This document shows, piece by piece, positions 1-49,006 of a DNA stretch of 49,006 nt (positions within the stretch are counted from its first letter, which is position 1; every line of letters starts with the position of its first letter). The position numbers and the translations under genes were made by a program. The stretch is taken from the NCBI GenBank assembly GCA_021793515.1, contig JAJYSP010000023.1, positions 1-49,006 of the forward strand. Reading direction: 5' to 3'. The stretch comes from Actinomycetes bacterium. Lineage in GTDB: Bacteria > Actinomycetota > Acidimicrobiia > Acidimicrobiales > RAAP-2. The notes below the pieces were generated by a model that saw only the letters and a list, made by a program, of their open reading frames with translations, made no database searches and was not told where the DNA came from.

Positions 1-124
1 TCTCTTCGCTCATTGGCGTCTCATTCCATCCACTGCCAACCGGCCCGCAAGAGCCGGATGAGTTGAGAGATTCACGTACGGTTCTGTGAGAGCCGAGGGG
101 TGCGATTCCCCTCGGCTACTCGAC
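1..124 (+). mobile_element. 3' end of a group II intron (part of domain IV, domains V and VI)
   Basis: Positions 51-84 fold as group II intron domain V. The base GAGCC pairs with GGUUC, the two-base CG bulge lies at 75-76, and a GAGA (GNRA) tetraloop at 65-68 caps the stem. One G57-A78 mismatch interrupts the helix. Domain VI follows at 91-117 as a 10-bp hairpin (AGCCGAGGGG / CCCCTCGGCT), then an unpaired A at 118 that fits the branch point, 7 nt before the likely 3' splice site after C124 (ending CTCGAC). Bases 1-50 would be the end of domain IV, so the reverse-transcriptase/maturase gene should lie just left of the window. The intron runs toward the 3' end of the convergent pyrE-like gene, with 124 nt of non-coding flank between. 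The intron class is not assigned. Confidence 0.82.
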
Positions 125-248
125 TGGTGGACTTTTGCCTGCCCGTACCCGCGATCGCTGCTTCCACCACCCCGGCACTTCGGAGACTCCCGGATACCCA
201 TTCGGCGTGTACGTATTGGGACAGACGTGCATGCCCGGTGTGGCCGCC

Positions 249-791
249 CTACTCAACCTTCTTCTGGGTTTGCTTGAGGATCTCGTCAAGTTCGGATCGC
301 TCGACCGCCGATCGCAGCGTGACGCCGTGCGCGGCGAGCGAGACGCCCCCACCCTGGCCCCGGTCGATTGCACATAGTGCCACCCCGACTGTTGCCCCGG
401 CCGCCCTGAGTTCCTGGCAACCAGCTACGAGTGCTCCGGCGGTGGTCACGACATCCTCTACGGCGACGACTCGCAGACCCTGCACCGAGATGCCCTCAAC
501 CGCCTTGCGGGTGCCGTAGTCCTTCGGGGCTTTGCGCACGAAGACGGCAGGCAGACCGCTGATCTGCGATAGGACGGTGACGAGCGGTATACCGCCCATC
601 TCCATGCCGGCCAGGACGTCACAGGGCTCGAGCAAGTCGACCATGGCGTTGGCCACGTCAAACAAGAGCGCCGGGTCGGACTCAAACAGGTACTTGTCGA
701 AGTACTCCGTGCTGGTCACGCCTGAGCGCAGAACGAACTGACCTTGTAACTGGCACGTCTCAAGTAGCCGGCGGGCGAGGACAGAAGACAT
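249..791 (-). CDS. pyrE: orotate phosphoribosyltransferase-like protein
   Basis: This 180-residue protein matches type I phosphoribosyltransferases of the orotate family, which join orotate and PRPP to make OMP in pyrimidine synthesis in the cytoplasm. The PRPP-binding motif VVAVEDVVTTAGA lies at about residues 108-120. The flexible catalytic loop with FVRKAPKDYGT lies at about 84-94, and an FDK motif near residue 31 matches the substrate region. Length is slightly short for the family (usually 180-215) but all core motifs are there. It stands alone, with no other pyr gene beside it. No clear ribosome binding site precedes ATG 791; a GACAAT box lies 8 nt upstream, so the transcript may be nearly leaderless. 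A different phosphoribosyltransferase substrate cannot be excluded. Confidence 0.85.
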   Translation of the reverse strand: MSSVLARRLLETCQLQGQFVLRSGVTSTEYFDKYLFESDPALLFDVANAMVDLLEPCDVLAGMEMGGIPLVTVLSQISGLPAVFVRKAPKDYGTRKAVEGISVQGLRVVAVEDVVTTAGALVAGCQELRAAGATVGVALCAIDRGQGGGVSLAAHGVTLRSAVERSELDEILKQTQKKVE

Positions 792-1154
792 GCCCCAAGA
801 TTGTCATACGCTGCACCACCCAACGACGACAAGAAAGGGGCTCGACGCCCCCGACTATTAACTGCCCTCGGTTGACGGGTTGGTGGGGTTCTTGGCGACC
901 CGCCCGGTGCGGAATGCTTGCTTCTGTGAATACTGCACCCCGCTCATTTCCGAAGACCCAGATTTCGGCGCTTTTGGCCATGTGGGTGAGCGAACCGAAC
1001 CAACGTGCTCGGCAGGTTTCGTTGCGTGGCTCACCCGTCTTGAGCGGTTTCCTGTACGGGACGGTCTTCTAGCGTGCAGCGATCCCCGGTGGTGGTGGAA
1101 TCACGCGTGATCCTCGACAGGTGGTCGGTTGATGCCCTGTCCTAGAGTTGGGCG
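792..1154. other. intergenic region between divergent pyrE and DUF6398-like gene
   Basis: This 363-bp stretch separates two divergently transcribed genes and must hold both promoters. A small GGGGC/GCCCC hairpin lies at 837-851. An open frame of 76 codons at 880-1110 has no start signal and no family I recognise, so it is not called. The only convincing signal is the -10 box at 1143-1148, listed separately. Confidence 0.5.
1143..1148 (+). promoter_or_regulatory. -10 box (TAGAGT) of a leaderless promoter
   Basis: TAGAGT lies exactly 6 nt before the GTG start at 1155. The same spacing recurs at four other genes in the window, so transcription probably begins at the start codon. No good -35 is visible. 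Confidence 0.5.
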
Positions 1155-2966
1155 GTGACGAAACGAGGGAGACACAGCGGCGGCGGACGGGTGACGCCAA
1201 AGTCGACGCGACCGAGGGCGTTCACGAAGAATGCGGACCGCCTGGAGCCCCACGACGAGCCGCCTCTTCTCGCCACGATTCGCGAGTCATTGGCCTCTGA
1301 CGAGCCATTAGAACTCCTCTCGCTCGCGAGCAGCCTCCTCGCGGCGCTCGACGCACGTCGTGACGACCCAACCCTCGAGTACGACCAGTCCAAGCCGCGG
1401 GTCTCGCTCGCGGCGTTCATAGACTCCTTCATCCACACTGATCGCGTCGAGACCTCCGCGATGCTCGCGGCCTTCGCCCAGTTGGCTGACGATGAGTTGC
1501 TACGGGCCCGAGCCCGCCGAGAGGTTGTCCGGCGAGCCCATCCGCTCCCGGCGTGGCTCGCCCAGCTGGGTGGAGTAACGGTCGAGGCGACGGTGCAAAT
1601 GAGCCACGTCCTCGGTGACGGGGACAACGTGATGGTCGGGGTCTCACTACCAACCGGTGACGAGTTGAGTGTCGTCGTCTACATTGACCACAACCTCGGC
1701 ACCGTGGTGAAGGACGCCTTCGTCGTGCCCGGCTCGGTCGAGGAGCTGGTCTCGCTGATGACGTCGGCGATCGAAGACGCCGACCTCACCGTCGAGGAGA
1801 TCGCGGCGGCCGACGCGCGCGAACGCATCACCGAGGCGATCGCGGCGGGCGCGATGACCTATCTGGCGCCCGAGACCGACTCCTGGCCCGCCTGTCGGCC
1901 ACTGGTCGAGTGGGTGACGAGTTTGTTGCCCGAGGGCGGAACGGGGTACGTTCGCCCCGACTGGGACGAACGGGCGACGACGGCGCTCGTGGGCCGCTTC
2001 TTCGCCAGCCCTTTTGGCGCTGGGCTTGATGACGACGATCACCGTGACCTGCTCGAGGCCATCATCGAGTTCGCGACCGAGTACGGGCCGGGCGATCCCT
2101 TGCGCTGGAGCACGGTCGCGGTGGAGATCCTTCTACTGAGTTGGCTCCCGAGCGCGATCATCGCCGATCCGGACTTCCTCGCACTGGCGCCTGATCTGCT
2201 GCGTGCCTACATCGGGTTCTGTCACGCCGAGCGGGGAATCACCGCGTCCTTGACGGCGGAGACCCTCGAGGCGGTGGACCGCTACGAGCCCGAATTCCTC
2301 GACGCCGTCGCCTCGCCGCACCGAAACGGACCGGCGGCCGTGTTGGCCGCGCGGATCCTGGGTAGTGACGCGTTCGACGACCTCGACGAGGAGGACCTCG
2401 AGGACGTGCTCGACTACGGCTCTTACGTCGCCGTTCTGCTCGGGTGGCTCTGTGACGCGGTCGGGGGTCCGACGGCACTCAGCGCACTCGACGACGAGCC
2501 GCTGCCCGACCGGGCGTTCTCGTGGTCGGGGATCGCCACCGACATCCGTGAGCGGGTCGGCGAAGTGCTGACGCTCTGCGACCGGTTCTGTGATGAGCGA
2601 CTGGACGTCGAGTACCGAAGTGCGTGTCGGGTCTTCCTAGGTCGCGTGGCGCGCCACGACACCTCGGTCTTTCGCCGAAACGGTCGGGCGAACACCGCGG
2701 CGGCAGCCATCTGCTGGACCATCGGCAAGGTGAATGAGCTCTTTAGCACCGGGGGCATGCGCGTGATGGACCTCACGGCGTACTTCGGCATCGCCCAGGG
2801 TGGTGTATCCCAGCGCGCGGAAACCCTGATTCGAGCCGCGGGGTACGTGCGCTATGACGCACCCGGAGTGATCAACCTCGCCGACCTCGACCTCCTGGTG
2901 TCGCGACGACGCCGCGAGATCATCGACCTGCGGGACCAACTCTTGGATGGCGACGAACTCCCCTGA
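1155..2966 (+). CDS. DUF6398-like domain protein of unknown function
   Basis: A 603-residue acidic, probably cytoplasmic protein with no signal peptide or membrane segment. The C-terminal part (about residues 473-565) resembles the DUF6398 domain: a Cys-Arg-rich helical segment, a conserved ICWTIGKVNELF-like core, and then a helix-turn-helix-like stretch (LTAYFGIAQGGVSQRAETLI) that could bind nucleic acid. Related domains are found with plasmid pRiA4b ORF-3 or SEC-C type proteins of unknown role. The N-terminal 200 residues include HPLPAWLAQLGG followed by a beta-rich segment typical of the same group. It is a single gene with no operon partner. The GTG start is supported by the -10 box 6 nt upstream; there is no Shine-Dalgarno sequence. 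I do not know its function. Confidence 0.7.
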   Translation: MTKRGRHSGGGRVTPKSTRPRAFTKNADRLEPHDEPPLLATIRESLASDEPLELLSLASSLLAALDARRDDPTLEYDQSKPRVSLAAFIDSFIHTDRVETSAMLAAFAQLADDELLRARARREVVRRAHPLPAWLAQLGGVTVEATVQMSHVLGDGDNVMVGVSLPTGDELSVVVYIDHNLGTVVKDAFVVPGSVEELVSLMTSAIEDADLTVEEIAAADARERITEAIAAGAMTYLAPETDSWPACRPLVEWVTSLLPEGGTGYVRPDWDERATTALVGRFFASPFGAGLDDDDHRDLLEAIIEFATEYGPGDPLRWSTVAVEILLLSWLPSAIIADPDFLALAPDLLRAYIGFCHAERGITASLTAETLEAVDRYEPEFLDAVASPHRNGPAAVLAARILGSDAFDDLDEEDLEDVLDYGSYVAVLLGWLCDAVGGPTALSALDDEPLPDRAFSWSGIATDIRERVGEVLTLCDRFCDERLDVEYRSACRVFLGRVARHDTSVFRRNGRANTAAAAICWTIGKVNELFSTGGMRVMDLTAYFGIAQGGVSQRAETLIRAAGYVRYDAPGVINLADLDLLVSRRRREIIDLRDQLLDGDELP

Positions 2967-3123
2967 GTCTGGTGGCTCAAATCGTGTCGTCGGCGATGAT
3001 ACTGGCGAGCCCGAAGTCGGCCCGTTTCGGACACCGACAAGCGGCTCAGCGAAAAGCACGAAGGGGACCCGTCATCACTGACCGCGGACTGAACGCCTAC
3101 GGTGCGCTTCGCAGCCCCGACGG

Positions 3124-4545
3124 TCAGTCGAGACCCAGCGTCTCAGTGAGCGTGGGGTAGCCCGGGGCGCTGCGCGCCCAGGGGTGGATCGATTCGATGA
3201 GTCCCGCGAGGTCGATCAGGCGCCGGTCGTGGTAGCGGGGGGCGGTCACCTGGAGGCCGAAGGGTAGGCCCGTCTCCACGTGGCCCATGGGTACCGAAAG
3301 GGCGGGTAGCCCCGTGATGTTCTGGATGACCGTCGCCAGGTTCTCCGGCGCGAGCCCGTGCACGGCGCCGTCTTCGGTCATCCCGTCGGCGGGCCAGCCA
3401 CTGCTCGTGGTGACCGGGGTGAGGAGCAGTCCGTTCGAGCCCAGCAGCTCGTCGAGCACCCGGACGTAACTAAAGCGCCGCCGGCGCGCCGCCAGGTACT
3501 GCTCGGTCGTGACCGACAGCCCCGTCGTGAAGAACTCCCGGGTCGCGACGTGGAGCTGGTCCCAGTGAAGCTCGACCAGTTCGCGCCCGAGCCGGTGGAC
3601 GTGTTCGGCTGCGCACGTGACGTACCAGTCGAGGTCGGGGTCCCCGTCACTGAAAAAGTCCTCGGGATCCATCCAGGTGACGGGGCGGCCCAGGAGGTCA
3701 CCCACCGCCTCGACTGCGGCGGTGAGCGCTCGCTCGACGTCGATCGGGAGCGGTCCCCACGGGGAGGTTCGGGCCGCGGCGATGAGAGCGACCGGCTCGT
3801 CTCGCCAGCGCGCGAGCGAACCGAAGGCGTCGGCGGGCAGTGCGGTCGGGTCTCCGGGGACCGGACCGGTCATGACGCTATATAAGAGGTCAAGGTCATC
3901 ACTGGACGTCGCGAAGGGTCCATCGGTCGAGTAGTCGATCCAGTCGGGTTCGGGGTGGCGCCCGACGGCACCGTTCGTAGGCTTCAGCCCAACCAACCCA
4001 CAGAGTGACGCGGGAATTCGCACCGAGCCGCCGCCGTCGGTCGCGGTCGCGATGGCGACCAGTCCGGCCGACAGCGCCGCCGCCGAACCGCCACTCGATC
4101 CACCAGTCGACAGGTCTCGATTCCACGGGTTTCTCGTCACGCCGGTGAGCTCGTTCGCGGTGTAGCCCTCGATGGCGAACTCCGGGAGTGTCGATTTACC
4201 GACGACAACCGCCCCGGCGTCGAGGAGGCGCTGGGGGGTGACACCATTCGTGGTGGCCGGCGCGGCGTTTGCGAAGAGGAGCGACCCCATGTGAGTCGGG
4301 TGCCCCGCCCAGTCCTCGAGATCCTTCACGAGCGTCGGGGCGCCGAGCAACGCCCCCTCGCAGCGGCCACTCGCGTCCAGGCGCTGAGCGGCGTCGAGCG
4401 CGTCGTCAAAGGCCGCTTCGGCGAGCACCGTGAGCTCGGGGTTCACCGCGGTCAGGCGATCAATTGACGCGACAACGACTTGAGTAGCACTGCGTTCGCC
4501 GCTGCGGACGGCCTCGGTGATCCGGGTGATCGGTCCAGAGCGCAT
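3124..4545 (-). CDS. amidase (amidase signature family)
   Basis: This 473-residue enzyme belongs to the amidase signature family, which hydrolyses amide bonds with a Ser-cisSer-Lys triad. The visible catalytic parts are Lys74 (TLVKDLED), cis-Ser at about 150 in GGSSGGSAAA, and nucleophile Ser174 in DGGGSVRIPAS. Length is normal for the family (450-500). The start at 4545 is chosen because family homology begins there and because it overlaps the stop of the upstream rhodanese gene as TGATG, which couples translation of the two. The frame stays open further upstream (to 4788), but that extension overlaps the rhodanese gene and is not coding. It lacks the GatB/GatC context of a tRNA amidotransferase and some hallmark GatA residues, so it is more likely a catabolic amidase. 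Substrate unknown. Confidence 0.88.
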   Translation of the reverse strand: MRSGPITRITEAVRSGERSATQVVVASIDRLTAVNPELTVLAEAAFDDALDAAQRLDASGRCEGALLGAPTLVKDLEDWAGHPTHMGSLLFANAAPATTNGVTPQRLLDAGAVVVGKSTLPEFAIEGYTANELTGVTRNPWNRDLSTGGSSGGSAAALSAGLVAIATATDGGGSVRIPASLCGLVGLKPTNGAVGRHPEPDWIDYSTDGPFATSSDDLDLLYSVMTGPVPGDPTALPADAFGSLARWRDEPVALIAAARTSPWGPLPIDVERALTAAVEAVGDLLGRPVTWMDPEDFFSDGDPDLDWYVTCAAEHVHRLGRELVELHWDQLHVATREFFTTGLSVTTEQYLAARRRRFSYVRVLDELLGSNGLLLTPVTTSSGWPADGMTEDGAVHGLAPENLATVIQNITGLPALSVPMGHVETGLPFGLQVTAPRYHDRRLIDLAGLIESIHPWARSAPGYPTLTETLGLD

Positions 4546-4874
4546 CAGCCGACGCTCGGGTGGTCGTGGTCGGCGACGAGCGGATGGCCGTCGAGAAACC
4601 AGGCGACGAGGCCACCGTCTAGGTTGACGGCCTCGTGTCCGGCCTGGATCAGGAACGTCGCCGCGACGAGCGAACGCGCCCCGGTGCGACAGACACAGAT
4701 GACGGGTGTTACTGGGACTACTTCCAATCGATCGGGGAGGTCCCCGAGGGGGACATGGAGGGCGCCCTCGATCCGGCCGAGGCGCCACTCGTCGAGTTCG
4801 CGAACATCGAGCACTGCGGCACCCGATGCAATGAGCGAGACCGCTTCGGCGACGGAGACCGACGGGACGTCCAT
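4545..4874 (-). CDS. rhodanese-like sulfurtransferase domain protein
   Basis: A single-domain rhodanese of 109 residues. These proteins carry sulfur as a persulfide on an active-site cysteine and transfer it to cyanide, thiols or sulfur-carrier proteins. The active loop C-R-T-G-A-R-S begins at Cys62, and the N-terminal VLDVRELDEW motif is typical. A second Cys lies at position 60. ATG 4874 is preceded by an AGAGGA ribosome binding site and, further up, by TAGATT, a plausible -10 box. The gene overlaps the amidase start by one base (TGATG), so the two form an operon. The link between a sulfurtransferase and an amidase is not obvious; it may simply be shared expression. Confidence 0.88.
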   Translation of the reverse strand: MDVPSVSVAEAVSLIASGAAVLDVRELDEWRLGRIEGALHVPLGDLPDRLEVVPVTPVICVCRTGARSLVAATFLIQAGHEAVNLDGGLVAWFLDGHPLVADHDHPSVG

Positions 4875-5510
4875 GGTGTTCCTCTCAACCGTTGGCGAAT
4901 GAAATCTATCGCTCGTGACGTAACCATCGGCAGCTGGGCTGAACGCTACGTCTTAACTTGGCGTCCTCGTCGACAAATGAGGAGGTCCGAGTGTGAAAAA
5001 TATTGGTGAAGTGGTCATTTTTGCTTGATCGTCCCACGAACGATCGCATCCGCGTGGAACTACGAAGTCGTTGAACGTTGAGGTCAACCCCTTTCGGCAG
5101 GCTGCCGAAACGTGCACCTCGTGCTGAGAATCGCCGGTGTTGTGTCATGGCTGGGCCAACTCGGGGCCCTCGCTTGGACCAACCGGCAATGATGAAACCC
5201 ATCGAACGACGTCAAGTTCACCTTTACAACTAAGTGACAAAAGTCTGAGCCGACGAGTGCCCTAATACTTGCTGGGGATGTTACCGCCCTGTATCAGGTA
5301 GAACGCTACTCAGAATCGGAATTCCGGTCGAGCCGCGTTGACGGCGGAGCTTCGACCCCGTATTCGACCCGTCAACAGGTCATCTCTATACTTGACGTAG
5401 CGAGGGGACTGCTGAGACGGTTCACGATAGGTCGCCTCGTGCTGGATAAGCAGTTTCGCTGTGCCAACAACGGGTCGGTAAATACGGGCCCGAACGAATG
5501 GAAGGAAACC
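4875..5510. other. long intergenic region with the promoter of the IPT/TIG protein
   Basis: About 636 bp without a convincing gene, with a lower GC content than its surroundings. It contains the divergent promoters for the rhodanese/amidase operon and for the large secreted protein. Near its right end is a promoter-like pair (5363-5392). No other repeat or RNA motif is recognised. Confidence 0.5.
5363..5392 (+). promoter_or_regulatory. candidate promoter of the IPT/TIG-repeat protein
   Basis: TTCGAC at 5363-5368 and TATACT at 5387-5392 are separated by 18 bp, a standard vegetative sigma layout. Transcription would begin near 5399 and leave a leader of about 110 nt before ATG 5511. Confidence 0.5.
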
Positions 5511-8360
5511 ATGAGAATAATTCAACGGATACCGCGAGCGTTGGTAAAGGCTGCTTCAGCCGGCGCCGTCGTTATCGCGGCAGCGCTGCCCCTCGCGGCG
5601 GCCACATCGGCGGGAGCCGCTGTAGCCCAACCGGGCATCAGCTATCTCCTCGTCGGAGGAACAAATGGAGCTCCGGGACAGGCTGCCCAGGTTGGCCAAG
5701 GTGCTTCCGGCCTCACGGCTGACGTCGTGCTTAGCTCAACTGACGCGAGCAACCTCAGCTCGACCGCTATCCCTGCTGCCATAACGACAACAGCGACGGG
5801 TGTCTCTTTCACGTCCGTTTCGGAACACCCGAGCGGTGGAGGAACGCTAGCGTTTGCGGGCTACTACGTTGAAGGAACATTGAGCGTTTCCGCCTCGACA
5901 CCGACGGGTTTCTACCCGGTCACGGTCACTGACGCGAGCGGCTCGGTAACGATCGCGAACGCGTTGTACGTGAGTGCGGCGCCGACGGTTACGGCTGTTA
6001 CTCCGGCTTCGATTCCTGCGGGCGCGACTGGTGTTGCTGTCACGGTCACAGGAACTGGCTTTGAGGCATCGCCCACTGTCACGTTCATGAACTCAGCAAC
6101 TGGCGCCACGCTGTCCAACACCGTTTCAACGGTGAGCGGAACGGCGATTCAAACGTCTGTTAGCGCTTCTGGTGCGACTGCGGGCACGTACTACGTGACC
6201 GTTACGAATGCCGATGGTGGCAGCGTGACGTCCTCGACGGTTGGAATCGCTGTGACGGGACCGACGATCACGTCAGTTTCGCCGTCATCGCTTCCGGTAC
6301 CTACGGGCACGACCGCGACTAACACGACGACTACGGTGACGGTGACTGGCACGAACTTTGTCAGTGGCGCCTACGTGACCCTGAACACCAACGCTGGGCA
6401 AACTGCCACGACGGCTGTCACTGCTGGTCCTACGACGTTCGTCAGTGCTACGTCACTGACGGTTCCCGTGACGGTGAACGCCGTCGCGACGACCGTTGCT
6501 GGTTTCCAGGATGACATTGTCGTTCACCTGCCTGATGGCAGCACTGGGACTCTGTTGAAGGGCCTCGGCATCAACGAGGCGAGTGGAACGATCACGCCGA
6601 CTGTTACGAGCGTGTCCGCTACGCCGACGATGTCGGTGCCAGCCTCTGGTTCGCCGGCGAACACCGTTCAGTTGACCATCAACGGTTCCGGCTTCGGGAT
6701 TGCTGGTAACACGGCAACCACGGTCGCCTTCAACGCATCTGACGGTGTCGCGGACAGTCATGTCACGTGCCCGACGGTGAATGTTCTGAGTGACACCCAA
6801 CTGACTTGCATCGTCAACATCAACGCTGGTGCGTTGTCAGGCGTTGACTCAGTGGTGGTGACCAGCGGAAGCGGCAACGCTTCGACGGCCTTCGCTAACG
6901 CGTTGACCATTGCTGGTCCGACCGTTTCGTCAGTGTCGCCGGCAACCATTCCGGCCGGCTACGTGGGAAGCCTCACCTTCACGGGTGTCGGATTCCCCAC
7001 CTCCGCTGCGGTCAGTGCGACGGCTTCGGACGGTACGGCTGGTTCGAGCGTGACCATTGCTTCGGGCACCGCGACAGTCGCGAGTTCGACTTCGATGTCA
7101 GTGTCCATCACCGGTAACACGGGAACGACTGCGGGTAAGAACCTGATTGTGACCTTCACACAGGGCGCGTACACGTGGGCCGTTGCAGTTCCTGAGGTCG
7201 CACCGATCAGCGTCTCGTCGATCTCGTACAGTGGTACGACGACGGACGTCGGCGTTGGCGCCTCGGCACAGCCCGTCGTGATCGTTGGAACTGGATTCCA
7301 GCCTGGCGCGACGTTGTCGTTCAACACGCCTGGTACTGGTAGCGGTTACGACCTCCCGACGAGTTCGGTGCAGGCCACGGTGACGTCAATTTCGCCCACG
7401 GCGATTACGGCAACGGTTTCGGTGTCAAGCAGCGCAGTCACTGGCTACTACTACCTCACCGTGACCAACACCAGTGGCGGCACGTTCACGTATGGGAACG
7501 GAGCCTCGGTCGGATTTAATGTCGGCGCAGCACCGGTAGTGACCAAGGTGTCGCCTGCCGCTTCTGTTCTGGCTGGAGCGACTGCGTCAACCATCACCCT
7601 GTATGGCACCGGTCTGTCATCGACAACGACGGTGAAGTCAAGCTCACCGTTGCTGACCTTGGGTACCGCGACCTACAACAGCCTGTTTGGCACGTTGTCC
7701 TTCACGGTCACAGCGCCCGCAATCACGGGTACTTCACCGGTTGGTTTGTCGCTGATCCTGACGAACGTCGACGGTGGTACAACGTCGGTGTCCTTCTCGA
7801 TCAACCCGCCGCCGACCGTCACTGGGACGTACTACGTGCCGACGTTCAGCACGAACTACGAAGTGGCGATCGCTGGCACGGGCTTCGAGTCCGGCATGAC
7901 GGCGACGAGTTCCAACTCGGCCTTCAACGTGACCGTTGCGTACGTCAATGGAACGACGGGAACCTCAGCGGTTCTCCTCGTGACGACCACGGCCGCCGCG
8001 ACAACCGGCACCAGCAGTAACGTCACGTTGACCAACCCTGACGGCAGCACGGTGACCTTCGCCCTCAACGGCGGATCGGCACCGGTTGTCAAGCCGCCGG
8101 CAGTGTTCAAGGTGTTCCGAGTCTTCGGTGTGGCGTATGTCGGTAAGACGGTCACCATCAAGATTTCCGGCAGCGCCTTCTACGGTCAGCCGCGCATTAC
8201 CAGCAACGTCGCCGGCGTCAAGGCGGTCGTTTCGGGTGACACTGGTTCAGTGTTGACTGTTCGAGTGACGGCGTCCCCGACGTCGCCACGCGGCGTCCAC
8301 ACCTTCACCGTCACGCTTGCCAACGGCAAGTCGGCGACGGTTAACTACAACCAGAAGTAA
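5511..8360 (+). CDS. large secreted IPT/TIG-repeat surface protein
   Basis: A 949-residue exported protein. The N-terminus (RIIQRIPR, then a long Ala/Val-rich segment ending ATSAGAAVAQ) is a clear Sec signal peptide with cleavage near residues 36-39. The rest is a string of about eight Ig-like IPT/TIG repeats of 80-110 residues, each opening with a phrase like PTVTSVSP and containing a VTGTGF-type turn. It is rich in Thr, Ser, Val and Gly and almost free of Cys, Lys and charged residues, as in surface-layer or adhesin stalks. There is no LPXTG sorting signal or C-terminal membrane anchor, so attachment, if any, is non-covalent. ATG 5511 is chosen because GGAAGGAAACC lies just before it and the signal peptide starts there. 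A strong terminator follows. Role in adhesion or cell envelope is inferred only. Confidence 0.85.
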   Translation: MRIIQRIPRALVKAASAGAVVIAAALPLAAATSAGAAVAQPGISYLLVGGTNGAPGQAAQVGQGASGLTADVVLSSTDASNLSSTAIPAAITTTATGVSFTSVSEHPSGGGTLAFAGYYVEGTLSVSASTPTGFYPVTVTDASGSVTIANALYVSAAPTVTAVTPASIPAGATGVAVTVTGTGFEASPTVTFMNSATGATLSNTVSTVSGTAIQTSVSASGATAGTYYVTVTNADGGSVTSSTVGIAVTGPTITSVSPSSLPVPTGTTATNTTTTVTVTGTNFVSGAYVTLNTNAGQTATTAVTAGPTTFVSATSLTVPVTVNAVATTVAGFQDDIVVHLPDGSTGTLLKGLGINEASGTITPTVTSVSATPTMSVPASGSPANTVQLTINGSGFGIAGNTATTVAFNASDGVADSHVTCPTVNVLSDTQLTCIVNINAGALSGVDSVVVTSGSGNASTAFANALTIAGPTVSSVSPATIPAGYVGSLTFTGVGFPTSAAVSATASDGTAGSSVTIASGTATVASSTSMSVSITGNTGTTAGKNLIVTFTQGAYTWAVAVPEVAPISVSSISYSGTTTDVGVGASAQPVVIVGTGFQPGATLSFNTPGTGSGYDLPTSSVQATVTSISPTAITATVSVSSSAVTGYYYLTVTNTSGGTFTYGNGASVGFNVGAAPVVTKVSPAASVLAGATASTITLYGTGLSSTTTVKSSSPLLTLGTATYNSLFGTLSFTVTAPAITGTSPVGLSLILTNVDGGTTSVSFSINPPPTVTGTYYVPTFSTNYEVAIAGTGFESGMTATSSNSAFNVTVAYVNGTTGTSAVLLVTTTAAATTGTSSNVTLTNPDGSTVTFALNGGSAPVVKPPAVFKVFRVFGVAYVGKTVTIKISGSAFYGQPRITSNVAGVKAVVSGDTGSVLTVRVTASPTSPRGVHTFTVTLANGKSATVNYNQK

Positions 8361-8377
8361 CCTCAGCAGTCCCTAGA

Positions 8378-8411
8378 CAAGAGGCCCCCTCCTTCGGGAG
8401 GGGGCCTCTTG
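8378..8411 (+). terminator. strong hairpin terminator after the IPT/TIG gene
   Basis: A 15-bp perfect stem (CAAGAGGCCCCCTCC and its complement) is closed by a TTCG tetraloop at 8393-8396, 18 nt after the stop codon. It is followed only by GCTTTGTC, so the U-tract is weak, as is common in actinobacteria. Confidence 0.88.
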
Positions 8412-8527
8412 CTTTGTCAATTCCAATCGGCTTTGCGATTATGGGCGAGCGCTGGTTCGACGAGACGCTCTGGCCGATCCAGTCCTCGGCACGTCGTACC
8501 ACGATACGGAGTGTTATTCATGCTCAC

Positions 8528-9625
8528 TTACGACGTTGCGATGACCCAACTGGTTCCAGAGGGAGCGTCTGCGATGACGACGCCAGCGGACGTGAGCGCA
8601 TCTCGCAGGCGGTCAGCGAGTTCGAACTGCTTTGTGGTGCGAGCGACATCACGGGTCGCCAAAACGTTAGCGATGAGTTGGGCGACATCCACGCCGTTGC
8701 TTGAAGCCCCTTCGGCGAGGCGTGCGAGTCGTGCGATTGCCTCAGTGCTGCCGCTACCGGCGAGCGCGACAAGATCGTCGAATGGTAGGGAATCCGACGA
8801 AGGTAAATTCTTGGACAGCGGTTCTGAGGATCGACTGGGCACGAATGATCGCAACGTTGCGAGCGGTGTCGGTGCACTGGGCGAGAGGGTAACTACTGTT
8901 CCGTGGTGGCGCCAGTAGGCATTGCCTCGTCCAACCACTCGTGCCTCGTCGTTGACGAGGTCAAGAAGTAGGGCGGTGTGTTCGTCAACGCCGAGCGTGG
9001 CCACAGCGTCGGGGAGCTGTGCTTCGAGGAGCTCGAGACGTCGTTCGCCGAGGTAGCAGAAGCGGGTGTCGTAGTTCGAACCTTCGTGGTTGTCGAAGTG
9101 GGGGATGATGACGCAGTCGAGACCGATTCGGCCGGTGAGGTTGAGCCCTTCGAGCCAGTGCGGATCATCACCGACCTTGTAGATCTCGTAGATCGGCGCC
9201 GTGAAGGCGCCAAGTGTGAGCGTTGCCGCGGAGCTAAAGCAGAGGACCCCGTCGTGGTCGAGGACCTCGGCGAGATCATCGATGAGGTTGAGTGGCCCCC
9301 ATTGTTTCAGCGCGTACGTCGGGCTACCAGGACCGGAGAACACGTAATCGGCTTCGCGTACACGCTGTTTCGCGATTGTCCGCTCGATGGGGCTCGCGGC
9401 GTCGAAGTTTCGAAAGCTGACGGGCTGAAGGGGTCGATGAAGGGAAACGTCGAAGTAGTCGACGAGTTTCTGAGTCATCTGAGGGACGTTCTCTTGGAAT
9501 CCATACGGCGTGTCGAGGTTGATGGCAACACCCGACGGATTCCTCGCGAGAAGCGCGCGGTGGACTTTCGTCATCCCAGGCGCGGTTTCTCCGGAACCGA
9601 GGAGTGCGATGACGCCCGTGTGCAC
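8528..9625 (-). CDS. peptidase S51/type 1 glutamine amidotransferase-like protein with a CysRS-type C-terminal module
   Basis: A 365-residue cytoplasmic protein with two parts. Residues 1-260 resemble the class I glutamine-amidotransferase-like fold of peptidase S51/cyanophycinase relatives: it opens ALLGSGETAPGM, and FSSAATLTLGA near residue 131 fits the nucleophile elbow (Ser-Ala). Residues ~325-365 (AT.RDVARTTKQFELADRLRD, then GVVIADAPSG) match the small C-terminal module of cysteinyl-tRNA synthetases, also seen in the cysS gene of this same window. The middle is a Ser-rich linker. The GTG start at 9625 is supported by a TACGCT box 6 nt upstream. The gene is convergent with the IPT/TIG gene and divergent from the second giant secreted protein. 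Its substrate is unknown; peptidase activity is uncertain. Confidence 0.78.
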   Translation of the reverse strand: MHTGVIALLGSGETAPGMTKVHRALLARNPSGVAINLDTPYGFQENVPQMTQKLVDYFDVSLHRPLQPVSFRNFDAASPIERTIAKQRVREADYVFSGPGSPTYALKQWGPLNLIDDLAEVLDHDGVLCFSSAATLTLGAFTAPIYEIYKVGDDPHWLEGLNLTGRIGLDCVIIPHFDNHEGSNYDTRFCYLGERRLELLEAQLPDAVATLGVDEHTALLLDLVNDEARVVGRGNAYWRHHGTVVTLSPSAPTPLATLRSFVPSRSSEPLSKNLPSSDSLPFDDLVALAGSGSTEAIARLARLAEGASSNGVDVAQLIANVLATRDVARTTKQFELADRLRDALTSAGVVIADAPSGTSWVIATS

Positions 9626-9631
9626 TCCACG

Positions 9632-9637
9632 AGCGTA
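9632..9637 (-). promoter_or_regulatory. -10 box (TACGCT) of a leaderless promoter
   Basis: On the minus strand TACGCT is followed by exactly 6 nt (CGTGGA) and then the GTG start at 9625, matching the leaderless arrangement seen at four other genes here. Confidence 0.5.
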
Positions 9638-10094
9638 TCGGTTAGCGGGCGTTCCCTAACAGCGTGTCCTAATTCGAACACACCGGTTTGCCTTGGCCGA
9701 CTGAACGAGTTCGGCACGTGCTCACCGTCCGGATGGCCAGGATTCCCTGGCAGTACCCGGTTCACGTCCCAGAGCCCTACCTCGTTCGAGGCTTGTACGG
9801 GTGACGAACGGCTCTTCCCGTGTGCTTCACGGTGCAGAATTCGTGTCACCGAAGCAACGCGAATTCATGTCCCACGGTACTTACCCCGTGTAACACACAC
9901 TCGTAGCGCAGGTATTCCACATCAGAAACAGAACACACGCTGTAAGCGAGGCGTGAGAGCGATCACGAGCGGACAACGCGTCTTAGAAAGTCCTGAGAAA
10001 CTCATTTCTAAACGCTGTGAAAGACCGATACGACGTGGTCAGGCGCACCCCCGGTGCTAGACACGTAGTACTAGCCATTTAGTGGAGGTCACCC
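9638..10094. other. intergenic leader region of the 1378-residue secreted protein
   Basis: About 457 bp without a gene. It carries the promoter and leader of the gene at 10095, including the hairpin at 9978-10015. A GGAGG ribosome binding site lies at 10084-10088. No single -10/-35 pair stands out; TACGAC near 10028 and TAGTAC near 10068 are possible -10 boxes. Confidence 0.5.
9978..10015 (+). other. structured hairpin upstream of the Ig-like repeat protein
   Basis: GCGT(C)TTAGAAA at 9978-9989 pairs with TTTCTAAACGC at 10005-10015, giving 11 bp with one bulged C. The loop itself closes as TGAG-AAA-CTCA. It is AT-rich in a GC-rich genome and sits 80 nt before the start codon. It could be a leader mRNA structure, an operator or an upstream terminator. 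Confidence 0.5.
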
Positions 10095-13000
10095 ATGTCG
10101 TTCCGTTCCCTACTTAGGCGTGTTGGCGCAAAATCACTTTCGGTAGTAGTCGCAGGCACGATCTCGGTGGTGGGGTTGGCCGGCGTGGCTTCGGCGACCG
10201 GAACGTTGGCGGTCACGTTCTCGGGGATACCGGCAACCGGCCAAACGCTCACCGCGAGCGCTAGCGGTGGTAACTCGCCCTATACGTTGCAGTGGTACAA
10301 CTGCACGAGCGCAGTGACTGGCGGTGTGATGACACTGCCGCCCACGAGTTGTACGGCAATAACCGGCGCGACCTCGACGACCTACACAGTCCAGGCTGCG
10401 GACGCGAGCGCGCCCGGTCCCTACATCACCGTGGGTGTAACGGACTCGTCTACGCCAACGGCTGGAACGGCAGCGGCAGATTCGGCCATCGTGACCAATG
10501 AGACGGTCAGCCTTACCGGACACGCATCAGTGGGTCAACAGCTGACTGCGACACCGGGCAGTGGGACGCCGGCGTACCAGTGGTATGACTGCACCTCGCC
10601 GGTCTCGGCGGGATATGTCGCTTCGGGCGCGCCCACGGGTTGCACCGCTATTCCCTCTGAGACTGCGAGTACGTACACGTTGGCTGCGACGGACTATGGC
10701 TACTACGTCACCGTGACCGCAATACTTTCGCCGGCGACGACCGCCGCCGTAGCGGCCTCGAGTCCGCTTGTGAGCGAGCCGGCACCAACTGTGGCGTCGA
10801 GCCCGACGTTGGCCGTGACCACATCCAATAACAACGCCGGAACGCAGACCAATCCGCTGACGCTGTCAAACGGGTTCTCCAATCTCTATAACTACACCGC
10901 CACTTATCAGTGGTACGACTGCAGCAGTGCGGTCACCGCTGACGCTGCGACCATCCCCGCCGGCTGCTACCCCATTTCGACAAATGGCACGGGCTCGCAG
11001 TACACGTTTACGGCGAGTGACGGTGGGCAGAACGTGTCGGTATTTGTGACCGTCACCAACGCGGCTGGTTCAGCCGCTCTCTTCGCTACTTCCGTCGGCC
11101 CGATCTTGACTCAGTCCCCGACTGCCAATACGTATCCGTCGCTCTCGGCAGCGACGCCCACGCAGGTGACCGTAGGGAGTTTGGGCACGTGGAATGGTTC
11201 ACCACCTCCGACGTCTTACACGGTGACGTGGTACCGATGCGCAGGTGTTGGTCCGAACGCCGGCTCGTCAACCCAGACATCATCATGCACGACGGTGATC
11301 GCCGGCCCGACGACCTACACCAGTCTGTCGCCGTCTCCGATGCCGTCCTACACCTTCACTGCGGCAGATGAGAACGACAGCGTGTTGATCGGCGTCAAGG
11401 CGAATAACGGCGTCGCCACGACGTACGTCGCCTATTCGGCGGCGAGCAGCGTCTTCACCGGTAGCGCTCCGAGTGTCGCCGTCGCACCGACCGTAAGTGG
11501 AACGGCGGCCGTCGGCAGCGTACTCACGGCTAATACGGGAACGTGGTCTGGCGCTCCGCTGCCGACGAGTTTTCAGTACGCGTGGTACTTCTGCACCGCA
11601 CAGCACGCCACGGGTACCGCGCAGTCATCGGCGACCTTGGGTAGTGGCTACAGTGACTGCACCACGCTTCAGGCGACGAGTGGTACCTACACAGTGCCGG
11701 TCAAGGCGCCCAATGGCACGCTCCTTGCGGGCACGTACATCCTGGCAGTCGTGACGGCGAGCAATGGCATCAGTTCCTCGAGTTACGTGACAACGACGAC
11801 TGCGGCCGTGACGGGCCCAACCGTACCGACCACTGGGTCGGTGTCGGTCAGCGTTGGCAACAACGGTGTGGCGACCGCCTCACCAACGAACTTCAATGGA
11901 ACACCCGCACCAACGACGTCGTCGTACGCATATTCCTGGTATGACTGCTCGGCCACCCAGGCTGCGAGTTCGGCACCGGGGTCGAACTTGGCGTCACTAA
12001 ATCTGAGTTCCAGTTGCCATCTTTCGACGACGAGTGTGAACTCGGCGACCCACTCGATCACCGCGAGTGATGTCGCGAATTCCGCCAACGGCGGATTGAT
12101 CAGTGTCGTCGAGGTGACGACACTGGCGGGGACCGTCTGGGTCAATTCAGCGACGTCGACTGCGCCACTCAGTTACAGTGCGCCGACTAACGGGAGTCTG
12201 ACGGTGAGTGGGACCGGATCGCTCGCGGCACCCTTCACCGCCACGGCCACGTGGACCGCCGAGCCCGCACCGACCATCAGTTATCAGTGGTACATGTGTT
12301 CATCGGTCGTCTCCAACCGGACATCGGTGTCGGGCTGTGGTTCAACGTCTGGAGCGATAGTCGCGACGGGACCCACGTTCGCGCCGACCACGTATAACGC
12401 GTCCTACCCCTACGCCGTGGTGGTCGCGACGGCAACGAACTACACGGCGGCAGGTGTGCAGGTCGGAACCGACACGCAGTATTCAAGCGGCTCGCTGCTC
12501 ACGCCGGTGAGCCTCGCCGTGACGACGTATCCGTCCATAACCGTGACGCCGACGCCGTCGTCGGTCACTACGGCGTCGATGCTGTCGACGTCGAACGGGG
12601 TCTGGCAGGGTGTTCCCGCCCCAACGTTCAGCTACCAGTGGTACGCCTGTTCGTCAGTGGTGTCCAGTCCCGGCGTCCTCAGTAGTCTGCCGAACACGTG
12701 CGCTTCGATCGCCGGGGCAACCTCCTCGACGTACGTGCCGAACGGCGCCTACGTCGGTAAGTACTTTGTTGCCGTCGTCACCGGTAGTAACGGGGTGTCT
12801 GGTGGAAATCTGAGTGTCTACTCGGCATCGACTGCGGCCCCGTTGGTAGCGACGCTTTCGGTCACATCACTCTCAATCAGTGGTGTTGCGTCGGTCGGAA
12901 CGACCCTGACAGCGGTGAGTTCCGTGTACTCGCAGTCGACGTACACGACCGCCTATCAGTGGTATCAGTGCACGGGTACGAACGCGGTGAGCGTGTCGGT

Positions 13001-14231
13001 GCCAGCGACCTGCTACGCCATCGTTGGCGCAACGGGCTACACCTATGTACCGACAGCGACCCAGGTCTCCTATTACCTCACGGTTGCGGAAACGGTCTCG
13101 GGGAGTGGCGCGACGGCGACACTGGTCGCCGCATCGACGCCGTTAGTCACGACCAGCGCACCCAGTGCGCCGACCTCCGTGACTGCGGTCGCGGGAGTGG
13201 GTCAAGTGACGGTTTCGTGGATCGCACCGACGTCGGGCTACGCCGTTACGTCATATCGAGTGCTCGCTTCGAACGGCTCCACGTGCACCGCGACGACCAC
13301 GTCGTGTGTTGTGACCGGGTTGCTGTACGGCACGACCTACACCTTCACGGTCACCGCCACCAACAGCTACGGCACGAGTCCCGCGTCGACGGTCTCGAAC
13401 GCGGTCATGCCGAGTGAGTCCTACCCGGCGGCACCGACGGCAGTGACCGCTGTCGCAGGTGACCAGTCCGCGACCGTGAGCTGGACCGCCGCGGTGAGCA
13501 ACGGAGCGCTGGTGAGCCAGTACGTGGTGACCGCCTACCCTGGTGGGTTCACGTGTACGACCTCGACAACGAGTTGCGCGGTGAGTGGACTCACCAACGG
13601 TACGGCCTACACCTTCACGGTGACCGCTCGAAATGTGGTTGGCGTTGGCCCAGCCTCGTTGGCCTCAACGGCGGTCGTGCCAAAGGTGAATGCGCCCTCG
13701 GCACCAATCAACGTCTTCGTGAAGCGCGCCAACCAGGCCCTCGCCGTCCGGTGGGCGCCGGGTGTCGCGAACGGAGCGGTCGTGACCGGCTACGTGGTCA
13801 GCGCGACCGGTGGTGGGATGACCCGCACGTGCACGACGTCGAGCACGTCGTGTGTCGTGACCGGGCTCACCAACGGGGTTAGCTACCGAGTGACCGTCAT
13901 CGCACAGAGTTCGTCGGGCAACACGTCGACGGTCGTTCCCGTTTTGGTCGCGCCAGCAGGACGTCCGTCGCCACCGGTGATCTACCACAGTGCGCGCGGC
14001 GCCGGTGTGATCATCGTGTACTTCCGGGCCCCTGCCCAGACCAATGGTGCGCCCGTGGCGTACTACCAGTACTTGATCAACGGTCGCTGGACCGTCCAGC
14101 CGGTGAAGGGCAAGCTCTTCATCGTGTTGCGCGGGTTGCTTCGCCACCACGCTTACATCGTGCGCGTGCGCGCGGTGAGCGTCGGCGGTGCGTCGGGTGC
14201 TTCGAAGTTCGTTCGGGTGATCACGCTCTAA
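10095..14231 (+). CDS. giant secreted protein with nine Cys-paired Ig-like repeats and C-terminal fibronectin III domains
   Basis: A 1378-residue exported protein. The signal peptide (SFRSLLRRVGAKSLSVVVAG... ending GVASATG) is cleaved near residues 35-37. Residues ~40-1010 hold nine tandem Ig-like repeats, each with a W-Y-x-C motif (forms such as YQWYDC, SWYDC, AWYFC) and a second Cys 13-24 residues later, which suggests one disulfide per repeat. Residues ~1022-1300 hold three fibronectin type III domains (APTSVTAVAG..VTVSW; TYTFTVTATN), each with its own CTxxxTSC loop, then a last beta domain near 1290-1378. There is no sortase motif or membrane anchor. The start has GGAGG 6 nt upstream. The protein is probably a surface or matrix component; ligand and role are unknown. 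It is flanked by a structured leader and a strong terminator. Confidence 0.86.
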   Translation: MSFRSLLRRVGAKSLSVVVAGTISVVGLAGVASATGTLAVTFSGIPATGQTLTASASGGNSPYTLQWYNCTSAVTGGVMTLPPTSCTAITGATSTTYTVQAADASAPGPYITVGVTDSSTPTAGTAAADSAIVTNETVSLTGHASVGQQLTATPGSGTPAYQWYDCTSPVSAGYVASGAPTGCTAIPSETASTYTLAATDYGYYVTVTAILSPATTAAVAASSPLVSEPAPTVASSPTLAVTTSNNNAGTQTNPLTLSNGFSNLYNYTATYQWYDCSSAVTADAATIPAGCYPISTNGTGSQYTFTASDGGQNVSVFVTVTNAAGSAALFATSVGPILTQSPTANTYPSLSAATPTQVTVGSLGTWNGSPPPTSYTVTWYRCAGVGPNAGSSTQTSSCTTVIAGPTTYTSLSPSPMPSYTFTAADENDSVLIGVKANNGVATTYVAYSAASSVFTGSAPSVAVAPTVSGTAAVGSVLTANTGTWSGAPLPTSFQYAWYFCTAQHATGTAQSSATLGSGYSDCTTLQATSGTYTVPVKAPNGTLLAGTYILAVVTASNGISSSSYVTTTTAAVTGPTVPTTGSVSVSVGNNGVATASPTNFNGTPAPTTSSYAYSWYDCSATQAASSAPGSNLASLNLSSSCHLSTTSVNSATHSITASDVANSANGGLISVVEVTTLAGTVWVNSATSTAPLSYSAPTNGSLTVSGTGSLAAPFTATATWTAEPAPTISYQWYMCSSVVSNRTSVSGCGSTSGAIVATGPTFAPTTYNASYPYAVVVATATNYTAAGVQVGTDTQYSSGSLLTPVSLAVTTYPSITVTPTPSSVTTASMLSTSNGVWQGVPAPTFSYQWYACSSVVSSPGVLSSLPNTCASIAGATSSTYVPNGAYVGKYFVAVVTGSNGVSGGNLSVYSASTAAPLVATLSVTSLSISGVASVGTTLTAVSSVYSQSTYTTAYQWYQCTGTNAVSVSVPATCYAIVGATGYTYVPTATQVSYYLTVAETVSGSGATATLVAASTPLVTTSAPSAPTSVTAVAGVGQVTVSWIAPTSGYAVTSYRVLASNGSTCTATTTSCVVTGLLYGTTYTFTVTATNSYGTSPASTVSNAVMPSESYPAAPTAVTAVAGDQSATVSWTAAVSNGALVSQYVVTAYPGGFTCTTSTTSCAVSGLTNGTAYTFTVTARNVVGVGPASLASTAVVPKVNAPSAPINVFVKRANQALAVRWAPGVANGAVVTGYVVSATGGGMTRTCTTSSTSCVVTGLTNGVSYRVTVIAQSSSGNTSTVVPVLVAPAGRPSPPVIYHSARGAGVIIVYFRAPAQTNGAPVAYYQYLINGRWTVQPVKGKLFIVLRGLLRHHAYIVRVRAVSVGGASGASKFVRVITL

Positions 14232-14239
14232 TACACGCG

Positions 14240-14277
14240 CGAGACCCCGGTGCCGACGTGTCGGCACCGGGGTCTCG
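14240..14277 (+). terminator. strong hairpin terminator after the Ig-like repeat gene
   Basis: An 18-bp perfect inverted repeat (CGAGACCCCGGTGCCGAC and its complement) with a very short loop starts 9 nt after the stop codon and is followed by TCGTTT. The next gene's promoter begins immediately after it. Confidence 0.88.
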
Positions 14278-14282
14278 TCGTT

Positions 14283-14288
14283 TACGAT
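14283..14288 (+). promoter_or_regulatory. -10 box (TACGAT) of a leaderless promoter
   Basis: TACGAT is followed by exactly 6 nt and the ATG at 14295. Any -35 element would fall inside the preceding terminator hairpin. Confidence 0.55.
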
Positions 14289-14294
14289 CGCACT

Positions 14295-14741
14295 ATGAGC
14301 CAGATCGTGATCCAGTTCCGTCAGCGTGCCCGTGGCGGTGCGTCCGCGCCGATGTTCCTCTGGTCGCTCGTGATGGCGGTGGTGCTCGTCAGCTACGAGG
14401 TGACCCGACACGGTCGTGGTGGGGTCGTCGCGGTGGGTGTGGTCGTTACCGCGCTCTTCGGGGCCGTGCTCGGCTGGCGTCGTCGCACAGGTCTCGTCGT
14501 GATCGCGCCGTTCTTCAGCTGGCTCGTCGCGTGGTTCCCGCTGCTCATCGCCTCGATGGTGCGCCACGGGTTCTTTGCCGGGCTCGTCATCGGGTTCGTG
14601 ACGGTCACCCTCGGGTGGTTCGTCATCGGCGGACTCGAACTGCTCGAACTCGCCTTCGTCGCCTCGCTCGTCGCGCGTCTGCGTGGTGGCTCGGGACCCG
14701 AGGTCACGATCTTTGGACCCGGTGAGGGGCCGACGCGCTAG
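14295..14741 (+). CDS. small integral membrane protein
   Basis: A 148-residue protein with about four hydrophobic segments (residues ~20-36, 42-60, 66-88 and 92-128) and basic loops between them, so it should sit in the cytoplasmic membrane. I do not recognise a named family. ATG 14295 is chosen over an upstream in-frame start at 14250, because that one lies inside the terminator of the previous gene and because a TACGAT -10 box lies 6 nt before 14295. The gene ends in a 4-bp overlap (CTAG) with the convergent SRPBCC gene. No function is suggested by context. Confidence 0.72.
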   Translation: MSQIVIQFRQRARGGASAPMFLWSLVMAVVLVSYEVTRHGRGGVVAVGVVVTALFGAVLGWRRRTGLVVIAPFFSWLVAWFPLLIASMVRHGFFAGLVIGFVTVTLGWFVIGGLELLELAFVASLVARLRGGSGPEVTIFGPGEGPTR

Positions 14742-15166
14742 ATCAACTCGCCGAGGCGCGCGAGGTTCGCTCGCCAGATCGTGCGCAGTACTGGCGCGGC
14801 GAAGGCCGCCCCGATGGGCCCGGCGAACCACCACGGGAAGTGCAGCGTCTCCTCCCAGGTGACCTCGGTGCCCGCGGGGTCGGGCGCGAGGGTGAACTGG
14901 CCGGTGCCGCGCACGAGTCCGCGGTGCTCGACGCCCATCACCCGGTTGGGGACCCAGCGGGTGATCGTCATCCGGTCGGTCGTGGCGAGGGGCCCCACCT
15001 TGGTGCGCACGAAGAACGCGGTGCCAACGCCCTCGCGCTGGTCGGTCTCGAAGGTGATCGATCGGGCGTCGGCCATCCAGGTCACGTGTCGCTCGATGAC
15101 GCGTAACTCGTTCCAGACGATTGCCGGTGTCTCGGGGTAGTGCGCGTGGACTCGGATCGTCGTCAC
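14738..15166 (-). CDS. SRPBCC (START-like) family protein
   Basis: A 142-residue protein of the SRPBCC/polyketide cyclase-like fold, which forms a deep hydrophobic pocket for lipids or aromatic ligands. Typical features are the opening beta-strand with PETPAIVWNEL, the ITRWVPNRVMGVEHRG segment, GTEVTWEETLHF, and a long C-terminal helix (APVLRTIWRANLARLGEL). Its start ATG overlaps the stop of the upstream LLM oxidoreductase by 4 bp (ATGA), so the two are co-transcribed. The pair could act on the same small molecule, but the ligand is unknown. No catalytic role can be assigned from sequence. Confidence 0.82.
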   Translation of the reverse strand: MTTIRVHAHYPETPAIVWNELRVIERHVTWMADARSITFETDQREGVGTAFFVRTKVGPLATTDRMTITRWVPNRVMGVEHRGLVRGTGQFTLAPDPAGTEVTWEETLHFPWWFAGPIGAAFAAPVLRTIWRANLARLGELI

Positions 15167-16047
15167 GCGAGCGCGCGCCAGTCGGCGAGCGGTGGCTGGG
15201 CCACGTCGGCCCCGAGCACCTGGAGACAGACGTGGTCGGCGCCGAGCGCGAGGTGCTCGGCGACGCGTTCGCGGATCGCGTCCTCGTCGCCGTGGACGAC
15301 CATGGCGTCACAGAGCCGCTCGGACCCACCGCGCACGAAGTCCTCCTCGGTGAAGCCCAGGCGCTTCCAGTTGTTGCGGTAGTTCTCGAGGCCGGTGTAG
15401 AAGTCGAGGTGGGTGTGGGCGCGCTGGAGGAACTCCTCGCGGGTCGCTCCGAGCACGACAGCCTGCTCGACGGCGAGGAAGGCCGAGCCGAGGTGGTCGC
15501 GGGCCGAGGCGGTGTGCTCGGGGGTGACGAGATAGGTGTGCGCGCCGTCGGCGTGGCTGGCCGCGAGCTCGAGCATCTTGGGTCCGAGCGCGGCGATCAC
15601 CCGCGGGGTGCGTTCCTCGGCGTCGGCGGCGTGCATCGGGGCCGCGTCCATGGCCTCTAAGTACGCGCGCATCGCGGCGAGGGGGCTCTCGTAGTGGTGC
15701 CCGCGCAGGCGCTCGACGAGGGGTCGGTGACTGACGCCGAGCCCGAGTACGAAGCGCTCACCACTCGCGGCGCTGAGCGTACGTCCCCCGTTCACCGACG
15801 CGACGGCGTCGCGCGCCCAGATTGAAGCGATGCCCGTGGCGATGGTCATTCTCGTGCTCGCCTGCAGCGCCAGACTCGCGTTCACGAGTGCCTCGCGGCC
15901 CCACGACTCGGGCAGCCACAGGGCGGGAAAGCCCAGTTCGTCGAGTTCGGCGACGATCGCGCGCAGGCTCGCGACCGGTTGCGCGTCCAGGGTCATCGTC
16001 CACAGTCCGGTGGTGCCGCGTAGCGAGTCAAGGGTGGGGGTCGTCAT
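15163..16047 (-). CDS. LLM-class F420-dependent oxidoreductase (TIGR03620-like)
   Basis: A 294-residue TIM-barrel protein of the luciferase-like monooxygenase superfamily. In actinobacteria this branch generally uses coenzyme F420 to transfer hydride to or from an unknown substrate. Family features include LDELGFPALWLPESWGREAL near residue 35, the MTIATGIASIWARD segment, GERFVLGLGVSHRPLVE, and GADHVCLQVLG near the C-terminus. Cofactor preference (F420 versus FMN) cannot be proved from sequence. It is the first gene of a two-gene operon with the SRPBCC gene. ATG 16047 is preceded by a TACGAT box 6 nt upstream, so the mRNA should be leaderless. The divergent esterase starts only 51 bp away. Confidence 0.85.
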   Translation of the reverse strand: MTTPTLDSLRGTTGLWTMTLDAQPVASLRAIVAELDELGFPALWLPESWGREALVNASLALQASTRMTIATGIASIWARDAVASVNGGRTLSAASGERFVLGLGVSHRPLVERLRGHHYESPLAAMRAYLEAMDAAPMHAADAEERTPRVIAALGPKMLELAASHADGAHTYLVTPEHTASARDHLGSAFLAVEQAVVLGATREEFLQRAHTHLDFYTGLENYRNNWKRLGFTEEDFVRGGSERLCDAMVVHGDEDAIRERVAEHLALGADHVCLQVLGADVAQPPLADWRALA

Positions 16048-16053
16048 AGGCCC

Positions 16054-16059
16054 ATCGTA
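16054..16059 (-). promoter_or_regulatory. -10 box (TACGAT) of a leaderless promoter
   Basis: On the minus strand TACGAT is followed by GGGCCT (6 nt) and the ATG at 16047, the same arrangement as at 14283. Confidence 0.55.
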
Positions 16060-16098
16060 CGGTTTGCCAGTGGGGTGCGTCCACGGTCACAATGGGTC

Positions 16099-17709
16099 AT
16101 GGCCTACGTCGTCGCGCTGGTGAGCGCGTGGCTCGCCCTCGTCGCGCTGACCGCGCTTCGACCCCGGCGTCGCGGGGTGCTGGCCGCCCTCAGCTACCCC
16201 GTCGGATGGGTCGCGGGCGAGCTGCCGACCCAGGCGGTCACGGTGGAGCTGGCCCTACTGGGACTGCTCGCGTGGTGGGGCTGGCCGGTCGGTTGGATCG
16301 ACCCGGTCGTGCTCGCGCTCGCGCTTATCGTCATCGCGGGCAACCTCGCGCTCTTTACGGCGTCGTTGCGAGCGCGCCGCATCGTCGCGACCGCCATGGC
16401 CGCGGCGCCCGACCGACCACTGATCATCGGTGGCCCCGGTGAGGACGTCTACGGGCGCTGGTGGCGAACCGCGCTGAAATTACCCATCCACCCCCGGGGA
16501 CTCATCGTCACGAAGAACGTCCCCTACGGCCCCGAGCCGCGACACCGCCTCGACGTCTGGCGTATCCGCGAGGACCTCGCGGGGGCCCCGGTGATCTTCT
16601 ACCTGCACGGTGGGGCGTGGACCTTCGGCGACAAGCGCGAGCAGGGCCGGCCGATGCTGCACGAGTTCGCCGCGCGCGGCTGGATCGTGGTCGCCGCCAA
16701 CTACCGGCTCGCCCCGCGTGACCCGTGGCCGGCCCAGATCGAGGACGTGCTGCGCACGATCGCTTGGGTGAAGCGCGAGATCGCCGCCTACGGCGGGGAC
16801 CCCGACCGGGTCGTCGTCGCGGGTGGGTCGGCCGGGGGACACCTCGCCGCCCTCGCCGCGCTCGCCGGTGACGACGTGACCTGGCGCACCCCGGACACGC
16901 GTGACCTGGACCTCTCGGTGCGCGGCTGTCTCTCTTTCTACGGCGTGCTCGAGATGACCGGTGACGAGGACCACTGGCGGGGTCTCGGGTTGGGGCTGCG
17001 TCGCCTGCTCGAGCACCGGGTCGTCCAGATGCCCTTTACGGGCAACGAGGCCCTCTATCAGTCACTGAGCCCCCTGCACCGGCTTCACGCCGGAGCGCCA
17101 CCCTTCTTCGTCGTCCAGGGAGTCACCGACACGCTGGTGGACGTCCAGGTGGCGCGCAACTTCGTTGCCACGTTTCGCGCGCATTGCCCGGCCCCGATCT
17201 ACTACGTGGAACTCCCCCTCACCCAGCACGCCTTTGACCTCACGGCGAGTCCGCGCACCTCGGCGACGACGCGCGCCGCAATCACCTTCGCTGAGTCGGT
17301 GACCGCGCCGCGACCGCCCCTCGAGACCTGGCTCGACGTCTATCGCGTACCCCCGACCGAGCTCGTCGTCATCTCGGGTGAGGGCGAGTTTGACGCCAAC
17401 ACGTACGCCTCGACCGTCGGATCGTTCTTCGTCGTCACGAGCGACAACCCCGGCTCGGTGGTGCGATCTCGCGCGCTGAACGAGGCGGACCGAGCTGACT
17501 TCGCAGCCCGGCTCGCCGGCTTCGGGCTCGTGGTGACGCTAACGCGCGCGAGAAACCCGCGCGGGATGCACCCCGATGAACTGGGCTACGTGGTCACTGA
17601 CCGGTCCCTCGCGTTGGGCTTCGCCCGTCGTTACGGCCAACTGGCGATCTACGAGGTCACCGAGTCCGGTGTCGCGGTGCTCGACGCGCGCGACGGCGCG
17701 CGTCGCTAG
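16099..17709 (+). CDS. membrane-anchored alpha/beta-hydrolase (esterase) fused to a DUF3293 domain
   Basis: A 536-residue protein with three parts. Residues 1-95 hold two or three hydrophobic segments (AYVVALVSAWLALVALTAL; then 45-90) that would anchor it in the membrane. Residues ~110-395 are an alpha/beta-hydrolase of the hormone-sensitive-lipase/carboxylesterase type: oxyanion motif HGGAW near 171, nucleophile elbow GGSAGG near 243, a likely acid at DTLVD near 344 and His in LTQHAFDL near 375. Residues ~417-536 match DUF3293 (VVTSDNPGS..; FARRYGQLAIYEV), a small domain of unknown role usually found as a separate protein. ATG 16099 is preferred by position; GTG 16075 is an alternative in the same frame. 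Related mycobacterial proteins are lipases/esterases. The fusion is unusual. Confidence 0.8.
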   Translation: MAYVVALVSAWLALVALTALRPRRRGVLAALSYPVGWVAGELPTQAVTVELALLGLLAWWGWPVGWIDPVVLALALIVIAGNLALFTASLRARRIVATAMAAAPDRPLIIGGPGEDVYGRWWRTALKLPIHPRGLIVTKNVPYGPEPRHRLDVWRIREDLAGAPVIFYLHGGAWTFGDKREQGRPMLHEFAARGWIVVAANYRLAPRDPWPAQIEDVLRTIAWVKREIAAYGGDPDRVVVAGGSAGGHLAALAALAGDDVTWRTPDTRDLDLSVRGCLSFYGVLEMTGDEDHWRGLGLGLRRLLEHRVVQMPFTGNEALYQSLSPLHRLHAGAPPFFVVQGVTDTLVDVQVARNFVATFRAHCPAPIYYVELPLTQHAFDLTASPRTSATTRAAITFAESVTAPRPPLETWLDVYRVPPTELVVISGEGEFDANTYASTVGSFFVVTSDNPGSVVRSRALNEADRADFAARLAGFGLVVTLTRARNPRGMHPDELGYVVTDRSLALGFARRYGQLAIYEVTESGVAVLDARDGARR

Positions 17710-18087
17710 GCGCGCGCGCCGTTACACGGTTCAACGATTCGCGCTCGGGCTTGCGAAGTGCCCGGTACTCGCAACGTGCGAGGCGTTGGGTCATCGAGGT
17801 CACGCCCTTACGAGTGGTGTGATGGTGTCGAGCGATGAACCACGTCGATCACGCTCGAGCTCGAGCTCGAGGTCGTGGTGGGCCCGGAGGTTGATCCCTC
17901 ATCGATCGGTCGTGTAATGAACCGCGCACGCGCGGTGTCATTCGTGTCGTTTCGACGCTTGGCGTGGACAATCTCCTTGATCCGTTCGCTAACGGGATTC
18001 ACGCTGACACGCGGTACAGGAGTCCTCACCCGGCCTTGGTAGGTACGCCGCATCACCGTCGAGTTCCTGGTGAAACGCGACTAGTGC
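17710..18087. other. intergenic region before the tandem-repeat array
   Basis: About 380 bp without a supported gene. It contains a short (GCTCGA)3 run near 17853-17871. A minus-strand open frame at 17808-18056 ends in a low-complexity Thr/Ser run and has no family match I recognise. The four 23-bp repeats follow directly. Confidence 0.4.
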
Positions 18088-18179
18088 CGATGTTGTTCAG
18101 TACGTTAATCCGAAATTGTATGGTTAGACGTCCCGATATTGTATGGTTGCTAAACCCGAGATTGTTGAGTTTAGTGGTG
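18088..18179 (+). repeat. four tandem 23-bp imperfect repeats upstream of an ATPase gene
   Basis: Units begin at 18088, 18111, 18134 and 18157, exactly 23 bp apart. Each starts CGA(N)ATTGT or, in the first, CGATGTTGT; units two and three share CGANATTGTATGGTT. The array ends 7 bp before the first possible start codon of the ATPase gene, so it lies where a promoter/operator should be. The 23-bp period (about two helical turns) fits a protein binding repeatedly on one face of the DNA. Confidence 0.75.
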
Positions 18180-18186
18180 GTGGGGA

Positions 18187-19474
18187 GTGGCGATGGTGGA
18201 GTACCAGCGCCGCGTCGTGGACGCCGAACTGGACAACCTCGTCAGTGGCGGGATTGCCGCTATCGCACTCGAGGGGGCCAAGGCAGTTGGCAAGAGCTTT
18301 ACCGCCACCCAACGAGTTGCCAAAACCTTCCTCCTCGAGCAACCCGTCGCGCGGCAGTTGCTCGAGGCTGATCCCAACCAACTGCGGACGGGCGATGCGG
18401 TCCTCGTCGACGAGTGGCAGCACGTTCCGGCAACCTGGGGGGTCATACGAGGAGCTGTCAACGCCGGCGCTAATCCGGGACAGTTCTTCCTTACCGGATC
18501 GGCGTCTACCCATCACCGGGACACCCACAGTGGTGCGGGACGAATCGTGAGTGTACGCCTTCGACCGATGACCCTCGCCGAACGCGGCGTTGGCAGTCCG
18601 ACCGTTTCACTCGGCCAACTTCTCACCGGCGAGCGGCCCGCGATCACTGGTTCATCAGCTGTGCGACTGAGCGACTACGTCGATGAGATCGCGCGGTCGG
18701 GGTTTCCCGACGTACGCCGCTTGGGGAGTCACGCGCGTCAGGCCTTGCTCAGTGGCTATGTCAATCGCGTCGTCGACTACGACATCACGCATCTCACCGG
18801 ACGACGCCTGAGAACCGCGGTCGCCCTTCGGCGTTGGATGGCGGCGTACGCGGCCGCAACGGCCACGGTCGCCTCGTACGAAACGATTCGAGACGCGGCG
18901 ACTGGCGGACACATGGAAAGGCCAAACCGAGCGACCACGATCCCGTATCGTGATGCACTCGAAGCGCTCTACATCCTGGACCCGATACCGGCGTGGGTAC
19001 CTACACGCAACCACATCGCAGAGCTCGCTTCGACACCGAAGCACCATCTCGTCGATCCTGCGCTTGCAGTCTCACTACTGGGGCTTGAGCCGGCCGCCCT
19101 CCTCGCTGGTGAGGAGGGCGGGATCGAGGTCATTCGTGATGGGACGTTGCTCGGCAACCTCTTCGAATCGCTCGTGACCCTTGGCGTGCGAGTCTTCGCA
19201 CAAGCCAACCAAGCGAGCGAGCGTTGGCCACCTCCGAGTCCATCGAGGAGAACACGAAGTCGACCTCATCGTCGAGCGTCGCGATCGCCGGGTTGTGGCG
19301 TTCGAGGTCAAACTATCGGGCGAGGTTTCGCCAGAAGACGTCAAGCATCTGCACTGGCTGAAAGGGAAGCTTGGCGATCAGGTCCTGGATGCGGCGGTGA
19401 TCACGACCGGACCGAATGCGTATCGGCGTTCCGACGGCATCGCCGTCATTCCCGCCGCACTCCTCGGTCCGTAA
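18187..19474 (+). pseudogene. AAA_14/DUF4143-type ATPase, frameshifted near its C-terminus
   Basis: The reading frame from 18187 encodes an ATPase of the AAA_14/DUF4143 type: Walker A GAKAVGKS near residue 35, Walker B AVLVDEWQ near 78, then a FFLTGSAS sensor-like motif and the SGYVNRVVDYDI segment. After VFAQANQAS the frame runs into Arg/Pro-rich nonsense to 19584. The true C-terminus (HEVDLIVERRDRRVVAFEVKLS..., a nuclease-like fold) continues in another frame to a stop at 19474. The switch lies at three GCGA units at 19213-19223; removing one 4-bp unit restores an unbroken protein of about 428 residues. It may be a true pseudogene, a phase-variable gene or an assembly error. Starts at 18187, 18193 or 18196 are all possible. 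The restored end overlaps the convergent GntR gene by 29 bp. Function of this ATPase group is unknown. Confidence 0.82.
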
Positions 19475-20204
19475 CAGCAGCGCCATCGTTGGCGGCTGGC
19501 CCATGTTCGTTGCTGGATTCGAGGTGTAGGGCAACGACGTTCTCTGAATTGAAGAGCAGTGCTTGGCGCGCCGATGCGACGTGATGTTTCATGGCAGCTC
19601 TCGCGGCGTCCGCGTTTCGAGTCAACAGCGCATAGAGGATCGCCCGGTGTTCGTTGAGGGAACTCTTGCGCGGATGCGCCGTCGTGAGGTCGCGGTACTG
19701 ACGCATGACGAGTGGGTAGTGCAGGGAGTCGACGAAGCTCGACATCGTGGCCTGGCGGGCCGCGTCTCGAATGGTCTGGTGGAATCGCCGGTTGAGACCC
19801 GAGTACTCCGCCTCGATGTGCTGGCGGTCCGCTACCGCCATCTTCTCGAGGATGACCGTGAGTTTTTCGAGTTCCTCGTCCGTCGCGCACTCGGCGGCCT
19901 TTGCCGCCAAGGCGGGTTCGAGTACCTCGCGGGCTTCGAGGATCTCGGCCGCTTCGTCGATGGTGAAGGAACGGGTCCGCACGCCGCGGTTGGGCTCGCT
20001 CGTGAGGTAGCCCTCTTGGGCGAGGCGCGCGGTGACCGATCGAACAGTACCCCGCGAGACGTCGAGTAACTTCGTCAGCTCCGCTTCCGTGAGCCGGACG
20101 TTCGAGCGTAATTCGCCAGAGACGATGAGGTCACGGAGATCTTGGTACGCCTGCAAGAATCGCGAAGACGAGACATCGACGACCACCGAAGTTTTCTCGC
20201 TCAT
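19446..20204 (-). CDS. GntR-family transcriptional regulator (FadR/FCD type)
   Basis: A 252-residue regulator. Residues ~15-80 form the GntR winged helix (LTEAELTKLLDVSRGTVRSV, with the wing at EGYLTSEPNRGV). Residues ~90-225 are the all-helical FCD ligand domain with conserved His residues (FHQTIRDAA; EHRAILYALL; MKHHVASARQAL) that often bind a metal and an organic acid. It is the last gene of a minus-strand operon behind a decarboxylase paralogue and an amidohydrolase, with gaps of 23 and 34 nt, so it should be expressed together with them. It is the obvious candidate for the palindromes at 22097, 22194, 27391 and 27455. ATG 20204 has an AGGAAAG ribosome binding site. About 30 C-terminal residues are poorly conserved looking. 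Confidence 0.88.
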   Translation of the reverse strand: MSEKTSVVVDVSSSRFLQAYQDLRDLIVSGELRSNVRLTEAELTKLLDVSRGTVRSVTARLAQEGYLTSEPNRGVRTRSFTIDEAAEILEAREVLEPALAAKAAECATDEELEKLTVILEKMAVADRQHIEAEYSGLNRRFHQTIRDAARQATMSSFVDSLHYPLVMRQYRDLTTAHPRKSSLNEHRAILYALLTRNADAARAAMKHHVASARQALLFNSENVVALHLESSNEHGPAANDGAAVTDRGVRRE

Positions 20205-20238
20205 GATTCTTTCCTGTCGTGCTGTTTAGAACCCCGCG

Positions 20239-21093
20239 TTACCCATTGCTGAGCGCGGAGTATAGGCGACGTGCGGTGTTTCCCATAATGTCGTCACGCG
20301 CGTCGCGTGTCAATGCGCCGAGCACGCGCTCGGCGAGTGCGTAGAGCTCAGCGAGTGGTTGCTCGGCGGCGGGACAGTTCGATCCCCAGGCGATGCGCTC
20401 CGACCCGAACGCAGCGACCAGCGGGTCGAGGAACTCGGTGGCCGAGCTGCCCACCTCGTCGAGCCCCTCCAGTGTTCGGTGGGTCAGTTTGAGGTGCAGG
20501 CCCGGGTACCTCGAGAACGCCGCGAGTCCCTCGGCGGCACCGCTCAACGAAGCGCGCACATCGGGGTAGCCGCAGTGGTCGAGCAACACGACCGCGTCGG
20601 GGAACCGGTTGAGCAGATCAGCGAGTACCGGTGCGGTGTCGTCGCCGAGCTTCAGCTGCAGGCAGACGGGGATCCGGGTGCGACTGGCGGCCGCCCAGAA
20701 GTCATCGGTCGCGGCGTCGGCGAACCACATGCCCTGTTCGGATACCGTGCTCCCGGTGGTGAAGAGCCGCACGCCGGACAGCCCGGCGTCGGCGACCACC
20801 TCGAGGTGGCGTCCGGCATCGTCCCTGAGCGGGTCGAACGTGCCGACGGCGATGAAGCGGTCTGGGTGGCGCATAGCGGAGTCGATAACGTAGCTGTTGT
20901 CGTAACCGTAGGCGGTTGTCGCCTGGACGAGCACGGCCTGGGCGATCCCGACGCTGTTCATCCGCTCGAGTAGCTCGTCCGCGCTCACCGGGCGCTCATT
21001 CGCCCAGACGGACTGCTTCCCGCCGAGAGGTGCACGTGGGTAGGCGCCGGTGTCGCGCGCCAGGACGTGGCAGTGGCTGTCGACGATGTTCAT
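20239..21093 (-). CDS. amidohydrolase-family metal-dependent hydrolase (paralogue of 28439-29341)
   Basis: A 284-residue TIM-barrel hydrolase of the amidohydrolase-2 type (COG3618), a group that opens lactones or hydrates and decarboxylates ring-cleavage products. The N-terminal D-S-H-C-H metal motif, VVLLDHCGYPD in the middle and ERIAWGSNCPAAE near the end fit metal and acid/base residues. It shares the opening pattern (H-T/C-H, a PLGG segment, and AVLVQA(T/S)T.YG(Y/F)DN) with the amidohydrolase at 28439-29341. ATG 21093 is chosen because AGGAGA lies 6 nt upstream; an upstream in-frame ATG at 21120 lacks one and lies inside the previous gene's end. It lies 23 nt after the decarboxylase-like gene in the same operon. 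Substrate unknown; a lactone or 2-pyrone intermediate is a guess. Confidence 0.84.
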   Translation of the reverse strand: MNIVDSHCHVLARDTGAYPRAPLGGKQSVWANERPVSADELLERMNSVGIAQAVLVQATTAYGYDNSYVIDSAMRHPDRFIAVGTFDPLRDDAGRHLEVVADAGLSGVRLFTTGSTVSEQGMWFADAATDDFWAAASRTRIPVCLQLKLGDDTAPVLADLLNRFPDAVVLLDHCGYPDVRASLSGAAEGLAAFSRYPGLHLKLTHRTLEGLDEVGSSATEFLDPLVAAFGSERIAWGSNCPAAEQPLAELYALAERVLGALTRDARDDIMGNTARRLYSALSNG

Positions 21094-21116
21094 GGTGGTT
21101 CTCCTATCTTTCCAGT

Positions 21117-22079
21117 TCAACAGTCGGCGTAGGTGCCGTCGGCGAATAGCGCGTCACCGTATCGCCCGTCGATGAGCCCCTGGTCCTTGCTGAAGCGCTG
21201 CAGGGCGTCGATGCTCGCACGGTTGCTCGCTACCCCGTAGGGGATGGGGTCCGACCCGATCTTTCGCCGTTGAACACGAAGGCGCGCGAGACGGTCCCAG
21301 TCGGGGTCCTCGTGCACGTGAATCCGTTTGCTCGTCGCGAAGGCGTCGTACAGCGTCGTCGCCAGGGCGGGGTCCTCGGTGATGAGTTCGTTGCGCACGA
21401 CGATCACCGAGTGCAGGGGGTAGATCCCCGTGCGAAGGTACCAGTCACGTTCGATGACCTCGCTGTCGGGGAAGAGCGGGTACGTCTCGCCGGGCGGCGT
21501 TGCGGGTGCCTCCCACCCGTCGGTCGGCTTACCCGCACGGCCCGTGCCGGCGTTACCCGTGAAGGCGGCGGCGATCTCTCCGGCCTCGAGCAGCGTCCCG
21601 AGCGAGCGACCATCGGTCACGCGCTCGACATTCGGGGGAACGTGTCCTTCGACGTGATCGTCGTCGTCGACAACCCACGTGATCGTGCTGAGATCGACGC
21701 CGTAGTCCTCGCCGAGGACGCCGCGTCCCCACACACCGGTGCTCACCGAGTACGCGCGTACGCCAACGCGTAGGCCCTCGAGGTCGGTCGGTACCGCTAC
21801 GCCCGAACCTGGTGCGCACTGGATGTCGCTGTGATGGAACCGACGGTTGAGGAACACGGGGATCGCGGTGATGGGAACGCCAGCTTCTCTCGCCATAAGG
21901 TACGACACGGGTGCGAGTTCACAGACGTCGAACTCGAGGTCACGAATCATCCGCCGGTAGCCGGCGATGATCGGTCGGACCTCGATCGGTTCGACCGAGT
22001 AGCCCGGTACTGGGACCCGGCCGTCGAGGAGGGCCGCCACGTGGGGGTAGTCGCCGAGCGCAACGGTCAGCCGGGCCAT
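21117..22079 (-). CDS. 4,5-dihydroxyphthalate decarboxylase-like protein (paralogue 1)
   Basis: A 320-residue protein related to 4,5-dihydroxyphthalate decarboxylase, which converts 4,5-dihydroxyphthalate to protocatechuate and has a periplasmic-binding-protein type 2 fold without a signal peptide. It opens LTVALGDYPHVAALLDG and contains RFHHSDI near residue 90, the family-like motif GVRAYSVSTGVWGRG near 115, and LHSVIVVRNEL near 225. It has no export signal, so it is cytoplasmic. ATG 22079 has GGAGG just upstream; an in-frame upstream start lies in the operator region and is unlikely. It is the first gene of the minus-strand arm of the regulon. Two paralogues lie at 26479 and 27490. Actual substrate may differ from phthalate. 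Confidence 0.83.
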   Translation of the reverse strand: MARLTVALGDYPHVAALLDGRVPVPGYSVEPIEVRPIIAGYRRMIRDLEFDVCELAPVSYLMAREAGVPITAIPVFLNRRFHHSDIQCAPGSGVAVPTDLEGLRVGVRAYSVSTGVWGRGVLGEDYGVDLSTITWVVDDDDHVEGHVPPNVERVTDGRSLGTLLEAGEIAAAFTGNAGTGRAGKPTDGWEAPATPPGETYPLFPDSEVIERDWYLRTGIYPLHSVIVVRNELITEDPALATTLYDAFATSKRIHVHEDPDWDRLARLRVQRRKIGSDPIPYGVASNRASIDALQRFSKDQGLIDGRYGDALFADGTYADC

Positions 22080-22096
22080 AGGTTCCTCCGAACATG

Positions 22097-22109
22097 ATTG
22101 TTGAACAAT
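22097..22109. promoter_or_regulatory. GntR/FadR-type operator candidate 1
   Basis: ATTGTTGAACAAT is an inverted repeat (ATTGTT / AACAAT around one G). It lies 17 bp before the start of decarboxylase paralogue 1, where a repressor would block the minus-strand promoter or its leader. Confidence 0.6.
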
Positions 22110-22159
22110 AATATCAATATAGCACGAACTACCTGAACACGGTGTCCTAAATACAGGGC

Positions 22160-22188
22160 TTGCGTTAGACAACTTCCAGGTGTACGAT
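22160..22188 (+). promoter_or_regulatory. promoter of the plus-strand catabolic operon
   Basis: TTGCGT at 22160-22165 and TACGAT at 22183-22188 are spaced 17 bp apart. Predicted transcription starts near 22195, inside operator candidate 2. Confidence 0.6.
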
Positions 22189-22193
22189 CAGAA

Positions 22194-22204
22194 TTGTCTG
22201 ACAA
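22194..22204. promoter_or_regulatory. GntR/FadR-type operator candidate 2
   Basis: TTGTCTGACAA is a near-perfect palindrome (TTGTC-T-GACAA) covering the predicted transcription start of the plus-strand operon, an ideal place for repression. Confidence 0.65.
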
Positions 22205-22297
22205 CTTAAATACCTGCTGTACCGCCAGTGCTGGTGGCCACGCTCAGGGAGCGGGCGCCACGGCCAGTCAAAGTCATTGATCGAATCGGAGTTCGTA

Positions 22298-22771
22298 GTG
22301 ATCAACATCGCAGAGCGTATCCTCGTCCCGCATCCTCCGTCGGTCGTCTGGAGCGTGCTATCGGATCCCGAGCGGGTCATCGCCTGCATCGAGGGTTCTC
22401 GCATCGGCGATCGTCACGAGGACGGCAGTTTCGACACCGATCTGACCGTACGATTCGCCGGTATCAAGGTCACCTTCAAGGCAATCTTCACTCTCGCACT
22501 CGACGAAGCGGCCTTGACGGGACGGATCGACGGCCGGGGTGGCGATGGTCGTGGATCGACGCGCGTCCAGGGCGCCGCCGACTTCACCATCGTCCCCGAC
22601 GCCGGCGGCTCGGTCGTGACGCTCAACGGGAGCGGGGAAGTGAAGGGGACGCTCGCCGGTCTCGTGACCACCGGCGCGTCGCACGTCGTCGATCGCATGG
22701 CCAAATCGTTCACCACGCGGCTGATCGCGGCGTGCGCCGAGTTCGATCCTGCCCAAAAGAGAGGCGAGTGA
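22298..22771 (+). CDS. CoxG-like SRPBCC protein
   Basis: A 157-residue protein of the CoxG branch of the SRPBCC fold (carbon monoxide dehydrogenase subunit G family). It shows the N-terminal ERILVPHPPSVVWSVLSDPERV..CIEG pattern, FAGIKVTFKA, GSGEVKGTLAGL and a C-terminal helix with VDRMAKSFTTRL. CoxG itself helps recruit CO dehydrogenase to the membrane, but many relatives occur in catabolic clusters without any CO dehydrogenase, as here, and their role is unknown; a ligand-binding or membrane-tethering helper is possible. GTG 22298 is chosen because CGGAG lies 7 nt upstream and family homology starts there. It is the first gene of the plus-strand operon and its stop overlaps the aldolase start by one base (TGATG). 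Confidence 0.78.
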   Translation: MINIAERILVPHPPSVVWSVLSDPERVIACIEGSRIGDRHEDGSFDTDLTVRFAGIKVTFKAIFTLALDEAALTGRIDGRGGDGRGSTRVQGAADFTIVPDAGGSVVTLNGSGEVKGTLAGLVTTGASHVVDRMAKSFTTRLIAACAEFDPAQKRGE

Positions 22772-23622
22772 TGAGGCTTAACGGGATCATCGACCGGTTC
22801 GTGCGCGGTGAACGCGTCTTTGCGACCTTCGCGTCACCCGATCGGGCAGCGGCGATCGCGTTGCACGGCACGGGCTACGACGCGCTCGTCTTCGAGGCGG
22901 AGCACAAGCCGTGGGACGTCCCCGAGCTGCGAGACGCGATGCAATACCTACTCGATCGACGCCAGGTCTTCGAGTCCGAGACCTTGACGCCAACGATCAC
23001 GCCACTGGTGCGCATCCCGCCCAACGGCGGCGAGCGAGCGCAATGGCACGCCAAGCAGGTGCTTGACCTCGGGGCCTACGGTGTCGTATGGCCGCATATC
23101 GACACCGTCGAGGATGCACGCAACGCCGTGGCGGCGTGTCGATACCCGGGAATTGACCAAGACGGAGACCGTGAGCCGCTCGGACTGCGCGGCGACAGCC
23201 CCGCGTGGGCGGCACGGTATTGGGGCGTGGACGTCGGCGAGTACTACAAGTGCGCGGACGTGTGGCCACTGGCGCCGGACGGGGAATTGCTCGTCGGGCT
23301 CATGATCGAAAGCGTCCGTGCGATCGAGAATCTCGACGCCATACTCGAGCAGGTTCCCGGCGTCGGCCTCGTGCTCGTCGGTGAGGGTGACCTCAGCCAA
23401 GAACTCGGCCTCCCGCGTCAATTCGAGCACCCCACCGTCCAGGCGTACCGCGACCGCATCGTCGAGATCTGTCGCGCTCGAGGCGTCGCGGTGGGGCATC
23501 CCCACGTGACCGAGAAGAACGCGGACGAGGTTCTCGAGCGCGGTTACCAATTCCTCATGACGGCCCCAGTGACTACCTACCCGGGTCTGGTGCGCGGTCG
23601 GGACGCGGTCCGCCGTGTCTGA
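22771..23622 (+). CDS. HpcH/HpaI-family aldolase
   Basis: A 283-residue class II aldolase-type TIM barrel of the HpcH/HpaI/citrate lyase beta family, which splits 4-hydroxy-2-oxo acids into pyruvate and an aldehyde or oxo acid. Visible family parts are DALVFEAEHKPWD near residue 35 (active-site His region), LDLGAYGVVWPHIDTVEDA near 95, MIESVRAIENLDAIL near 180 (metal ligand Glu) and GEGDLSQELG near 205 (metal ligand Asp). Translation is coupled to the CoxG-like gene (TGATG). The next gene encodes a LigJ-like hydratase, whose product in the protocatechuate 4,5-cleavage route is just the kind of hydroxy-oxo acid an aldolase would split. In known pathways that step uses a different aldolase (LigK), so this would be a replacement. 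Confidence 0.86.
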   Translation: MRLNGIIDRFVRGERVFATFASPDRAAAIALHGTGYDALVFEAEHKPWDVPELRDAMQYLLDRRQVFESETLTPTITPLVRIPPNGGERAQWHAKQVLDLGAYGVVWPHIDTVEDARNAVAACRYPGIDQDGDREPLGLRGDSPAWAARYWGVDVGEYYKCADVWPLAPDGELLVGLMIESVRAIENLDAILEQVPGVGLVLVGEGDLSQELGLPRQFEHPTVQAYRDRIVEICRARGVAVGHPHVTEKNADEVLERGYQFLMTAPVTTYPGLVRGRDAVRRV

Positions 23623-23662
23623 GGCGTTCAGCGAACCGATTACGGGGAATTCGGAGGACCTG

Positions 23663-24739
23663 ATGTACATCGATGCGCACGCGCATTTCACGACCGTGCC
23701 GAGTGCGCTCAAGGATTGGCGCGACCGGCAGATCGAAGCGATCGAGCAGCACGGCCGGCACCTGTCGCCCGACGGCCTCGAGATCGCCGATGACGAGATC
23801 GCCGAGGCCCTGGTCCAGGGCCAGCTGGCCGTGCAGGACCGGCACGGAATCGACGTGACGTTGCTCTCGCCGATCGCCGGCAAGATGGCGCACCACTACG
23901 GCGACCAGGAGACGAGTCTGACGTGGAGTCGACTCAGCAACGACACGGTGCACCGCGCGTCCGTGCTCTTCCCGGATCGCTTCGTCAACGTCTGCCAGCT
24001 ACCCCAGTCACCGAACGGGGACATCCGGTTCTCGGTGGAGGAGTTGCGGCGTTGCGTCGAGGAGCTCGGCTTCGTCGGGTGCAACCTCAACCCCGACCAC
24101 TCGGACGGGTACTGGCAGGCACTGCCCATCACAGACCGCTCCTACTACCCGCTCTACGAGGCGATGGTGGAGCTCGGCGTGCCCGCGATGGTGCACACGT
24201 CGATGTCGGCGAATCCCGCGGTCCACGGCACGTGCGCGCACTACCTCAACGGTGACACGACGGCGTTCATGCAGCTGTGTCAGTCCGACCTGTTCAAGGA
24301 CTTTCCAGACCTGAAGATCATCCTGCCTCACGGCGGCGGGGCCGTCCCGTACCACTGGGGCCGCTATCGGGGTGTCATGCACGACCAAGGGCGCGGCGAG
24401 CTGGTCGACATCATTGGTCACAACGTGTACTTCGACACCTGCGTCTACCACGCTCGGGGACTCCAGTTGCTGGTCGACGTCGTCCCGATAGACAACATCC
24501 TCTTCGCATCAGAGATTATCGGTGCCGTACGCGGGGTCGACCCCGACACCGGCCACCGGTTCGACGACACCCGGTTCCTGCTCGAGTCGCTCGAGTCGCT
24601 CGGAACGTCTGACCTTCAGGCGATCGCCTCAGCGAACGCGCTCGAGGTATTCCCGCGCCTGCGCAAGTGGCTCGAGGAACGCGAACGCTTCACCGCCGCG
24701 ACCGGAACTCCGGTTGTAACCACCACGAACCCACTGTGA
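23663..24739 (+). CDS. LigJ-like 4-oxalomesaconate hydratase / amidohydrolase
   Basis: A 358-residue amidohydrolase-superfamily protein closely resembling 4-oxalomesaconate hydratase (LigJ) of the protocatechuate 4,5-cleavage pathway. Matches include MYIDAHAHFTTVPSALKDWR at the start, FVGCNLNPDHSDGYWQ, PAMVHTSMSANP, HYLNGDTTAFMQL, ILPHGGGAVPYHWGR and NILFASEIIGAVRGVDP near the C-terminus. The HxH and later His/Asp residues bind zinc in that family. Length is normal (about 340). ATG 23663 is chosen because CGGAGG lies 8 nt upstream and the family starts there; the frame stays open upstream to 23615 but that part overlaps the aldolase. It sits between the aldolase and the ThDP enzyme. A related substrate is possible. 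Confidence 0.87.
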   Translation: MYIDAHAHFTTVPSALKDWRDRQIEAIEQHGRHLSPDGLEIADDEIAEALVQGQLAVQDRHGIDVTLLSPIAGKMAHHYGDQETSLTWSRLSNDTVHRASVLFPDRFVNVCQLPQSPNGDIRFSVEELRRCVEELGFVGCNLNPDHSDGYWQALPITDRSYYPLYEAMVELGVPAMVHTSMSANPAVHGTCAHYLNGDTTAFMQLCQSDLFKDFPDLKIILPHGGGAVPYHWGRYRGVMHDQGRGELVDIIGHNVYFDTCVYHARGLQLLVDVVPIDNILFASEIIGAVRGVDPDTGHRFDDTRFLLESLESLGTSDLQAIASANALEVFPRLRKWLEERERFTAATGTPVVTTTNPL

Positions 24740-24751
24740 CGAGGACGACCA

Positions 24752-26407
24752 ATGCCTAAAGTCTACGAAGCACTTGCCGACGCCTTCATCGCCGAGGGCA
24801 CGACGGCCGTCTTTGGCATGATGGGCGACGCCAACATGCACTGGATGACCGCGATGGCCGATCGTGGGGCGATGCTCTACGAGGCTCGCCACGAGGGTTC
24901 TGGCCTGGCGATGGCGGACGGGTGGGCGCGGGGCGCCGCACGGCCCGGGGTCGCGAGCACCACGAGCGGTCCCGGGGTCACCCAACTCGCCACGAGTCTC
25001 GTGTGCGCCCGGCGCGCCGGCACACCGCTGGTCGTGTTCTGTGGTGAAGTCGCGCTCGGGGACCTCGGTGCCGTCCAATATCTCGACCAGGCACGGTTCG
25101 CCGACGGCGTCGAGTGCGGATTTGTTCAGGTATCCTCACCCGCCCGGGCACAAGAGGCCGTGCAGCGGGCGTTCTTCTTGGCGCGCACCGAGTCACGCCC
25201 GATGATGGTCAGTGCGCCGAGTGACGTGCAGCAGGTGGAGTTCGACGGACCCGAGTCCTACGTCCCCTCCACCGACCTCATCGACACGGCGCCTCGACGA
25301 CCCGACGCGCAGCGCGTTTCTACCGCCGCGGACATCCTCGCACGGAGCGAACGCGTGGTGATCCTCGTCGGTCGGGGCGCTCGCGTCGCTGACGCGGCCA
25401 GCGCCGTCCTGGACTTGCAGGAGCGCACGCACGCACTGATCACGACCACGCTGCAGGCGAAGAACTGGCTCCGCGATCGGACGCCGTACTTCGCGGGCAT
25501 CTCCGGCCTGTATGGCACCTCGACCGCTCACGAGTTGCTCCAGGAGGCCGACTGCGTCGTCGCGATCGGTGCGAGCCTCAACCGCTTCACCACCGAGCAC
25601 GGCTACCTCTACCCCGAGGCGCGGTTCATCCATATCGACCGCGCCGACCAGGTGGTCACCGGTACCGGGGTGCCCGTGGACTGCTACCTGCGAGGTGACG
25701 CGAACGAATCCCTCGAGGACCTCCTTCGCGCACTCCCCGATAGCCCGACCTCTTCGGTCGGATATCACACCACCGAGGTCGCGGACCGGCTCCGCGACGC
25801 GGACGCGGTCGGCGAGCCATTCGTGCACGAGAGCGATCGGCTCGATCCGCGCGAGGTCATTCTGGCACTCGACGAGCTGATTCCAGGCGAAATCCCCCTC
25901 GTCACGGGCAGCGGCCACCAGACCGACTTCGGGACGATGCTGTTCACCCGCCCCCGTGAGATTGTGACGAACTACGGCCTTTTCGGCGCGATCGGACAGG
26001 CACCGATGCTCACGATGGGTTGGAGCGCGGGCCGCGGTGACCGTCCGACGTTCGTCGTCGAGGGCGACGCGAGTTTCATCATGCACCTCGCCGAGTTCGA
26101 TACGGCCGTTCGCTATGGCTGGCCGGTGCTCATCGTGGTCATGAACGATGAGGCGCTGGGCGCCGAGTACCACAAGGCGGGCGCGCACGGACTGCGGCCG
26201 GAGCTCGCGGCCGTGCCGTCGCCCGATCTCGGTGCCGCGGCCGTAGCGCTCGGTGGTCGAGGTGCCCTGGTCCGCTCCATCGCCGAGCTCGAGACCGCCG
26301 TGCGCCAGTACGTCGCCGATCCGTCGCCGACCGTCATCGACGTGCGCATCACCCGTGAGGTTCTCAGCGTGCCGTTTCGCCGACTACTACGCGCCGAAGA
26401 CGTGTGA
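24752..26407 (+). CDS. ThDP-dependent enzyme (acetolactate synthase/benzoylformate decarboxylase-like)
   Basis: A 551-residue protein with the three-domain layout of ThDP-dependent decarboxylases and carboligases. The N-terminal PYR domain has Glu in EARHEGSGLAMADGWAR near residue 50, which activates ThDP. The middle domain lies at about 195-330 (ILVGRGARVADAASAV). The C-terminal PP domain has the metal/diphosphate motif beginning VEGDASF near 433 and ending VMNDEALGAEYH near 462. It could decarboxylate a 2-oxo acid or join two carbonyl compounds; its exact reaction cannot be read from sequence. It follows the LigJ-like gene by 12 nt with GAGGA before ATG 24752, so it is in the same operon. 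It is not the biosynthetic acetolactate synthase, as no small subunit is present. Confidence 0.86.
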   Translation: MPKVYEALADAFIAEGTTAVFGMMGDANMHWMTAMADRGAMLYEARHEGSGLAMADGWARGAARPGVASTTSGPGVTQLATSLVCARRAGTPLVVFCGEVALGDLGAVQYLDQARFADGVECGFVQVSSPARAQEAVQRAFFLARTESRPMMVSAPSDVQQVEFDGPESYVPSTDLIDTAPRRPDAQRVSTAADILARSERVVILVGRGARVADAASAVLDLQERTHALITTTLQAKNWLRDRTPYFAGISGLYGTSTAHELLQEADCVVAIGASLNRFTTEHGYLYPEARFIHIDRADQVVTGTGVPVDCYLRGDANESLEDLLRALPDSPTSSVGYHTTEVADRLRDADAVGEPFVHESDRLDPREVILALDELIPGEIPLVTGSGHQTDFGTMLFTRPREIVTNYGLFGAIGQAPMLTMGWSAGRGDRPTFVVEGDASFIMHLAEFDTAVRYGWPVLIVVMNDEALGAEYHKAGAHGLRPELAAVPSPDLGAAAVALGGRGALVRSIAELETAVRQYVADPSPTVIDVRITREVLSVPFRRLLRAEDV

Positions 26408-26478
26408 GCCACTAACAGCCCGATCATCGAAACCGTCGGACGCCCCAGATCCCAGTCGCAAACAGAAAGGCTTTTCAG

Positions 26479-27381
26479 ATGTCGATCACCGAAATCCAGT
26501 ATTTGATCAACGACACTCAACTGGCCGGCGCCGCGCAGAGCGCACTTGAGGCGCAGCCGGCCATCACGTCGGTCACCGCATCCGTAATCCGACCCGTGCA
26601 CAACGGCTTCAAGGCCTTCGCGCGCGGGGACGGCTTTGACGTGAGCGAAGTGGCTATCGTGACGATCCTCCAGGCCATCGCGCACGATCGACCCGTACTG
26701 TTCCTGCCACTGACGGCACTCGGGCGCTACCAGCACCAGACGCTGATCAGCACCGAACAACGCCAGGTCGCGGACCTGCCCGGGCGTACCGTGGGTGTGC
26801 GTTCGTGGAGCCAGACCACCGGGATGTGGGTGCGAGGCATCCTCATGCACCAGTACGACGTCGACTTGCACTCAGTGCAGTGGCGCACCTATGAGGGCGG
26901 ACACCTCGACGAGCAAGCGGACCCGACGTGGGTCGAGCACGCGGAAGAGGGCGCCAGCCTGGCGAAAGATCTGCTGAGTGGTCGCGTGGACTACGCGATC
27001 ATGGGTAACGATCGCCCCGACGCGCCGAACGTGCGCGACGTCATCCCCGAGGCGAAGAAGGTCGCGGCGGCGTGGGCGGAACAGGTCGGGTTCATCCCTG
27101 TCAATCACGTGTTCGGTGTTCGTGAGGCGGTCGCACGAGAGTTGGGTGACGCGATCTGTGGGGTGTACGACGCGATCGCGGGTAGCCTGCGCGCGCGTCA
27201 GGCCGACACGAGTGGTCCCGTCACGGAACCGTTCGGTTTTGCGGCCCTGCGTCCCGCGGTGTCTGCGGCGGCGCAGTACGCGTGGGAACAGGAACTGCTT
27301 CCGCGTCGCGTCACCTACGACGAACTAGTCGAGCGCACCACATCGGCGCTGGGCGTCACGGCGACCCGCCTGGGTGCCTGA
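26479..27381 (+). CDS. 4,5-dihydroxyphthalate decarboxylase-like protein (paralogue 2, divergent)
   Basis: A 300-residue member of the same PBP2-fold decarboxylase-like family as 21117 and 27490. The shared motif appears as GVRSWSQTTGMWVRG near residue 110, followed by VDLHSVQWRTYEGGH and FIPVNHVFGVREAVAREL. It is the most divergent of the three: the FHH pair of the others is replaced by YQHQ near residue 90, and the N-terminus (SITEIQYLINDTQLAGAAQ) is unlike theirs. There is no signal peptide. ATG 26479 has AGAAAGG upstream and lies 71 nt after the ThDP gene. It might have a different substrate, or act as a partner or sensor rather than an enzyme. Confidence 0.72.
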   Translation: MSITEIQYLINDTQLAGAAQSALEAQPAITSVTASVIRPVHNGFKAFARGDGFDVSEVAIVTILQAIAHDRPVLFLPLTALGRYQHQTLISTEQRQVADLPGRTVGVRSWSQTTGMWVRGILMHQYDVDLHSVQWRTYEGGHLDEQADPTWVEHAEEGASLAKDLLSGRVDYAIMGNDRPDAPNVRDVIPEAKKVAAAWAEQVGFIPVNHVFGVREAVARELGDAICGVYDAIAGSLRARQADTSGPVTEPFGFAALRPAVSAAAQYAWEQELLPRRVTYDELVERTTSALGVTATRLGA

Positions 27382-27390
27382 AGAGTCAGG

Positions 27391-27403
27391 ATTGTTTGAC
27401 ATT
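27391..27403. promoter_or_regulatory. GntR/FadR-type operator candidate 3
   Basis: ATTGTTTGACATT resembles candidate 1 (arms ATTGT / ACATT, one mismatch to a perfect palindrome). It overlaps a TTGACA hexamer at 27396-27401 in the AT-rich promoter region of the gene at 27490. Confidence 0.45.
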
Positions 27404-27454
27404 CTTCTCACATATACTTGTATTATCCGTAGTTTCATGTAGAATTACCCAGAA

Positions 27455-27465
27455 TTGTAAAACAA
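27455..27465. promoter_or_regulatory. GntR/FadR-type operator candidate 4
   Basis: TTGTAAAACAA is TTGT-N3-ACAA, the same layout as candidate 2. It lies 25 bp before the start codon at 27490. Confidence 0.55.
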
Positions 27466-27489
27466 AGTCGTATTTTAGATCGGAGTTGC

Positions 27490-28386
27490 ATGACTGGTCC
27501 ATGGACCATCGCATTGCGCGATTATGCCCACACCATTCCACTCAAGGATGGCACGGTCGTGCCAGAGGGCGTGGAGCTCAACTTTGTGGACGTCGAGCCG
27601 ATCCATCGGGCGTTCGCACCGATGGTGCGCGATAGCGCCTACGACATTTCCGAGCTCGCGATCGCCACGCTGTTCCAAGCGGTCGATGCGCAACGGCCGA
27701 TCGTCGCGCTTCCAGTCGTGCTCCACGGTAACTTTCATCACCGCTCGATATCCGTGCTCGACGGGCAAACCCGCGTACGTCCCGAGGACCTCGCCGGGCG
27801 CCGCGTCGGGGTGCGTGCCTATAGCCAGACGACGGGACTCTGGGTGCGTGGGATTCTCAGTGACGGTTATGGCGTCCGGGCTCAGGATGTGACCTGGGTG
27901 ACCACGGAAGGCCCGCACGTGACCTCGGCGGTCGAGCCCGACAACGTCGAGCGGACCGACGCCAAGCTCGTCGATCTCCTCACCGCCGAGGAACTCGCGG
28001 CGGTCGTGATAGGGGCGCGCTCCGCCGACCACGTCGAGAATCTCACCCCACTGCTTTCGGACTGGAAGGAACGTCAAGAGCAGTATTACGCCGAGCACGG
28101 CTGGGTGCCAATCAACCACGTGGCAGTCGTGCGACGTGAACTGGTCGAGTCGAACCCCGATGGTGTTCGGGCCGTGTACCTTGCACTGCAGCGAGGCATC
28201 GACCTGGCGTGTCCCGAGACGCCGACGGATTCGACGCGAGAGCTCGTTGTGCGATACGGCGTCACCGAGACACTCCTGTCGACGTTCGAAACCGCGCTTC
28301 GTTACGCTCGCGAGCAGAACGTGATCCACACGACCATCACCGCAGCGGAGATCTTCGCACCGTTTGGCGAGTTCGTGGGGGAATAG
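27490..28386 (+). CDS. 4,5-dihydroxyphthalate decarboxylase-like protein (paralogue 3)
   Basis: A 298-residue protein of the dihydroxyphthalate decarboxylase-like PBP2 family. It contains VVLHGNFHHRSISV near residue 80, GVRAYSQTTGLWVRG near 115 and WVPINHVAVVRREL near 210, and is close to paralogue 1 in these motifs. It has no signal peptide and should be cytoplasmic. ATG 27490 has CGGAG just upstream. Unlike the preceding genes it is separated by a 108-bp AT-rich gap carrying two GntR-type palindromes, so it starts a second transcription unit that runs into the amidohydrolase and the ABC importer. Its substrate may be the compound brought in by that importer, but this is inference. Confidence 0.82.
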   Translation: MTGPWTIALRDYAHTIPLKDGTVVPEGVELNFVDVEPIHRAFAPMVRDSAYDISELAIATLFQAVDAQRPIVALPVVLHGNFHHRSISVLDGQTRVRPEDLAGRRVGVRAYSQTTGLWVRGILSDGYGVRAQDVTWVTTEGPHVTSAVEPDNVERTDAKLVDLLTAEELAAVVIGARSADHVENLTPLLSDWKERQEQYYAEHGWVPINHVAVVRRELVESNPDGVRAVYLALQRGIDLACPETPTDSTRELVVRYGVTETLLSTFETALRYAREQNVIHTTITAAEIFAPFGEFVGE

Positions 28387-28438
28387 CGGTCGGTGATCGG
28401 ACCGCCCGTACGTTCCATCACCATCCAGAGGGGGACTA

Positions 28439-29341
28439 ATGCAGTATTTCGATACTCACACACACGCGGTGTCGGCGGACACGACCACGTATCCGCCGAA
28501 GCCGCTCGGCGGTACTCGATCGGAGTGGTCTCAGACCCGCGCGGTTGACGTCGATGGCCTGATCCGAAGCCTCGATGACGCGCAGGTCGAACGAGCGGTG
28601 CTCGTGCAGGCCTCCACGGTCTACGGCTTCGATAACCGCTACGCCGCGGCAGTGCTGGCGCAGCACCCCGACCGGTTCGTCGGGGTCGGCTCGGTTGACT
28701 TCCTAGCCCCGTCGGCCGTGGACGACCTCCGTCGACTCATCGAGCAAGCCGGATTCAGCGGCGTCAGGATCCGAGTCTCCGACGGCAGCACCAAGGTGCC
28801 GACACCAGGGTCGGGCCTGACCGACGAGCGGATGCGCGACGTTTGGGACTACGTCACTGATAACAACGTCCCCGTGTGCATCCAAATGCACTCGAAGGAC
28901 GCGCCGAAACTCGCTGAGATCCTTACCGCGCACCCAACGATGACGGTACTGCTCGACCACCTCGGTCGGCCCGATGCCTCCGGCGGAGCGCCCTACCAAA
29001 ACCTCGTCGAGCTCGGGCAGTTGGCTCAGTTCGCGGGTGTCCATCTGAAGATCACACCGCCCGCGATCAAGCGCCTGTCCGAACAGCCGGACGCGGACGT
29101 CACCAAAGTCCTCGCCGGCTTGATCGAGATCTTCGGCGCAGAGCGTTTTACGTGGGGGTCCAACTTCCCGGCCTCCGCGGGCTCACTGTCGGCGCTGCTC
29201 GCGTCCATCGAAGGGTATCTGCCCGCACTCGATCCGGAGAGCCTCGCAGCGATCCTTGGTGGCAACGCGACTCGGATCTACACGCGCAACCGCGTGGCAA
29301 CACCCCTGCCCTACACCAACCCGGGTGCAGGCTTAAGGTAA
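28439..29341 (+). CDS. amidohydrolase-family metal-dependent hydrolase (paralogue of 20239-21093)
   Basis: A 300-residue amidohydrolase-2 family TIM barrel. The metal motif is FDTHTHA at the N-terminus; MTVLLDHLGRPDA near residue 180 and ERFTWGSNFPASAG near 240 are the later active-site segments. It shares AVLVQAST.YGFDN and a PKPLGGTRSEW segment with the protein at 20239, so the two arose by duplication and lie one in each arm of the regulon. Related enzymes hydrolyse lactones or 2-pyrones in aromatic catabolism. ATG 28439 has GAGGGGG upstream. It lies 10 nt before the binding-protein gene, in the same operon. Confidence 0.84.
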   Translation: MQYFDTHTHAVSADTTTYPPKPLGGTRSEWSQTRAVDVDGLIRSLDDAQVERAVLVQASTVYGFDNRYAAAVLAQHPDRFVGVGSVDFLAPSAVDDLRRLIEQAGFSGVRIRVSDGSTKVPTPGSGLTDERMRDVWDYVTDNNVPVCIQMHSKDAPKLAEILTAHPTMTVLLDHLGRPDASGGAPYQNLVELGQLAQFAGVHLKITPPAIKRLSEQPDADVTKVLAGLIEIFGAERFTWGSNFPASAGSLSALLASIEGYLPALDPESLAAILGGNATRIYTRNRVATPLPYTNPGAGLR

Positions 29342-29351
29342 AGGAGAAATC

Positions 29352-30449
29352 ATGAAACATCGAATCAGAGGTGCCCTGACGACGAGGTCACGCGGTCCTG
29401 TGACGTCCGTCGCAGTGCTCGCGGTCGTGGCGCTCACCCTGACCACTGGCGGTACGGCGTATTCGGCGAGCAAGCTGCCCACCACGATGAAGGCGCTGGT
29501 CAAGCAAGCCAAGAAGGAAGGCCAGGTCAACTGGTCGGCCCCGAAGCTCCAAAAGCAGATGCAGGGCGCGATCGATCTCTTCGAGAAGAAGTACCCGGGC
29601 ATCACGGTGAATTACAGCGACACCAATGCCCCTACCCAGGTCAACCAGCTCCAGATCGAGGAGGCCGCCAATAAAGTCTCCGTCGACGTCGCGGCCGCGG
29701 GCGGGCTGACCGTCATACCGTCTCTCAAGATGGCCAATTACGTTAAATGGACGAATTACGGCGTCAAGCAAATTGACTCAGTCTTTGGCAACAAGATGAT
29801 CTACATCTGGGCGTCACCCAAGGTCTGGGTCTACAACACCAAGTTGCTCCAAGCGGCGAACGTACCCAAGACGTGGAATGACATCCTGCACCTCAGTGTG
29901 CCGGGCAGCCAAATTGCAATCGAGTCGCGCGCGTCGTTCATGTCCGTTTGGGCCGACGACCCGACGATGGGCAAGACCAATGGCTTGGCGTGGGCGCAGC
30001 AACTCACGACTCTCAGGCCTCACTGGACGTCGAACACTACGCAGTCCGAGGCACTCGTTGCATCCGGTCAGGCCGCCTTCGGCACGAGCCTCATGAACCT
30101 CGTCCTCAAGGACGAGAAGGCTGGGGCTCCCGTGGCCATCGCGCCCATTCCGAACACGAGTACGAATGAGACCTTTATCTACGTGCCCAAGGGCGCCCCG
30201 CATCTTGCCGCAGCGGTGTTATTGTCATCGTTCCTCTCCTCGCCCGCGGCGCAGGCCGCGCTCGAACTGGATTACAATTCGCGCATTCCACGCAGTACGA
30301 ACTGTTCGAATCCCGGCACTAATTTGGTCCTCAAAACGCTCTGCGGCGCTGGGATCAAGTGGTACTCGACGCCGACGCTCGCGGCGTACAAATCCCTCAA
30401 CAATTACTTCCCGAAGGCTCAAATAGCCATGGGAACGTTCATCGGTTAG
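29352..30449 (+). CDS. ABC importer extracellular solute-binding protein
   Basis: A 365-residue exported binding protein of the iron(III)/spermidine/thiamine-type cluster. Residues 1-39 form a Sec signal peptide (KHRIRGALTTRSRG, hydrophobic VAVLAVVALTLTTGG, cleavage near AYSA). There is no lipobox Cys, which is unusual in a Gram-positive-type cell unless the protein is held in another way. Typical parts are LVKQAKKEGQVNWSAP, FEKKYPGITVNYSD, WVYNTKLL..VPKTWNDIL and FLSSPAAQAAL. ATG 29352 is preceded by AAAGGAG. The permease and ATPase follow directly, so this is a full importer. Family members bind metal complexes, polyamines, thiamine or organic anions; here the catabolic context favours an organic acid. 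Confidence 0.86.
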   Translation: MKHRIRGALTTRSRGPVTSVAVLAVVALTLTTGGTAYSASKLPTTMKALVKQAKKEGQVNWSAPKLQKQMQGAIDLFEKKYPGITVNYSDTNAPTQVNQLQIEEAANKVSVDVAAAGGLTVIPSLKMANYVKWTNYGVKQIDSVFGNKMIYIWASPKVWVYNTKLLQAANVPKTWNDILHLSVPGSQIAIESRASFMSVWADDPTMGKTNGLAWAQQLTTLRPHWTSNTTQSEALVASGQAAFGTSLMNLVLKDEKAGAPVAIAPIPNTSTNETFIYVPKGAPHLAAAVLLSSFLSSPAAQAALELDYNSRIPRSTNCSNPGTNLVLKTLCGAGIKWYSTPTLAAYKSLNNYFPKAQIAMGTFIG

Positions 30450-30458
30450 GCAGTCCAC

Positions 30459-32252
30459 ATGTCGATGAAGGATGCGGTCCCGGGGTTGACCGCGGAGGAG
30501 GGGGCTGTTCGACGCGCCCCCTCCTCCGGCCCCGGCCGCAAAGCAAGCGCGCCAAGAGGGATGCGGTCATGGCCACATACCTTGTTCAATGTGGTGCTGG
30601 CCATAATCGTGGCCTACCTCGTCCTTGTCCCACTCGTGATCTTGCTGTTCAGCAGCTTCAAGAACTCCGGGACGAGTCTGCCGTTCCAGGTGCCGGGCTT
30701 TTCCATTGCGAACTACTCATCGATATTTACGTCGTCTCGGCTCGCGTCGGTGTCGTTCAACACCTTCGTCTACGTCGTTGGCGCGTTACTCGTTTCACTC
30801 GTCTGCAGTGTGGGCCTCGCCTACCTCTTCGAGCGGACCGACATCCCGGGTCGCAGGGTGTTGGAGCCGCTGGCGTTAGCGCCGATGGCAGTCCCAGTGA
30901 CGGTCATGGCCATCGCGTGGGCACTCGTGGCGAACCCGGCAAACGGACCAATTGCGATTCTCGTGAGGCAGTTCTTCGGCGTAAATATCGACATCTACAC
31001 CATGCCCGGGATGATTCTCGTCATGGGCCTCTTCGGTGTCCCGAGCATGTACCTGATGATCGCGCCGGCGCTGGCGTCGATTGGCCCGGAGTTTGAGGAG
31101 GCCGCAGCAACGCTCGGCGCTCCGCTCCGCCGCCGGCTCCGCCTCATCGTGTTGCCGCTAATCGGACCGGCGGTGTCGGCGGCGTCGCTTCTCCTCGTCG
31201 TGATAATCCTCGAGGGCTTCGCGATCCCTGCGATCCTCGGTCTGCCCAAGCAGATCTTCGTATTCAGCAGCCTTATCCAGTACTACTTACAAAATCCAAC
31301 CGGCGTCGCGAACTACGGGCAGGCCAGTACCTATGGCATCCTCATCCTCATCATCACTATGGCGCTGACCATCGTTTACCGGCGTCGGACGCGCCACGCC
31401 GAACGGTACCGTGTCGTCACCGGCAAAGGGTACCGTCGTTCGCGGACGTCGCTCGGTCGCTGGCGTGCCCCGATCGCGATCGTCGTGTGGCTGTACATGA
31501 TCTTCAGTGTGCTCCTGCCGATCTTTGCGCTGATCTGGACCAGCCTCTCGCCGTACAACCGTCCGATCACGTGGAGTGGTCTGGGGACCATGACGGTCAA
31601 TAACTACACCGATATCTTCACGGCGCCGGGTATGAGTCAGATCCTCAGCAACACCGCTCAAGTCGTGCTGGTGACCGCAACGGTGACCACTGCACTGTCG
31701 CTCTGGATCGCGCTGTCGGCGTCGCGGCGGAGCTTTCGCGGCAGTGGACTGTTGATGGAATCTACGTCGCTCGTCCTCGGCATTCCGAGCGTGGTGCTCG
31801 GCGCGGCCGTGCTGTTTCTGTACCTATTCCTCCCCCTACCGATATTTGACACTCCCTGGATCATCATCGTCGCCCTCGTCACGAGGTTCCTCCCGCGAGG
31901 ATCAAGGCTTCTTCAGGCCGCATTGCTCCAGTTGGACGATGGCTTAATGGAAGCAGCGCAGGTGACGGGCGCGTCACCGTTCACCGTGACACGAACGGTC
32001 CTGTTGCCACTACTGCGACCGGCAATGCTGAAGACCTGGTTGTGGATCTTCGCGCATGCGCTCGGCGAACTCCCCATCGCGCTGCTGTTGACGAGCGCGC
32101 ACAACAATACGCTCGTGGTGCAGTTGTGGAACCTCTTCACCACGAGCGCCGACTACCCCCACGCGTGTGCGCTCGCAGTATTTATCCTGACAATTTCAAC
32201 CGTCGCCGTCCTCGTAGTGAATCGGCGCGAAACCAATGGGGGTGTGGCGTGA
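30459..32252 (+). CDS. ABC importer permease, fused double-domain (FbpB/ThiP type)
   Basis: A 597-residue integral membrane protein with about twelve transmembrane helices in two homologous halves, as in iron(III) and thiamine importers where one chain forms the whole channel. Each half has an EAA coupling loop: EEAAATLGAPLRRRLRLIVL near residue 213 and MEAAQVTGASPFTVTRTVLL near 497. These contact the ATPase. The N-terminal 45 residues are a soluble Pro/Arg-rich tail. ATG 30459 lies 9 nt after the binding-protein stop with no strong ribosome binding site; ATG 30465 is an alternative. The stop overlaps the ATPase start (GTGA). Confidence 0.88.
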   Translation: MSMKDAVPGLTAEEGAVRRAPSSGPGRKASAPRGMRSWPHTLFNVVLAIIVAYLVLVPLVILLFSSFKNSGTSLPFQVPGFSIANYSSIFTSSRLASVSFNTFVYVVGALLVSLVCSVGLAYLFERTDIPGRRVLEPLALAPMAVPVTVMAIAWALVANPANGPIAILVRQFFGVNIDIYTMPGMILVMGLFGVPSMYLMIAPALASIGPEFEEAAATLGAPLRRRLRLIVLPLIGPAVSAASLLLVVIILEGFAIPAILGLPKQIFVFSSLIQYYLQNPTGVANYGQASTYGILILIITMALTIVYRRRTRHAERYRVVTGKGYRRSRTSLGRWRAPIAIVVWLYMIFSVLLPIFALIWTSLSPYNRPITWSGLGTMTVNNYTDIFTAPGMSQILSNTAQVVLVTATVTTALSLWIALSASRRSFRGSGLLMESTSLVLGIPSVVLGAAVLFLYLFLPLPIFDTPWIIIVALVTRFLPRGSRLLQAALLQLDDGLMEAAQVTGASPFTVTRTVLLPLLRPAMLKTWLWIFAHALGELPIALLLTSAHNNTLVVQLWNLFTTSADYPHACALAVFILTISTVAVLVVNRRETNGGVA

Positions 32253-33394
32253 GCGATATCGCAGTCACCGTGACCGATGAAAACTCAATTACCGTGCAAC
32301 AGCTCCGGAAGCGATACGGCGGCGCGCAGGCAACCGAACCCTCGTACGCCGTCGATGGCGTATCGTTCGAGGTCCCCAAGGGCCAGTTCATCACGTTGGT
32401 CGGACCGAGCGGATGCGGCAAGACGACGACGTTGCGCTGCATCGCTGGACTCGAGCAACCCACTGAGGGCCGCATCACGATCGCGGGTCGCGTGGTCTTC
32501 GACGGCGCAGGACGCCGGACCGTGCGGACCGAGGATCGGCCGATCGCGATGGTCCCCCAGTCCTACGGCATCTGGCCGCACATGACCGTGCTCGAGAATG
32601 TGGCGTTCCCGCTCCGTCACGGTCGGAACCGTAAGGGCCAGCATGACATTCGCGAACGGGCGCTCGCGATGCTCGACCAGGTCGGGCTCGCCGCCTACGC
32701 CGAACGCTGGGCGACGCAGCTGAGCGGCGGCCAGCAGCAGCGGCTATCGCTCGCCCGGGCGCTCATCGCCGAGCCGGAGGTACTCTTGCTCGATGAGCCG
32801 TTGTCGAACCTCGACGCGAAACTTCGAACGAGACTTCGCATCGAGCTCCGGGAGTTTCAAGAACGGTTCGGAGTCACGACGGTCTACGTGACGCACGATC
32901 AGTCCGAGGCGTTGGCGTTGTCCGACACGGTCGTGCTCATGAACGAGGGACACGTCGAGCAGGTCGACCGGCCGAATCGGATCTACGAACAGCCCCAGTC
33001 GTCCTTCGCCGCCGACTTCATCGGCGGCGCGAACCTCATCCCGGTTCGCTCGGTCACGATGCGATCCGACGGCCTGTTGGCCGAGACCGATGCGGGCACA
33101 TTGCTCTGTGCGAGTGAGAACCAGGCCGGCCCGACCTCGGGCGGCTTCGTATGCGTGCGTCCCGAGAACGTGGAGGTCAGCGCTCGCACGTCGAGCGCGG
33201 GTACTGCCGACGGACTCAACGAGATCACCGGGAAAGTAACGGCGTCCGAATATCTCGGTGATCGACTGGAATTCATCCTTGATGTTCAAGGCGTGAGGTT
33301 GAAGGCGCAGACCCCGGCCAGTATGGGTGTGCGGCCGGGCGATGAGGTGACGGTTCGAATTGAACCGAGTCGGGCGCGGTATCTCGCGTCGTGA
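32249..33394 (+). CDS. ABC importer ATP-binding protein
   Basis: A 381-residue ABC ATPase that powers the importer encoded just upstream. It has Walker A GPSGCGKT near residue 52, the Q-loop at VPQSYGIWPHMT, the signature LSGGQQQR near 155, Walker B EVLLLDEPLSNLD near 175 and the switch His in VYVTHDQSEALAL. The C-terminal ~130 residues form a TOBE-type regulatory domain (FVCVRPENVEV; VTASEYLGDRLEFILDV). GTG 32249 overlaps the permease stop by 4 bp, so translation is coupled. An earlier in-frame start at 32042 lies deep inside the permease gene and is rejected. It is the last gene of the catabolic regulon. Confidence 0.92.
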   Translation: MSDIAVTVTDENSITVQQLRKRYGGAQATEPSYAVDGVSFEVPKGQFITLVGPSGCGKTTTLRCIAGLEQPTEGRITIAGRVVFDGAGRRTVRTEDRPIAMVPQSYGIWPHMTVLENVAFPLRHGRNRKGQHDIRERALAMLDQVGLAAYAERWATQLSGGQQQRLSLARALIAEPEVLLLDEPLSNLDAKLRTRLRIELREFQERFGVTTVYVTHDQSEALALSDTVVLMNEGHVEQVDRPNRIYEQPQSSFAADFIGGANLIPVRSVTMRSDGLLAETDAGTLLCASENQAGPTSGGFVCVRPENVEVSARTSSAGTADGLNEITGKVTASEYLGDRLEFILDVQGVRLKAQTPASMGVRPGDEVTVRIEPSRARYLAS

Positions 33395-33436
33395 CGTTTC
33401 GAGATGGTGGCGTCATCGGGCTGATCTTGCCTATGG

Positions 33437-33473
33437 CATCTCGATGACGAGTCATCCTCCCGTCATCGAGATG
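33437..33473. terminator. inverted repeat between convergent ABC ATPase and valS genes
   Basis: CATCTCGATGACG at 33437-33449 and its exact complement at 33461-33473 form a 13-bp stem with an 11-nt loop, between two convergent genes. There is no T-run, so it may be a bidirectional terminator of the actinobacterial kind. Confidence 0.5.
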
Positions 33474-33643
33474 GGGATGCTCCGGAGGCTGATTGATTGT
33501 CACGCGCCAGTAACACATGGCGCCCAATTGCATCGGTAAGCACGGGAAACCAGTACCAGTGCGCGATCGGACCGATGGATTTTCGGACGGTGATCACTTG
33601 GTGCCGGTCCGAGGTGAGCTCGGACTAGACGTTGGCGCTTCGA

Positions 33644-36211
33644 TTAGACCTCGGCGAGCTCGACCTCGACCTCGAGTTCGTCACCCTCTCGGTAGGAGAA
33701 GGCAGCGACCGATCCGGCGGCTGCGAGGTCCCAGCTCGCCGCCGCGATCGCGGCGATGGTGGTCGACGGGGCGGTGATGGCGACCGTGGCGATCGCGGCA
33801 CGCTGGGAGACCTTGGCCGTGGACTTGGCCCGACGGATCGCCTCGAGGACCGCTGCGACCGGGGTCACGATCGAGCCGGGCTCTTCGACCGGCTCGTGGG
33901 TGAACTCGAGGCCGCTCGGCCAGGGTGCGGCGTGCACGGAGTCCTCGTGCCACCAGCGCCAGGCCTCTTCAGTCGCGAAGGGGATGAACGGGGCAAGCAG
34001 GCGCGTGAGTGTCGAGAGGGCCGCCTCCAGTGCGGCGCGCGCCGAGCGGGTGGCTTCGAGATCGGGCTCGCCGTAGGCGCGGAGCTTCACGAGCTCGACG
34101 TAGTCGTCACAGAAGGCCCAGAAGAAGGACTCGGTGCGCTCGAGGGCGCGTGCGGCGTCGTAGGCCTCGAAGGAGGCCGTCACCTCGGCGACGAGCTGGG
34201 CCAGCTGACTGAGGAGGTCTCTATCGAGGGGCTCGACGACCTCGTCGGTCGAGGTCGTCCCCTCGAGGCGCCCGAGGACGAACTTGGTGACGTTGAGCAC
34301 CTTCACCGCGAGGCGCCGCCCGATCTTCATCTGGGCCTCGTCGATGGCGGTGTCGGCGCCGGGGCGGCCGTTCGCCGCCCAGTAGCGAAGCGCGTCGGCG
34401 CCGTGGGCCTCTAAGAGCGGCATCGGAGTCACGACGTTGCCGACGGACTTGCTCATCTTCTTGCGGTCCGGGTCGAGGATCCACCCCGAGATCGCGGCGT
34501 GGGCCCAGGGCAGGCAGTGGTGCTGGAAGTGGCTGCGCACGATCGTCGAGAAGAGCCAGGTGCGGATGATGTCGTGGCCCTGGGGGCGCAGGTCCATGGG
34601 AAAGACGCGATCGAAGAGGTCGGTGCCCCACTGGCCGGCGATCTGGGGCGAGAGCGAGCTCGTCGCCCAGGTGTCCATGACGTCCGGGTCGCCGACGAAG
34701 CCGTTTTCCTGGTCGCGCTGGTCGGCGCGGTAGCCCGGCGGGGTGTCCGAGGAGGGGTCGATCGGCAGGTCCTCGACGCGGGGCGTGATCGGGTGGTCGT
34801 AGTCGACGACGCCGTTCGCGTCGAGCGGGTACCAGACCGGGAAGGGCACCCCGAAGAAGCGCTGGCGTGAGATGTTCCAGTCGACGTTGAGCCCCTCGAC
34901 CCAGCTCGCGTAGCGGTGCTTCATGTAGTCCGGGTGCCAGGCCAGCTCCTCGCCGCGCGCGAGCAGGGCCGCACGGTGCTCGAGGGTGGCGACGAACCAC
35001 TGGCGCGAGGTCACGATCTCGAGGGGCCGTTCACCCTTCTCGTAGAACTTGACGGGGTGGGTGATGGCGCGGGGCTCGCCGAGTAGCGCACCGGTCTCAC
35101 GCAGCGCGTCAACGACCGTCGCGCGCACCTGGTTGACGGTCTTGCCCGCGAGCTCGTCGTAGCGGGTCTGGGCCGTTTCGGGGTCGAGCGAGTGGAAGTC
35201 CTCGCTCGCGAAGTCCGCCGACAGGAACCGGCCGTCGCGCCCGATTAGCGCGCGCGTCGCGAGCTCGAGCTCGCGCCACCACGTGACGTCGGTCAGGTCG
35301 CCGAAGGTGCAGACCATCGCCGCGCCGGTCCCCTTCTCGGGGTCGGCGAGCTCGTGGGCGACGATCGGCACGGGGACACTGAAGAGCGGGGTGATCGCCG
35401 TCGTGCCGACGAGGTGGCGGTAGCGCTCATCGTCGGGGTGGGTCACGATCGCGACGCAGCTCGGGATCAGTTCGGGTCGGGTGGTCTCGATCTCGATGGT
35501 GCCGCCACCCTCGAGGGCGAAGGCGACGTGGTGGTACGAGCCGGGGCGCTCGCGGTCCTCGAGCTCGGCCTGGGAGACGGCGGTTCGAAAGTCGACGTCC
35601 CAGAGGGTCGGGGCGACGCTCGAGTAGACCTCGCCGCGCTGCAGCATCTCGAGGAAGCCCCGCTGGGAGATGGCCTGGGTGGACGGCGAGATCGTCGCGT
35701 ACTCGAGACTCCAGTCGATCGAGACCCCGAGGTGGCGCCAGAGGTTCTTGAAGACCTCCTCGTCGGTGGTGGTCAGGTGCTGGCAGAGCTCGACGAAGTT
35801 GCGTCGACTGATCGAGCGCTTCTCGGTGACCTTGCCAGCGACCGGCTCGGGCACGCTGAAGTCGGGGTCGTAGGGCAGGCTCGGGTCACAGCGCACGCCG
35901 AAGTAGTTCTCCACGCGCCGCTCGGTCGGTAACCCGTTGTCATCCCAGCCCATCGGATAGAACACGTCGCGGCCCCGCATGCGCCAAAAGCGCGCCAGGA
36001 GGTCGGTGTGGGTGTAGCTGAAGACGTGGCCGATGTGCAAGGAACCCGAGACCGTGGGCGGGGGGGTGTCGATCGAGAAGACGGTCTCGCGCGTGGCGCT
36101 GCGGTTAAAGCGGTAGACGCCCTCGTCCTCCCAGCGCGCCAGCCAGGCGGCTTCGAGCCCGTCGACGCTCGGGCGTTCGGGGACGGACGGAAGTGGGCGT
36201 GCGTTGGACAT
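33644..36211 (-). CDS. valS: valyl-tRNA synthetase, archaeal-type
   Basis: An 855-residue class Ia aminoacyl-tRNA synthetase that charges tRNA-Val. The HIGH motif is LHIGH near residue 60 and the KMSKS motif is KKMSKSVGN near 585. The connective (editing) domain spans roughly 170-400 (TIEIETTRPELIPSCVAIV). FYPMGWDDNGLPTERRV near 85 is the form seen in archaeal and rickettsial-type ValRS, not the E. coli type with GTDHAGIATQ. The anticodon-binding domain is at 620-780. The usual long C-terminal coiled-coil arm is absent; the protein ends in a short beta segment (GDELEVEVELAEV). ATG 36211 has TAAACT 9 nt upstream, suggesting a nearly leaderless mRNA. It should be essential. Confidence 0.93.
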   Translation of the reverse strand: MSNARPLPSVPERPSVDGLEAAWLARWEDEGVYRFNRSATRETVFSIDTPPPTVSGSLHIGHVFSYTHTDLLARFWRMRGRDVFYPMGWDDNGLPTERRVENYFGVRCDPSLPYDPDFSVPEPVAGKVTEKRSISRRNFVELCQHLTTTDEEVFKNLWRHLGVSIDWSLEYATISPSTQAISQRGFLEMLQRGEVYSSVAPTLWDVDFRTAVSQAELEDRERPGSYHHVAFALEGGGTIEIETTRPELIPSCVAIVTHPDDERYRHLVGTTAITPLFSVPVPIVAHELADPEKGTGAAMVCTFGDLTDVTWWRELELATRALIGRDGRFLSADFASEDFHSLDPETAQTRYDELAGKTVNQVRATVVDALRETGALLGEPRAITHPVKFYEKGERPLEIVTSRQWFVATLEHRAALLARGEELAWHPDYMKHRYASWVEGLNVDWNISRQRFFGVPFPVWYPLDANGVVDYDHPITPRVEDLPIDPSSDTPPGYRADQRDQENGFVGDPDVMDTWATSSLSPQIAGQWGTDLFDRVFPMDLRPQGHDIIRTWLFSTIVRSHFQHHCLPWAHAAISGWILDPDRKKMSKSVGNVVTPMPLLEAHGADALRYWAANGRPGADTAIDEAQMKIGRRLAVKVLNVTKFVLGRLEGTTSTDEVVEPLDRDLLSQLAQLVAEVTASFEAYDAARALERTESFFWAFCDDYVELVKLRAYGEPDLEATRSARAALEAALSTLTRLLAPFIPFATEEAWRWWHEDSVHAAPWPSGLEFTHEPVEEPGSIVTPVAAVLEAIRRAKSTAKVSQRAAIATVAITAPSTTIAAIAAASWDLAAAGSVAAFSYREGDELEVEVELAEV

Positions 36212-36351
36212 TGTTGGCGCAGTTTACTGCGCGTGCCGTGATTGGCCGATACCGGACCTCCGTTGCGATGTCGCACGTCAACCGTGAAATCGAAACCGCG
36301 GGTGGCGGTCGCGACCAGTTAGTGTCAACGTTCGGCGACAAGGTGGTCCCG

Positions 36352-36633
36352 ATGCGAATCAATGCCATGGGCGACGTCGCGGCGGCCGTGCGAGGTCGCC
36401 GCGAAGAGCTCGGGCTCAGCCAAGGGGACCTGGCGCGACGCGTGGGTGTCTCGCGAGCGTGGATCAACGCGGTCGAGGCCGCGAAACCTCGCGTCGGGTT
36501 CGACCTGGTGCTGCGACTCTTCGACGAGCTCGGCCTGCACGTCGAGCTCGTGAGACCGGGCAACCTCGGTGACGTTTTCAAGGACAGGCCCGTCGACCTC
36601 GACACCATCCTCGACGAGTACCGCGACCGGTGA
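36352..36633 (+). CDS. hipB: HipB-like XRE-family antitoxin
   Basis: A 93-residue protein with one XRE-type helix-turn-helix (GRREELGLSQGDLARRVGVS, then RAWINAVEAAKPRVGFDLVLRL), the form found in HipB antitoxins. HipB binds HipA, neutralises it and represses the operon. ATG 36352 has GGTGG a few bases upstream and TAGTGT (36320-36325) as a likely -10 box. The frame stays open to 36193, but that would overlap the valS start and is rejected. The stop overlaps the hipA start by 4 bp (GTGA), the normal arrangement. Length fits HipB (about 70-100). Confidence 0.86.
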   Translation: MRINAMGDVAAAVRGRREELGLSQGDLARRVGVSRAWINAVEAAKPRVGFDLVLRLFDELGLHVELVRPGNLGDVFKDRPVDLDTILDEYRDR

Positions 36634-37901
36634 CTGACTCGCTGCTCGTTCTCGTGGAGGACGCCGTCGCCGGCACCCTCCACCGGCTCGCGGGTGGGCG
36701 GCTGTGCTTCGACTACGCCGACGAGTACCGAGCGAAGCCCGAGGCAACGCCCCTCTCGCTCTCGATGCCGCTCGCGGTGCGATCGCACACGGAGCGAACC
36801 GTCACACCCTGGCTCTGGGGGCTACTGCCGGACAACGACGCGGTGTTGGCCCGGTGGGCTCGCCACTTCCAGGTCTCTCGCGCGACACCCTTCTCGCTGC
36901 TCGCGACCCCGATCGGTGAAGATTGCGCGGGGGCTGTTCGATTCGTGGACCCCGAGATGGCAAGCCCCTCAACTCGCGCCGGTGCCGTCACCTGGCTCAG
37001 TGAGGACGAGGTCGCACAGCGACTGAAAGACCTCCGCGAGGACTCGACCTCGTGGCTCGGCCGCTCCTTCACCGGTCAGATCAGTCTCGCCGGCGCTCAG
37101 GCCAAGACCGCGCTGCTCTTCGAGGGCGGGCGTTGGGGTGTGCCGTCGGGCAACCGCGCGACCACCCACATCGTGAAACCCTCCGTTGCCGGACTCGACG
37201 ACCATGACCTCAACGAGCACCTCTGTCTCGACGCCGCCGGTCGGGCCGGCCTGGTCGCGGTGCGAACGAAGGTCCACCAGTTCGCGGGCGAGTCCGCCGT
37301 CGTCATCGAGCGCTATGACCGGCGCGTGTTGGGAGACACGATCATCCGGATCCATCAGGAGGACCTCTGCCAAGCGCTCGGCCACTCGCCGTTCGCCAAG
37401 TACCAGAACGAGGGTGGACCTGCCCCTCGCGACGTCGTGGCGCTCCTGCGCCGCGCCATGGCCCCCAGAGTGGCCGAGGACGCCATATCGAGGTTTGTCG
37501 ACGCCCTCATCTGGAACTGGCTCATCGCGGGAACCGACGCGCACGCGAAGAACTACTCGTTGCTGCTCGCCGGTGACCAAGTCCGTCTCGCACCGCTCTA
37601 CGACATCGCCTCGGCGCTCCCGTACGAGACCCACGAACGCGAACTGCGTTTGACGATGACCATCGGCGGCGACTACCGAGTCGCGACGGAGAGCAACCGA
37701 TGGTCCGGGGCCGCGCGGGAACTAGGACTGGACGCCGACGTCCTCGTCGCTCGGGTCCGTGAGCTCGCACATCGCGCGCCCGACGCCTTCGCCGATGCGG
37801 CCCGGGTTGAGGATGTCGCGGCGCTGGCGAAACCAGTGGCGACCCGTCTGGTCGACTTGGTCGCCGCGCGCTGCGAACAGTGCCGTCGACTGGTGGCGTG
37901 A
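36630..37901 (+). CDS. hipA: HipA-like serine/threonine kinase toxin
   Basis: A 423-residue HipA-family kinase. In E. coli HipA phosphorylates glutamyl-tRNA synthetase, which stops translation and produces persister cells. The N-terminal domain (about 10-105) has the FDYADEYRAKPEATPLSLSM and PWLWGLLPDN motifs. The kinase domain has the ISLAGAQAKTALL motif near 150, THIVKPS near 180, the catalytic GTDAHAKNYS near 300 (Asp and Asn) and the DFG-like LAPLYDIAS near 323, so it looks catalytically complete. It is coupled to hipB by a GTGA overlap. The pair lies between valS and cysS. Its target here is unknown; tRNA synthetases are natural suspects. Confidence 0.9.
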   Translation: MTDSLLVLVEDAVAGTLHRLAGGRLCFDYADEYRAKPEATPLSLSMPLAVRSHTERTVTPWLWGLLPDNDAVLARWARHFQVSRATPFSLLATPIGEDCAGAVRFVDPEMASPSTRAGAVTWLSEDEVAQRLKDLREDSTSWLGRSFTGQISLAGAQAKTALLFEGGRWGVPSGNRATTHIVKPSVAGLDDHDLNEHLCLDAAGRAGLVAVRTKVHQFAGESAVVIERYDRRVLGDTIIRIHQEDLCQALGHSPFAKYQNEGGPAPRDVVALLRRAMAPRVAEDAISRFVDALIWNWLIAGTDAHAKNYSLLLAGDQVRLAPLYDIASALPYETHERELRLTMTIGGDYRVATESNRWSGAARELGLDADVLVARVRELAHRAPDAFADAARVEDVAALAKPVATRLVDLVAARCEQCRRLVA

Positions 37902-38000
37902 GCTCGTTCGTTACTCGCGACGGATGGAGCGACGGTTAGTATCGGTTGAGGCCGCGCGTCGCGTCGGCCGAGTAGCAACGAGTTGGCCGAAGCAGGAGCA

Positions 38001-39392
38001 GTGATCCGTCTCTACGATTCCGCGCGCGCCACCGTGGCGCCCCTGGAACTGCGCGAGCCGGGCCGGGTCTCGATCTACCTCTGCGGGCCCACGGTCTATG
38101 ACCTGCCCCACCTCGGCCACGGGCGCCACGCACTCGTCTGGGACGTGCTGCGGCGCTGGTTCGTCTTTTCCGGCCTCGAGGTCCGCTTCGTCTCAAACAT
38201 CACCGACATCGACGACAAGATCATCGCGCGCGCCGACGCCGAGCACGTGGCCGAGGAGGAGCTCACCGAGACCTACGAGGCCGCCTGGTGGGCCGCCCTG
38301 GACGCCCTCGGGGTCGCCCGGCCCGACGCCACGCCCCACGCGACCGCCTACGTCGAGTCGATGGTCGAGTTGATCGAAGAACTCCTCGAGCGTGACGTCG
38401 CCTACGAGCTCGACGACGGCGTCTACTTCGACGTCAGCACGGTCGCTGACTACGGCCTGCTCGCCGGCCAGTCCCTCGAGAGCCTGCGCAGCGGCGCGCG
38501 CATCGAGGCGAACCCGCTCAAGCGATCACCGCTTGACTTCGCGCTCTGGAAGAACGCGAAGTTCGGCGAGCCGAGCTGGTCCTCACCTTTCGGGTCGGGC
38601 CGTCCCGGCTGGCACACCGAGTGCGTGGTGATGTCCCTCGGGTTGCTCGGGGACGGCTTTGACATCCACGGTGGCGGACTGGACCTCAAGTTCCCCCACC
38701 ACGAGAACGAGCGAGCCCAGGCGGTTGCGCTCGGGCGTCACTTCGCGCGTCACTGGGTCCACCACGGCTGGGTGATGGTCGGGGACGAGAAGATGAGCAA
38801 GTCGCTTGGGAACTTCACCTCGCTCACCGACCTGCTCGCCCAGACCGACCCGCGCGCCTACCGGCTGCTCGTGCTGCGCTCGCACTACCGCAGCCCCATC
38901 GAGGTCTCGCCCGCGACGATCAAAGACGCCGAGCGGGCCCTCGCGCGCCTCGACGGTCTGGCTCGTCGCTTCAACCTGGCGCCCCTCGCCGGGGCGACCC
39001 TAGAGCGTTCGTCGAGCGTCGAGTGGCGCGACGAGGGTCGCGCGCTCTACGACGTCGTCGCGGCGGCGATGGAGGACGACCTCGACACCCCGGCCGCCGT
39101 CGCGGTGCTCTTCGAGGCCCTGACGCGCGCCAACTCCCTCGCCGACGAGGGTGCGACGCAGCGTGCGAGCGACCTCGCCGCCGCGATCGGGGCCTGCTTC
39201 GCGGGTCTCGGACTTCGCCTCGTGGCCGACGCCTCAGCGCTCGACGCCGAGACGGCGGGTCTTGTGGCGCGCCGCGACGCCGCGCGCACCGCGCGCGACT
39301 GGGCGCTCGCCGACCGCTACCGCGACGAACTCGTCGCACTCGGGTGGATCGTCGAGGACGGTGCGTCAGGCACCGTGGTGCGTCGCGCCTGA
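38001..39392 (+). CDS. cysS: cysteinyl-tRNA synthetase
   Basis: A 463-residue class I synthetase that charges tRNA-Cys. The zinc-binding Cys and HIGH motif appear in CGPTVYDLPHLGHGRHALVWD (start near residue 28), other zinc ligands in GWHTECVVMS and FPHHENERAQA, and KMSKS in DEKMSKSLGNFTSL near 265. The C-terminal module (ARRDAARTARDWALADRYRD, then GWIVEDGASG) is the same kind found fused to the S51-like protein at 8528-9625. GTG 38001 is chosen because the family begins IRLYDS here; AGGAG lies only 2 nt before it, so an upstream TTG at 37983 remains possible. TAGTAT at 37937-37942 is a possible -10 box. In actinobacteria the homologue MshC makes mycothiol, but the length and full C-terminal region fit CysS. 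Confidence 0.9.
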   Translation: MIRLYDSARATVAPLELREPGRVSIYLCGPTVYDLPHLGHGRHALVWDVLRRWFVFSGLEVRFVSNITDIDDKIIARADAEHVAEEELTETYEAAWWAALDALGVARPDATPHATAYVESMVELIEELLERDVAYELDDGVYFDVSTVADYGLLAGQSLESLRSGARIEANPLKRSPLDFALWKNAKFGEPSWSSPFGSGRPGWHTECVVMSLGLLGDGFDIHGGGLDLKFPHHENERAQAVALGRHFARHWVHHGWVMVGDEKMSKSLGNFTSLTDLLAQTDPRAYRLLVLRSHYRSPIEVSPATIKDAERALARLDGLARRFNLAPLAGATLERSSSVEWRDEGRALYDVVAAAMEDDLDTPAAVAVLFEALTRANSLADEGATQRASDLAAAIGACFAGLGLRLVADASALDAETAGLVARRDAARTARDWALADRYRDELVALGWIVEDGASGTVVRRA

Positions 39393-39804
39393 CACCTGGA
39401 TGGTCCGTAGTACCGCGCGATCCTTGCGTCGCCGACGACTCGGGCCCATCCGTTCGTCGTGAGGTGATCGAGGAGTACTGGATCGCACGACAGCGTCTGG
39501 TGGCGAGAAGACCGGACGCCTTCGGTGGCGACTGAGCACTCGATGAAGTGCCCAATCGTCATCACGCCAAGGTTGTCGACCGGTGCTTTATTGAACGATG
39601 TCGGAGTCGATCGGACGGCGCCAACTGAGGCATTGCCGCCGCGACTCTCGGGACTCGGTCCCCATTGCGGGCGATTGCTGTTCGGCGCCTCTTCTCGTTG
39701 TTGACTCGCTGCAGCGCATACGGTCCGCCCCCGTGATCCATCCTGGTCGCTTGACAAGACCTACGCGACGCACGGTCGTGCCGACCGGCTCCAGTCGCGC
39801 CGGG
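39393..39804. other. intergenic region between cysS and the SNF2 helicase gene
   Basis: About 410 bp without a supported gene. A short open stretch ending at 39535 (with EVIEEYWIARQRLVARRPDAF) reads like the tail of a lost gene but has no start. No hairpin terminator is evident behind cysS. The promoter of the next gene lies at the right edge. Confidence 0.4.
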
Positions 39805-39810
39805 TAGTTT
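39805..39810 (+). promoter_or_regulatory. -10 box (TAGTTT) of a leaderless promoter
   Basis: TAGTTT is followed by exactly 6 nt (CGAGTC) and the GTG start at 39817. Confidence 0.5.
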
Positions 39811-39816
39811 CGAGTC

Positions 39817-42648
39817 GTGTCGATCGAGACCTCCCCCGAAGCCGGGTTATCAACCTCGGCGCGAGACGGTACCGTTCACGGAGGAATCGGCGAGCTCGAT
39901 GTGGTCTTCGTCCCCGCCGACCCGCCTCGACGGGGCGCTTTCTACTGCTACGAGCGCGGCGACGGACGTGTGGTTCCCGAGTCGCTGGTGCTCGAGGACG
40001 CGATCGACGTCGTGTTACCGACCGCGGCGACGATTCGGCGACGTCGTGTCCCCGCGACCCGACTAGGGGTTATCGACGCGATCACGGTGCTGCGCGACGC
40101 CGAGACCAATGGGGGGTCCGCGAGCGCGATCGCCTGGTCCCAGGTGATCAGCGCCGCTCTCGTGCTGATCGCGCGCGGGCGCCTCTACCCAACGGCGAGC
40201 CTGGACGGATTCGACGCGTGGGCGGTCGGACCGCTCACCCCCTCGGAGCGAACGCTGCTCGACGCGTACGCCGCGGCGCTCCCGGCCGCCGGCCACGCCA
40301 CGGTGCTACCCGGCGTGTCGCCGGTCACGGTCTCATCCCCGCGATTCCTGATCGCTGCGATGGTGGACGCCCTCGCCGACTCGCTGGTGCGAACGCCGGC
40401 GGCGCCGCTCGTCACCGGCCACGAGCTCTTCGCATCGACGTCGGCACAACCGATCGACGCGGTGCGAGGCTGGCTCGAGGACGCGTCGAGCGAGCTCGAC
40501 GGTGGTGTTGACGTGGCCCTGCGCGTCGAGCTCGGTGAGTCAGCGGCTCGAGCGGTTCCCCAGGTGTCGAGTCGTATCGACCCGTCGCTCATCGTGGACA
40601 TCGACGCGGTGTTTGGTGCATCGGTGTCGCTCAAAGCCCACTTCGGCGCTGACGTCGAGTCAGACGTTCTGCGAACGCTTCGACGCGGCGCGCGGCAGTG
40701 GCCACCGCTCGAACGCCTGCTTCGTGAGCGCGTGCCGATCGCCCTCGACCTTGACGAGGACGAGCTCGTCGAGCTACTCGGCGACGCGCACGGCACGCTC
40801 GTCGACGCCGGTATCGCGGTGTTGTGGCCAGCGGGCCTCGTGCACGACGGGATCAAACTCGAGGCGTCGATTGGCGCCGACCCCGGTCGAGTCGTCCAGT
40901 CGGGATTCGACCTGGATTCGCTGGTCGCGTTTCGCTGGCGCGCGACACTCGACGGCGAGGTGCTCACGGAGCAGGAGGTGAACCTCCTCGCCGAAGCCAA
41001 GCGCGGGCTCGTGCGACTGCGCGGCAAGTTCGTCGTCGCTGACCCCAATCTTCTCAGTCGTCTGCGATCGCGCCGCGAGCACCGACTCTCGGCGATCGAG
41101 GCACTCGCGGCGGCGCTCTCGGGTTCGATCGAGCTCGCCGGGGAACGCGTCGACGTGGTGAGCGAAGGGGCTCTCGCCGATCTCTCGGCGCGCCTGGTAG
41201 CGATGGATGGCGGCGCGAGTGACGATGCCCTCGACCTCGCCGGACTCAACGCGAAGCTGCGCCCCTACCAGCGTCGTGGCGTCGCGTGGCTCGCCCACAT
41301 GACCGCGACCGGACTCGGTGGCTGTCTCGCCGACGACATGGGACTGGGAAAGACCCTCCAGGTGATCGCCCTGCACGTCGCGCGATACGCCCCGAGCGGT
41401 GCGATGACGCTCGTGATCTGTCCAACGTCATTACTCGGCAACTGGGAGCGCGAGATCCGTCGCTTTGCTCCTGGTGTGCCGGTACGGCGCTACCACGGCG
41501 CCGATCGCAGCCTGGAAGACCTCGAAGCCGGCGAGATCGTCATCACGAGTTACGGCGTCGCACGCCGCGAGGCGGCGGTGCTTGACGGCGTCAGGTTCTC
41601 ACTCGTCGTCGCCGACGAGGCCCAACACGTGAAGAATCCCGCCAGTGCAACCGCGCGTTCCCTCCGTCGCATCACGGCACCCGCGCGACTGGCGCTCACC
41701 GGCACGCCAGTGGAGAATCGGCTCTCGGATCTGTGGGCCATCCTCGACTGGACGACGCCGGGGCTGCTGGGCCCACTCGACCGGTTCGTACGTCACGTCG
41801 CGACGCCCATCGAGCGTTACCGCGATCCCGTGGTCACCGACCGGTTGGCGCGCACGGTGCGTCCGTTCCTGCTGCGACGGCGCAAGACCGACCCCGAGAT
41901 CGCGCCCGACCTGCCGGCGCGAACGCTGAGTGACGTCCCGGTGGCGCTCAGCGCCGAGCAGGTCCAGCTCTACGAAGCAGAAGTTCGCGAAGCGATGCAC
42001 ACGATCGAGGAGAAGGATGGCATCGAGCGCCAGGCGCTCGTGCTGCGACTGTTGACCGCGCTCAAGCAGATCTGCAACCACCCCGCTCAGTACCTGCACC
42101 AGGCCGGTCCGTTGGCGGGGCGTTCGGGCAAGCTCGCCGCGCTCGAGGAATTGGTACCGGTCATCATCGACGAGGGCGACTCGGTGCTCGTCTTCAGCCA
42201 GTTCGTCCAGTGCCTGTCACTCATCGAGGCGCGATTGGCGGACCTCGGTGTGGCGACGTTGTTCTTGCACGGGAAGGTGCCAGCCAAGCGTCGCAACGAG
42301 ATGGTCGACGACTTCCAGGCCGGTCGAGTCCCCGTGTTCCTGCTGTCGTTGAAGGCCGGTGGGGTGGGGCTCAATCTGACGCGCGCCACCCACGTCATCC
42401 ACTACGACCGGTGGTGGAACCCGGCCACCGAAGACCAAGCCACCGACCGGGCGCACCGCATCGGCCAAGACCGTCCGGTCCAGATCCATCGCCTCATCGC
42501 TGAGGGCACGCTCGAGGACCGGATCAGTGAGCTCATCGAGAAGAAGCGCGATCTCGCCGAGGCCGTCGTCGGCGGCGGTGAGGCGTGGCTCGGCCATCTC
42601 TCCAACGCCGAACTCGCGGACCTGGTTGCACTCGGGAGGAGCGAGTGA
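39817..42648 (+). CDS. SNF2-family DEAD/DEAH-box helicase
   Basis: A 943-residue SWI2/SNF2 ATPase of the bacterial RapA-like group, which moves along double-stranded DNA or remodels protein-DNA complexes. The N-terminal ~440 residues include a bacterial SNF2-associated domain (FRWRATLDGEVLTEQEVNLL, RLRGKFVVADPN). The ATPase core has LADDMGLGKTLQV near 511, DEAQ in VVADEAQHVKNP near 598, and GTPVENRLSDLWAILDW. The C-terminal helicase lobe has VFSQFVQ near 791, HYDRWWNPATEDQATDRAHR near 865 and IGQDRPVQIHR. The GTG start is fixed by the -10 box 6 nt upstream. The stop overlaps the SWIM gene start (GTGA). Such helicase/SWIM pairs recur in bacteria; their cellular role is not settled. Confidence 0.9.
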   Translation: MSIETSPEAGLSTSARDGTVHGGIGELDVVFVPADPPRRGAFYCYERGDGRVVPESLVLEDAIDVVLPTAATIRRRRVPATRLGVIDAITVLRDAETNGGSASAIAWSQVISAALVLIARGRLYPTASLDGFDAWAVGPLTPSERTLLDAYAAALPAAGHATVLPGVSPVTVSSPRFLIAAMVDALADSLVRTPAAPLVTGHELFASTSAQPIDAVRGWLEDASSELDGGVDVALRVELGESAARAVPQVSSRIDPSLIVDIDAVFGASVSLKAHFGADVESDVLRTLRRGARQWPPLERLLRERVPIALDLDEDELVELLGDAHGTLVDAGIAVLWPAGLVHDGIKLEASIGADPGRVVQSGFDLDSLVAFRWRATLDGEVLTEQEVNLLAEAKRGLVRLRGKFVVADPNLLSRLRSRREHRLSAIEALAAALSGSIELAGERVDVVSEGALADLSARLVAMDGGASDDALDLAGLNAKLRPYQRRGVAWLAHMTATGLGGCLADDMGLGKTLQVIALHVARYAPSGAMTLVICPTSLLGNWEREIRRFAPGVPVRRYHGADRSLEDLEAGEIVITSYGVARREAAVLDGVRFSLVVADEAQHVKNPASATARSLRRITAPARLALTGTPVENRLSDLWAILDWTTPGLLGPLDRFVRHVATPIERYRDPVVTDRLARTVRPFLLRRRKTDPEIAPDLPARTLSDVPVALSAEQVQLYEAEVREAMHTIEEKDGIERQALVLRLLTALKQICNHPAQYLHQAGPLAGRSGKLAALEELVPVIIDEGDSVLVFSQFVQCLSLIEARLADLGVATLFLHGKVPAKRRNEMVDDFQAGRVPVFLLSLKAGGVGLNLTRATHVIHYDRWWNPATEDQATDRAHRIGQDRPVQIHRLIAEGTLEDRISELIEKKRDLAEAVVGGGEAWLGHLSNAELADLVALGRSE

Positions 42649-43913
42649 GCGCACAACGTGCCAATCCGTGGGGCCAGTTCCCCAAGGCCAAGCCTCGTCG
42701 GCCGGGACCGAGCGCCCCTCGTGCACGCGGGCGTTCACCCTTTGGCTCGACGTGGTGGGGTCAAGCGTGGATCGAGGCGCTCGAGCAGCGCGCGCGCCTG
42801 GACACGAACCGCCTCCCGCGCGGTCGTTCCTACGCTCGCAGTGGTGCCGTGGGCGAACTCACACTCGACGTCGGACAGGTCACGGCGTTGGTGCAGGGCT
42901 CACGCGCCAAGCCCTATTCGGTCGTCGTGCGCGTGCGCACCTTCAACGACGACGAGTGGAAGCGGGTTATGGACGTGTTCAGTGGCGAGATCGGCCACAC
43001 CGCGGCCCTGCTCGACGGTGAACTGCCCGTGGACACCGCCCAAGGCGTCGCGTCAATCGGTTTGGACTTGTTACCGGGCGCCGGCGAGATCCAACCACGC
43101 TGCTCGTGTCCCGACTGGGCCGACCCGTGCAAGCACGCGGCCGCGGTCTGCTATCTCGTGGCCGATGAACTCGACCGTGATCCCTTTGGGCTGCTGCTGT
43201 TGCGAGGGCGGAGTCGCGAGGACGTGCTCGCGGCGCTGCGTTCGCGCCGGGTTGGCACTGGGACCACCGGTCGTGACGTCGTGCGACTGAAAGACGGTGG
43301 GGTCCGCGCGCGCGACACTTGGCGGCGTACGCCCACGGCGCTGCCCGAACTGCCGCTGCCACCCGAGCGGCCCGGACGGCCTTCGATCCCCCTCGCTGAT
43401 ACGGCTACGCACGACGTGCTCGACGTCGAGGCGTTGCGCGTACTCGCGAGTGACGCTGCCGCGCGCGCACTTGAGCTCGCCCTCGGGGCCACCTCGAGCG
43501 GTCTGGAGCTCACACGCGAGCAGGACCTCGCGCGCTGGGCGGCGAACCTACTCGGTCCTGATCGGCACCGTGTCGGCCCCGACGTGGGTGTACTGGCCCG
43601 TCGCGCCGGTGTCACGTCGCGCACGCTGGTTCGCCAGGCGCTGGCGTGGCGGGCGGGTGGTGCCGCGGCGCTCATGACGCTCGACCACCAGTTGGACCCC
43701 GGGCGCGACGGCACGGCCGAGGCAGTCAGCTTTCTCGGTGACGGGGCCGTCGCCCGGCGTGGCCGAGTCACACGTGGCGATACCCAGTTGCGCTTGGCGA
43801 GTGATGGGTGCTGGTATCCCTACCGCCGATCGAGCGGTGGCTGGGAACCCGACGGACCCGGCCTCGTGCTTCATCGCCTCGACGACGATGTCGACGAGAC
43901 AGAGGACCAGTAA
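42645..43913 (+). CDS. SWIM zinc-finger protein
   Basis: A 422-residue protein with a SWIM-type zinc finger, CSCPDWADPCKHAAAV (pattern CxC-xn-CxH), starting near residue 154. SWIM domains bind DNA or proteins. The N-terminus (WGQFPKAKPRRPGPSAPRARG, then FGSTWWGQAWIEALE) and the GRSYARSGAVGELTLDVG strand are typical of the SWIM proteins found beside SNF2 helicases. The remaining C-terminal half is helical with no domain I recognise. GTG 42645 overlaps the helicase stop by 4 bp, so the two proteins are translated together and probably work in one complex. An upstream in-frame start at 42585 is inside the helicase gene and rejected. Confidence 0.86.
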   Translation: MSAQRANPWGQFPKAKPRRPGPSAPRARGRSPFGSTWWGQAWIEALEQRARLDTNRLPRGRSYARSGAVGELTLDVGQVTALVQGSRAKPYSVVVRVRTFNDDEWKRVMDVFSGEIGHTAALLDGELPVDTAQGVASIGLDLLPGAGEIQPRCSCPDWADPCKHAAAVCYLVADELDRDPFGLLLLRGRSREDVLAALRSRRVGTGTTGRDVVRLKDGGVRARDTWRRTPTALPELPLPPERPGRPSIPLADTATHDVLDVEALRVLASDAAARALELALGATSSGLELTREQDLARWAANLLGPDRHRVGPDVGVLARRAGVTSRTLVRQALAWRAGGAAALMTLDHQLDPGRDGTAEAVSFLGDGAVARRGRVTRGDTQLRLASDGCWYPYRRSSGGWEPDGPGLVLHRLDDDVDETEDQ

Positions 43914-44103
43914 CCGTGACGCTAGGTTGACGCAGCCGCGTTGACGAGCTGGTGACCTAATTGGCTCGGTGTTGATGGTGAGGCGGGCTGTTCGCGGATC
44001 AAGAGAATCGGGTCGTGTGACTACGTCGAGTTTGGTTAATGAGCGCCCGCAATCCCCGTCGTTGCTTGACTCGAGACCTGAGTCTCCATCTCAGTATCGG
44101 GAC

Positions 44104-44132
44104 TTGGCAGCGTTTCGCGTAGCGGGTATGGT
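44104..44132 (+). promoter_or_regulatory. promoter of the cold-shock gene
   Basis: TTGGCA at 44104-44109 and TATGGT at 44127-44132 are 17 bp apart, a near-consensus vegetative promoter. It would give a 5' leader of about 60 nt, as is usual for cold-shock genes. Confidence 0.65.
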
Positions 44133-44200
44133 TAGGCGTTGAGGTTGCCGTAGTGGTTCCCTCCGGACGAAATGGTCCACAGAAGTTAAGGAGGCCCACT

Positions 44201-44401
44201 GTGGCTGAAGGAACCGTGAAATGGTTCAATGACGAGAAGGGTTGGGGGTTCATCGCAGTCGAAGGACAGCCCGATGTCTTCGTGCACTACTCCGAGATCC
44301 AGGGCGACGGTCGCCGCACCCTGGTCGAGGGTCAGACGGTCCGGTTCGACATCGAACCCGGTGACCGCGGCCCGCTCGCCAAGCGAGTGCAGCTCGGCTA
44401 A
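44201..44401 (+). CDS. cold-shock domain protein (CspA family)
   Basis: A 66-residue single cold-shock domain that binds single-stranded RNA and DNA and melts RNA structure. It has the RNP1 motif KGWGFI and RNP2-like VFVHYSEI, and the usual opening [10 protein letters not shown]. Length is exactly that of the family. GTG 44201 has a strong AAGGAGG ribosome binding site at 44188-44194, 6 nt upstream. A clear promoter precedes it and a hairpin terminator follows, so it is a single-gene unit. Whether it is induced by cold cannot be told from sequence. Confidence 0.94.
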
Positions 44402-44420
44402 CCACCGGTCGTTTGTCGTG

Positions 44421-44452
44421 AACGGGCCGCCACCTTCGGGTGGCGGCCCGTT
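44421..44452 (+). terminator. hairpin terminator after the cold-shock gene
   Basis: AACGGGCCGCCACC pairs with GGTGGCGGCCCGTT around a TTCG tetraloop at 44435-44438, followed by TGCG. It starts 20 nt after the stop codon. Confidence 0.88.
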
Positions 44453-44485
44453 TGCGTTGGTGGAAATGTTCTAGGCTATCGGGGG

Positions 44486-44501
44486 GTTACCGGCCGGTAA
44501 C
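44486..44501. promoter_or_regulatory. perfect 16-bp palindrome, TetR-type operator candidate
   Basis: GTTACCGGCCGGTAAC is its own reverse complement. It lies between a TAGGCT -10-like box (44472-44477) and the acyl-CoA dehydrogenase start, over the expected transcription start. TetR-family fatty-acid repressors commonly use such sites, but no such regulator is in the window. Confidence 0.65.
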
Positions 44502-44521
44502 CAACGAGACAAGGTGGGGAT

Positions 44522-45736
44522 GTGACTGACTTTTCGATGAGCCTCAACGAGGACCAGACGACGTTGCGCGACTGGGTGCACGGTTTCGCAGCCGATGTGC
44601 TGCGCCCGGCCGCCCACGAATGGGACGAGCGCGAGGAGACGCCCTGGCCCATTATCGAGGAGGCCGCGAAACTCGGCATCTACTCGGTTGACTTCCTCGC
44701 CAACGCGGTGGCGGACCCGACGGGACTGTCATTCATGCTGATCCTCGAGGAGCTCGCGTGGGGCGACGCGGGGCTGTGCATGTCGATCATGGGTTCGTCG
44801 CTCGCCGTGGCGGGCATCATGGCCAATGGCACCCCGGCCCAGCAGATGGAGTGGATACCCCAGTGCTTCGGCACTCCCGGGGACTTGAAGCTCGCGGCCT
44901 TCGCCGTGACCGAGCCCGACGCGGGCAGTGACGTCTCGTCGCTTCGCACCCGTGCGGTCTACGACGAGGCGACCGACGAATGGGTCCTCAACGGAACCAA
45001 GACCTGGATCACGAACGGCGGCATCGCCAACCTGCACGTGGTGGTCGCCTCGGTGGACCCGGCACTCGCCGGCCGCGGCCAGGCCTCCTTCGTGATCCCC
45101 GAGGGGACCCCCGGTATCCGGATGGGCCAGAAGTTCCAGAAGATGGGCATCCGCGCCAGCCACACCGCCGAGGTTGTCCTCGAGGACTGCCGGATCCCGG
45201 GCAGCTGCCTGCTCGGTGGCAAGGACAAGCTCGACGAGCGCCTGGCGCGGGTGCGCGAGGGCAAGAAGTCCTCGAGCCAGGCGGCGATGGCGACCTTCGA
45301 GTCGACCCGTCCGGGCGTCGGTGCCCAGGCCGTGGGGATTGCGCGCGCGGCGTATGAGTACTCGCTCGATTACGCCAAGGAGCGCAAGCAGTTCGGTCGC
45401 GCCATCATCGAGAACCAGGGGATCGCCTTCAAGCTCGCTGACATGAAGATGCGCCTCGATGCGGCGCGGCTGCTCGTGTGGCGCGCCGCGTGGATGGCCG
45501 CCACCCGCACGCCGTTCACGGCGGGAGAGGGCTCGATGTCCAAGCTCTTCGCCGGCGAGGCGGCCGTCAAGATCACCGAGGAGGCGATCCAGATCCTCGG
45601 GGGCTACGGCTACGTTCGTGAGTACCCGGTGGAACGGTGGCACCGCGACGCGAAGATCTACACGATTTTTGAAGGGACCAGCGAGATCCAACGTCTCATC
45701 ATCTCGCGCGCCATCTCGGGCGTACACATCCGTTGA
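44522..45736 (+). CDS. acyl-CoA dehydrogenase
   Basis: A 404-residue FAD-dependent acyl-CoA dehydrogenase, which introduces the alpha-beta double bond in beta-oxidation of fatty or branched acyl-CoA. Matches include [31 protein letters not shown], the [19 protein letters not shown] segment, [40 protein letters not shown] and [13 protein letters not shown] at the C-terminus. Which residue is the catalytic base, and so the chain-length class, is not certain. GTG 44522 has AAGGTGGGG upstream. A perfect palindrome in front suggests repression by a TetR-like protein. No other beta-oxidation gene lies beside it. Confidence 0.92.
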
Positions 45737-45914
45737 GACATATTGCGATGGGTCGTCTGCTAGCAGACCCTTCGTTCGCCTCCCACGACACGATCGGATT
45801 AGGAACGCAGCATCAGGCGCGGTGGGCCGTCGCAAGCTTCACGGCTTGGTCAATGTCTTTCTGGCGCGGATCGCTGCAATCCGAGTGCGGGTTCACGTCG
45901 GGCCAGTGATTCAG
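45737..45914. other. short convergent gap with an in-frame extension of the helicase frame
   Basis: Between two convergent genes. In the helicase frame, codons after its TGA stop stay open for 33 codons to a second TGA at 45813-45815. The translation (NHWPDVNPHSDC, then DPRQKDIDQAVKLATAHRA) looks protein-like. A weak palindrome TCTGCTAGCAGA lies near 45760. Confidence 0.35.
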
Positions 45915-48779
45915 TCAAGTACGGGGGCGCCGCGCCTCCTCCGTGTGCCGGCACTCGGGATAGTTGGAACAGCCAATGAACTGGCCGTAGCGGCCCTTGC
46001 GGGTCACGAGCTTCCCGGTCCCGCAATCCGGACACTTCGCGTTCTTCTTGTAGTCGCAGATAGGAAAGCGACTGCACCCCCAGAACGCTCCGTAGGGGCC
46101 GACCCGCTTGGCGAGCGTCCCCTGACGACACTTCGGGCAAACGCTCACGGGTTGGCCATCGTTGCCCTCAACGTTTACGTTGGGGTCAGTCATCAACTCG
46201 ACAACAAAGGGGGACGGTAGATTCGCGGGTGCCAGTAGGTACACCCCATGGCGAGACCGCGTGAGCGCAACGTAGAACAGGCGACGCTCTTCCGCGTGCG
46301 GGAACGTCTCGGGACGAGGCATAGCCAACTCGAGGACTGGATCATCCACGACGTTTGACGGGAAGCCGTAGGTTCCCGTCGTCATTCCGGGAATGATGAC
46401 GTAGTCGGCCTCTAGGCCTTTGGAACTGTGGATCGTCCGGAACGTGAGATTGACTCCATCTGGCACCGAACGTGGGATCAAATCTCGCTGGAACCCATAG
46501 CGGCCAAGGACGTCGACGGATACGGACTCGCCCTGAGTGACGTTGGGTGCCTCATGACTGAGCCTCGCCACAAGGCCTGAAATGGAAGAACGCTCGTCAT
46601 CGCTGAAGATGACCGTGATCGGCGCTTGAGCGTCCGGACGTGATGACCTCATCGGCTTGTCGAACTGCTGCGTGTTCTTCGTGATGAATGAGCGGGCAAC
46701 ATCGCAGATTGGCTGCGCACAGCGGAACGTTGTCGAAAGTGCTAGTTGCGGGCCGCGGCCGAACCAGTCCTCGAAGCGCGTCATGACCGAGAGGTCCGCT
46801 CCCGCAAAGCGATTGATCGACTGCCAGTCGTCACCGACGACGACGAGGTGACGACCGGTCCCTTTAACGAGGCCACGTACCAACCGTGCTCTTGCTTGGC
46901 TGGAGTCCTGGAACTCGTCGACCAAGATGAGGTCATAGGAGAGTTCAAGGGCGCCGGACTCCAGAAGTTCACCGGCCCGCACAAGCATGTCTTCGAAATC
47001 CACGCTGCCGTCCTCGGCCAGTCGACGCTCCCACTCTTCATGGATAGGCCAGTAGAGCGACAGGAACAGGCGGGTCCGGTAGCCGTCTGCCGAGCTCAGT
47101 TCACTCGCCAATCTCTGCTCGACGTCAGTCGACGACCACGAGTTGGACTTCACGTGACACATGAAGGTGCGCACGAGGCGAGCCAGATCCTCGTGCTTTA
47201 GCGTCCGGTACCAGGAGTCTTTGAGCGGTCGGTCCGGATTCCAGTCGAGCGTTTCACCTCGACGAGTCAACTCGTCGCTGAGACGCTGGAGACCGTCCTT
47301 GAAGACCACGTCGGTCCAGGTGGTCTCGATGAGCGAGGTTCCGTACCTGCGATGCAACTCCTTCTTCCACAGCATGCCCGCCCGGTAGCCGACGAACTCC
47401 TTGGGGGGGTTGCCATCTCGACCGATTGCCCAATGCTCATGCCACGTGTCGATGCCGGGGTAGTAGAAGTCCGGTTGGTACTGGGAGTGCGTTGCGTCGG
47501 CCACGTCGTGAACGTACGGGCGCTCGTACTCGAACTCCACGCCGTTGAAGAACAAGAAGTCGGCAATGAGCCGTTCGCCCTCGCTCCTGACCAGCACCCC
47601 GGACGCAGATCGGTAACCAGTGGTGCCCGTTGCCGAGTCGTAGCCGTCGGGTTGTGTGTTGTCGAGCGAAGTTGAGGCACTGGCGAAGAGAAGTCGGTAG
47701 AGATCCCAGTCGTAGCGGAAGGTTGGAGATTGATCGCGCAGCTCATCCACGATCTTCATGACCATGTCCTTCTCTTGGTCCTGCTCGAGCCATCGGGCCA
47801 ATCTGGGCTTACGCTCGGTGGCGCGTCCGATGACTTCTAGGCCGAATGAGTGGAACGTGGCGGCTCTGACTCCTTCGGAAGGGATTCCGGCCGCAGCGAA
47901 GCGAGCCTCGATGCGCTCTTGGAGTTCTGCTGCGGCGGCCTTGTTGAACGCCAGCAGGAGGATGCGGTCGGGCGACACCAGACCACGAGCAACGGCGTAG
48001 GCCGCCTTCGCCACCATGGTCGACGTCTTGCCCGAGCCGGCGGCCGCGAGGATTTGCACTCGATTGTCAAAGCAGATGACCGCACGGGCCTGCTCCTCGC
48101 TAAGAGGTGTTCTCTCGATGCTGTCGAAGAACGACTTCCGCTCCTGGAGCTCAAATGACGTGATTTGCTCGTTGCTCTCGTTGACGATCACGCTCAGGCC
48201 GCCAACCGCCAGTTCTGCCGCAGACAATTCCTCCGGAGAGAACAGGTGCACGCAGTTGGACTCCCGACTTCTCTCCAACAGTTCACGTGACTTCCTCTCG
48301 GGCTGTATCGCGTCAACGTCTTCCAGCGTGATCCACCTGCGCGCGTCGAGACGCTTCCTGGGGAATTCCCTCGCGCGAGTCGCCCATTGGAGGGTCTCTT
48401 CAATCTGGGGGAGGATTTCCCAGTAGTGGATCCACGCGGCCAACTCGAAGGCGTCAGCTTTGGTACAGCCCCTGAGGGTGAGAACCTCCGCAACTCCGTG
48501 GAGGAGGCGATAGCGCCAAAATCTTCGGCGCACGCCAAGGGGAAGTTGTTCCCCGCGGCTGTGACTCCATGTCTCGGTCGAGGCGGTGATGGTCAGGTCG
48601 TCGGATCCGACCTCTACACGAAAGGCACTGCAAGACCATTCGCGTTTATCCACCTCAAGTTTATATCGGATGAGAACCCGCTCCGCCGCGAAATTGGAGC
48701 GCCGTAAGGACTGAACAGTCTCTGGCGTGACTGTGTTCGGGCAACGTGCAGCGCACATCAACATAGGATGACCCACCAT
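45915..48779 (-). CDS. HelD/UvrD-like superfamily 1 helicase with inserted nuclease-like domain and C-terminal zinc fingers
   Basis: A 954-residue SF1 helicase related to E. coli helicase IV (HelD). The N-terminus (to about 200) has a LTLRGCTKADAFELAAWI segment like the helicase IV N-terminal domain. Walker A AAAGSGKTSTM is near residue 240, Walker B LILVDEFQDSSQAR near 618, the VGDDWQSINRFAGAD motif follows, and the last helicase motif YVALTRSRHGVYL is near 835. Inserted at about 396-470 is a PD-(D/E)XK-like stretch: SEGERLIADFLFF, YQPDFYYPG, then HEHW. Two four-Cys topoisomerase-type zinc fingers (CPKC..CSRFPIC; CPDC..CSNYPEC) close the protein. ATG 48779 is the longest start; the true one may be slightly inside. 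It may act in DNA repair or in defence against phage. An IS21-like end lies 107 bp upstream. Confidence 0.85.
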   Translation of the reverse strand: MVGHPMLMCAARCPNTVTPETVQSLRRSNFAAERVLIRYKLEVDKREWSCSAFRVEVGSDDLTITASTETWSHSRGEQLPLGVRRRFWRYRLLHGVAEVLTLRGCTKADAFELAAWIHYWEILPQIEETLQWATRAREFPRKRLDARRWITLEDVDAIQPERKSRELLERSRESNCVHLFSPEELSAAELAVGGLSVIVNESNEQITSFELQERKSFFDSIERTPLSEEQARAVICFDNRVQILAAAGSGKTSTMVAKAAYAVARGLVSPDRILLLAFNKAAAAELQERIEARFAAAGIPSEGVRAATFHSFGLEVIGRATERKPRLARWLEQDQEKDMVMKIVDELRDQSPTFRYDWDLYRLLFASASTSLDNTQPDGYDSATGTTGYRSASGVLVRSEGERLIADFLFFNGVEFEYERPYVHDVADATHSQYQPDFYYPGIDTWHEHWAIGRDGNPPKEFVGYRAGMLWKKELHRRYGTSLIETTWTDVVFKDGLQRLSDELTRRGETLDWNPDRPLKDSWYRTLKHEDLARLVRTFMCHVKSNSWSSTDVEQRLASELSSADGYRTRLFLSLYWPIHEEWERRLAEDGSVDFEDMLVRAGELLESGALELSYDLILVDEFQDSSQARARLVRGLVKGTGRHLVVVGDDWQSINRFAGADLSVMTRFEDWFGRGPQLALSTTFRCAQPICDVARSFITKNTQQFDKPMRSSRPDAQAPITVIFSDDERSSISGLVARLSHEAPNVTQGESVSVDVLGRYGFQRDLIPRSVPDGVNLTFRTIHSSKGLEADYVIIPGMTTGTYGFPSNVVDDPVLELAMPRPETFPHAEERRLFYVALTRSRHGVYLLAPANLPSPFVVELMTDPNVNVEGNDGQPVSVCPKCRQGTLAKRVGPYGAFWGCSRFPICDYKKNAKCPDCGTGKLVTRKGRYGQFIGCSNYPECRHTEEARRPRT

Positions 48780-48885
48780 GGCCAGAAGCCACAGTGGGAA
48801 TCATCCCACTGAGCAGAAGGAGGAGTCCTGCCTCTGACACCACTCACGACGCACTTACGTCTAGTCCCATTAGGTTGCAAATGAG

Positions 48886-49006
48886 TGTGATTACCTGTTC
48901 TGGCCCCACCGTGATTACTTGATTTGGCCCCACTTGGCATCCAGCATCGGTGAGGTTCGCCGCTGACCCGGCGGGCTGGAAGTCTTGGGCCATGACCAAG
49001 AGGACC
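48886..49006 (+). mobile_element. left end of a probable IS21-family insertion sequence (cut by the window edge)
   Basis: Two direct repeats of the form GTGATTAC-N6-TGGCCCCAC at 48887-48909 and 48911-48933 lie 24 bp apart. IS21-family elements begin with TG and carry such repeated transposase-binding sites rich in GGCCCCA at their ends. The likely outer end is TG at 48886. An ATG at 48992 opens a frame of only five codons (MTKRT) before the window ends and may be the start of the transposase gene. Confidence 0.6.
48992..49006 (+). CDS. start of a possible transposase gene, truncated by the window
   Basis: Only five codons (MTKRT) are visible. It is proposed because it lies about 60 bp inside the predicted IS21-type terminal repeats, where istA normally begins. 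No ribosome binding site is clear, so this is weak. Confidence 0.3.

Follow-up and report, generated by a model that had tools for sequence, protein, structure and literature searches.

Gene content, conservation and candidate function of a thirteen-gene block with three decarboxylase-like paralogues and its own ABC importer in an actinobacterial genome

Which compound would be imported and degraded by a gene block that brings together three decarboxylase-like paralogues, a hydratase, an aldolase and a full ABC importer, and in which no ring dioxygenase is encoded? The question is raised by a stretch of actinobacterial DNA of 49,006 nucleotides (the window), in which the original prediction had seen a catabolic regulon. 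In our view the block probably reached the host by horizontal transfer and serves as a catabolic island under its own FadR-type GntR regulator. The island would import and degrade a polycarboxylate that either is non-aromatic on entry or has its ring opened by an enzyme that the analysis did not find. As judged from the enzyme families, the best candidate substrate class would be a ring-opened acid, a lactone or a pyrone.

A conserved thirteen-gene block inserted between an esterase gene and valS

The 14-kb block (19446-33394) holds thirteen genes, all of them intact and uninterrupted frames, and every gene named in the original prediction was recovered there as an open frame. The starts of four genes were corrected (HpcH 22771; Dec1 22079 and AmA 21093, both on the minus strand; ATPase 32249). 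Families were called by Pfam and NCBIfam searches and, for some of the proteins, by sequence or profile comparison with the PDB.

19446-20204, minus strand: GntR/FadR-subfamily regulator (Pfam GntR 49.8 bits, FCD 90.9 bits)
20239-21093, minus strand: AmA, candidate lactonase (Amidohydro_2, 109.8 bits)
21117-22079, minus strand: Dec1, decarboxylase-like, Pht5 superfamily (profile against 9jp7, 190.6 bits)
22277-22771, plus strand: CoxG-like SRPBCC protein (COXG, 44.1 bits)
22771-23622, plus strand: HpcH/HpaI-family aldolase, HpcH (HpcH_HpaI, 92.8 bits)
23615-24739, plus strand: LigJ-like 4-oxalomesaconate hydratase (Amidohydro_2; 377 to 397 bits against solved hydratases)
24752-26407, plus strand: ThDP enzyme, acetolactate synthase/sulfoacetaldehyde acetyltransferase-like (TPP_enzyme N/M/C)
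26479-27381, plus strand: Dec2, decarboxylase-like, Pht5 superfamily (homology to Dec1 and Dec3)
27490-28386, plus strand: Dec3, decarboxylase-like, Pht5 superfamily (9jp7, E 2e-22)
28439-29341, plus strand: AmB, second Amidohydro_2 protein of the AmA kind (123.8 bits)
29352-30449, plus strand: extracytoplasmic solute-binding protein (SBP_bac_1, 65.5 bits)
30459-32252, plus strand: fused double ABC permease (BPD_transp_1, two stretches)
32249-33394, plus strand: ABC importer ATPase with TOBE domain (ABC_tran 126.7 bits, TOBE_2 45.4 bits)

The distribution of the block was surveyed in 80 loci chosen by similarity to the aldolase, HpcH thus being the bait. The block occurs in 26 actinobacterial loci; an eight-gene core is present in 24 of them and a set of twelve genes out of the thirteen in 9, eight of which also hold the ATPase. 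All 26 carry HpcH, LigJ, the ThDP gene, AmA and a relative of the GntR regulator, and 25 of the 26 carry each of CoxG, Dec1, Dec2 and Dec3. Over the whole set, LigJ was found around the HpcH orthologue in 60/80 loci and a Dec gene in 52/80, and in 13 of the 54 non-actinobacterial loci HpcH is accompanied by no LigJ and no Dec gene over the stretch examined. The association exceeds chance: as a control, 14 regions (232 kb) flanking other genes of the HpcH family were searched, and none of the other 12 cluster genes reached 60 bits there. These regions were hand-chosen, 12 from relatives in the order of the host and 2 from the host, and not from the taxa of the 80 loci; several are shorter than 20 kb, and two have a central aldolase that scores below 60 bits.

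The co-occurrence expected by the original prediction was borne out in distant bacteria, where the block stays together, and not among close relatives, from which it is absent. Within its genus the block stands out as an insertion: no orthologue of the aldolase was found in 99 relatives, 19 of which have paralogous stretches of 29-46% identity. In all six relatives inspected valS adjoins the esterase gene, and in the window the block sits between the two. Third-position GC is modestly lower in the cluster (0.75-0.86) than in five flanking genes (0.87-0.93); a search of the island borders for shared 10-base words gave no direct repeat and one 10-base inverted match. The block was apparently acquired by the host horizontally from elsewhere. 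Because the insertion explains the absence in close relatives, this absence was rejected as a refutation of the pathway.

Regulator and operator-like palindromes

The palindrome TTGTNNNACAA occurs three times in the whole window, where 0.10 would be expected, and all three copies lie in two promoter gaps of the cluster.

22098-22108: operator-like palindrome TTGTTGAACAA, in the divergent promoter gap
22194-22204: operator-like palindrome TTGTCTGACAA, in the divergent promoter gap
27455-27465: operator-like palindrome TTGTAAAACAA, upstream of Dec3 at 24 bases from its start, departing from the TTGTYNRACAA core

It agrees with the operator that has been published for GntR regulators of the FadR type, a consensus for this subfamily being given as TNGTNNNACNA (PMC2230225); for the looser published consensus the window shows no clear enrichment (12 sites against 7.7). 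The strict palindrome has 70 sites in the 26 actinobacterial loci (516 kb) against 7 in the 54 other loci (840 kb), and rotated and re-gapped control patterns gave 0 to 2 sites across the same 26 loci. Only 2 of the 70 sites lie inside recognised genes, though such genes make up 58% of the bases.

An FCD domain in the regulator together with operator-like sites in the promoters of its candidate targets is what a FadR-subfamily GntR regulon would present, and the palindromes may be regarded as putative operator sites of this GntR protein. The notion of one catabolic regulon agrees with the recurrent gene set and order, and with the palindromes placed between the two arms and before the segment from Dec3 to the importer. 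Over the host genome, 13 sites of the strict pattern compare with 15 of its reversed control, so that there is no enrichment. The ten extra sites were considered as marks of further regulon members and set aside; only one of them has the YNR core, and it lies, by eye, inside a transposase-like frame of 589 codons.

Enzyme families, a candidate route and its alternatives

The three Dec proteins, which we take to have the PBP2 fold, are 35% (Dec1/Dec3), 31% (Dec2/Dec3) and 28% (Dec1/Dec2) identical. Only Dec3 is recognised by Pfam (NMT1), and the NCBIfam search of the three gave no match at E 0.001. The Dec1 profile covers nearly the full length of 9jp7, a solved 4,5-dihydroxyphthalate decarboxylase. 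At the level of aligned residues, E54, H83, W117, R119, W135 and P148 are common to the Dec proteins and to Pht5, the 4,5-dihydroxyphthalate decarboxylase of the phthalate pht operon (Pht3-Pht4-Pht5, reductase), whereas R108, T114 and H142 stand where Pht5 has P/A, A and T. Their relationships were examined in a quick tree, in which 49 of the 129 inner branches are well supported and the window Dec2 is a long branch. Pht5 of four canonical pht operons forms a separate, fully supported clade there, and the proteins of the window fall in others: Dec1 in a supported set of its own with 38 sequences spanning Actinomycetota and Pseudomonadota, Dec2 in a supported clade with 25 actinobacterial copies (the wider Dec2 group being weakly supported), and Dec3 in a clade with Streptomyces Dec3 genes that adjoin AmB and the importer. 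The name dihydroxyphthalate decarboxylase, used in the original prediction, can be kept for the superfamily, by the match to 9jp7 and the conserved residues, and has to be given up as a specific name, the proteins lying outside the Pht5 clade; they might be isomerases or lyases instead. In this family, labels such as 'substrate-binding protein' and 'dihydroxyphthalate decarboxylase' can mask several distinct enzymes. The cluster further differs from the pht operon in having no Rieske oxygenase, reductase or Gfo/Idh dehydrogenase.

The LigJ-like protein matches four solved 4-oxalomesaconate hydratases and keeps the HxH, HGGG and SE motifs, by which it would qualify as the LigJ of a 4,5-cleavage pathway. 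HpcH, aligned with the solved aldolase YfaU, keeps the EHxP, R, E and GxxDLS residues. AmA and AmB are 38% identical; AmA has weak NCBIfam matches, far under cut-off, to fuconolactonase and 4-sulfomuconolactone hydrolase, and the one PDB entry matched by AmB at 0.001 is 2ffi (E 4e-10), a putative 2-pyrone-4,6-dicarboxylic acid hydrolase. Both have GSN where 2ffi has GSD, and because asparagine replaces the aspartate their hydrolase chemistry is uncertain. In the ThDP enzyme E48 and GDAS...ND are invariant in 11 aligned sequences. Its best NCBIfam matches are acetolactate synthase (225.6 bits, cut-off 538.35) and sulfoacetaldehyde acetyltransferase, Xsc (211.6 bits, cut-off 676.4); both scores being under the cut-offs, it was accepted as an equivalog of neither.

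A route can be proposed from these families. The acid would be taken up by the ABC importer, a lactone or pyrone ring would be hydrolysed by AmA and AmB, and carboxylates would be stripped (or the intermediates tautomerised) at different stages by Dec1-Dec3. LigJ would hydrate the resulting 2-oxo-alkene of the 4-oxalomesaconate type, HpcH would cleave the hydroxy-oxo acid to pyruvate and a second 2-oxo acid, and the latter would be decarboxylated or ligated by the ThDP enzyme. The regulator would occupy TTGTYNRACAA sites, both in the divergent promoter and upstream of Dec3, until the substrate or an intermediate released it.

The nearest known scheme is the lower pathway of protocatechuate/gallate 4,5-cleavage, made up of LigI, LigJ and LigK. 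The cluster shares with it the LigJ-type hydratase and a terminal pyruvate aldolase, and its Amidohydro_2 proteins might stand in the place of LigI. It differs in having two such amidohydrolases, with GSN and not GSD, three added Pht5-superfamily enzymes, a ThDP enzyme and its own ABC importer, and in holding no LigC-like gene. The aldolase among the thirteen genes is of the HpcH/HpaI family and not of the RraA family, to which LigK belongs. That it takes the place of LigK, as had been proposed, is favoured by a Phyllobacterium cluster in which Dec and LigJ are joined by an RraA-family gene instead of HpcH. The ThDP step had been called foreign to this pathway; the enzyme is present here, and to our knowledge the 4,5-cleavage pathway has none.

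The alternative that survives best is an ordinary aromatic pathway, in which Dec1-Dec3 decarboxylate a hydroxylated phthalate- or gallate-like polycarboxylate, a dioxygenase is encoded elsewhere, and a 4,5-cleavage lower pathway follows with HpcH for LigK. We consider it unlikely. It gains from the strong LigJ match, from E54, H83 and R119 common to the Dec proteins and Pht5, and from LigB-type dioxygenase genes near the core in six proteobacterial loci (L006, L124, L071, L091, L092 and L098; such a gene also occurs in L079 with HpcH and LigJ, and in L055 with HpcH), to which a VOC-type protein in proteobacterial locus L005 can be added. Some LigB-family gene is also present in all 21 actinobacterial carrier genomes searched, but a full-length relative of the cluster-type LigB was found elsewhere in only 2 of these 21, and a LigB-type dioxygenase in 0 of the 26 actinobacterial clusters. 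As the original prediction had it, there is no ring dioxygenase among the thirteen genes, and the ThDP enzyme has no place that we know of in 4,5-cleavage. Nor did the host genome yield an intradiol enzyme, a Rieske enzyme or a relative of the cluster-type LigB; of the ring-cleaving and hydroxylating types tested, a 4,5-DOPA dioxygenase (321 bits, cut-off 233) encoded on a different contig is all that it shows, and by LigB the cluster was not assigned to the protocatechuate/gallate pathway. A VOC-type dioxygenase query gave no match in the host genome, in a search run without a positive control.

The probable reading, that of one island with its own importer, has also to be weighed against that of two unrelated neighbours, an operon of enzymes beside an independent importer that takes up iron or some other nutrient. 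The importer set is complete, as originally claimed. The permease is PotC/PhnU2-like (under the NCBIfam cut-off), and BPD_transp_1 matches it in two stretches, therefore it is taken as a fused double one. The importer arm is retained in only 10 of the 26 actinobacterial loci, and the nearest solved relatives of the binding protein are Fe3+-binding proteins, both of which favour two units; another ABC ATPase lies by the cluster in 17/26. Against this, the importer genes travel across loci together with Dec3 and AmB, which are paralogues of enzyme-arm genes, and a palindrome of the same kind precedes Dec3. Iron sites of the FbpA type have a pair of adjacent tyrosines, and this pair is absent from all 13 aligned binding proteins (the window and 12 related); the matches to PDB entries do not exceed 42 bits and are weak, and the lack of the pair speaks against an Fe3+ importer of the FbpA type. 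The two-unit explanation is accordingly quite improbable. Structure prediction of the binding protein from the 13 sequences gave a mean pLDDT of 53.8.

Least probable of all is the degradation of an organosulfonate or organophosphonate, with a ThDP enzyme like Xsc and an importer like 2-aminoethylphosphonate systems: high-ranking NCBIfam matches point that way (the regulator to PhnR, the ATPase to PhnT2, the binding protein to PhnS2, AmB to 4-sulfomuconolactone hydrolase, and the ThDP enzyme to Xsc, which ranks behind acetolactate synthase), but all are under the curated cut-offs and most of them far so (Xsc as above, PhnS2 19.7 against 392.75 bits, PhnT2 314.1 against 457.7), no phosphonatase, phosphotransacetylase or sulfite exporter is among the 13 genes, and we know of no role for LigJ or HpcH in such pathways.

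Related clusters in Proteobacteria and on plasmids

Dec1, Dec2, LigJ, an amidohydrolase and HpcH are common to the block and to proteobacterial clusters, whose ThDP enzyme is mostly of another family; the ThDP gene is missing in 2 of the 10 proteobacterial clusters that have the other five core families. The ThDP enzymes of L006 and L122 are members of NCBIfam NF005760 (734 and 730 bits against a cut-off of 363); those of L006, L091, L093 and L124 are 22-24% identical to the window enzyme over long alignments. Plasmid-borne Dec1-LigJ-Am-HpcH-ThDP-Dec2 clusters are found in Diaphorobacter HDW4B, Acidovorax DW039, Paraburkholderia largidicola and Paracoccus. Their Dec1, LigJ and HpcH are orthologous to those of the window, and Dec2 and the amidohydrolase are related; they differ by a ThDP enzyme of NF005760 where scanned, by a LigB-type dioxygenase in some, and by transport genes of the tripartite tricarboxylate, MFS or peptide-type ABC kinds. 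LysR-type regulators take the place of GntR in L006, L122 and L123, and CoxG, found in 25/26 actinobacterial loci, occurs in none of 60 non-actinobacterial ones.

The same gene set and operator-like sites are kept across seven named actinobacterial genera, with a related core in Proteobacteria. The swapped parts (two ThDP families, an HpcH or RraA aldolase, the transporters, the optional dioxygenase) point to the steps that seem indispensable, and make the question of the substrate directly testable. A wider reading is somewhat short of an even chance in our judgement: that soil actinomycetes and Proteobacteria share a widespread, undescribed pathway by which a natural polycarboxylate or pyrone is degraded. 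The Pht5-superfamily proteins would be distinct decarboxylases acting one after another, and the last 2-oxo acid would fall to a ThDP enzyme, recruited at least twice from different families. Into the lineage of the window the pathway would have come as one autonomous island that brought a FadR-type regulator and operators of its own. If so, a natural substrate would be used by a route without description in the literature searched. The search, on the family combination and on Pht5 structure and with most subscription journals outside its scope, gave no description of the cluster. Within it, a Curvibacter genome announcement alone names both LigJ and Pht5; it merely enumerates such genes for phthalate ester degradation, with an ordinary CHA aldolase (PMC4714105).

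In a scan of 72,556 plasmid records, HpcH orthologues (at least 51% identity) were found in 11, four of them from Paraburkholderia. Dec1 orthologues (at least 41% identity over at least 94% of the query, among the best 40 of 95 records) were found in the same 11 plasmids, less than 5 kb from HpcH in 10 and 22 kb from it in one. Among the plasmid records with the aldolase, 5/12 are predicted to be mobilizable or conjugative.

Gene content, distribution and insertion of the island

The 13 genes at 19446-33394 form a real and conserved catabolic unit, probably under common regulation and acquired horizontally, and no published description of its pathway was found in the literature searched. All 13 are intact and fill this stretch in two arms, as listed.

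Genes of the island
within 19446-33394, minus strand: GntR (FadR-type regulator), AmA (Amidohydro_2 protein), Dec1 (decarboxylase-like)
within 19446-33394, plus strand: CoxG, HpcH (HpcH/HpaI-family aldolase), LigJ (LigJ-like hydratase), ThDP (ThDP-dependent enzyme), Dec2, Dec3 (paralogues of Dec1), AmB (paralogue of AmA), solute-binding protein, fused double permease, ATPase

The gene families were borne out by Pfam and NCBIfam; Dec1 and Dec2 had no match in either at E 0.001, and their identity comes from homology to Dec3 and to 9jp7, a 4,5-dihydroxyphthalate decarboxylase of solved structure, which a Dec1 profile matches with 190.6 bits. The LigJ-like protein scored 377 to 397 bits with four solved 4-oxalomesaconate hydratases, the next family reaching 164.

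A species-genome collection was scanned with an alignment of three aldolases and the best 80 of 296 relatives were kept, among which 26 loci are actinobacterial (Streptomyces, Nocardia, Nonomuraea, Amycolatopsis, Actinophytocola, Actinomadura, Rhodococcus and one further actinobacterium). HpcH, LigJ, ThDP, AmA and GntR each occur in 26/26 of these loci, CoxG, Dec1, Dec2 and Dec3 in 25 apiece, the eight-gene core in 24, and twelve window genes in nine, eight of which have the ATPase too while the ninth is cut at its end; the absences are upper bounds, since contig ends cut some loci. By our count the order CoxG-HpcH-LigJ-ThDP-(Dec3)-Dec2-Dec1-AmA-GntR is kept in 22 of the 26, and relative to it the Dec1-AmA-GntR segment is inverted in the window. 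Identities to the window are 60-65% for HpcH, 61-67% for LigJ, 59-64% for ThDP, 62-67% for Dec1, 56-60% for AmA (one 45%), 47-54% for Dec2, 44-49% for CoxG and 43-70% for Dec3. A DUF3500 gene, absent from the window, lies between Dec3 and Dec2 in 18/26 (14601-15776 in the actinobacterial locus L031, for example). The other 54 loci have a LigJ or Dec gene nearby in 41 cases and neither in 13. Fourteen control regions, 232 kb in total and centred on other HpcH-family genes of the host and its order, contained none of the other twelve genes; these regions were chosen by us and are unmatched in taxa, and in two of them the central aldolase itself fell below the scoring line.

The expected co-occurrence was seen in part: the block is kept together in distant bacteria, but a search of the 99 nearest relatives, 60 of them congeneric, found no aldolase orthologue; paralogous aldolase stretches of 29-46% identity are present in 19. 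The host genome is 2.38 Mb long with an estimated completeness of 97.65%. Of 40 relatives searched, 33 had a valS match, and in 6/6 that we chose from these valS directly adjoins the counterpart of the esterase gene (16075-17709), which indicates that about 16 kb, comprising the island and an AAA/DUF4143 gene (18187-19584), was inserted here. The island genes have a third-position GC of 0.75-0.86, versus 0.87-0.93 for five flanking genes; a search for a direct repeat at the island borders found none.

Some neighbouring features were also recorded. The AAA_14/DUF4143 gene matches PDC-S01, a candidate defence model, with 156 bits, and its reading frame extends beyond this match into the GntR region. 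valS and cysS are neighbours in 6/6 relatives, with an acyl-CoA dehydrogenase gene close behind in five (the sixth is cut before there). In the window, this stretch (33644-43913) looks like an insertion hotspot, as more genes have been inserted there: a HipB/HipA-like pair (36193-37901), and a SCO1167-family SNF2 helicase with a gene lacking a family match (39817-43913). The stretch 5439-14231 encodes two surface-like proteins of very large size, which contain TIG and fibronectin III domains, and TIG protein counterparts, 34-45% identical, are similarly placed in 4/6 relatives.

Regulator and operator-like sites

The regulator carries an FCD domain, as is typical of FadR-subfamily members, and a consensus operator published for this subfamily is TNGTNNNACNA (PMC2230225). 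The pattern TTGTNNNACAA has three copies in the 49-kb window versus 0.10 in shuffles.

Operator-like sites TTGTNNNACAA in the window
22098 and 22194: within the promoter gap between the divergent arms
27455: 24 bases upstream of Dec3, without the YNR core

The same pattern occurs 70 times in the 26 actinobacterial loci (516 kb) versus 7 times in the other 54 (840 kb), counts which come from related loci and not from independent events; rotated or re-gapped control patterns gave 0 to 2 in the 26. The core is TTGTYNRACAA, only two of the 70 sites lie within recognised genes, which make up 58% of bases, and 18 of 34 neighbouring pairs less than 300 bases apart are spaced by 106-109 bases. As evidence against, like the missing YNR core at 27455, the looser consensus showed no clear enrichment in the window (12 versus 7.7), nor was the strict pattern enriched genome-wide (13, three of them within the island, versus 15 for the reversed control). 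With gene set, order and operator-like sites all recurring, the outline of the original prediction, a catabolic regulon with its own importer, is upheld.

Decarboxylase family and proteobacterial form

A tree of 132 Dec proteins was built by a quick method, with 49/129 inner branches well supported and several long branches flagged, including the window Dec2. Dec1, Dec2 and Dec3 separate from one another; Dec1 of Actinomycetota and Proteobacteria forms a single well supported set of 38, and the deeper Dec2 grouping is weakly supported. Four Pht5 (4,5-dihydroxyphthalate decarboxylase) from canonical pht operons form their own clade outside the Dec1 set. E54, R119, W135 and P148 are invariant across 130 aligned proteins (H83 in 124), so the mechanism may be common to Dec and Pht5. 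R108, T114 and H142, which each of the three window paralogues has, occur in 121 to 123 of the 130 proteins, and all are replaced in 4/4 Pht5; the Dec substrate is therefore probably not 4,5-dihydroxyphthalate, and the name dihydroxyphthalate decarboxylase, first proposed for the three paralogues, is not upheld beyond superfamily level. The extra arginine would suit an additional carboxylate.

As an independent test, 72,556 plasmid records were searched with the aldolase and Dec1. In 11 of them there is an aldolase orthologue with 51% identity or more, a twelfth match having 40%. Dec1 relatives occur in 95 records, and among the 40 best of these, 11 show at least 41% identity over at least 94% of the query, the next best having 35%. 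The two lists are the identical eleven accessions, and the distance between the two genes is below 5 kb in ten of them and 22 kb in the eleventh; as Paraburkholderia accounts for four of the eleven, there are fewer events than records. The arrangement Dec1-LigJ-amidohydrolase-HpcH-ThDP-Dec2 is found in annotated Diaphorobacter, Paraburkholderia and Acidovorax, and Paracoccus has these parts in a different order.

The two proteobacterial ThDP proteins scanned (L006 and L122) belong to NF005760 (734 and 730 bits), and proteobacterial ThDP is 22-24% identical to the window ThDP in long alignments; the latter is acetolactate-synthase/Xsc-like, below NCBIfam cut-offs. Ten proteobacterial loci, including six plasmid loci picked by us, contain Dec1, Dec2, LigJ, amidohydrolase and HpcH, and eight of the ten also have a ThDP gene of either kind; L005 and L082 have the other five core families and no ThDP gene. 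Dec2 and ThDP are associated in the 54 non-actinobacterial loci (both in 3, Dec2 only in 3, ThDP only in 1, neither in 47; Fisher 0.003), a result from few and partly related loci.

Ring cleavage and proposed pathway

The host genome was searched for ring-cleavage enzymes, and no intradiol (PF00775) or Rieske (PF00848) enzyme and no relative of the cluster-type LigB, the dioxygenase near some proteobacterial versions of the block, was found; a VOC-type query, which had no positive control, gave no match. Its sole LigB-family protein, encoded on another contig, is a 4,5-DOPA dioxygenase. A LigB-type dioxygenase occurs in 8/60 non-actinobacterial loci (six plasmid loci included) versus 0/26 actinobacterial. 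Whole-genome search of 21 of the 26 actinobacterial carriers found a full-length cluster-type LigB relative, outside the 20-kb locus, in two; other LigB-family genes are present in all 21, which may therefore have an unlinked dioxygenase.

The most economical reading of the gene set would be that the importer takes up a polycarboxylate, ring-opened acid or pyrone, which AmA/AmB would hydrolyse and Dec1-3 decarboxylate or tautomerise; LigJ would then hydrate the product, HpcH would cleave it to pyruvate and a 2-oxo acid, and the ThDP enzyme would act on this 2-oxo acid. That HpcH may functionally replace LigK, the RraA-type aldolase, as proposed earlier, is supported by a Phyllobacterium cluster with an RraA-family gene near Dec and LigJ (LigJ 51% identical). 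The canonical 4,5-cleavage route of protocatechuate yields oxaloacetate as its second product, which would require no ThDP enzyme; probably, then, either the natural substrate is not 4-carboxy-4-hydroxy-2-oxoadipate or the ThDP enzyme acts at an earlier step. Two Rhodobacterales plasmid loci (L008, L009) carry relatives of the window ThDP, 35% identical, adjoining an annotated 4-oxalomesaconate tautomerase, a tripartite tricarboxylate transporter and tcuAB, neighbours which hint that this ThDP family is active in tricarboxylate metabolism.
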